Positions 1 through 21,773 of a stretch of DNA of 21,773 nucleotides are shown in pieces. The stretch is from a virus. Numbering within the stretch: position 1 is the first letter of the stretch; every line of letters begins with the position of its first letter. The position numbers and the translations under genes are program-made. The stretch lies in IMG/VR virus record IMGVR_UViG_3300008266_001107, positions 1 through 21,773 of that record; one strand, 5' to 3'. The notes under the pieces were generated by a model. It made no database searches and was not told the DNA's origin. It saw only the letters and a program-made list of their open reading frames with translations.

Positions 1-288
1 GCATTCTAAAGTAAAGTCATTATCTGATGAGTTCTCATCTGCAAATCCGCCGTCTGCGGTAGATCCATAATAATCATTATCACAAGGTATTGTTAAATAG
101 CGTGTGCTTGTTATATTAGTTGCAGTTAATCCGCCTGATACTAAAGGAATTATTCCTGTTGTAAATCCGCCCGTAATTGTTCCATTATTTCCGCAGCCAG
201 AAATATCAGCGGCGGTGGAACCAGAAGTTTCATCCAACGGCCAGAAGCCTATTGGATAATCTTTAATTACCTTTAGTTGGTATGTCAT
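1..288 (-). CDS. LamG-like (concanavalin A-fold) phage adhesin, N-terminal part, runs off the left edge
   Basis: This gene reads leftward from an ATG at 286-288 and stays open for 96 codons to the window edge. The start MTYQLKVIKDYPIGFWPLDE, followed by a DISG..NNGTITGG stretch, is the typical opening of LamG/concanavalin A-like domains in phage and secreted proteins. Such beta-sandwiches usually bind sugars, so a surface adhesin or side-fibre role is inferred. It lies 19 nt downstream of the 561-residue adhesin and is most likely co-transcribed with it. No good Shine-Dalgarno is visible in the AT-only gap, so translation may depend on coupling. The C-terminal part lies outside the window, so full length and any further domains are unknown. 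Confidence 0.75.
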   Translation of the reverse strand, partial: MTYQLKVIKDYPIGFWPLDETSGSTAADISGCGNNGTITGGFTTGIIPLVSGGLTATNITSTRYLTIPCDNDYYGSTADGGFADENSSDNDFTLEC

Positions 289-307
289 AATATTATTATA
301 CTACAAA

Positions 308-1993
308 TTAAGATAGGCCAAAGCGGGTCTTGTAAGAATTATACTCTTGTTGAATTTCTGCTACAGAAAGCGCTTTTGTATAAACTCTAGCAATTGCAAT
401 TTTGCCACGAAGAGTTTCAAATATATCTGATCTGGTTCCTAAACCAACTGGAGTATTAACTTGTTTTTCTGTTGTTAGACCTTCGGTATTATCATTGCCA
501 TAATTTAAAGATGTAATCAAGTTTCCATTATTTTGATACCATCTAGCAAATCCATCTGAAACATCATAAGTCCATACAGACAATGTCCATGTATTGGCTG
601 ACCACGAATTTGTATTTAAGTCTCCGTTTGCACCAGCAATAACTGTACTGGAATTATGATGATAATCTCCTGTTGGATCAACAATATGGTTAAATTGACC
701 ACTTATATTATCATAAGATGAATCAATATTGTAAAATCTTGATAGCAAAACTTGTCTGCTTGTTTGATCACTTTGAAACCAACAAACTAAACTAACACTT
801 CTAGCTCTATTTAATTCTGTCCATTTATATTTTTCTGAAGCTAAAAATCTTGCATATCCCGCAGCATTACCAAAATTTAAAAATCCTCCATTAGCAGTTC
901 CATATGTTAAAGAACCTCCAGTAATTAATGGTATTTCACTAATATCTCTGTGTGCTAAAGATGTTCCAGATGGAATAGTTGCTCCATCTGAATATACTAG
1001 ATCAGCTGCATCAAAATCTAAAAATAATTCATCTTTTGTATACAAATCTGTAAAGTTTTTACTTTCTCCAAATGTTATGCTGCCGTTGCCTAAATACTTA
1101 TAAATTCTATATCCATTTGCTATAGTAACTATTGGATTTCCTGTAGTTAATGCTGGTGCATATTTACTTGGATATCTTAGAATAACAACTCCAGAACCTC
1201 CGTGTCCACCCATAGACCTATTTCCAGCTCCTCCGCCGCCACCAGTACCTGGCTGCCCATTTTGACCAGGATGTCCTTTATCTCCAGCTGGGTTTCCAGC
1301 ATTTCCTCCGCCACCAAGTCCTCCTGATCCAGAAGCAGCTCCACCATTTTGAGCGCTTCCTCCGCCGCCGCCTGCATAATAAGTTGGTATTCCAGTTATA
1401 GAAGACTGAACTCCAATTCCACCATTAGTTCCTGTAGTTGATGTATTTACATCTCCACCAGGACCACCTGCACCGCCACCGCCACCACCTGGATAATATG
1501 GAGAAGTCCATGAATTTGTTCCTATAGAGTTTCCTCCACGATATCCTTGTCCAGCAATTCCAGCTCCTCCAGGGGCATTATTGTCTGGATTTCTTTGTCC
1601 ACCTCCAGAACCTCCAACTTCTGCTTGTTCTGCTCCTGCTTGTGCAGCGCTACCTGCGCCTCCGCCATATGCAACAATATTATGAAAAGCTGACTTATGT
1701 CCGTTTTCTACTCTTTGAGTTGCTGTATCTCCTACTACTCCTCTTCCTCCACGACCAACTATAATTCTGTATGTTACTCCAGGAGTTATTTGAAAAACTG
1801 GTTCCGCTGAAGCTCCGCCACCAGATGATTCTCCTTGAACAGAAGATCTATATCCACCAGCACCACCGCCGCCACAAGAATAGTATGCTCCTGCACCACC
1901 GCCGCCGCCGACAACAATATATTCTAGTGTAGGAGGAAGTGCTCCAGACAAACTTGAACTTTTTGTATTAGAAGAAAATCTTTTTGTAGACAT
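308..1993 (-). CDS. Tail adhesin: glycine-rich domain fused to a C-terminal LamG domain (561 aa)
   Basis: Residues about 25-280 are a glycine-rich region with many GGGGG/GGGxG runs, beginning with YIVVGGGGGAG and ending with GGSGVVILRYPS. This resembles the poly-glycine domains of phage receptor-binding tips, in which packed poly-glycine II helices form a sandwich (described for gp38-type adhesins). Residues about 320-555 form a LamG-like jelly roll (DFDAADLVYSDG near the start, KIAIARVYTKALS near the end), a fold typical of carbohydrate binding. The gene starts with an ATG that overlaps the TAA of the upstream 307-residue gene (TAATG), so translation is probably coupled. The glycine-rich half is paralogous to that neighbour; both end it with a similar YKY/YKF..G.G.I strand. 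The receptor-binding role is inferred. Confidence 0.8.
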   Translation of the reverse strand: MSTKRFSSNTKSSSLSGALPPTLEYIVVGGGGGAGAYYSCGGGGAGGYRSSVQGESSGGGASAEPVFQITPGVTYRIIVGRGGRGVVGDTATQRVENGHKSAFHNIVAYGGGAGSAAQAGAEQAEVGGSGGGQRNPDNNAPGGAGIAGQGYRGGNSIGTNSWTSPYYPGGGGGGAGGPGGDVNTSTTGTNGGIGVQSSITGIPTYYAGGGGGSAQNGGAASGSGGLGGGGNAGNPAGDKGHPGQNGQPGTGGGGGAGNRSMGGHGGSGVVILRYPSKYAPALTTGNPIVTIANGYRIYKYLGNGSITFGESKNFTDLYTKDELFLDFDAADLVYSDGATIPSGTSLAHRDISEIPLITGGSLTYGTANGGFLNFGNAAGYARFLASEKYKWTELNRARSVSLVCWFQSDQTSRQVLLSRFYNIDSSYDNISGQFNHIVDPTGDYHHNSSTVIAGANGDLNTNSWSANTWTLSVWTYDVSDGFARWYQNNGNLITSLNYGNDNTEGLTTEKQVNTPVGLGTRSDIFETLRGKIAIARVYTKALSVAEIQQEYNSYKTRFGLS

Positions 1994-2916
1994 TAGTAAA
2001 CTATTGTTCCTGTTCCAGTAAATTTATATACATAAAAATCTCCATCTATAATTTCTGTAACTGTTCCAGAAGTAGAAGCAGCTTTGAATAAAGATCTTAA
2101 AACTATAATACCAGATCCACCATTTCCAGATGCAGTTTCATATGAACCTCCACCTCCACCACCTGTATTTGCTTGTCCATTTATATTTGTATCCCAAGCA
2201 GTTCCTGCAGAACCTCTTCCACCACTTCCACCACCGCCTATTCCACCAGGCCCTCCAACTCCACTGTTTCTACTTCCGCCACCACCACCTGCATAATAAG
2301 TTAGTGTTCCAGTTATTAAATATCCTAAGCCATTACCTCCTGCGCCGCCTCTACCTCCTAAAGCTGACGCACTTGATCCTGGAGATCCTGCTCCGCCACC
2401 ACCGCCGCCGCCTACATTTGTTTCTCCAAAGCCTCCTGGATTTCCCTGTAAAGGAGTTCCAAAACCGTATACTGATGCATCTGGAAATTCTGGACCACCG
2501 CCGCCAGAGCCACCAGTAGATTTTGATCTATCTAAAGATCTTGTCATTCCGCCGCCGCCACCAATAGCTGTTAAAGTTGTAAATCCAGATCCAGAAATAG
2601 AAGAATCTTGTCCTTTATCTCCATGAGATCCAACTCCATTTCCACCATTACCAACTGTACATGTATATGTAATTCCACGAGTTAATTCTAATGCTGGACC
2701 ATTTGGAGTTTTTGGTTTTTCTGAACCGTAATATAAAAGACCTCCTGCACCTCCGCCTCCTGCTCCACCACCAACACTCGTGCCGCAGCCTCCGCCTCCT
2801 CCAGCAACTATTAAAGCTTCTACGCTTATTGTTGATTTAAATGGAGATAGAGAGGCATTTAAAAATCTTAAATTACCTTTAGTAAGAGATGAAAAGCTAA
2901 GCCTAGAAAATCCCAC
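1993..2916 (-). CDS. Glycine-rich tail adhesin (307 aa, GTG start)
   Basis: After about 30 N-terminal residues (LSFSSLTKGNLRFLNASLSP) nearly the whole protein is glycine-rich. It begins EALIVAGGGGGCG and has repeated GGGGG blocks separated by short strands such as GITYTCTVGNGGNG and YYAGGGGGSRN. It closes with GGSGIIVLRSLF and a short YVYKFTGTGTIVY strand. The pattern matches poly-glycine phage receptor-binding domains, and the protein is a shorter paralogue of the N-terminal half of the next gene, without its LamG domain. The start codon is GTG, preceded by AGGAG with a 7-nt spacer, which supports this choice. The gene follows the 110-residue protein by 11 nt in the same operon. Function as a host-recognition tip is inferred from composition and context. 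Confidence 0.75.
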   Translation of the reverse strand: MGFSRLSFSSLTKGNLRFLNASLSPFKSTISVEALIVAGGGGGCGTSVGGGAGGGGAGGLLYYGSEKPKTPNGPALELTRGITYTCTVGNGGNGVGSHGDKGQDSSISGSGFTTLTAIGGGGGMTRSLDRSKSTGGSGGGGPEFPDASVYGFGTPLQGNPGGFGETNVGGGGGGGAGSPGSSASALGGRGGAGGNGLGYLITGTLTYYAGGGGGSRNSGVGGPGGIGGGGSGGRGSAGTAWDTNINGQANTGGGGGGSYETASGNGGSGIIVLRSLFKAASTSGTVTEIIDGDFYVYKFTGTGTIVY

Positions 2917-2927
2917 GGCTACTCCTA

Positions 2928-3260
2928 TTAAACTATCTCAGAACCAAATGCTTGGAAAGTTAAATCTGCAGCAGATGCATATACTTGAATTGAATTTCCA
3001 GTAGCAAGCGTCAGGCCTAGAGTTAGTGCCGTAGTATCATTTGCTGGAATAGAAACATCATAAGCAATATAATGTTCATTTGCTAATGTTGTACCTGTTG
3101 TTGGTTTAATTGCAATACGATATGTTCTTGCTGATGCTGATCTATTACATACTGTAATTGTTGAAATTACAGCTGAAGTTGAAGATGGAACAGCATAGAG
3201 CTCTTCCATTGTAGTAGCAGCAGAAGCTTTTCTTCCTAGTACTTTATATGCTGTTGGCAT
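2928..3260 (-). CDS. Small beta-rich virion-associated protein (110 aa), paralogue of the 130 and 151 aa proteins
   Basis: The protein is short, rich in Thr, Ser and Ala, and predicted to be mainly beta strands. It contains STITVCNRS, ARTYRIAIKP, NEHYIAYDVS and GNSIQVYASAADLTFQAFGSE. The same pattern (a 'T..VCN/ANK' strand, a 'V..VP/IKP' strand, 'Y..YD', and 'G..VYVRA...SFSL.G') occurs in the proteins at 9302-9694 and 13807-14262, so the three are paralogues. Proteins of this type are seen beside tail-fibre genes in aquatic phages, but I know no defined function. The gene starts one base after the TGA of the 414-residue fibre, with GGAG inside that gene's last codons, so the two are translationally coupled. 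A role as fibre-associated cap or adaptor is a guess. Confidence 0.7.
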   Translation of the reverse strand: MPTAYKVLGRKASAATTMEELYAVPSSTSAVISTITVCNRSASARTYRIAIKPTTGTTLANEHYIAYDVSIPANDTTALTLGLTLATGNSIQVYASAADLTFQAFGSEIV

Positions 3261-3261
3261 A

Positions 3262-4506
3262 TCATGCTCCCATCAATAAGAATACATCTGGCAGTGGGTC
3301 TGTTGTAATGGTAGCCCATGATGCCGATGTTCCATTTGTTGTTAAATACTTCCCAGAATTATTAGTTTGAGAAGGAAGGGCATCTACCGTTGCCCAAGAA
3401 ACTACTGAACCATCTGTTGTTAAAAATTTTCCTGTATTTCCAGATTGAAGTGGATATTCAGCTTTACTATTTATTTGTGTTTGAATTGCTGAAGTTACTC
3501 CATTTAGATATTGAAGCTCTGTATTAGAAACATCGCCAACAATTAAAGATGTTGCATCAATTGCTCCAACTTTAATATCTGCATATGCCAATCCTGCTCC
3601 CGCAAAATTTACAATACCAGAAGCTGGGGCAACAGTTGTATCTTTAAAGAATTTATAAACTCCATCAGTAGCGTCACGAACAATACCTGTATATTTTGCA
3701 GTTCCGCTAACACCATAATTTCCAACAATACCAAGGTCTAGTGCGTCTGTTGTGTTTCCGCTACCAACTGTAACTTGAGCATCTGAAACTGAAAGTGTAG
3801 TTGTTGTAAGAGTTGTTCCTGTTCCGCCGAATGTAATGTCTCCTTGTATATTTACATCTCCCTGAATACCAACTCCGCCGACAACTGTAAGTGCACCAGT
3901 GCTTGGAGATGTTGAAGCAGTTGGAATTTCGACATGGACATTTACGCCAGGAGTGATAACCATTTGAGTATCATCAGATGATAGACCACCAGCTGCAAAA
4001 ATAATTTTGTTCTGTGTGCCCGTTGAATCTGTTGCAAGAACTAAATTACCTCTGTCATTTTGATCATTACCTGAACCTGATACGAAAATATATCCGTCGC
4101 CCTTTCCAGTAATAGTAAAATCTGGATCGGCAAAATTAGTTGAAGTCATACCAATATCGATCCAGCCTGTATCGTCTGTACCGTCATTTGTATAAAGAAT
4201 TAAATCTGTTGATGCATTTGCTGCAGAACTTGTATTTCTAAATGCTATTTGAGCATAGTCTGGTTCGTTTGTTTGAAATACTGCAATTGGATTTGTAAGA
4301 CCTGAACCGAATGCTGAAGCAAGATTTCCTACATAAAGAATTGATTGAACTGTTGCTGTATCAAATACGCCAGCTATTGTTTCTGCGTTTGCAAGAGCTT
4401 CGATTGCCTTGGATACATATACAAGATCTTTGGCTGTATATTGTGAGGCGGCTAAGCCAGCATTAATCTCTGACTTGACGTTGGTAATTTCTGTTGTAAA
4501 TGGCAT
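3262..4506 (-). CDS. Tail fibre protein, cassette 3 (414 aa)
   Basis: This is the shortest of three paralogous fibres. Residues about 1-45 are the conserved N-terminus (ITNVKSEINAGL, then DLVYVSKAIEAL), probably the virion-attachment part. The middle carries the shared block with GWIDIGMTS, FTITGKGDGYIF, NKIIFAAGGLSSDDTQM and GALTVVGGVGIQGD. Near residue 325 there is one NTELQYLNGVTSAIQTQ unit, a repeat familiar from phage fibres. The C-terminus has two SGK(F/Y)LTT(D/N)G...SWAT units. It lacks the roughly 80-residue insert present in the other two fibres. AGGAG at 4512-4516 precedes the ATG by 5 nt, and a TATAAT box lies just upstream, so this gene heads its own transcription unit. The 110-residue gene follows immediately. 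Confidence 0.85.
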   Translation of the reverse strand: MPFTTEITNVKSEINAGLAASQYTAKDLVYVSKAIEALANAETIAGVFDTATVQSILYVGNLASAFGSGLTNPIAVFQTNEPDYAQIAFRNTSSAANASTDLILYTNDGTDDTGWIDIGMTSTNFADPDFTITGKGDGYIFVSGSGNDQNDRGNLVLATDSTGTQNKIIFAAGGLSSDDTQMVITPGVNVHVEIPTASTSPSTGALTVVGGVGIQGDVNIQGDITFGGTGTTLTTTTLSVSDAQVTVGSGNTTDALDLGIVGNYGVSGTAKYTGIVRDATDGVYKFFKDTTVAPASGIVNFAGAGLAYADIKVGAIDATSLIVGDVSNTELQYLNGVTSAIQTQINSKAEYPLQSGNTGKFLTTDGSVVSWATVDALPSQTNNSGKYLTTNGTSASWATITTDPLPDVFLLMGA

Positions 4507-4523
4507 ATTGTCTCCTATTAGAA

Positions 4524-4532
4524 ATTATAGCA
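4524..4532 (-). promoter_or_regulatory. Extended -10 promoter for the 414 aa fibre cassette
   Basis: Reading leftward, TGCTATAAT occupies 4532-4524: a perfect TATAAT with the TGn extension. No convincing -35 hexamer is present at 16-18 nt (GGGTTT is the nearest), which extended -10 promoters tolerate. Transcription would start near 4517, directly in front of the AGGAG at 4516-4512, giving a leader of only about 11 nt. The same arrangement precedes the 683 and 636 aa fibre genes. Confidence 0.6.
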
Positions 4533-4542
4533 TTAATTAGGT

Positions 4543-4701
4543 TTAAACCCCTATATTAAGCTGTAAGTCCTCTATATTTTCTTCCGCTGCTGTCATTCTA
4601 GCACTTAAAGAAGCGTCTAGAGCGGCAAGGTCGGTATTCAGTTCATCAAATTGATTTACGATATCTAGGCTTATGTACCTATTGGTTAAATATCCTGGCA
4701 T
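4543..4701 (-). CDS. Small coiled-coil protein (52 aa) between adhesin and next cassette
   Basis: The ATG at 4699-4701 overlaps the TAA of the 838-residue adhesin gene (TAATG), and the frame is open for 52 codons to a TAA at 4543-4545. An AGAGG lies 6 nt upstream of the start, inside the preceding gene. The protein begins MPGYLTNRYISLDIVNQFDE. It continues with a hydrophobic heptad-like pattern (IVNQFDELNTDLAALDASL, then AAEENIEDLQLNI), indicating a single amphipathic helix or coiled coil. The first eight residues are polar/aromatic and might contact a partner. Its position, where the other cassettes carry a small beta-rich protein, suggests a small virion or assembly component such as a trimerisation or chaperone peptide. 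That role is inference only. Confidence 0.65.
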   Translation of the reverse strand: MPGYLTNRYISLDIVNQFDELNTDLAALDASLSARMTAAEENIEDLQLNIGV

Positions 4702-7217
4702 TATCTACCTCTGGCATACTTAAATGGTGATTCTGCAAAAGCAGCATAAACGTATGTCATTCCACTTCCATTATTATTAGAGTTAGTATCTCTTATTTTA
4801 AACCCATTTGATAAAAAGTCAACCGTTACGTTTCCGACCTCATCATTATTTACAAAGTTAGGGTAGAGGCGATTTGTAGCATTTGTTATGTTAACTGGAT
4901 CTCTTTTACTGTCCATAAGATTCCAAAAATCCCCGCCAGCATCAGTTCTTTTAATAAGAACCCAAGCTGGTCTAAAACCTAAATAAACAAATGGTCCATC
5001 ATCTGAAGTAGTACCCCTGTAAGAAGCAAACTGACTATACCCAGGAATATCTGTCCAGCAATAAGCTATAACATTTCTATTAGTGCCATACCAATAATTA
5101 TTTTGATTATTCTGATAAATTAAAGTTGAGCTTGGAGTCGTGTTATCCCAGGGGCCTCCTTGAGTTTCTGGAGCATCAGTTGAATTTATTTTTAATCTTT
5201 TTGTAGGTCCTATACTAGCATGATAAATATCCCAGTTATATGCATCGGTAGTATATCCACCTTTTACCATAATAAATTTTGGAGCTTTGCCTAAACCATG
5301 ACCAACTGTGTAGGCATTTAAATTATTTCCAGTGTTATATTTAACAATAGAAAAACCTGATGCTTGGTTTACTCTTACTGTTGATGTAACAGTTCCATTA
5401 TTATTAGTTAAGTCTGTTGCCCCTGCATCCCAGCACCAAGCAATATAATTTTTGCCGTTCTCATTTGTTCTTGTAGAGCTTCCTGGATTAAATCCTGTTT
5501 GATTAAAAGAATTTAATCCAGTGGCTAAAGTTTGTTCTATATCTGTTTTATCAGTGCTTAAATGTTTAGTTGTTCCTCTAAGGACATCATAAAGCATATT
5601 GTTTGAAGATCCATCTGCATAATCACTTCTATTTTTAATCCAAACTAAGTCTGGAGAAAAATTGAGTCCACCTACAGAAGTAGAACCGTTACTATTTCCT
5701 GCATACAAAACTGCATCATAGTATTGATTTGGAATAGATATTGCTGGAGTTGGTAAATTTTTGGTACATAAAGTTTTAAAATTAGTTGGAGCAGTATAAG
5801 CAAATGGTCTTTGTCCAAAATTAAAATCAATGACTTGAGTAGTAGATCCAGTTCTAGCTCCAAACGAGAGAATGATTGGGCCAGTTCCAGCAAGTGTTCC
5901 TATTGGATTTGTTCCAGTTGAGGGATTTCCGCTATTGTACCAGCTATTATTATTTCCCATATAAATTTTACGAGTATCAGAATCAATAGCTACTTGAAAT
6001 ATTGCTCCATTGCTTATAGCAGAAGTTGCTACTCCAGATCCTGTTGCTGAATTGTAATATCCGTAACTTCCCCAAGGATTAGCAGCACCGTACGCAATAC
6101 AGTGACCAATATTATTATTTAAATTATCTGCGTCTTTGACATAATGCCAAAAAAATCCAGATCCACCTGTGCTTATTTGAGTATAGGTTGCTTCATAATA
6201 CCATTTACCAGAATTTGGTGGGATTACAAAGGTGCTACCTCCAGAGTTAGAATCACCTGTAGTATTAGAGGTTAGTTGTAGGTTTCCTTTTCCATAAGTA
6301 AACCCAATTCCATCTGGAGTATAAGAGCTTCTATCAAGAGGATTCAATGTTGCATAATTTCCTCTTACTTCTCCGCCAAGACCAGTGTCAGTTCCATAAT
6401 CGGTAGGAGTATCTAACAGAGCATCATTTTGTATTCCTGCCGCAACGCTAAATCCGCTAGGGGTAAAATTATTTCCATTACCAGAAAAATCTTTTCCTAA
6501 AGTTGTTGCCGTCGTTCCAGATGTATCACTAAAATTTAAGTATACTCCATTTGTTCCATAAGACCCTGAATATTGTTTAGGAACCCATTGTCCAGTAGCA
6601 GAATCTATTTCTCCAAAAGATGATGGGGTTAAAGCTTGCCCATCAATATGATGATATTCAGCAATATATCCATTTGATAAGTTCGGAGAACTCCATGCTT
6701 CTCTTCCAATGTAATGCGTTCTTCCAGAAACATTAATATTTGTAAAATTAAAATTTTGAGATGGATATGTAGCAGTACTGAAATCAGTAATTTGATTTCC
6801 ATTTACATAAATTTTCATTCTATCACTAGCGGTAGCTAAAGTTGTATCTACAGATACAACGACGTGATACCAAGATGCAAAATCTTTAAATACTGTAGAT
6901 GTTACTAATCTTGCCGCCAATCCGCTATTTCCTGAATTTGCTAAAAGAACATCCAAGGTATCACCTGGATTAAATGCAACATTGTCAAACCACCCAGAAC
7001 CGCTAAAATTACTATAGCTTCCTAAATAAAGATATGCGCCAGTAGAAGACCTTTTAGCCCAAGTACTTAAAGTAAATTTATTTGTATTTCCAGTTGCACT
7101 TGGAGTTCTTGAAAGCTGAGAGCTTTCTGCACTCTCAATGCGTAAACTATTAGCAATTTTATATTGTGCTCTAGACCCGCTAGATGCAATCACTCCTGCT
7201 AATAGGCGGCGTGACAT
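4701..7217 (-). CDS. Large multidomain tail adhesin: LamG, SPRY-like and repeated beta domains (838 aa)
   Basis: Residues about 25-215 form a LamG-like domain (FTLSTWAKRSS, MKIYVNGNQI, GYIAEYHHIDGQ). Residues about 300-480 look SPRY/B30.2-like (GKWYYEATYT, IFQVAIDSDTRKIYMG, FNFGQRPFAYTAP). From about 505 to the end there are three related strand motifs, PDLVWIKNR, PKFIMVKGG and PAWVLIKRT, each followed by aromatic-rich segments including YIAWCWD and VIAYCWTD. This arrangement is recurrent in fibre or baseplate adhesins of marine and freshwater phages, and binding of cell-surface glycans is the likely role. The gene starts one base after the stop of the 683-residue fibre, with GGCGG as a weak ribosome site, so coupling is likely. 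It is the largest protein in the window and is intact. Confidence 0.75.
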   Translation of the reverse strand: MSRRLLAGVIASSGSRAQYKIANSLRIESAESSQLSRTPSATGNTNKFTLSTWAKRSSTGAYLYLGSYSNFSGSGWFDNVAFNPGDTLDVLLANSGNSGLAARLVTSTVFKDFASWYHVVVSVDTTLATASDRMKIYVNGNQITDFSTATYPSQNFNFTNINVSGRTHYIGREAWSSPNLSNGYIAEYHHIDGQALTPSSFGEIDSATGQWVPKQYSGSYGTNGVYLNFSDTSGTTATTLGKDFSGNGNNFTPSGFSVAAGIQNDALLDTPTDYGTDTGLGGEVRGNYATLNPLDRSSYTPDGIGFTYGKGNLQLTSNTTGDSNSGGSTFVIPPNSGKWYYEATYTQISTGGSGFFWHYVKDADNLNNNIGHCIAYGAANPWGSYGYYNSATGSGVATSAISNGAIFQVAIDSDTRKIYMGNNNSWYNSGNPSTGTNPIGTLAGTGPIILSFGARTGSTTQVIDFNFGQRPFAYTAPTNFKTLCTKNLPTPAISIPNQYYDAVLYAGNSNGSTSVGGLNFSPDLVWIKNRSDYADGSSNNMLYDVLRGTTKHLSTDKTDIEQTLATGLNSFNQTGFNPGSSTRTNENGKNYIAWCWDAGATDLTNNNGTVTSTVRVNQASGFSIVKYNTGNNLNAYTVGHGLGKAPKFIMVKGGYTTDAYNWDIYHASIGPTKRLKINSTDAPETQGGPWDNTTPSSTLIYQNNQNNYWYGTNRNVIAYCWTDIPGYSQFASYRGTTSDDGPFVYLGFRPAWVLIKRTDAGGDFWNLMDSKRDPVNITNATNRLYPNFVNNDEVGNVTVDFLSNGFKIRDTNSNNNGSGMTYVYAAFAESPFKYARGR

Positions 7218-7218
7218 A

Positions 7219-9270
7219 TTAAGCCGCCAAATTGCCGATTAGCAAGAATGTATTACTTGCTGTCACAATTATTTGACAAGAAGCATACTGGCCAGATAGT
7301 TTATACTGATTATTATAAGAATTCATAGTTCCACTAGATGCAAATGTGAGTTGACCAGTTCCAGTTTGAACAACAGTTATTACGCTACCTGTTGCAAAAA
7401 CTCCTGTTGGAATTGTAATTGTTCCAGCAGTTGACCCATTTGATGCAAGTACCAACTTGTCTTTGTCTCCAGCAACTAAAGTATATGCATTTGCAGAAAA
7501 TACTGGAGTTGTAGTTGTTTGAAGTAATGGAGTATATGTAGATGAAGCTGTAGAAGAATCTAGTTTAGCAGATAGCTGTGTTTGAATACTGGAAGTAACT
7601 CCATCTAGATAACCTATTTCTGTTGAATCTACTGTTCCAATTGAGGTTGTGCTAGGCAACACTACTGTTCCAGTAAATGTTGGAGATGCTATAGGTGCAT
7701 ATGTGCTAGAAGCAGTTGAGCTATCTAATTTAGCGCTTATTTGTGTCTGAATTCCAGATGTAACACCAGATAGATAACCAATTTCAGTATTTGTAACAGA
7801 ACCAATTGTTGCAGAAGATACTTCTAGAGCTCCCGCCTTAAATGGTGCAAATGTGAGTCCAGCTTCTGAAAAGTTAATTGTTGATGTAGGTTTTGTAGTT
7901 GCATCCCTAAATGCTTTAATCACTCCGTCTGAAGCATCTCTTGCAATACCAGAGAACTTTCGACGGGCATTTACTGTTGCTGTTCCAACAGGAGATACTG
8001 CTGCTGATGTTACATTTGTTGCAGTTTTAGTATATGTAAATGTTGTTGAAGTAGGAACTGTTTTAATATTATAAGTTCCATTAAATGTAGCGTCAACTCC
8101 TGTAATTGTAACTACATCTCCTACTAAAAATGTATGGTTTGCAGATGTAGTCAATGTTGCAAGATTATCTGTCAACGCCTTGTTGCTTACGCTAGCTACA
8201 ATTGGGGAAACTGTTGTAGCATATTCACCAATAAACGCTAGGTCTACAATATCTGCTTGATTATTTGTACCAACAAATACTGCTGGATCTGTAACTGCAA
8301 GATTGGATGTTTCTACAGTTGTTCCGCCACCGCCAAATGTAATAGTTCCTTGAATTGAAACATCTCCATCAACATTCATATCTCCTTGAATACCAACTCC
8401 ACCGACTACAGTTAATGCGCCAGTAGTAGCAGAAGTAGAAGGAGTTGCTATTTCAATATGAACATTCTCATCTGGAGTAATAGTCATTTGAGTATTGTCG
8501 CTTTGAAGACCTCCAGCGGCAAATACTATTTTATTTTCTGTACCATTACCGCCAGTAGCAAGAACTAAATTACCTGTTCCTGAAGAATCTGCTGGAGCTT
8601 CCATAAATATGTATCCATCATGGATTCCAGTAATAGTAAAGTTTGGATCTGCAAATGAGCTTGAAGTAATACCCATATCAATCCAGCCAGCATTGTCATC
8701 GCCATCATCTGTATATGCAATATAATCTGTAGATGCAGCTGAGCCAGCATTTGTATTTTTAATTACAAGCTGTGCGTAGTCTGGTTGATTTGTTGAAAAT
8801 ACCGCCATTGGATTTGTATATCCATCAGTTGTTCTAAGTCCTGCAGACAAAGATCCAACATTTAATTGATCAGCTACTGTAACATCATCTAATGAAACTG
8901 CATTTGTCCATGAAGTTGTAGTTCCATTTGTAGTTAAAAGTTTTCCAGAGTTTGATGTTTGTGAAGGAAAAGCGTCTACTGTAGCCCAGGATGTTGTTGT
9001 TCCATTAGTTGTTAAAAATTTTCCAGAATTTGCACCTTGGGAAGGAATTGCATTTAAAAGTTGAGATAAAGGAACATTACCAGTTCCATCTAATCCTGCT
9101 ACGCCATTTGCTGTACCCTTAAGACTAAGAAGAGATACACCTTCTGATACCTCTATTGCTGCCGCCACAGCCTTTGTGAGCAGTAGGTAATCCTGTGCGC
9201 TTAAGCTAACGCTGGCAGTATTAAGCTTTGCCTGTAGCGCTGCGTCAAATGTAGTTAAATTAAATGGCAT
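7219..9270 (-). CDS. Tail fibre protein, cassette 2 (683 aa)
   Basis: The N-terminus (FDAALQAKLNT, QDYLLLTKAVAAA) matches the other fibres. Residues about 76-122 hold two SGK(F/L)LTTNGTTTSW units, which in the 414-residue paralogue sit at the C-terminus. Residues about 150-350 are the shared block (DYAQLVIKNTNAG, GWIDMGITSSSF, NKIVFAAGGLQSDNTQM, GALTVVGGVGIQGD). Residues about 355-435 form an inserted domain (FLVGDVVTITGVDATFNG, VPTSTTFTY). Two 55-residue units with NTEIGYLSGVTSGIQTQ and STEIGYLDGVTSSIQTQ follow. The C-terminus is beta-rich (FATGSVITVVQTGTGQLTF). AGGAG lies just before the ATG with a promoter directly upstream. A trimeric fibre is likely from the repeats and family; the receptor is unknown. 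Confidence 0.85.
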   Translation of the reverse strand: MPFNLTTFDAALQAKLNTASVSLSAQDYLLLTKAVAAAIEVSEGVSLLSLKGTANGVAGLDGTGNVPLSQLLNAIPSQGANSGKFLTTNGTTTSWATVDAFPSQTSNSGKLLTTNGTTTSWTNAVSLDDVTVADQLNVGSLSAGLRTTDGYTNPMAVFSTNQPDYAQLVIKNTNAGSAASTDYIAYTDDGDDNAGWIDMGITSSSFADPNFTITGIHDGYIFMEAPADSSGTGNLVLATGGNGTENKIVFAAGGLQSDNTQMTITPDENVHIEIATPSTSATTGALTVVGGVGIQGDMNVDGDVSIQGTITFGGGGTTVETSNLAVTDPAVFVGTNNQADIVDLAFIGEYATTVSPIVASVSNKALTDNLATLTTSANHTFLVGDVVTITGVDATFNGTYNIKTVPTSTTFTYTKTATNVTSAAVSPVGTATVNARRKFSGIARDASDGVIKAFRDATTKPTSTINFSEAGLTFAPFKAGALEVSSATIGSVTNTEIGYLSGVTSGIQTQISAKLDSSTASSTYAPIASPTFTGTVVLPSTTSIGTVDSTEIGYLDGVTSSIQTQLSAKLDSSTASSTYTPLLQTTTTPVFSANAYTLVAGDKDKLVLASNGSTAGTITIPTGVFATGSVITVVQTGTGQLTFASSGTMNSYNNQYKLSGQYASCQIIVTASNTFLLIGNLAA
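7530..7807 (-). repeat. Tandem 55-residue fibre repeats inside the 683 aa gene
   Basis: Two direct repeats with a 165-nt period lie inside the fibre gene (compare 7560-7641 with 7725-7806). They encode units containing IG.V..TEIGYL.GVTS.IQTQ.SAKLDSSTASSTY.P. The second copy is truncated after the Pro. Single units also occur in the 414 and 636 aa fibres. The nucleotide copies have diverged, so duplication is not very recent. Confidence 0.7.
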
Positions 9271-9287
9271 TTTATCTCCTCTTGGCT

Positions 9288-9316
9288 ATTATACCTTTAT
9301 GCTAAATATCAAGCAA
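9288..9316 (-). promoter_or_regulatory. Sigma70-type promoter for the 683 aa fibre cassette
   Basis: Reading leftward, TTGCTT at 9316-9311 and TATAAT at 9293-9288 are separated by 17 nt. The predicted start near 9281 falls at the AGGAG ribosome site, giving a leader of about 11 nt before the ATG at 9270. The -35 lies within the end of the preceding 130 aa gene, so the cassette is separately transcribed even though the genes are almost contiguous. Confidence 0.65.
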
Positions 9317-9694
9317 CGCTATATTAGTAGCGAAGGCAATATCTGCTTCTAGGTCTGCTAGCTCCGTTCCTGGTATATTTGTATCATCAATTCCAGACAG
9401 GCTAAAAGAAATATCGCCAGAGCTTGCTCTGACATATACCTTATCTCCCGTCATAACTGGAAATCTAAAAGTTTCTAAAGAGTCATTTCCGCCAACTGGT
9501 GTATCATAAGATACATAAGAATGATTTGCTGGTGTAGCATCTTGATCTAGTGGAACAACCCAAACCCTAATTGTGGCGGGATCAGAAGATTTATTAGCTG
9601 CAATAATAGATGATAATATAGTTCTAACTCCAGTATAAATTAAAGTGCTTGTATTTGAAGATGGATTAGATGTTGCTAGTCTAGAAATAGCCAT
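9302..9694 (-). CDS. Small beta-rich virion-associated protein (130 aa), paralogue of the 110 and 151 aa proteins
   Basis: The protein starts MAISRLATSNPSSNTSTLIY and continues with IRVWVVPLDQ, NHSYVSYDTPV and GDKVYVRASSGDISFSLSGID. It aligns by eye over its full length with the 151-residue protein at 13807 (MAVQRLGISNPALNTSTLIF, ARAWVVPSG, GDTVYVRADTANMSFSLNGI) and less closely with the 110-residue protein. The ATG overlaps the TAA of the 717-residue adhesin (TAATG), implying coupled translation. The C-terminal DLEADIAFATNIALLDI looks helical. No enzymatic motif is visible. It closes a cassette, and its last codons carry the -35 of the next promoter. A structural role next to fibre or adhesin is inferred from this recurring position. 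Confidence 0.75.
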   Translation of the reverse strand: MAISRLATSNPSSNTSTLIYTGVRTILSSIIAANKSSDPATIRVWVVPLDQDATPANHSYVSYDTPVGGNDSLETFRFPVMTGDKVYVRASSGDISFSLSGIDDTNIPGTELADLEADIAFATNIALLDI

Positions 9695-11847
9695 TATTGC
9701 CTCTTAAATTCCTCAACTGGAGCAGTAAATGCACCAGTATATCTGGCAAATCTTGATACTCTAAAATCATCTATGTATCCATTAAATGTTCCTTGAGATG
9801 GATTTGGGTGATTTCCTAAAGTTAATCTATTGTTTGCCGCAGAGCTTAGATTATTATTAGTACTTGTACTTCCTACAAAAATTCCATTAAAGTATAAAGA
9901 GGTAGTTCCATTATTTCTGCACAAGGCTACGTGTGTCCAACTATTTAAGGGCAAAACAGAACTAGAGGTAATTAGAATAGAGTCGTTGTTTCTATATTGT
10001 AAAGTACCATCAGTATTTATATTTAATCCAAAGTCATTGCTTAATGAACTGCCAACACACCATAGTCTTCTAAACAAGTTTTCTACAGTCCAAGTTGTTG
10101 GATAAAACCAACCTTCTACTGTAAAATTACCAGTTCCTATACCAATTAGAGGTTTGTTTGAGGTAAAAATTATATCTCCAGACCCATCAAAGACCATGCT
10201 CCCGCTTCCATATTTTTTAACAGAAGTAGATATCTTAACATCTCCAAATGTTTCAATATTATTATTTCTTGTTGCGTCTATAATTTCTGTATTTTCCGCT
10301 TTTAACAAAAGTCTTGTTCCAGAAACATTTGAAAGTGGAGCAGTTGGTGGAGTAAAATTAGCAGTATAAAGTCTTGTACCTGGTAATATTCTTAGATTTG
10401 ATATATATCCATTCCAATAATTTTGAGCTTCTACGCTTGATGGTCCACCACCAACATGAAACTGTTCTCCAGAAGCATAATTTGACACATTTGTAATTCC
10501 ACTATATATACCATCTGAAGCAATTTGTGCACCGTTATTAGCATCTGTATATCGAAGTAAACTTTGAGAAACACCATTTATGTATATAGCAACCGAAGAT
10601 CCATTTAAATCAAAAGCTATATGATTCCATTCTTTTAGTCTTATCGAACCACTTGAATCTATCCAACATTGTTTTGTTCCGTCATACCAATACCATCTAA
10701 CTCTTCCAGTTTCACGAATACCCAAATTCATAAAAGTATTACCCTTATTCCAGAATGATCTGTGCATATAAGGAGTTGTAGATGTGGCATGACTATCTAA
10801 ATATACCCAAGTTTCTAATGTTCCAGTTCTAGAGCCATTTTGCTGTAACCATGAAGAATAAGCTGTGTAAGGATCAGAATTATTTCCTACTTGGATTTTA
10901 TCATCTGTTCCATCAAAGTAATAGGAAGCTCCGTCTGTTGTTGCATATGGAGACATGCTTCTAAATGGAGAGAATGAAGAAATTTCTGGAGTTCCTCCGC
11001 CTGCAAATATTGATAAATCATTAGCAGACAAATCTTTACTCCATCTATTTGATTGATTTGCTAAAAATGATGTATTTGTAACTGCTGTTAATTTATTTGT
11101 AGGTGGAGTAAATGCAGATGTATATAATGCTGTTCCTTTTATAGTTCTAAAATTAGAAATATATCCTTTAAAATAGTTATTATTACTACTATCACTTATA
11201 CCAATAACACAACCGTATGTTCCAGAACCATTAATATTTAAAGTGCTTGTTCCAGATTGTCTTAGTTGTCCATCTAAAAATAAACGAACTGTATTAGATG
11301 TATCTCTAGTTACTGCTATATGTCTCCATCCAGTTCCACGAATATCTATATTGTCTGTAAGACGTAACCCGCCGCCACCATTATTCATATCAACTGCAAT
11401 TCCACCAGCAGTTCCATATGAAGAATCCATTAGATATATTGCTACACCGTTTTGATTAAATCCTACACCACCAACAGATGCCATAGCAGTCCAGTATGAT
11501 TGAATATTTACATCAGGAGTAACATTTACCCAATATTCTATGGTAAATTCACCTGTACCAAATTGAAATGCGGTGTTTTGAGAAACTTGCGAATATGAAG
11601 ATCCATTATAATAAACAGAATAATTATCTAAAAATGGGCTAAATGATCCTGGAGAAACATTTGATATTTTAGTTAAAAAGACATTATCAGAACTATAGTC
11701 AGTAAAAGTACTATTAGATCCTAGATTATTTCCATTACCAGATAAAAGTAGCGTAACTCTATTAAAGAACTCATCAAAAGCACCTAAGAAAGATGTTAAT
11801 CCAAATCCTTTTGCCGCTGCCGCTGCAATTGTTTCTAATAGTGGCAC
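9694..11847 (-). CDS. Tail adhesin with three LamG-like domains (717 aa, GTG start)
   Basis: Three concanavalin A/LamG-like domains follow one another. The first (about 75-250) has YSVYYNGSSY, FTIEYWVNV, VRLFLDGQLRQSG and GYISNFRTIKGTALYTSAF. The second (about 295-500) has YYFDGTDDKIQVGN, GTLETWVYLDS, VAIYINGVSQS and GYISNLRILPGTRLYTANF. The third (about 545-712) has SMVFDGSGDIIF, FTVEGWFYPT, SLYFNGIFVGS and GYIDDFRVSRFARYTGAF. Such domains bind glycans, so the protein is probably a host-surface adhesin. The first 30 residues (AAAAAKGFGLTSFLGAFDEF) may be a virion-docking segment. The start codon is GTG, with AGGAGG 9 nt upstream in the short gap after the 636-residue fibre. Domain triplication suggests avidity for repeated sugars, which is inference. 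Confidence 0.8.
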   Translation of the reverse strand: MPLLETIAAAAAKGFGLTSFLGAFDEFFNRVTLLLSGNGNNLGSNSTFTDYSSDNVFLTKISNVSPGSFSPFLDNYSVYYNGSSYSQVSQNTAFQFGTGEFTIEYWVNVTPDVNIQSYWTAMASVGGVGFNQNGVAIYLMDSSYGTAGGIAVDMNNGGGGLRLTDNIDIRGTGWRHIAVTRDTSNTVRLFLDGQLRQSGTSTLNINGSGTYGCVIGISDSSNNNYFKGYISNFRTIKGTALYTSAFTPPTNKLTAVTNTSFLANQSNRWSKDLSANDLSIFAGGGTPEISSFSPFRSMSPYATTDGASYYFDGTDDKIQVGNNSDPYTAYSSWLQQNGSRTGTLETWVYLDSHATSTTPYMHRSFWNKGNTFMNLGIRETGRVRWYWYDGTKQCWIDSSGSIRLKEWNHIAFDLNGSSVAIYINGVSQSLLRYTDANNGAQIASDGIYSGITNVSNYASGEQFHVGGGPSSVEAQNYWNGYISNLRILPGTRLYTANFTPPTAPLSNVSGTRLLLKAENTEIIDATRNNNIETFGDVKISTSVKKYGSGSMVFDGSGDIIFTSNKPLIGIGTGNFTVEGWFYPTTWTVENLFRRLWCVGSSLSNDFGLNINTDGTLQYRNNDSILITSSSVLPLNSWTHVALCRNNGTTSLYFNGIFVGSTSTNNNLSSAANNRLTLGNHPNPSQGTFNGYIDDFRVSRFARYTGAFTAPVEEFKRQ

Positions 11848-11859
11848 TTAGCCAACCTC

Positions 11860-13770
11860 CTATGCAAATTTAACTTGTGAAGCGAGAACTGTATACGTTG
11901 CTGATGCAGTTTTAATAATTGTAAAGGTATATGAATCTATTGAGTTAGCATTTCCTGCAGTTGGTGCTGTTCCACCTTGCCATTTTACAGTAACCCCAGC
12001 TGCTGTTCCATCAATCTGAAAAGCGGTAGGATAATATGCTGTAGTATTAGTTGCTAAAAATGCTACAGTAGCAGATTGACCAACAGAAAGTAAAGAGTTT
12101 AAAGTAGTTCCAGAATTACCACGGAAATTAAATGTCCAGTTAGCTGCTGAGTTTCCTGTATAGTAATGAACTGCTGCTGTAGACAAGTCTACGTTAACTG
12201 TTCCAGTTGCTTGTGTTGCAGAAACTGAAACTGTTTCAAATGCTGATGTTAAAACTGGACGTACAAGAGAAGCTGCAGTAAGCGGTGCATAATTTGAAGC
12301 TGCTGCTGCAGATTTTAAGTATCCTTGTCCAACAACATACGCTGTTGTAGCAATTTGAGTTGTATTTGTATCTACTGCTGCAGTTGGAGCAGTAGGAGTT
12401 CCAGTTAATGCTGGTCCTGATAATGGTGCGTATGTTGATGATGCTGTTGATGTTCCGAGCTTAGCGTCTAATTGTGTCTGAATTGCAGATGTTACACCAT
12501 TCAAATACTGAAGTTCTGTGTTAGAAACATCGCCAATTGTGGCTGAGTTTGCAGTAATTACATCTGCAGCAATATCATCTACCTGAATATCTGCATATGT
12601 TAGTCCGCCTTCAGCAAAATTTACTGTAGTTGATGGCTTAGTTGTAGCATCTTGGAAAAACTTTACTACTCCGTCGCTTGCATCACGAACAACACCAGCA
12701 AATTTGCGCTTTGCAGAAACAGTTACAGATCCAACTGGAGAAACTGCTGCGCTAGTTACGTTTGCCGCATCTTTTACAAATGTGAATGTTGTTGATGTTG
12801 GAACAGATTCAATAACGTGTGTTCCATTAAATGTTGCATCTACTCCAGTAACTACTGCAATATCTCCAGCAGCAAATCCATGGGCTGTTCCTGTTGTAAG
12901 TGTAGCAACATCTGAAGCAAGAGCTTTATTTGTAATTGTATTTGTTACAGGAGAAATTCCTGTTGCATATTCTGCTAATAGACCTAGATCTAATGCGTCT
13001 GTTGAGTTATTATTACCGACGAAAATGATTGAATTATCTACTGCAAGAGATCCTGTTTGAACTGTAGTTCCAGTTCCACCGAATGTAATATTACCTGCAA
13101 TATTAACATCACCCTGAATTCCTACACCACCGACAACTGTTAGTGCTCCTGTTGAAGGAGATGTTGAAGCTGTATTAATTTCAATATGAACATTTTCATC
13201 TGGTGTAATTGACATTTGCTCATTATCTGAAGATAATCCGCCTGCTGCAAATATAATCTTGTTTTCTGTACCAGTGCTATCTGTTGCTAAAACTAAATTT
13301 CCTTTACCAGTGGTTCCTGTTGGAGCAGACATAAATATATATCCATCATTTGCACCTGTAATTGTGAAGTTTGGATCATTAAATGCGCTAGATGTAATAC
13401 CCATATCGATCCAGCCTGTTTCATCTGTACCATTATTTGCATACGCTAAGAAATCTGAAGAAGCACTAGCTCCACTAGATCCATTCTGTAGTGCTACTTG
13501 AACATAAGCATTTGCTGATTTCTTAACAACAAGTGTTGGGTTTGTAAGAGCTGCGCTAGTAGAAAATGCCTCTGCAGTTGAGCCAAGATATATATTATTT
13601 AGAACTGTGATCTCATCGACATCATCTGGTGCGACGACTTTACTTAATGCTTCAAGAGCTTTGGCAACATAGACCAAGTCCTGAGCTGAATATGCAGATG
13701 CGGCAAGAGACGAGCTGATCTCGTTCTTTATGTCCGTAATCTGTGTTGATAAACTTGAATAATTTGGCAT
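11860..13770 (-). CDS. Tail fibre protein, cassette 1 (636 aa)
   Basis: The N-terminus (ITDIKNEISSSLAASAYS, then DLVYVAKALEAL) is very close to that of the 414-residue fibre. The shared central block is present (GWIDMGITSSAF, FTITGANDGYIF, NKIIFAAGGLSSDNEQM, GALTVVGGVGIQGD). The roughly 80-residue insert (HGFAAGDIAVVTGVDATFNG, VPTSTTFTFVK) follows, then one NTELQYLNGVTSAIQTQ unit and an APTAAVDTNTTQIATTAYV segment typical of phage fibres. The C-terminal 120 residues form a different beta domain (NWTFNFRGNSG..LNSLLSVGQS, FTIIKTASATYTVLAS), probably a fibre tip or shaft end. AGGAG precedes the ATG closely, and a strong promoter lies directly upstream. The 717-residue adhesin follows after 12 nt. 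Confidence 0.85.
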   Translation of the reverse strand: MPNYSSLSTQITDIKNEISSSLAASAYSAQDLVYVAKALEALSKVVAPDDVDEITVLNNIYLGSTAEAFSTSAALTNPTLVVKKSANAYVQVALQNGSSGASASSDFLAYANNGTDETGWIDMGITSSAFNDPNFTITGANDGYIFMSAPTGTTGKGNLVLATDSTGTENKIIFAAGGLSSDNEQMSITPDENVHIEINTASTSPSTGALTVVGGVGIQGDVNIAGNITFGGTGTTVQTGSLAVDNSIIFVGNNNSTDALDLGLLAEYATGISPVTNTITNKALASDVATLTTGTAHGFAAGDIAVVTGVDATFNGTHVIESVPTSTTFTFVKDAANVTSAAVSPVGSVTVSAKRKFAGVVRDASDGVVKFFQDATTKPSTTVNFAEGGLTYADIQVDDIAADVITANSATIGDVSNTELQYLNGVTSAIQTQLDAKLGTSTASSTYAPLSGPALTGTPTAPTAAVDTNTTQIATTAYVVGQGYLKSAAAASNYAPLTAASLVRPVLTSAFETVSVSATQATGTVNVDLSTAAVHYYTGNSAANWTFNFRGNSGTTLNSLLSVGQSATVAFLATNTTAYYPTAFQIDGTAAGVTVKWQGGTAPTAGNANSIDSYTFTIIKTASATYTVLASQVKFA

Positions 13771-13786
13771 TTTAGTCTCCTACAAT

Positions 13787-13814
13787 ATTATAGCATTCTG
13801 GTCGTATTAATCAA
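13787..13814 (-). promoter_or_regulatory. Sigma70-type extended -10 promoter for the 636 aa fibre cassette
   Basis: Reading leftward, TTGATT (13814-13809), a 16-nt spacer and TATAAT (13792-13787) form a good promoter, with TGC directly before the -10. The predicted start near 13780 coincides with AGGAG at 13781-13777, so the leader is only about 10 nt. The -35 lies at the stop of the upstream 151 aa gene. Confidence 0.65.
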
Positions 13815-14262
13815 ATATCCCTAGACCTAATTCTATGGCAATTAGGCGGTTATTTAGAGAATTTGTCGTGCTCACAGTTACTAGCTGTGATGTATCTGCA
13901 ATTCCATGTACATTTGTAGTCTGAGTAAGGTGGCTATCAAATGAGGCGGTGGAATCATAAATACCATTTAAAGAAAATGACATATTTGCGGTATCTGCTC
14001 TCACATATACCGTATCGCCATTTTGTACTGCAAATCTGTGTGACTCTATTGAATTGTATGCTGGAACGTCTACATCATATAGAATATATCCATATTGAGA
14101 AGCTAAGGTTGCTCCAGAAGGTACTACCCAAGCCCTAGCCTTTTTTGCGGTAGTATCTTTATTTGTGGCAATAACGGAGGCCATATATGAAGCGGTAGCC
14201 GTAAATATCAATGTGCTTGTATTAAGAGCTGGATTAGATATTCCTAAGCGTTGAACTGCCAT
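13807..14262 (-). CDS. Small beta-rich virion-associated protein (151 aa), paralogue of the 130 and 110 aa proteins
   Basis: The first 110 residues repeat the paralogue pattern: NTSTLIFTATASYMASVIATNK, ARAWVVPSG, YGYILYDVDVPAYN and GDTVYVRADTANMSFSLNGI. An extra C-terminal tail (LTQTTNVHGIADTSQLVTVS, NNRLIAIELGLG) ends in a helix-like segment. It starts with an ATG preceded by AGGAGG at good distance; that ribosome site lies within the last codons of the stop-interrupted gene upstream, so the two belong to one operon. No catalytic motif is present. Recurrence of this family next to every fibre group points to a structural partner of the fibres. The tail could be an oligomerisation helix, but I cannot show this. 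Confidence 0.75.
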   Translation of the reverse strand: MAVQRLGISNPALNTSTLIFTATASYMASVIATNKDTTAKKARAWVVPSGATLASQYGYILYDVDVPAYNSIESHRFAVQNGDTVYVRADTANMSFSLNGIYDSTASFDSHLTQTTNVHGIADTSQLVTVSTTNSLNNRLIAIELGLGIFD

Positions 14263-14263
14263 A

Positions 14264-14614
14264 TTATCCTCCTAGCCACCATGAGTTTGCTAAATTGCTT
14301 CCGCCGCTTGTTGAAGAAGAAGCGGAACCTTCAAGAATTATTCTATTATTAGCATCGTCATATGTTGCTGTTATATTTGTGTGATACGGATGAATAAATA
14401 AATCATCTATTGCATCCTGATATAACTCTGTACTAGCTTCAACAAATGCTCTAGTAGCGATTATATCTGTATCTACTGCTAATCTATCTTGTCCGTCAAA
14501 TTAGTAACGAAACACTTGCTGTGTTGTATTAAAATAAAAGTCACCAGCTACTGCTGAGGTTGGATCCGATGGCAGTGATACTGCATTTAAGGGTACTAAG
14601 CGTTTTACGGACAT
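14264..14614 (-). pseudogene. Small fibre-type gene interrupted by an in-frame TAA (116 codons)
   Basis: From an ATG at 14612-14614 (AAGGGG ribosome site 5 nt upstream) the frame reads 37 codons ending ..DFYFNTTQQVFRY. It then meets a TAA at 14501-14503 and continues open in the same frame for 78 codons (FDGQDRLAVDTDIIATRAFV ... GGSNLANSWWLGG) to a second TAA at 14264-14266. The first part resembles residues 25-50 of the neighbouring 404-residue fibre (SSPVTGQIYYNGTNNTMYYYNG). The stop sits where that protein has a Tyr, so one base change (TAT or TAC to TAA) explains it. The second part has no ATG near its start and reads like ordinary protein. It could be a recent mutation, a sequencing error or translational readthrough. 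TAA is used as a normal stop by the neighbours, so codon reassignment is unlikely. Confidence 0.75.
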
Positions 14615-14623
14615 TTAATCCCC

Positions 14624-15838
14624 TTATCCTACAATAACTACTTCGTATGCTCCTGCTGCTGGTGCTACATTGAATCCAACTGTAACTTGATTGTCTGAAT
14701 TTCTTGTAACATCTGTTTCAACGGTTGCATATGTAGTTGTGTCGTAAACTTGAACGCTTACTTTACGTGTTCCAAGGTTGTGCGTGATTGCATATGTGAG
14801 TGCTTCGCCATCACCAATTGTTGCTGTATATTTACGAGCAATGTCATGATAGCTTCCAGATACTAAACCAATCTGCCACTTATCTGTAGTTTCATTCCAT
14901 AGAAGCTCTGCATCTGCTGAGCTACCACGGTGAACAATAATACCAGCATCAGCTGTTGGAGCTTGTGCCTCATCCATATCACTGTTAAGATTAATCTTAT
15001 TATCTGTGATATTTACTTGAGTTACGTTAACTGTGTTGATTGAACCAACTACATTTAGGTCTCCACCAACTGTAAGGTTATTGGTAATCGATACATCATC
15101 TGGAAGTCCAATTGTTACCGCTGCTGTTTCTGAACCAGAACCAGATACGGTAATTTCATTTGCTGTTCCAGCAATTGTAGCAATATAATTACCAGTTGTT
15201 TGTGTGCCAAGATTAACATTCTTAATTGTTACATGGCCATTTGTTGTTGTAAAGTCTGCTGTTTCGAAAGAAGCAATACCCTTGTTTGATGTAGTTGCAT
15301 CTTCTCCAGCAATTGTAATATCATTGCCAGATACTGAAACATCAATTCCTTCCCCACCTAAAACTCCAAGAGTTTCGGTTAGAAGGTTAATTCCAATTGT
15401 AGTACCAACATTGTCACCATTAATTGTGAGGGTTGTTGCTACATCTGCTTCACCAGCCGCTGTTAAACGACCTTGAGCATCTACTGTAAAAGTAGGAATC
15501 TTTGTTTGTGATCCATATGACCCAGCAGTTACTGTTGTGTTATCTAGATCGATTGTGGTTGTACCAGCAACGTCTGCGTATGTTGAGGTTAAACCAACGC
15601 CACCAACAATAGATGAACCGATAATATCTTGGACAACTTCTGTAGAAGCTCCCATCGGCATCCATGGACCATCTGGTGCTGAAAGTCCATTGTAATAATA
15701 CATTGTGTTGTTTGTACCATTATAATAAATCTGACCAGTAACAGGGCTTGAAGGCGCAGGACCACTTATGTTTTGAATTCTGGCATTACGCAGCTCGTTT
15801 TTGTTCAGATCAATATCTGTTACAAATAATCTTGCCAT
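14624..15838 (-). CDS. Tail fibre protein (404 aa)
   Basis: This is a typical beta-repetitive fibre. The N-terminus (MARLFVTDIDLNKNELRNAR) is followed by a GQIYYNGTNNTMYYYNG segment common in phage fibres. The body contains IPTFTVDAQGRLTAAGEA, GEGIDVSVSGNDITIAGED, VTIGLPDDVSITNNLTVGGD and ITDNKINLNSDM; these phrases recur in fibres of T4-like and aquatic phages. The C-terminus (LTYAITHNLGTRKVSVQVYD ... VAPAAGAYEVVIVG) resembles the end of the next upstream gene product (YWYLTINHNLGYNPNV), suggesting a shared tip-proximal beta domain. AAGGAGA lies 7 nt before the ATG. It is the first large fibre of the leftward operon and probably a side or tail fibre; its receptor is unknown. Confidence 0.85.
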   Translation of the reverse strand: MARLFVTDIDLNKNELRNARIQNISGPAPSSPVTGQIYYNGTNNTMYYYNGLSAPDGPWMPMGASTEVVQDIIGSSIVGGVGLTSTYADVAGTTTIDLDNTTVTAGSYGSQTKIPTFTVDAQGRLTAAGEADVATTLTINGDNVGTTIGINLLTETLGVLGGEGIDVSVSGNDITIAGEDATTSNKGIASFETADFTTTNGHVTIKNVNLGTQTTGNYIATIAGTANEITVSGSGSETAAVTIGLPDDVSITNNLTVGGDLNVVGSINTVNVTQVNITDNKINLNSDMDEAQAPTADAGIIVHRGSSADAELLWNETTDKWQIGLVSGSYHDIARKYTATIGDGEALTYAITHNLGTRKVSVQVYDTTTYATVETDVTRNSDNQVTVGFNVAPAAGAYEVVIVG

Positions 15839-15851
15839 TTTTCACTCTCCT

Positions 15852-16334
15852 TTAAGACAGGTATGCTGTCCCACCGAATGGTTGAGCCATTATCAGTGTT
15901 ATTTGATTAAAACTATTATAGTTTATACCAGTCTCTAATACATCACCAGCACTATTTTTAATAGTTACGTTTGGGTTATACCCAAGATTGTGATTGATTG
16001 TTAGATACCAGTATTCTATATCATTTCCAGTAGCTCCTGTTGGATAAGATAGAACCTGATTAGTTGCAAATGGAAATGTTAAAGTACCTGTACTTAGGAA
16101 GTAGCTTGTTGCACCATCCCAAGTAAGGTCGTTAAGTTTTGGGCCATAAAATTTTGTAGTAGTTTTATCATAATAAAAGTCACCCTCAACACCTAAATTA
16201 TTAGATGGGGCTCCTTCACCATTAAGAATTGTTTTACCACGAGGACCTTGAGGACCAGGTGTACCAACAACAACATCATTAATAACTTCAGTTACTACTA
16301 CTGTTGGATTGTCATTATTATTTACAATTGGCAT
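15852..16334 (-). CDS. Short collagen-like tail fibre protein (160 aa)
   Basis: A beta-prone N-terminus (PTVVVTEVINDVVV) leads into a short collagen-like stretch (GTPGPQGPRG, three Gly-x-y triplets). A segment familiar from phage fibres follows (GEGAPSNNLGVEGDFYYDKT, TKFYGPK). The last 60 residues (YWYLTINHNLGYNPNVTIKN ... ITLIMAQPFGGTAYLS) resemble the C-terminal domain of the 404-residue fibre. The ATG overlaps the TAA of the BppU-like gene (TAATG), and the next gene follows after 13 nt, so all three are probably translated from one mRNA. The size suggests a short fibre or a connector between baseplate and longer fibres. This is inferred from order and homology by eye. Confidence 0.75.
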   Translation of the reverse strand: MPIVNNNDNPTVVVTEVINDVVVGTPGPQGPRGKTILNGEGAPSNNLGVEGDFYYDKTTTKFYGPKLNDLTWDGATSYFLSTGTLTFPFATNQVLSYPTGATGNDIEYWYLTINHNLGYNPNVTIKNSAGDVLETGINYNSFNQITLIMAQPFGGTAYLS

Positions 16335-16681
16335 TAGATTGTAACCGATCTACTTAAAGTCATGAATCCCTCAATAAGTTTTATTTTATTTCCATTACTA
16401 TCTACAACCATCAAGTCATATGCTGACTTTGGATAAAATAGTTTATTGGTTTGTGTAGGAGTCATCTTACAAGTAATTTTGCCATTAGGCGCATCAATTG
16501 TAATTCCACCTAGAGGGGATGTTAGGGTAAAGGCCAACTTTGTGCCACCCTTTGTATCTCTGACCTGCATCTTAGCAGTAGATCCAGTTAAATCAATAGG
16601 GTCTCCATCGCTGTCTTTATATTCAACGATGAAACTGAAGGTAGTGTTTTGATCCACTTCCCAATTTTTTTGTCCTGCCAT
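16334..16681 (-). CDS. BppU N-terminal-like baseplate/tail protein (115 aa)
   Basis: The sequence follows the pattern of the BppU N-terminal family: an aromatic opening (QNTTFSFIVEYKDSDGDPID), then LTGSTAKMQVRDTKGG, LTSPLGGITID, a GKITCKMTPTQTNKL strand, SAYDLMVVDSNGNKIKLIEG and a closing FMTLSRSVTI. In lactococcal phages the BppU N-terminal domain attaches receptor-binding proteins to the baseplate. Stand-alone proteins of about 110 residues are frequent in other phages just ahead of fibre genes, as here. The start lies downstream of the terminator hairpin with AGGAG upstream (spacer 9-10 nt). The protein is full length for the stand-alone form. The adaptor role between tail and fibres is inferred. 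Confidence 0.75.
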   Translation of the reverse strand: MAGQKNWEVDQNTTFSFIVEYKDSDGDPIDLTGSTAKMQVRDTKGGTKLAFTLTSPLGGITIDAPNGKITCKMTPTQTNKLFYPKSAYDLMVVDSNGNKIKLIEGFMTLSRSVTI

Positions 16682-16704
16682 TTGCTAAAATCTCCTAAAA
16701 TAGG

Positions 16705-16734
16705 AAAACTCCTATGCTCATTTTAGCATAGGAG
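16705..16734 (-). terminator. Hairpin terminator or attenuator after the holin-like gene
   Basis: Reading leftward, CTCCTATGCT (16734-16725) and AGCATAGGAG (16718-16709) form a perfect 10-bp stem with a 6-nt loop, followed by TTTT and then CC. The short U-run suggests incomplete termination, so some transcription should continue into the fibre genes. No convincing new promoter is visible between this hairpin and the next start. Confidence 0.65.
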
Positions 16735-16768
16735 CCGTCCTAATCTGTATTCAGTTGTTATTTAATTT

Positions 16769-16993
16769 TTACTTTTTTGTGAAGCCAAAAGCTGGCTCAT
16801 TTGTGTTAAGTGCTTTTAGAATAACTGGCAATACTGCCGCAATTCCACCCTTAACCAAATCTCCTGGATCTGTGTTACCAGTCATGTATAGAGCGATGGC
16901 GGCTCCAAGAAAATGGCGGCCATAGCTTGCTAACGCTGCTAGAAGTTTCTCCTGCATTGTTACCTTTCCATCATTATTAAAGTCTTCTTTCAT
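16769..16993 (-). CDS. Small membrane protein with EF-hand-like loop, candidate holin (74 aa)
   Basis: Residues 4-15 (DFNNDGKVTMQE) fit the EF-hand calcium loop: D1, N3, D5, G6, V8, T9 and E12. Two hydrophobic segments follow at about 28-39 (FLGAAIALYMTG) and 49-62 (GGIAAVLPVILKAL). A polar turn (NTDPGDL) separates them, and the tail is short and basic (GFTKK). Size, topology and a position ahead of tail genes match phage holins, which open the cell membrane at lysis, but there is no diagnostic holin motif. The family is recurrent in phages as I recall, without known function for the loop. AGGAGG lies 6 nt upstream of the ATG, and a sigma70 promoter lies about 60 nt upstream. Alternatives are a membrane anchor or a superinfection factor. 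Confidence 0.55.
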   Translation of the reverse strand: MKEDFNNDGKVTMQEKLLAALASYGRHFLGAAIALYMTGNTDPGDLVKGGIAAVLPVILKALNTNEPAFGFTKK

Positions 16994-17025
16994 AAAGACC
17001 TCCTATTTCTGAGCACCATGCCCAG

Positions 17026-17049
17026 GAATTTTGGGAGTTACCCCAATTC
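17026..17049 (-). promoter_or_regulatory. Leader hairpin upstream of the holin-like gene
   Basis: Reading leftward, the untranslated leader contains GAATTGGG and CCCAAAATTC around a GTAACT loop (stem with a 2-nt bulge). The same CCCA can instead pair with the following TGGG at 17024-17021, so two mutually exclusive hairpins are possible before the AGGAGG. It could modulate translation or be incidental. Confidence 0.3.
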
Positions 17050-17051
17050 TT

Positions 17052-17080
17052 ATTATACGCCTATTATGCCGAAATGTCTA
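17052..17080 (-). promoter_or_regulatory. Sigma70-type promoter for the leftward holin/fibre operon
   Basis: Reading leftward, TAGACA (17080-17075), a 17-nt spacer and TATAAT (17057-17052) give 5/6 and 6/6 consensus matches. The promoter overlaps the last codons and stop of the reductase gene. The -10 context GGCGTATAATAAGA resembles GGCGGTATAATAAGA at 21385-21399 on the other strand. Confidence 0.7.
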
Positions 17081-18998
17081 CAATCTCACAATTTCCGTCT
17101 GAAGTACAGGCTAAAGTTTGTGTTCCGCTAGTTCCATCTTCTGTCTCGTAAAAAGATAAATCTTCCCAACGAATTGAAGACGGCATTTTAGCGAGGAGTT
17201 CTAAATATTCCGACTCAGTTACTTCTTGGTAAGGAGCCTGCTTATATGAGTGGTCTGAATGTGGCAGGAACGAAATACCTGAAACCTCATCAAAATGCTT
17301 ATATACCCAAGCACCTACTTCCATCCATTCATCTTCTTTTACAGATACCGTAATAGATGGCTTATGCTCACACCATGCACGTTGATAGACAAGCCATGTG
17401 TTTAGGTGCTCAATAGCAGTAAGATCATTACGAAGAATTGCTCCTTCTGGAGCCTTTACTGGAAATGAAAATACATAAGTGTCGTTTGGCTTCATAAAAT
17501 CATCTTCTACTGGAATGCCAACTTCTTTTAAGAATGTTGATAGAGGATCTTTTTTATCCCCACGAACTGTGCGAATATAATACTGTGAATGCCATGCATG
17601 CATTCCTGAAGATACTCCTACCAATTGAGATACTGTTCCAGAAGGCTTAACACATGTAATTGCAGCGGAGGCTGGAATATTAAGAGCTTCTGCCATTTCA
17701 GCATTTATCTCTCTTGCGTAAGACCTTAAATCTTCAAGGGTTTGCTCAAGTTTCTTTAAATCTTGTTTTCCAGAAAAGAACTTATTCCCAAATTGTCCAG
17801 TTAGGGATACTCCAAGTAGGCGTTCTTCTTCTGTATTATCTTTCCAGATTTTACGAAGATACTTAAAGTCTGTAAGGGTAGACTGCCAAGTGCCAAGAAT
17901 AGTGGCTAGGCGTACCTTTTCTGCCACCGTCTTAGCGGTATCATTTTCACGAATTACAACTTCGGATAGATTACAAAACTGATAAGGTCGTAGGATAATT
18001 TCTGAGCATGGGTTAGTTCCATAGTGGACTTCTGGATCTCTACGTCCCCATTTTGCTGCTTGTTTTTGAGCTGCTGCAACATTGTATATGCCACGCTCAC
18101 CTGATTTTGAGTCATACAGGTTTTTCCATTCCGCAATAAACTGTTCCATTTCTGGCTTACGAGAATATGCTACTGAATTATTTGATAGGGCTCGTTGTGA
18201 ATTATTCTCCCACCAGTTTCCAGACTTTGCTGCCGCCATTTCAATATCATTAATATTAGAAAGAGAAATCATTGCAGAGCGACGAACTCCACCAACAACC
18301 ACAATTTCACCAATCTTACACATTATATCGTGAGCCTCAATAGGTTTCAACTGACGACCTGCTGCAGATTTAAACTTTGCAATTGTAAAATCAAAAAGAT
18401 TGATCAATGGTTGTGGTCCTGATGAACGACCACCCATTGTCTTAAGACGTGCACCTGCTGGTCGAAGTTTAGAAACATCAATTGCTGGAATCTGTCCAGC
18501 CCAAAGCATTGCAAGTAGTTCACGATAAGACTTTGCCCAACCCTGCTTTGAATCTTCTACAACGATAGTAGTTGTTGATTTCTCAAATGATTCTGGGACG
18601 GCAGGAAGTTTGTTCACATACTTATACTCTACAGAGAATCCTACACCTGTTCCACACATCAAGATATACATTGTTTCATCAAATGAACGAGGAGAATCTA
18701 CTGGAACAAATGAGCAGTTATATCCTGCAACATGGTCTCTGTCAAGAGCAGCACCAGCAGTCATTACTGCTCGCATAGAAGGCATTACGTTTCTATCATA
18801 TACTGCTTGCTTAAGCTCTTCTACTAAAGATGACTTTGGCTCATAGTTATAGTTTGTAAACAAATGATCTAAAATAAATGCGAAGTATCTATCTACTGTT
18901 TCACCCCATGTCTCTCTGCGATTTTCTTCAGGGATCCATCTTGCATAGCGTGACAATGCAATAAAGTTTTCATAGGGATTTTCAATAGTTCTTGACAT
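17064..18998 (-). CDS. nrdJ: Class II (adenosylcobalamin-dependent) ribonucleoside-triphosphate reductase (644 aa)
   Basis: The enzyme reduces ribonucleotides to deoxyribonucleotides for phage DNA synthesis, using a B12 cofactor made or imported by the host. The active-site pattern of the monomeric RTPR family is present. NPCSE at 329-333 gives Asn329, the thiyl-radical Cys331 and Glu333. Cys342 in QFCNLSEV lies 11 residues later, exactly as in the Lactobacillus enzyme, and Cys95 (GYNCSFVPV) is its disulfide partner. KPSGTVS near 451 is the phosphate-binding loop, and the C-terminal Cys631 and Cys637 (ACTSDGNC) should serve as the reducing pair. At 644 residues it is shorter than the roughly 740-residue cellular type. 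A GGAG lies 14 nt before the ATG, rather far. No obvious promoter of its own is seen, so co-transcription with the glycosyltransferase is likely. Confidence 0.92.
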   Translation of the reverse strand: MSRTIENPYENFIALSRYARWIPEENRRETWGETVDRYFAFILDHLFTNYNYEPKSSLVEELKQAVYDRNVMPSMRAVMTAGAALDRDHVAGYNCSFVPVDSPRSFDETMYILMCGTGVGFSVEYKYVNKLPAVPESFEKSTTTIVVEDSKQGWAKSYRELLAMLWAGQIPAIDVSKLRPAGARLKTMGGRSSGPQPLINLFDFTIAKFKSAAGRQLKPIEAHDIMCKIGEIVVVGGVRRSAMISLSNINDIEMAAAKSGNWWENNSQRALSNNSVAYSRKPEMEQFIAEWKNLYDSKSGERGIYNVAAAQKQAAKWGRRDPEVHYGTNPCSEIILRPYQFCNLSEVVIRENDTAKTVAEKVRLATILGTWQSTLTDFKYLRKIWKDNTEEERLLGVSLTGQFGNKFFSGKQDLKKLEQTLEDLRSYAREINAEMAEALNIPASAAITCVKPSGTVSQLVGVSSGMHAWHSQYYIRTVRGDKKDPLSTFLKEVGIPVEDDFMKPNDTYVFSFPVKAPEGAILRNDLTAIEHLNTWLVYQRAWCEHKPSITVSVKEDEWMEVGAWVYKHFDEVSGISFLPHSDHSYKQAPYQEVTESEYLELLAKMPSSIRWEDLSFYETEDGTSGTQTLACTSDGNCEIVDISA

Positions 18999-19087
18999 TT
19001 TTAGATAAAGCTCCTTCTCCGCCTTGCGGTTAATAAATTTTTAGTGAGATACCAATTCTACCAAACTTTAATTAGCGTGGGAAGGGG

Positions 19088-20077
19088 TTATGAGAATTTT
19101 TTAAAAATATGATCAAAAGAATTCTTAGTCAACTTAATCCAATTGTATTCTTCATGTATTTTAGTTGACTGAGCATAATAGTATCCAGAATAAGCATTAA
19201 AATTAAAAGATACATCTCTCATAAGTTCAAGTAGATGTTGATAGTTTGGTTCAAATACTTTTCCAGGGTGGGCATGAGTCCATTCTGAATCTACCAATTC
19301 CGATCTTAATTTAAGCGGGCCAAGATAATCTGAATAATGTGCCCAATCATAAGTAGATATAACTGGCATGCCTGTTGCTAAAGCCTGAAGAGGTATAAAG
19401 CCAAATCCTTCTCCGTAGCTAGGATAAATTAAAACATCATGATCATGATAAAGCTTAACTAGTTGCTCATCTGTATATTCATCAAGAATGATCTTTACGT
19501 TATTATAAACTTCATTAGGTAATCCAATAATATTCTTTTCTATAAAGTTATTATATACACGAGTTGTATTTTGTTTATATGCTTTTATTGTTAATTGATA
19601 TTCTGGATTATTTCCAAATAAGAATCCGAATGCGTCAACCACCATTTGTCCCGCTTTTCTTGGAGCGGGTTCTCCAAGATGAAGGAACTTAATTACACCA
19701 TCATCTTTTCTTCGTTTTGGTTTCCAGATATCTTCTATTCCATGTGGATACACTTTAACATCTTTATATCCATTATCTTGAAATACATTTGCACACCAAT
19801 CAGATGTTGTCCATATCTCATCAACTAAAGATAGATTCATTCTCCAAACTTCTGGTATAACTGTAGATTCCCAAGGAGTGTAACTAATTTGATACTGATT
19901 ACGATGCATTTTAAAATGATTAGGCTGAGAAAAGTTTAATTGAACTGGAGCTTTAGGATATTGAAATGGGACTTCGTGGCCTAAACTTTGCAAAGATTTA
20001 ACTATATTATAGCCAGCATAACCATATCCATTAGAGGTTTTTAGGTTAACTCTTGGTGTTGAGAATGATATTTGCAT
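19088..20077 (-). CDS. Glycosyltransferase, GT4-like (GT-B fold), 329 aa
   Basis: The N-terminal half starts MQISFSTPRVNLKTSNGYGY, an opening strand and glycine-rich loop typical of GT-B enzymes. The C-terminal nucleotide-sugar domain shows FLHLGEPAPRKAGQ (Lys141), DVLIYPSYGEGFGFIPLQAL (Glu223 and Gln231, an E-x7-Q version of the GT4 E-x7-E motif) and ATGMPVISTYDWAHY. The donor and acceptor are unknown; phage enzymes of this type may modify virion proteins, DNA bases or host surface glycans. I chose the ATG at 20075-20077. A TTG at 20117-20119 would add 14 residues, but these come from the divergent lysis promoter region and do not look like the family. The ribosome site is weak (AGAAAA). The reductase gene follows after 89 nt in the same direction. 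Confidence 0.8.
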   Translation of the reverse strand: MQISFSTPRVNLKTSNGYGYAGYNIVKSLQSLGHEVPFQYPKAPVQLNFSQPNHFKMHRNQYQISYTPWESTVIPEVWRMNLSLVDEIWTTSDWCANVFQDNGYKDVKVYPHGIEDIWKPKRRKDDGVIKFLHLGEPAPRKAGQMVVDAFGFLFGNNPEYQLTIKAYKQNTTRVYNNFIEKNIIGLPNEVYNNVKIILDEYTDEQLVKLYHDHDVLIYPSYGEGFGFIPLQALATGMPVISTYDWAHYSDYLGPLKLRSELVDSEWTHAHPGKVFEPNYQHLLELMRDVSFNFNAYSGYYYAQSTKIHEEYNWIKLTKNSFDHIFKKFS

Positions 20078-20098
20078 ATTTTTTTCTGGTTGACCGAC

Positions 20099-20128
20099 TT
20101 GACAGTAATTTACTGACAATGCTATTAT
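20099..20128 (+). promoter_or_regulatory. Consensus promoter with palindromic operator for the lysis genes
   Basis: TTGACA (20099-20104), an 18-nt spacer and TATTAT (20123-20128) with TGC in front form one of the best promoters in the window. Inside the spacer lies the perfect palindrome CAGTAATTTACTG (20103-20115; six bases each side of a central T). A bound repressor there would block polymerase. On the opposite strand a TATAAT (20129-20124) overlaps the -10 and might serve the divergent glycosyltransferase, but its -35 spacing is poor. Confidence 0.65.
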
Positions 20129-20163
20129 ATAAGTTCGTTATCTCTTCAAAGGAGGAAATGCCA

Positions 20164-20736
20164 ATGGAGAATATAAAACAGCGATTGAGTGATGTTGCTC
20201 ATAACTGGACCGCTATAGGAATGATAACATTATTTCTATTTGGTGTCCAGCCTGAAACATTACCAGCCGCAAAAGCTCTTCTGGTTGAACAAGCAATTGT
20301 TAAATCTGAAGATACAAAAACAGAAGCACAACTGAAAAAAGAAACGCTGGAAAAATTCAGCAATACTGTATACAAAGCATCTGAGTCTTTAACAGACAAA
20401 GAATTGGTACAGCTTCTCAAGGCCGTAGGCTTTGAGGGCAAAGGCCTTAGAATGGCTTGGGCCGTAGCTAAGAAGGAGTCTAACGGACGCCCATTAGCGT
20501 ATAACGGAAACAGGAATACTGGAGACAGTTCCTACGGAATTTTTCAGATCAATATGCTGGGAAACCTTGGTGTAGATCGTAAAGAAAAATTCGACCTGGA
20601 TAGTAACTACACGTTATTTGATCCAGTAATTAACGCAGAGATAACGTATCATATGACACAGGGCGGCGCAGACTGGTCATCTTGGAAGGGTTTAACTCCA
20701 GCCACAAAAGTGTGGTTAGAAAAATTCCCTAATTAG
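20164..20736 (+). CDS. Membrane-anchored lytic transglycosylase / lysozyme-like endolysin (190 aa)
   Basis: The C-terminal 105 residues match the lysozyme-like SLT fold. Helix AWAVAKKESNG carries the likely catalytic Glu105, followed by PLAYNGNRNTGDSSYGIFQI (the classic ES.....SYGIFQIN signature) and MTQGGADWSSWKGL near the end. It should cleave the glycan backbone of peptidoglycan. Residues about 15-28 (WTAIGMITLFLFGV) form a single membrane or signal-anchor segment, and residues 45-85 look helical. This start has AGGAGG with an 8-nt spacer (20050-20055). An ATG six bases earlier is too close to that site, and farther upstream starts would run through the promoter. It is the first gene of the rightward transcript. 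It may be the host-lysis enzyme or a virion-associated one; the membrane anchor favours a SAR- or signal-anchored endolysin. Confidence 0.8.
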   Translation: MENIKQRLSDVAHNWTAIGMITLFLFGVQPETLPAAKALLVEQAIVKSEDTKTEAQLKKETLEKFSNTVYKASESLTDKELVQLLKAVGFEGKGLRMAWAVAKKESNGRPLAYNGNRNTGDSSYGIFQINMLGNLGVDRKEKFDLDSNYTLFDPVINAEITYHMTQGGADWSSWKGLTPATKVWLEKFPN

Positions 20737-20744
20737 GAGATAAA

Positions 20745-20954
20745 TTGAAGATACAGACAGTATCTAAATATTTAGCCTTAGCAGAAGAAGGCCTTGTTCC
20801 AGAACTTAATTGTCCTCTGGATCAGGGCCTTCTAATGCCTAATCAAGATTTAGATGATAAAATATATCTATATTGCTTATCATGTCAATATAAAAAAGAG
20901 ATTGGTTTAAAGTTTTATGAACAACTCAGAGAACAAATTGAAAGATCTAACTGA
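20745..20954 (+). CDS. Small zinc-ribbon-like protein (69 aa, TTG start)
   Basis: The start is TTG, supported by AGGAG 5 nt upstream (TTAGGAGATAAATTG) and by tight spacing after the lysin. The sequence has NCPLDQG early, LMPNQDLDDKIYLYCLSCQY in the middle and a charged helical tail (LKFYEQLREQIERSN). Cys23, Cys44 and Cys47 plus a nearby acidic residue could form a zinc knuckle or half-ribbon. Similar short proteins with CP..Q/D..G and C..C.YK occur in other tailed phages, and I know no function for them. It is co-transcribed with the lysin. Its end overlaps the start of the next small gene. Confidence 0.7.
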   Translation: MKIQTVSKYLALAEEGLVPELNCPLDQGLLMPNQDLDDKIYLYCLSCQYKKEIGLKFYEQLREQIERSN

Positions 20955-21045
20955 CCCAATTAAAACCGACGGCGGGGAAATTAAAGAAACAGACGCCATG
21001 GGTAGAGAAAAATTTTGGGAAGATCTAGGAAGACCAAATGACTGA
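20917..21045 (+). CDS. Small acidic hypothetical protein (42 aa) overlapping both neighbours
   Basis: This short frame starts with ATG at 20917, inside the end of the preceding gene (38-nt overlap). It ends with TGA at 21043-21045, overlapping the start of the next gene by 8 nt. Without it the stretch 20955-21037 would be empty, which argues that it is real. The protein (MNNSENKLKDLTDPIKTDGG ... TDAMGREKFWEDLGRPND) is hydrophilic. Its C-terminal MGREKFWEDLGRPN has a tryptophan and an amphipathic character, like short peptides that dock on a partner. No strong ribosome site is visible, so translation by reinitiation from the upstream gene is likely. Function is unknown. Confidence 0.6.
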   Translation: MNNSENKLKDLTDPIKTDGGEIKETDAMGREKFWEDLGRPND

Positions 21046-21250
21046 AGAACAAAAATCAGAAAATCTAGAAGATAACCTAGAGATGGTTAATTATATTATG
21101 CTGCATAGAATATATGACCTTTTAACATTAATTTCAAATAAACTTGTTGGCCCAGAAGATACGGCAAAAATGGTTGCATATCATGACCAAGGATATCTAT
21201 TAGGACCATCCCCTTCATATACCCCAGATAATTCTCAAGAAAACAGTTGA
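21038..21250 (+). CDS. Small hypothetical phage protein (70 aa)
   Basis: The ATG overlaps the end of the 42-residue gene, and AGGAAG lies 5 nt upstream. The first 20 residues are acidic (EEQKSENLEDNLEM). A predicted helix follows (VNYIMLHRIYDLLTLISNKL), then a conserved-looking patch (KMVAYHDQGYLLGPSPSY) with several aromatic residues and a short polar tail. There is no membrane segment or catalytic motif. I do not recognise a family with known function. Its place at the end of the lysis-gene transcript, just before a new promoter at 21247, marks the end of this operon. Confidence 0.65.
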   Translation: MTEEQKSENLEDNLEMVNYIMLHRIYDLLTLISNKLVGPEDTAKMVAYHDQGYLLGPSPSYTPDNSQENS

Positions 21251-21275
21251 CTTAAAAAAAACATTGTGTGATACT
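21247..21275 (+). promoter_or_regulatory. Promoter for a short structured RNA
   Basis: TTGACT (21247-21252), a 17-nt spacer and GATACT (21270-21275), preceded by TGT as a TGn extension, form a good sigma70-type promoter. It overlaps the stop codon of the 70 aa gene (TGA at 21248-21250). Start is predicted near 21282, just before the paired ACGGG. Confidence 0.6.
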
Positions 21276-21281
21276 TAGTAT

Positions 21282-21375
21282 TGTACGGGTTGTAGCATCC
21301 CACCAACTTTTGCTCCCCGTGCTTACGCTTCGGCGTAGCAAGACCCAATCGGATCCGCCTCTGATTGGGTTTTGT
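21282..21375 (+). ncRNA. Predicted small structured RNA (about 95 nt) with its own promoter and terminator
   Basis: There is no convincing reading frame on this strand here. The predicted transcript contains three elements in order. ACGGG (21285-21289) can pair with CCCGT (21316-21320); TTG/CAA extends the helix. A second hairpin (21321-21339) has TACGC and GCGTA closed by a TTCG tetraloop, one of the most stable RNA loops. The third is an 8-bp intrinsic terminator. Promoter, compact folding and terminator together fit an independent small RNA rather than a leader, because the terminator precedes the next gene's own promoter. The family is not recognised: it is not a tRNA (no T-loop consensus) and has no known riboswitch core that I can see. 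Confidence 0.55.
21343..21375 (+). terminator. Intrinsic terminator of the small RNA
   Basis: ACCCAATC (21343-21350) pairs perfectly with GATTGGGT (21363-21370) around a 12-nt loop, followed by TTTGTCCTTT. It ends the predicted small RNA and separates the lysis operon from the structural gene at 21401. The opposite strand lacks a U-run at the right place, so it acts rightward. Confidence 0.65.
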
Positions 21376-21388
21376 CCTTTATAGGCGG

Positions 21389-21394
21389 TATAAT
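21389..21394 (+). promoter_or_regulatory. -10 element for a probably leaderless transcript
   Basis: TATAAT at 21389-21394 ends 6 nt before the ATG at 21401. The usual distance from -10 to start places the first transcribed base on or next to the A of that ATG. The -35 (TTGGGT, 18-nt spacer, inside the terminator stem) is weak. The context GGCGGTATAATAAGA resembles the holin-operon promoter. Confidence 0.55.
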
Positions 21395-21400
21395 AAGAGG

Positions 21401-21682
21401 ATGCAGACAAGACATAAGATAGTAACTCTATCAACATCAGCACCTACGGCTTTAACATACGAGGATAATGTTCAATCTAGCTATACGTTAGTAATTCAAA
21501 ACAATAATGATTCTGGATATGTTTATATAGGGTCTTCAAGTGTTTCAACATCATCCTACGGATATAAACTATTTCCTGGGCAAGGGCTGACGGTAGAGCT
21601 TTCTGCTTTTAATAGACTGTATGCAGTCTGTTCAACAAATACTATGACTGTATCTCTATTGGTGATAGAACGTGCCATTTAA
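21401..21682 (+). CDS. Small beta-rich structural protein (93 aa)
   Basis: The chosen ATG at 21401 lies directly after TATAATAAGAGG; an upstream in-frame ATG at 21365 would start inside the terminator stem and precede the promoter. The protein reads as alternating beta strands: HKIVTLSTSAPTALTYED, SSYTLVIQNNNDSGYVYIG, SSYGYKLFPGQGLTVELS and LYAVCSTNTMTVSLLVIERA. This is a common pattern in small phage virion proteins such as decoration, stopper-associated or fibre-associated beta-sandwich proteins. I cannot assign the exact role. It shares the 'valued strand, VYIG/VYVRA, SVSL' style with the small proteins of the leftward block but without clear alignment. The next gene overlaps its last codons. 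Confidence 0.7.
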   Translation: MQTRHKIVTLSTSAPTALTYEDNVQSSYTLVIQNNNDSGYVYIGSSSVSTSSYGYKLFPGQGLTVELSAFNRLYAVCSTNTMTVSLLVIERAI

Positions 21683-21773
21683 TACAGTTGGCATAGGACC
21701 AATTCCTGCCCACCCTCCAGTTCATTGGAGCCCTGTATTTTCAGCTACTGGATTAACATTTACTGGAAGCGGA
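21672..21773 (+). CDS. N-terminal part of a phage protein, GTG start, runs off the right edge
   Basis: A GTG at 21672, eight bases before the stop of the preceding gene, opens a frame of 34 codons to the edge. It encodes PFNTVGIGPIPAHPPVHW and then SPVFSATGLTFTGSG. The proline-rich opening followed by a beta strand suggests a virion protein, perhaps the first of a rightward structural operon. GGTGAT about 6 nt upstream is a modest ribosome site, so coupling to the upstream gene is likely. Too little is visible to name a family. Confidence 0.55.
   Translation, partial: MPFNTVGIGPIPAHPPVHWSPVFSATGLTFTGSG

Follow-up and report, generated by a model that had tools for sequence, protein, structure and literature searches.

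A phage fibre array in which fibre tips seem to pair with short N-terminal plugs of swappable adhesins

A 21,773-nucleotide stretch of viral DNA (IMG/VR record IMGVR_UViG_3300008266_001107; the window) carries, at positions 308–14262, an array of three paralogous fibre genes, each located after a TATAAT-type element and each followed by adhesins of differing kinds. The source virus infects water-dwelling bacteria, with actinobacteria as the probable host group. An earlier note had described three repeats of promoter, fibre, adhesin and small protein, and had proposed a conserved mount with interchangeable binding modules, giving several receptor specificities on one particle or alternative expression through separate promoters; the description is confirmed in part, with one re-phasing, and the interpretation as a whole is partly supported.

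Composition of the array

All features given here are on the minus strand and are described from high to low coordinates. The conserved frame begins at p115 (16334..16681) and continues with p160 (15852..16334), a collagen-like frame protein, and p404 (14624..15838), a frame protein with a C-terminal domain that also occurs in virion proteins. The open reading frame at 14264..14614 is an interrupted p84 relative lacking 98 bp that are present in the near-identical contig L185, where the gene is uninterrupted. The three fibres, fibA (636 aa; 11860..13770), fibB (683 aa; 7219..9270) and fibC (414 aa; 3262..4506, with the C-terminal end ..FLLMGA), were all found where they had been claimed. They are paralogues of one family, the other two being 49% and 56% identical to fibA, and a fibA search of 50,697 phage records matched 31, none of them covering 80% of fibA; the three fibres thus resemble one another more than they resemble phage fibres at large. 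The last ~125 residues of fibA form a tip of class A1, and the last ~105 residues of fibB a tip of class N.

The three small proteins described earlier (130, 52 and 110 aa) are confirmed, but their phase differs: sm130 (9302..9694) and sm52 (4543..4701) lie upstream of fibB and fibC respectively, and a fourth small protein outside the described set, the sm130 paralogue sm151 (151 aa; 13807..14262), lies upstream of fibA. Only sm110 (2928..3260), a jelly-roll adapter candidate, is positioned after its fibre, fibC. A promoter had been claimed for each fibre, and an exact TATAAT does lie 16–17 nt upstream of each ATG, at 13787..13792 for fibA (preceded by TG), 9288..9293 for fibB and 4524..4529 for fibC (preceded by TGC), with a Shine-Dalgarno-like stretch between element and ATG in all three instances. 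A generic promoter scan, however, showed no enrichment, with 61 hits against 58.6 for shuffled sequence, and the support for these promoter-like elements is positional and comparative. A further TATAAT (295..300) ends 6 nt ahead of the start of LamG589, a leaderless-type spacing; this gene, of which the start is in the window (1..288), is the conserved end of the array and is complete (589 aa) in the related contig G005.

The adhesins differ from slot to slot. The slot A adhesin (9694..11847) contains three LamG domains (Laminin_G_3 in Pfam, E 3.6e-50) behind an N-terminal segment, MPLLET..., that we refer to as a plug (11797..11847, about residues 1–17, the extent being a matter of judgement). 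In slot B, the adhesin (4701..7217) begins with the plug MSRRLLAGVIASSGS, has a PHROG match (phrog_27411) in its N-terminal part, and ends in DUF7483 (PF24299; E 1.6e-101, 340 bits against a curated cut-off of 27, positions 2–330 of 330); where a SPRY-like domain had been proposed earlier, Pfam finds DUF7483 and no SPRY. Slot C contains two adhesins, the first (1993..2916) with the plug MGFSRLSFSSLTKG and a match to Gly_rich_2 (PF21722; 9.9e-18), and the second (308..1993) with the N-terminus MSTKRFSSNTKSSS, a Gly_rich_2 match (6.3e-14) and a weak LamG match (1.3e-4) that is below the cut-off; the Gly_rich_2 scores are 53 and 65.4 bits against a curated cut-off of 24.3. Pfam, which can miss such folds, gave no depolymerase in the window adhesins or among the families listed for 119 class members. 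In a model of the 307-aa slot C adhesin the first 24 residues have pLDDT below 50 and the body is mostly confident.

The array is located between the RNR and portal genes, beside the latter and away from those for tape measure and tail tip, which fits a rival reading in which its products are head fibres or capsid decorations and the N-terminal peptides act as capsid- or adapter-binding signals rather than as fibre-tip plugs. A PHROG match of p404 to head decoration and the nearest folds of sm110, which include a capsid cement protein (KHP40) and a turret (HFTV1), are consistent with this. However, homologues of p115 carry tail fibre or L-shaped tail fibre assembly annotations, and the predicted glycine-rich fold of the slot C body matches tail-tip proteins (Z 13.1 over 162 residues, rmsd 3.0, for Bxb1 tail tip chain Qb; Z 10.7 for the Pam3 fibre). 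We consider a head location unlikely, and it would alter the placement of the fibres while leaving the covariation of tips and plugs described below intact. Relatives of sm110, whose PHROG annotation is 'unknown function', are encoded in at least 557 of 600 candidate IMG/VR stretches.

Conserved frame and variable slots in relatives

In related IMG/VR contigs the frame of fibres and small proteins is syntenic and the adhesins vary. The four relatives that span the region (G002, G003, G004 and G006) keep the same frame order, and region-spanning relatives have a fourth fibre-like gene upstream, which the window lacks. Contigs L210 and G005 are 98.7% identical over 3512 nt starting just before LamG589, but there is no DNA match between them across slot C; near-identical beside the array, L210 has different slot C adhesins. 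Between L210 and the window there is a partial glycine-rich match (E 3.3e-5 over 118 residues) involving slot C proteins that do not correspond in position.

Across 223 residues in the N-terminal half, the fibC proteins of G002 and G003 share 97% identity, but their tips share only 25%. The G002 tip is instead 65% like the fibB tip of the window, sm110 is absent from G002, and the plug following its fibC is of class N. As read from the genes, this pair shows a tip that was replaced in nature while the shaft stayed nearly the same, and adapter and plug change with the tip. Moreover, bodies occur on more than one mount: DUF7483 is found with class A1 (1/16) and with the N/T0 set (2/30), and Gly_rich_2 with B/A2 (7/13), the sm110 class (33/60) and N/T0 (2/30); fn3 and PASTA are among the other bodies in the plug classes. 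With order kept and slots variable, tips covarying with N-termini, and bodies shared between mounts, there is good support for the proposal of a conserved mount that carries exchangeable binding modules. Neither observation that the earlier note had named as refuting it, a non-cassette gene order in related phages or fibres no closer to each other than to random phage fibres, was made.

Covariation of fibre tips and adhesin N-termini

From the class of the fibre C-terminal tip, or of the small adapter that follows it, one can predict the ~12 N-terminal residues encoded by the next gene. We assigned downstream proteins to one of seven classes by nearest neighbour, leaving out neighbours from the same contig or with similar bodies; the tip classes are our own HMMs, each built from 2–5 sequences, and related contigs are not independent. 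Residues 2–13 gave the right class for 148 of 169 proteins at a body E threshold of 0.01 (144 and 143 of 169 at thresholds of 1 and 10), whereas three later 12-residue windows gave only 46–64 of 169 (34–38% where residues 2–13 gave 148), and 500 label shuffles had a mean of 0.26 and a maximum of 0.396. Performance was weak for class N (4/8) and imperfect for T0 (39/48). For the sm110 class (72 proteins) the AUC is 0.965 at residues 2–11 and 0.83–0.84 in later windows. In 9 contigs both adapter families, of 100 and 110 aa, are present, and their plugs differ. An S/TxFP motif, picked after inspection of the data, follows the 100-aa adapter in 10/15 cases (7/9 of the contigs where both occur) and the 110-aa adapter in 0/72. 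Similar-body pairs across the two families number eight, all involving one same protein. Judged by these comparisons, the boundary between modules falls some 12–20 residues into the adhesin and there are several different classes of mount, both of which the earlier note had missed.

An alternative explanation is that the covariation reflects linkage only. Owing to homology in the fibre upstream, crossovers between phages might frequently occur shortly after the adhesin gene begins, such that the first residues hitchhike with the tip and no docking occurs; the plug is, after all, the part of the adhesin nearest to the fibre gene. A test of second genes in a slot, which asks whether the plug exceeds linkage, gave a modest result, with 31/68 assigned to the right class compared to 27/68 for a control window and a shuffle mean of 0.277. 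By slot, the counts are 22/30 for sm110 (control 18), 4/6 for slot B (control 1) and 5/27 for T0, and in a position-matrix version 11/30 second genes of sm110 slots pass the 99th percentile, with the later window equal to residues 2–13. Nonetheless, second adhesins that are not adjacent to the fibre also carry the plug in slot B (4/6) and in the close sm110 group, where 10/17 exceed the 99th percentile set by 1,494 other genes. Adapter and plug also switch with the tip on a near-identical shaft, and the amino-acid patterns of the plugs are retained across strongly diverged contigs. Linkage without docking is, in our view, rather improbable.

We think it very unlikely that the proteins encoded after the fibres serve chiefly as fibre-specific chaperones for folding, of the T4 gp38 or Tfa type, which recognise the tip at assembly and then leave. 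Such genes likewise follow fibre genes and match the fibre end, and T4 gp38 is missing from the virion (PMC9603124), but lectin-like, glycine-rich, DUF7483, fn3 and PASTA bodies are of the kind seen in binding proteins, and several unrelated bodies per tip class fit poorly with a tip-specific chaperone. Alternative expression, with one fibre cassette made at a time from its own promoter or by a switch, is in our view highly unlikely: beyond the separate promoter-like elements upstream of each fibre, which are alike and all face one way, nothing supports it, five related records (possibly all fragments) have no match to a reverse transcriptase (PF00078), as expected near a diversity-generating retroelement, to a resolvase/serine recombinase (PF00239), as in tail fibres switched by an invertase (Mu/P1 type), or to an integrase, and window positions 1–14700 contain no inverted repeats of at least 20 nt with a 14-nt exact seed. 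Since the fibre genes all share a strand and those five records show no switching enzyme, the fibres of the array are probably made together.

Proposed assembly and comparison with known systems

We favour, as likely, the interpretation that the array, from a siphophage-like virus with kinship to Streptomyces phages of the Stanwilliamsviridae, encodes several composite fibres for host binding, in which a tip or adapter socket receives an adhesin plug and the bodies are swappable. Each fibre would be assembled in gene order from base to end, with a small proximal protein, a fibre of the shared family and one or more adhesins, slot C alone adding the jelly-roll adapter sm110 between fibre and adhesin. 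The socket would be the C-terminal tip or the adapter, and the plug, docking physically onto it, the first ~12–20 residues of the adhesin; with its own plug type, each mount would thereby address an adhesin to its fibre. Because the adhesin beyond the plug is free to change, recombination between phages could swap LamG, glycine-rich, DUF7483, fn3, PASTA or other bodies behind one plug, or could exchange tip, adapter and plug together. The adhesins would be present in the virion, attached to the tail, and several would be displayed simultaneously for receptor binding. On a balance only slightly better than even, we also propose that arrays of many aquatic phages contain at least six mutually distinct plug-socket classes, three or four per genome, and that adhesin genes therefore act like cartridges, each directed to one mount and taken from a common pool that spans phages of different hosts, with the pairing class readable from sequence alone.

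Should the pairing prove physical, the binding apparatus of phages not yet cultured could be parsed into modules, the plug showing to which fibre an adhesin belongs and the body giving a hint of what it binds. Plug-in tips would give a concrete account of how host recognition is swapped without breaking fibre assembly; the arrays also point to a widespread sm110 adapter without known function, and plug-socket pairing is open to a simple biochemical test.

In T-even phages (T2, and Salmonella phage S16) gp38 is a separate adhesin at the end of the gp37 fibre and host specificity is modular. As there, the adhesin gene directly follows the fibre in slots A and B (in slot C it follows sm110), and a glycine-rich binding body, as in some gp38 proteins, is found in slot C only. 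What sets the present system apart from gp38 is that one genome carries several mounts, that the plugs are short, that the bodies come from many unrelated families, that one class has a jelly-roll adapter in addition, and that the genome is of siphophage type. PDB sequence searches gave no match to gp37 or gp38, and S16 gp38 is not among the fold matches listed for the modelled proteins; the Pam3 fibre is compared with S16 gp38 by its authors (PMC9608196).

Other phages use short attachment sequences. In the branched systems of K1-5/K1E/SP6, G7C, Klebsiella KP32/KP34, Menlow and PhiK64-1, the second RBPs attach via conserved N-terminal docking peptides, down to 7–11 residues and differing by phage group (PMC6872550). 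A short conserved N-terminal peptide on otherwise divergent proteins is common to these systems and ours. There, a T4gp10-like domain in the anchor RBP receives the peptide and the bodies are depolymerases, whereas here the partner would be a fibre tip or small adapter, the bodies are lectin-like, glycine-rich or DUF7483, and several plug classes are together in one genome; the three window fibres match no Pfam family at E 0.01, T4gp10-like and XD domains having been sought in Pfam only. The Ackermannviridae CBA120 spikes TSP1-4 form an RBP cluster in which the parts for attachment are conserved and those that bind receptors are swapped (PMC8432352). These spikes attach by XD and TD domains, as opposed to the separate fibre and adhesin genes with short plugs seen here.

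Polyglycine domains of mycobacteriophage Bxb1 are associated with its central fibre protein (PMC13252515). Bxb1 resembles slot C in having a small protein gene shortly before the glycine-rich gp33 gene (267 aa), but there is a single such unit, near the tail-tip genes, and gp31 scores only 3.5 bits against the sm110 profile, so homology is not shown. Streptomyces phage Wofford (Stanwilliamsviridae) is collinear with the relative G003 (rather than with the window itself) for glycosyltransferase, RNR, a LamG589-like gene, portal, protease, capsid and tape measure (66% identity for RNR, 58% for portal, 46% for protease, 59% for MCP, and 35% over 567 columns for the tape measure), but between RNR and the LamG589-like gene it has an endolysin and an HNH gene and no fibre array. 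By analogy, the overall mode is best read as like that of T-even gp38 and of the docking peptides of K1-5 and Klebsiella phages.

Gene order and promoter-like elements

On the minus strand the array reads, in order, the frame proteins p115, p160 and p404, an interrupted ORF, the small protein sm151, the fibre fibA (11860–13770), an adhesin with three LamG domains, the small protein sm130, fibB (7219–9270), a DUF7483 adhesin, sm52, fibC (3262–4506), the small adapter sm110, two glycine-rich adhesins and a closing LamG-like gene, LamG589; start sites are those of a simple gene caller. The proposition that the three fibres form one paralogous family is borne out by alignment and by long direct repeats (D1, D2 and D6) whose copies lie about 4.3–4.7 kb apart. 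The small proteins sm151 and sm130 are also paralogous (42%), and sm151-type proteins are found, weakly, by the sm110 profile. The earlier note had described cassettes of promoter, fibre and adhesins with a small protein after or among them; promoter-like element, fibre and adhesin(s) do follow in that order, and the small protein, as the gene order reads, precedes the fibre. The repeat unit is better given as small protein, promoter-like element, fibre, (adapter), adhesin(s).

The interrupted ORF (14264–14614, minus strand) contains a stop codon, and the window lacks 98 bp here relative to the near-identical contig L185, which has a continuous 149-aa ORF. A second contig, G005, begins 13 bases before this break point, and the interruption is either an assembly artefact or a real variant. 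The plus strand carries two genes that diverge from the array, one for a transglycosylase-like lysozyme (PF18896, 20053–20736) and one for a 105-aa product that matches a PHROG (21365–21682). Residues 265–356 or so of fibA share 53–60% identity with proteins from seven Microbacterium phage records, five of which carry the annotation major tail protein. Sequence searches of the PDB gave no match for fibA, PABP alone for the small-protein profile (E 0.48–0.68), and for the p115 profile (16334–16681) a single solved chain, 26dk_M, named only 'Structural protein' (E 4.9e-5).

Each fibre is preceded by a gap of 31–36 nt containing an exact TATAAT that ends 16–17 nt upstream of the ATG, with a Shine-Dalgarno-like stretch between the two in all three gaps; TATAAT stands before the same genes in relatives. 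Upstream of other genes, TATAAT ends exactly 6 nt before the start codon in 20 cases from 12 partly redundant contigs, eight of them in the relative G003 (before several of its genes), whose plus strand holds 79 TATAAT in 103,695 bases. In the window, one copy with this spacing stands before LamG589 (295–300, minus strand). A 6-nt spacing is the geometry of leaderless transcripts, and would suggest leaderless transcription of these genes. A generic scan of the window for sigma-70 promoters and terminators gave no excess over shuffles and was set aside as evidence, and a T4-type late promoter, TATAAATA, was rejected (one match against 3.5 expected). Phase variation, a DGR and an integrase were sought in five partial related records, with no matches.

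Related phages, the common frame and its slots

The window, a 21,773-base virus record, is 100% identical across 14,502 bases to G005 (locus L007, 35,319 bases), which extends beyond its left end. LamG589 is truncated in the window (1–288, minus strand) and complete in G005 (589 aa), where it is followed by genes for a portal, a head maturation protease, an Ig-domain tail-type protein and a 2,144-aa tape measure. The nearest relatives of the protease are in Streptomyces phages such as Wofford (45% across the whole protein), which account for 127 of the 162 records matching it. The 103.7-kb relative G003 is collinear with Wofford through glycosyltransferase, ribonucleotide reductase (RNR), LamG589-like gene, portal, protease, capsid and tape measure, and carries a WhiB gene (PF02467, E 6.1e-11), a family treated as an actinophage marker in two papers (PMC10202952, PMC6802176). 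These observations make an actinobacterial host likely at the level of the phage group. A host search in genome contigs returned 88 pattern matches, and no relative was encoded in any of them. In Wofford the array genes are missing between the RNR and LamG589-like genes, and the array thus sits at a single site in a genome whose plan is otherwise conserved.

Scanning IMG/VR with fibA yielded at least 79 loci (locus lists of up to 80 loci each). Four contigs that span the array (G002, G003, G004 and G006) share one frame order: p404, p84, a fourth fibre-like gene, a variable block, a p246-type gene, sm151, fibA, slot A, sm130, p104, p83, fibB, slot B, sm52, fibC, sm110, slot C and LamG589, with sm110 missing in G002 alone. 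The contents of the slots, the adhesin positions after each fibre, vary in number and kind across the four. Comparison with related phages thus agrees with the earlier proposal of a conserved mount with interchangeable adhesins: the frame is kept while the slots change, the genes do not fall into other orders in these four, and the fibres are paralogues. Compared with these relatives, the window is without the fourth fibre, the variable block, p246, p104 and p83, and its fibB is unlike theirs in the N-terminal part and the tip, the C-terminal end of the fibre.

Other genes accompany the array in relatives. A tryptophan halogenase (PF04820, E 6.5e-93) lies inside the G002 fibre array (L094:208–1746), and a 2OG-Fe(II) oxygenase-like gene (PF13640) lies in the variable block at L093:8299–8880, with similar genes in other relatives. 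PASTA-domain proteins are encoded near the fourth fibre at L086:17386–17922 and at L093:7352–8302, in L093 directly downstream of it; PASTA binds peptidoglycan, which would suit an actinobacterial host.

Exchange is also seen between close relatives. Locus L210 and G005 are 98.7% identical over 3,512 nt from 12 bases before LamG589, and 84–89% identical in parts of the sm52–fibC–sm110 region, and no DNA match between them covers the L210 slot C. Corresponding slot C adhesins of the window and L210 are unalike as proteins (E 0.20 and 2.2); the second adhesin of the window has a partial glycine-rich match to the first of L210 (47% over 118 residues, E 3.3e-5). We compared the genes upstream of LamG589 at the 43 loci, out of 92 with LamG589, where the upstream gene is complete; some of these upstream genes resemble enzymes rather than adhesins. 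Of five pairs with LamG589 DNA identity of at least 97%, two share the upstream gene, two have upstream genes that are partly similar (one an apparent start-call difference) and one has unrelated upstream genes; the sole partial pair at 90–97% is likewise an apparent start-call difference, and at 80–90% the upstream gene is the same in five, partly similar in three and unrelated in 19 of 27 pairs.

Plug classes: docking or linkage

Likeness between adhesins sharing a slot lies mainly in their first residues, the plug. The consensus patterns, condensed by eye, are MPLLETxxSSS..FGL after class A1 tips, MPIITTIRGN..PFGK after A2, MPFxxSxRGxxGAQG after B, xxILFGxMAGQGG or SRRLLAGVIASSGS after N, MSKRAGRKSQSQNDFLxP or MARxFGRHGRRKxxVPNLSG after T0, MAISRxSxSxLxxGxPK after sm110, and MGLSVFPAPS after a second, 100-aa adapter family. 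A position matrix for the sm110 class (72 proteins against 2,138 other genes) gave an AUC of 0.965 at residues 2–11 and 0.83–0.84 in later stretches; the corresponding values for the 15 proteins of the 100-aa adapter class were 0.978 and 0.69–0.85. With low complexity masked, the adapter-class body comparison left 125 same-plug pairs without body similarity, an upper figure.

Nearest-neighbour assignment to the seven classes from residues 2–13, leaving out same-contig and similar-body neighbours, was correct for 148 of 169 proteins (144 and 143 at stricter body thresholds), against 58, 64 and 57 of 169 in three later windows and a mean of 0.26 for label shuffles. By class, the correct assignments were A1 15/17, A2 4/4, B 9/9, 100-aa adapter 11/15, sm110 66/68, N 4/8 and T0 39/48. 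The set excludes proteins below 80 aa, duplicates as judged from the first 60 residues, genes that run off a contig end and, by a sequence rule, three RNRs (148/172 with them), two recognised by Pfam scan and the third by its similar start; low complexity was unmasked in both runs. In nine contigs with both adapter families, the SxFP plug follows the 100-aa adapter in seven and the 110-aa adapter in none.

Among single comparisons, the best case for a functional pairing of tip and plug comes from fibC in G002 and G003. These proteins are 97% identical over 223 residues of the N-terminal half and have unrelated ends, with 25% identity in 55 aligned positions of the last 60 residues. In G002 the tip is instead 65% identical to the window fibB tip and of the same class; sm110 is absent, and the next gene starts MTYPILFGVMAGQGG, a class N plug, as the window slot B adhesin starts MSRRLLAGVIASSGS.

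Alternatively, linkage to the fibre gene could carry the plug along, a possibility that we examined using second genes of a slot, one gene further from the fibre. Overall the class came out right for 31 of 68 (label shuffles averaged 0.277 and reached at most 0.382; control window 27/68), with 22/30 in the sm110 slot (control 18), 4/6 in slot B (control 1), 5/27 after T0, where several resemble enzymes, 0/3 after the 100-aa adapter, and 0/1 each for A1 and N. Applied to the 30 sm110-slot second genes against 1,494 others, the first-adhesin matrix gave an AUC of 0.863 (p 4.9e-12) at residues 2–13, 0.572 at 14–25 and 0.766 at 31–42; 11 of the 30 exceed the 99th percentile at residues 2–13 and likewise 11 at 31–42, and 10 of 17 do so in the close sm110 group. 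These second-gene tests favour docking over linkage, short of proof. Fusions of tip and adhesin of the Rosetta-stone kind were absent among internal tip matches, and sm110-like domains occur inside some longer proteins.

Adhesin bodies, structural relatives and known systems

Alignments of the bodies covered 60 of 66 sm110-class adhesins and 30 of 58 N/T0 members (proteins of at least 140 aa), with one truncated A1 member replaced by the full copy from L007. Pfam families were LamG (4), fn3 (2) and DUF7483 (1) in A1 (16 proteins); Gly_rich_2 (7) and fibrinogen-C (2) in B and A2 (13); Gly_rich_2 (33) and LamG (2) in the sm110 class; and fn3 (13), PASTA (5), DUF7483 (2) and Gly_rich_2 (2) in N and T0, plus two RNRs wrongly included. 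Alignment A12, built from genes that follow T0/N tips, contains two members with matches to RNR families and two with matches to Hint or homing-endonuclease families, possibly RNR inteins. Relatives of the DUF7483 protein occur in 70 phage records, and in 44 of these the match spans at least 80% of the protein; the best 30 of the 70 are 32–39% identical and include phages of Methylophilales, Pelagibacter, cyanobacteria and Roseobacter, so the bodies are drawn from a wide pool. The match of the DUF7483 protein to an antibody chain in the PDB (E 0.022) is borderline and was judged chance.

The predicted model of sm110 (mean pLDDT 90.9) is an eight-stranded beta protein that we read as a probable jelly roll; its nearest solved folds, at Z about 10, are plant HDT (nucleoplasmin-like) domains, the KHP40 trimeric cement protein and the HFTV1 turret, and Foldseek alone found no match at E 0.001. 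Bxb1 gp31 was not accepted as an sm110 homologue (3.5 bits). The model of the 307-aa adhesin (mean pLDDT 83.0, first 24 residues below 50) has a body resembling Bxb1 tail-tip chain Qb, at Z 13.1 with 30% identity and rmsd 3.0 across 162 residues, and the Pam3 fibre, at Z 10.7, the next unrelated rows being far lower (Z 5.3); PDB sequence searches with the slot C adhesin and profile gave no match. The glycine-rich domain of Pam3, proposed as its receptor-binding end, is similar to S16 gp38 (PMC9608196), and the polyglycine domains of Bxb1 are associated with its central fibre protein (PMC13252515).

Most likely, judging from sequence, each fibre would be assembled from base to end in gene order, the adhesin would finish it through a putative contact in which its plug fits that fibre's end, and recombination would swap adhesin bodies or whole ends. 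A literature search covering few subscription papers turned up no account of a phage with several tip-matched plug classes, which is weak evidence of absence. The nearest described systems are gp38, the docking peptides of K1-5 and Klebsiella phages and the Ackermannviridae spikes, which have the principle in common with the array.

Follow-up and report, generated by a model that had tools for sequence, protein, structure and literature searches.

The 21.8-kb IMG/VR contig analyzed here (21,773 nucleotides; hereafter, the window) very probably encodes a genuine small RNA (sRNA) gene, with a predicted transcript of about 95 nt, and comparative sequence analysis indicates that more than 100 related actinobacterial viruses carry this gene at the equivalent genome position. 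The sRNA, which is previously unnamed, is probably a viral RNA switch: its first hairpin is predicted to pair with the mRNA of the phage's own WhiB operon, a reading to which we assign a probability of roughly 0.57.

The sRNA gene and its genomic setting

The gene spans positions 21247-21377 of the plus strand, on which all its elements are located. It opens with an extended -10 promoter (TTGACT-17-TGTGATACT; 21247..21275), read from the sequence and the promoter scan, in which a 17-nt spacer separates the -35 element TTGACT (21247-21252) from the TG-extended -10 element GATACT (21270-21275); the promoter scan listed this site with 9 of 12. The RNA itself (21282..21377) is predicted to start at about 21281-21283, given the spacing to the -10 element, and to end in the T tract at about 21373-21380. 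Hairpin 1 (21283..21322) combines an outer helix, GUACGGG (21283-21289) with CCCGUGC (21316-21322), and an inner helix, AGCA (21294-21297) with UGCU (21311-21314), capped by the loop UCCCACCAACUUU, and includes the near-invariant segment GUAGCAUCCCAC (21292..21303), which we propose to be the seed that recognizes the WhiB-operon mRNA at its 5' end; the complement of this segment is found at the whiB-operon promoter of relatives. Hairpin 2 (21324..21337) reads UACGC-UUCG-GCGUA. Hairpin 3 (21339..21377), identified by sequence, fold and covariation, is a Rho-independent terminator in which 21339-21352 pairs with 21361-21374, followed by TTTTGTCCTTT, and the loop carries the invariant element AUCCGCCU (21353..21360). 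The first-pass annotation of this DNA had recognized a promoter, a helix ACGGG/CCCGT, a TTCG-capped hairpin and an intrinsic terminator packed within about 130 nt, and all of these can be read in the gene, the helix being contained in the longer outer stem of hairpin 1.

The minimum free energy of the segment 21282-21377 is -43.5 kcal/mol, compared to -23.8 ± 3.6 kcal/mol for 200 dinucleotide shuffles, none of which was as low (z -5.5). The terminator at 21339-21377 is clear in the fold and in the alignment although it is absent from the list produced by a simple terminator scan, probably because the stem runs into the T tract. The initial description of the RNA as unrecognized agrees with the search of the 4227 Rfam families, which yielded no match at the gathering thresholds and, up to an E-value of 10, only sub-threshold matches, the best of these being ctRNA_pGA1 (20.8 bits against a gathering score of 45). 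No tRNA or tmRNA was detected within the window, and we found no account of this RNA in the open-access papers searched.

The plus strand also encodes, upstream of the sRNA, an SLT-type endolysin (20053-20736) and several small ORFs, one of which is a 70-aa ORF of the phrog_12271 type (21038..21250). The gene downstream (21401..21682, plus strand), which has an unknown function and the start motif GGCGGTATAATAAGAGG-ATG, is separate from the sRNA and is replaced by other genes in relatives. The placement of the RNA at a lysis/structure boundary, as originally suggested, is loosely correct: the endolysin gene precedes it on the same strand, but the virion and tail genes of the window are located on the minus strand.

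Several other features of this region were observed. The recurring motif (A/G)GCGGTATAATAAGAG-ATG opens the downstream gene in the window (21381-21403) and in many other loci, with TATAAT located about 6-9 nt before the ATG; it could serve as a leader element or, alternatively, as a late promoter for genes that are nearly leaderless. The endolysin ORF is listed from a TTG at 20053; its probable true start is an ATG near 20158-20164, which follows AAAGGAGG, and a strong promoter-like site, TTGACA-18-TATTAT, is located ahead of this codon (20099-20128). The ribonucleotide reductase (RNR) gene is preceded by a conserved leader hairpin, CCGCAAGGCGG (window 19006-19031, minus strand), which one relative (G058, locus L332) retains with a different sequence.

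Homologs, covariation and invariant loops

No near match to the window was detected among 50,697 phage records, and there was no DNA match in the phage collection for the window, its flank or five concatenated variants of the RNA, nor any match to the RNA variants in the plasmid collection. The homologs come from IMG/VR contigs and comprise 193 placements with 100 distinct sequences; a pattern built on both conserved loops matched at least 119 contigs. Many loci were thus selected via patterns that contain the invariant loops, and the loci selected by protein, together with the diverged sRNAs, are less biased in this respect. The search with the neighboring ORF yielded 80 loci, 74 of which contain the terminator-loop motif; the remaining 6 are contigs that end shortly downstream and, in the cases that we read, before the RNA does.

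Covariance model R1, which assigns 108.6 bits to the window RNA (21281-21384), detected one RNA per locus in 100 of 100 loci (plus two antisense echoes), and the sRNA is single copy in each of 21 sRNA-bearing records. A phrog_12271-like ORF is encoded on the same strand within 1.8 kb upstream in 87 of the 88 loci with sufficient flank. The -35 element is conserved in related phages as TTGAC[T/A/G] in 106 distinct homologs (97 TTGACT, 7 TTGACA and 2 TTGACG), in a tally that required TTGAC; the 5 other matches were all chance hits within coding regions. Downstream of the RNA, the neighborhoods differ. In 34 of the 105 distinct loci, tRNA genes are present within 500 nt, every one on the opposite strand, and the loci L004 and L005 are near-identical to the window through the terminator and unrelated beyond it, where they contain a different gene. 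With respect to these two loci, the segment 21378-21400 of the window marks a point of recombination or gene exchange immediately behind the sRNA. The single copy, the same upstream ORF and the independence from the downstream gene argue for a free-standing sRNA gene, as the first-pass annotation had proposed; its own predicted promoter and terminator, the exchangeable downstream side and the opposite-strand tRNA genes are all consistent with this interpretation.

The WhiB protein was identified by HMM search in 9 of the 21 sRNA-bearing records and, WhiB being an actinobacterial marker, the hosts of these phages are most likely actinobacteria. The largest related contigs are about 103-120 kb long. 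The phage group is apparently a freshwater one, given the source metagenomes, which we take to be mostly freshwater. The RNA pattern had no match in a collection of genomes from 84,980 species, indicating that prophages and hosts in that collection do not commonly carry it. In the Streptomyces BE-type phage LukeCage, the phrog_12271 gene is present and the sRNA was not found (best E-value of 0.5).

The proposed secondary structure is strongly supported by the comparison of the homologs, on which paired covariation had been proposed as a check. In the alignment of 96 distinct sequences fitted to the covariance model, 97.0% of the cells are paired (85.8 ± 0.4% in shuffles), and double-sided changes occur in 276 cells (91 ± 6 in shuffles, with none of the 500 shuffles as high), with 16 of the 27 pairs showing changes on both sides. 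The covariation score is 0.376, compared to at most 0.056 for slid structures, for which the paired fraction drops to 30-46%. An unfitted MAFFT alignment of 24 sequences agrees (95.5% paired, 14 pairs, 0 of 500 shuffles). The outer helix of hairpin 1 is paired in 99.6% of the cells, with both-side changes in all 7 pairs, and hairpin 2, where the stem is kept and the sequence is free, shows from 7 to 43 double-sided changes per pair across the 96 sequences and is usually capped by one of the tetraloops UUCG, GCAA, GUAA or UUAG. The frequent G-U pairs (for example, 33 of 96 at the basal pair) fix the strand because, on the opposite strand, they would become A-C mismatches. The length of the RNA varies from 98 to 108 nt by single-base steps that break the frame, which shows that it is non-coding and rules out a coding sequence on the plus strand.

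What the first-pass annotation had missed is that the invariant sequence resides in the loops rather than in the helices. The two near-invariant loop sequences are GCAUCCCA in hairpin 1 and AUCCGCCU in the terminator hairpin; the latter octamer is the most conserved part of the RNA and survives complete replacement of the stem (in G075, G076 and G090).

The WhiB operon as the candidate target, and competing readings

When the 103.7-kb relative G001 was scanned for complements of the loops, GTGGGATGCTAC was found just past a TATAAT, upstream of a small ORF that is followed by whiB; by an arithmetic estimate, about 0.01 occurrences of an exact 12-mer are expected by chance in this genome. In all nine WhiB-bearing relatives examined first, which were chosen solely for having both the sRNA and WhiB, GGGATGCTRYGGTT directly follows the TATAAT of the operon promoter, and the predicted 5' end of the operon mRNA is (A)GUGGGAUGCURCGGUU. 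The mRNA start predicted from the -10 spacing falls at GGGATG or a few nucleotides before it, and the start codon is located 12-19 nt past the leader motif in nearly all cases. A pattern scan for the leader returned 78 loci, 76 of which are this whiB-operon promoter; two chance matches to the target occur without the sRNA. Among the large contigs, the sRNA is present in 5 of 5 that were selected by the target (90 kb or longer), the target site is present in 4 of 4 that were selected by the sRNA (85 kb or longer), and the two thus occur together in all 9 of these contigs. Conversely, six relatives in which hairpin 1 of the sRNA lacks UCCCAC (G083, G081, G090, G079, G082 and G076) lack the site as well; this joint presence and absence may represent a single clade-level event. 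The sRNA gene and the whiB operon are widely separated in the genome (in G001, at about 27.7 kb and 3.2 kb, respectively).

The predicted sRNA-target interaction energy (ddG) is better than that for composition-shuffled targets in 18 of the 19 same-genome pairs (z from -1.8 to -5.2, and -0.1 for the remaining pair). In genome-wide duplex scans, the site ranks first among the non-self matches of two genomes (G003 and G057), second in one (G058) and third in another (G001); its rank is about sixth in G055, and the matches listed for G002 do not include it, so that energy alone does not single it out. The full duplex requires partial opening of hairpin 1. Between CGGUU of the site and GGUYG of the sRNA, pairing is retained through wobble rather than through sequence identity; the G006 variant of the sRNA, GACGCAUCCCAC, has two mismatches beside a 9-bp core. 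Within the clade, there is hardly any sequence variation in either loop 1 or the target, and no compensatory change between sRNA and target was found in the records with variant loops (L011, L021, L038, L081 and L085), none of which are contigs carrying WhiB.

Under the mechanism that we propose, transcription from a host-type promoter to the RNA's own terminator would produce the three-hairpin RNA of about 95 nt, which would act in trans by base pairing via its C-rich apical loops, presumably without the need for an Hfq-type chaperone. Its first target would be the mRNA of the phage operon that consists of the ORF of 75-77 codons (phrog_10869) and whiB. Over about 12-16 contiguous nucleotides, with Watson-Crick and G-U pairs, the hairpin-1 segment 5'-GGUYGUAGCAUCCCAC-3' would pair in the cell with the extreme 5' end of this mRNA, 5'-(A)GUGGGAUGCURCGGUU-3', a stretch that ends 12-19 nt ahead of the start codon. 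Such a duplex would lie inside the 30S footprint and would down-regulate the WhiB operon through a translation block and/or decay; given this position within the initiation footprint, we consider repression somewhat more likely than protection of the mRNA 5' end.

An alternative that we regard as possible, if doubtful, is that the main seed is the AUCCGCCU loop of the terminator, which would tune replication genes by pairing with AGGCGGA(U) at ribosome-binding sites or at phage mRNA 5' ends. The candidate targets, equally tentative, include the DnaE-like polymerase, the class II RNR, small early ORFs and the WhiB operon of class-B relatives, and such a function could coexist with that of hairpin 1. 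The persistence of the octamer on replaced stems is compatible with this possibility, as is the excess of AGGCGG upstream of starts in sRNA-bearing genomes (38 observed vs 7.7 expected, 4.9-fold, compared to 1.7-fold for AGGTGG); furthermore, all 11 of the sRNA-bearing genomes examined have GGCGG[A/U] at the start of the DnaE-like gene, and the class-B whiB leaders start with AUAGGCGGAAC. However, AGGCGGA also occurs at these DnaE and RNR sites in G086, a genome without the sRNA, AGGCGG differs by only one base from the normal Shine-Dalgarno sequence, the copies ahead of the genes for a 68-aa protein and a helicase are partly coding, and the RNR copy sits in the leader hairpin that G058 retains with a different sequence. 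By duplex energy, no single conserved target site of the terminator loop was found in the phage genomes.

The DNA-level explanation, the chief rival of the hairpin-1 pairing on account of an inverted repeat at the whiB promoter, is that hairpin 1 and the whiB leader match because both contain a shared operator (CCGYAGCATCCC-like) of one phage repressor, with the sRNA having another role; we consider this rather unlikely. The repeat, GCCGYAG...CTRCGG, flanks the -10 element of the whiB promoter in nearly all relatives, and G001 additionally contains GTAGCAT upstream of the -10. Its upstream half, however, lacks GGGATG/CATCCC, so that the repeat accounts for the conservation only in part; the flanks differ (GGTY in the sRNA gene vs AACC in the operator) by transitions that preserve pairing, and GTAGCATCCCAC of the sRNA gene sits within a covarying RNA hairpin. 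As a separate observation, the inverted repeat at G001 3165-3240 and at 75 similar loci (L227-L304) shows loosely matching changes in both halves, and it is possible that this repeat is the operator of a phage repressor or of WhiB itself.

That the RNA has two independent seeds, with hairpin 1 directed at the operon of the WhiB-type regulator and the AUCCGCCU terminator loop directed at AGGCGGA-led replication mRNAs, appears unlikely. If true, such an sRNA would be a chaperone-free RNA hub setting the early program of the phage, and existing relatives would make it possible to trace how it emerged, step by step, from a plain operon terminator.

Invariant loops on variable stems, the pattern observed here, are typical of protein-binding hairpins, and the loops could accordingly form a binding site in a protein-binding or structural RNA, such as a polymerase-binding RNA, a packaged RNA or a sponge that titrates an RNA-binding protein or nuclease of the host. 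This role seems improbable: there is no likeness to the known protein-binding RNAs in Rfam, and a protein-binding role does not predict the repeated occurrence of the loop-1 complement at the conserved 5' end of a phage mRNA. Finally, it is highly improbable that the locus is a cis-acting attenuator or merely the conserved terminator of the lysis operon, even with only a terminator containing the AUCCGCCU loop (G076) or a plain terminator (G085 and G086) in the slot of some relatives, because in the window's clade the RNA has its own promoter and two additional hairpins that covary, a plain terminator does not need an invariant loop, and the RNA does not occupy a fixed place upstream of the same regulated gene on the same strand, the downstream side being different in L004 and L005 and occupied by opposite-strand tRNA genes in many other loci.

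Diverged relatives and comparison with known systems

A wider search with the first ORF of the operon (phrog_10869) reached more distant phages. The operon leaders fall into classes, and GGGATGCTRCGG is present in only one of these. The sRNAs of six phages outside class A all lack UCCCAC in hairpin 1 and all contain the AUCCGCCU terminator loop; G075 adds a seventh diverged sRNA, with a wholly different terminator stem and an identical loop. In the slot of the sRNA, G085 and G086 have an ordinary terminator, CCCC-AGAAAU-GGGG, and no promoter; G076 has a terminator with the AUCCGCCU loop and no clear promoter; G075, G079, G082 and G083 have a promoter and a short hairpin; and the window's clade has three hairpins. 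Read most simply, this series suggests that the lysis-side operon's terminator gave rise to the sRNA, in an order of steps that we infer.

Two other kinds of leaders were observed. Seven loci (L355, L369, L378, L384, L396, L404 and L421) have a whiB-operon leader with AGGCGG(A) near the presumed 5' end, in place of GGGAUGC, and this AGGCGG(A) is complementary to the terminator loop of the sRNA. The class-C whiB leaders in L344, L345, L346, L349, L360, L365 and L391 contain a different conserved sequence, AUAGGUUCAAA...UUGGAC; no loop complementary to the class-C leader AUAGGUUCAAA was found in the sRNAs of the respective phages.

It is rare for a phage sRNA to have a conserved family as well as a candidate target and an evolutionary series, and nearly all of the phage sRNAs studied come from phages of Hfq-bearing gammaproteobacteria. 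The sRNA described here is present in very many phages of actinobacteria, hosts that are not known to encode Hfq. It yields a testable claim on the control by phages of a WhiB regulator, along with apparent intermediates between a bare terminator and a three-hairpin sRNA driven by its own promoter, and provides a simple marker and a covariance model for the annotation of these phages.

Functionally, the closest resemblance in the actinobacterial setting is to the 6C (B11) sRNA, which is about 93 nt long and binds mRNAs through C-rich loops, reportedly without a known chaperone (PMC8628891, tracing this work to Mai et al. 2019, PMC6486639). The two RNAs are similar in length and in having stem-loops with C-rich loops (UCCCACC and AUCCGCCU in the phage RNA); this likeness is one of function only: 6C is a host chromosomal gene, whereas the phage RNA has three hairpins, one of which is the terminator, and other loop sequences, and did not match the 6C covariance model up to an E-value of 10. 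The sRNAs PreS of phage lambda and VpdS of phage VP882 are of the same broad kind, namely, phage-encoded, trans-acting RNAs of about 50-90 nt that function in lytic growth (PMC12197685). They are, however, Hfq-dependent and come from temperate gammaproteobacterial phages, with host dnaN being the target of PreS (PMC12197685), whereas the proposed target of the window sRNA is the phage's own WhiB operon, and its family is present in very many phages. The antisense RNAs sar (P22), c4 (P1/P7) and OOP (lambda) are likewise small phage RNAs that base pair with phage mRNAs, but they act on nearby or overlapping transcripts (PMC12197685), unlike the window-type sRNA, which is encoded far from the whiB operon. 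The CfrI, wcaG, manA and glnA RNAs of cyanophages are also structured RNAs conserved in aquatic phages, but are antisense or cis-regulatory (PMC9964418, PMC12197685) and their covariance models do not match the window sRNA. With sRNAs derived from 3' UTRs, such as SdhX (PMC6393394), the phage RNA shares the terminator hairpin as its most conserved part, as if it arose from the 3' end of an operon (G076), but differs from them in having its own promoter.
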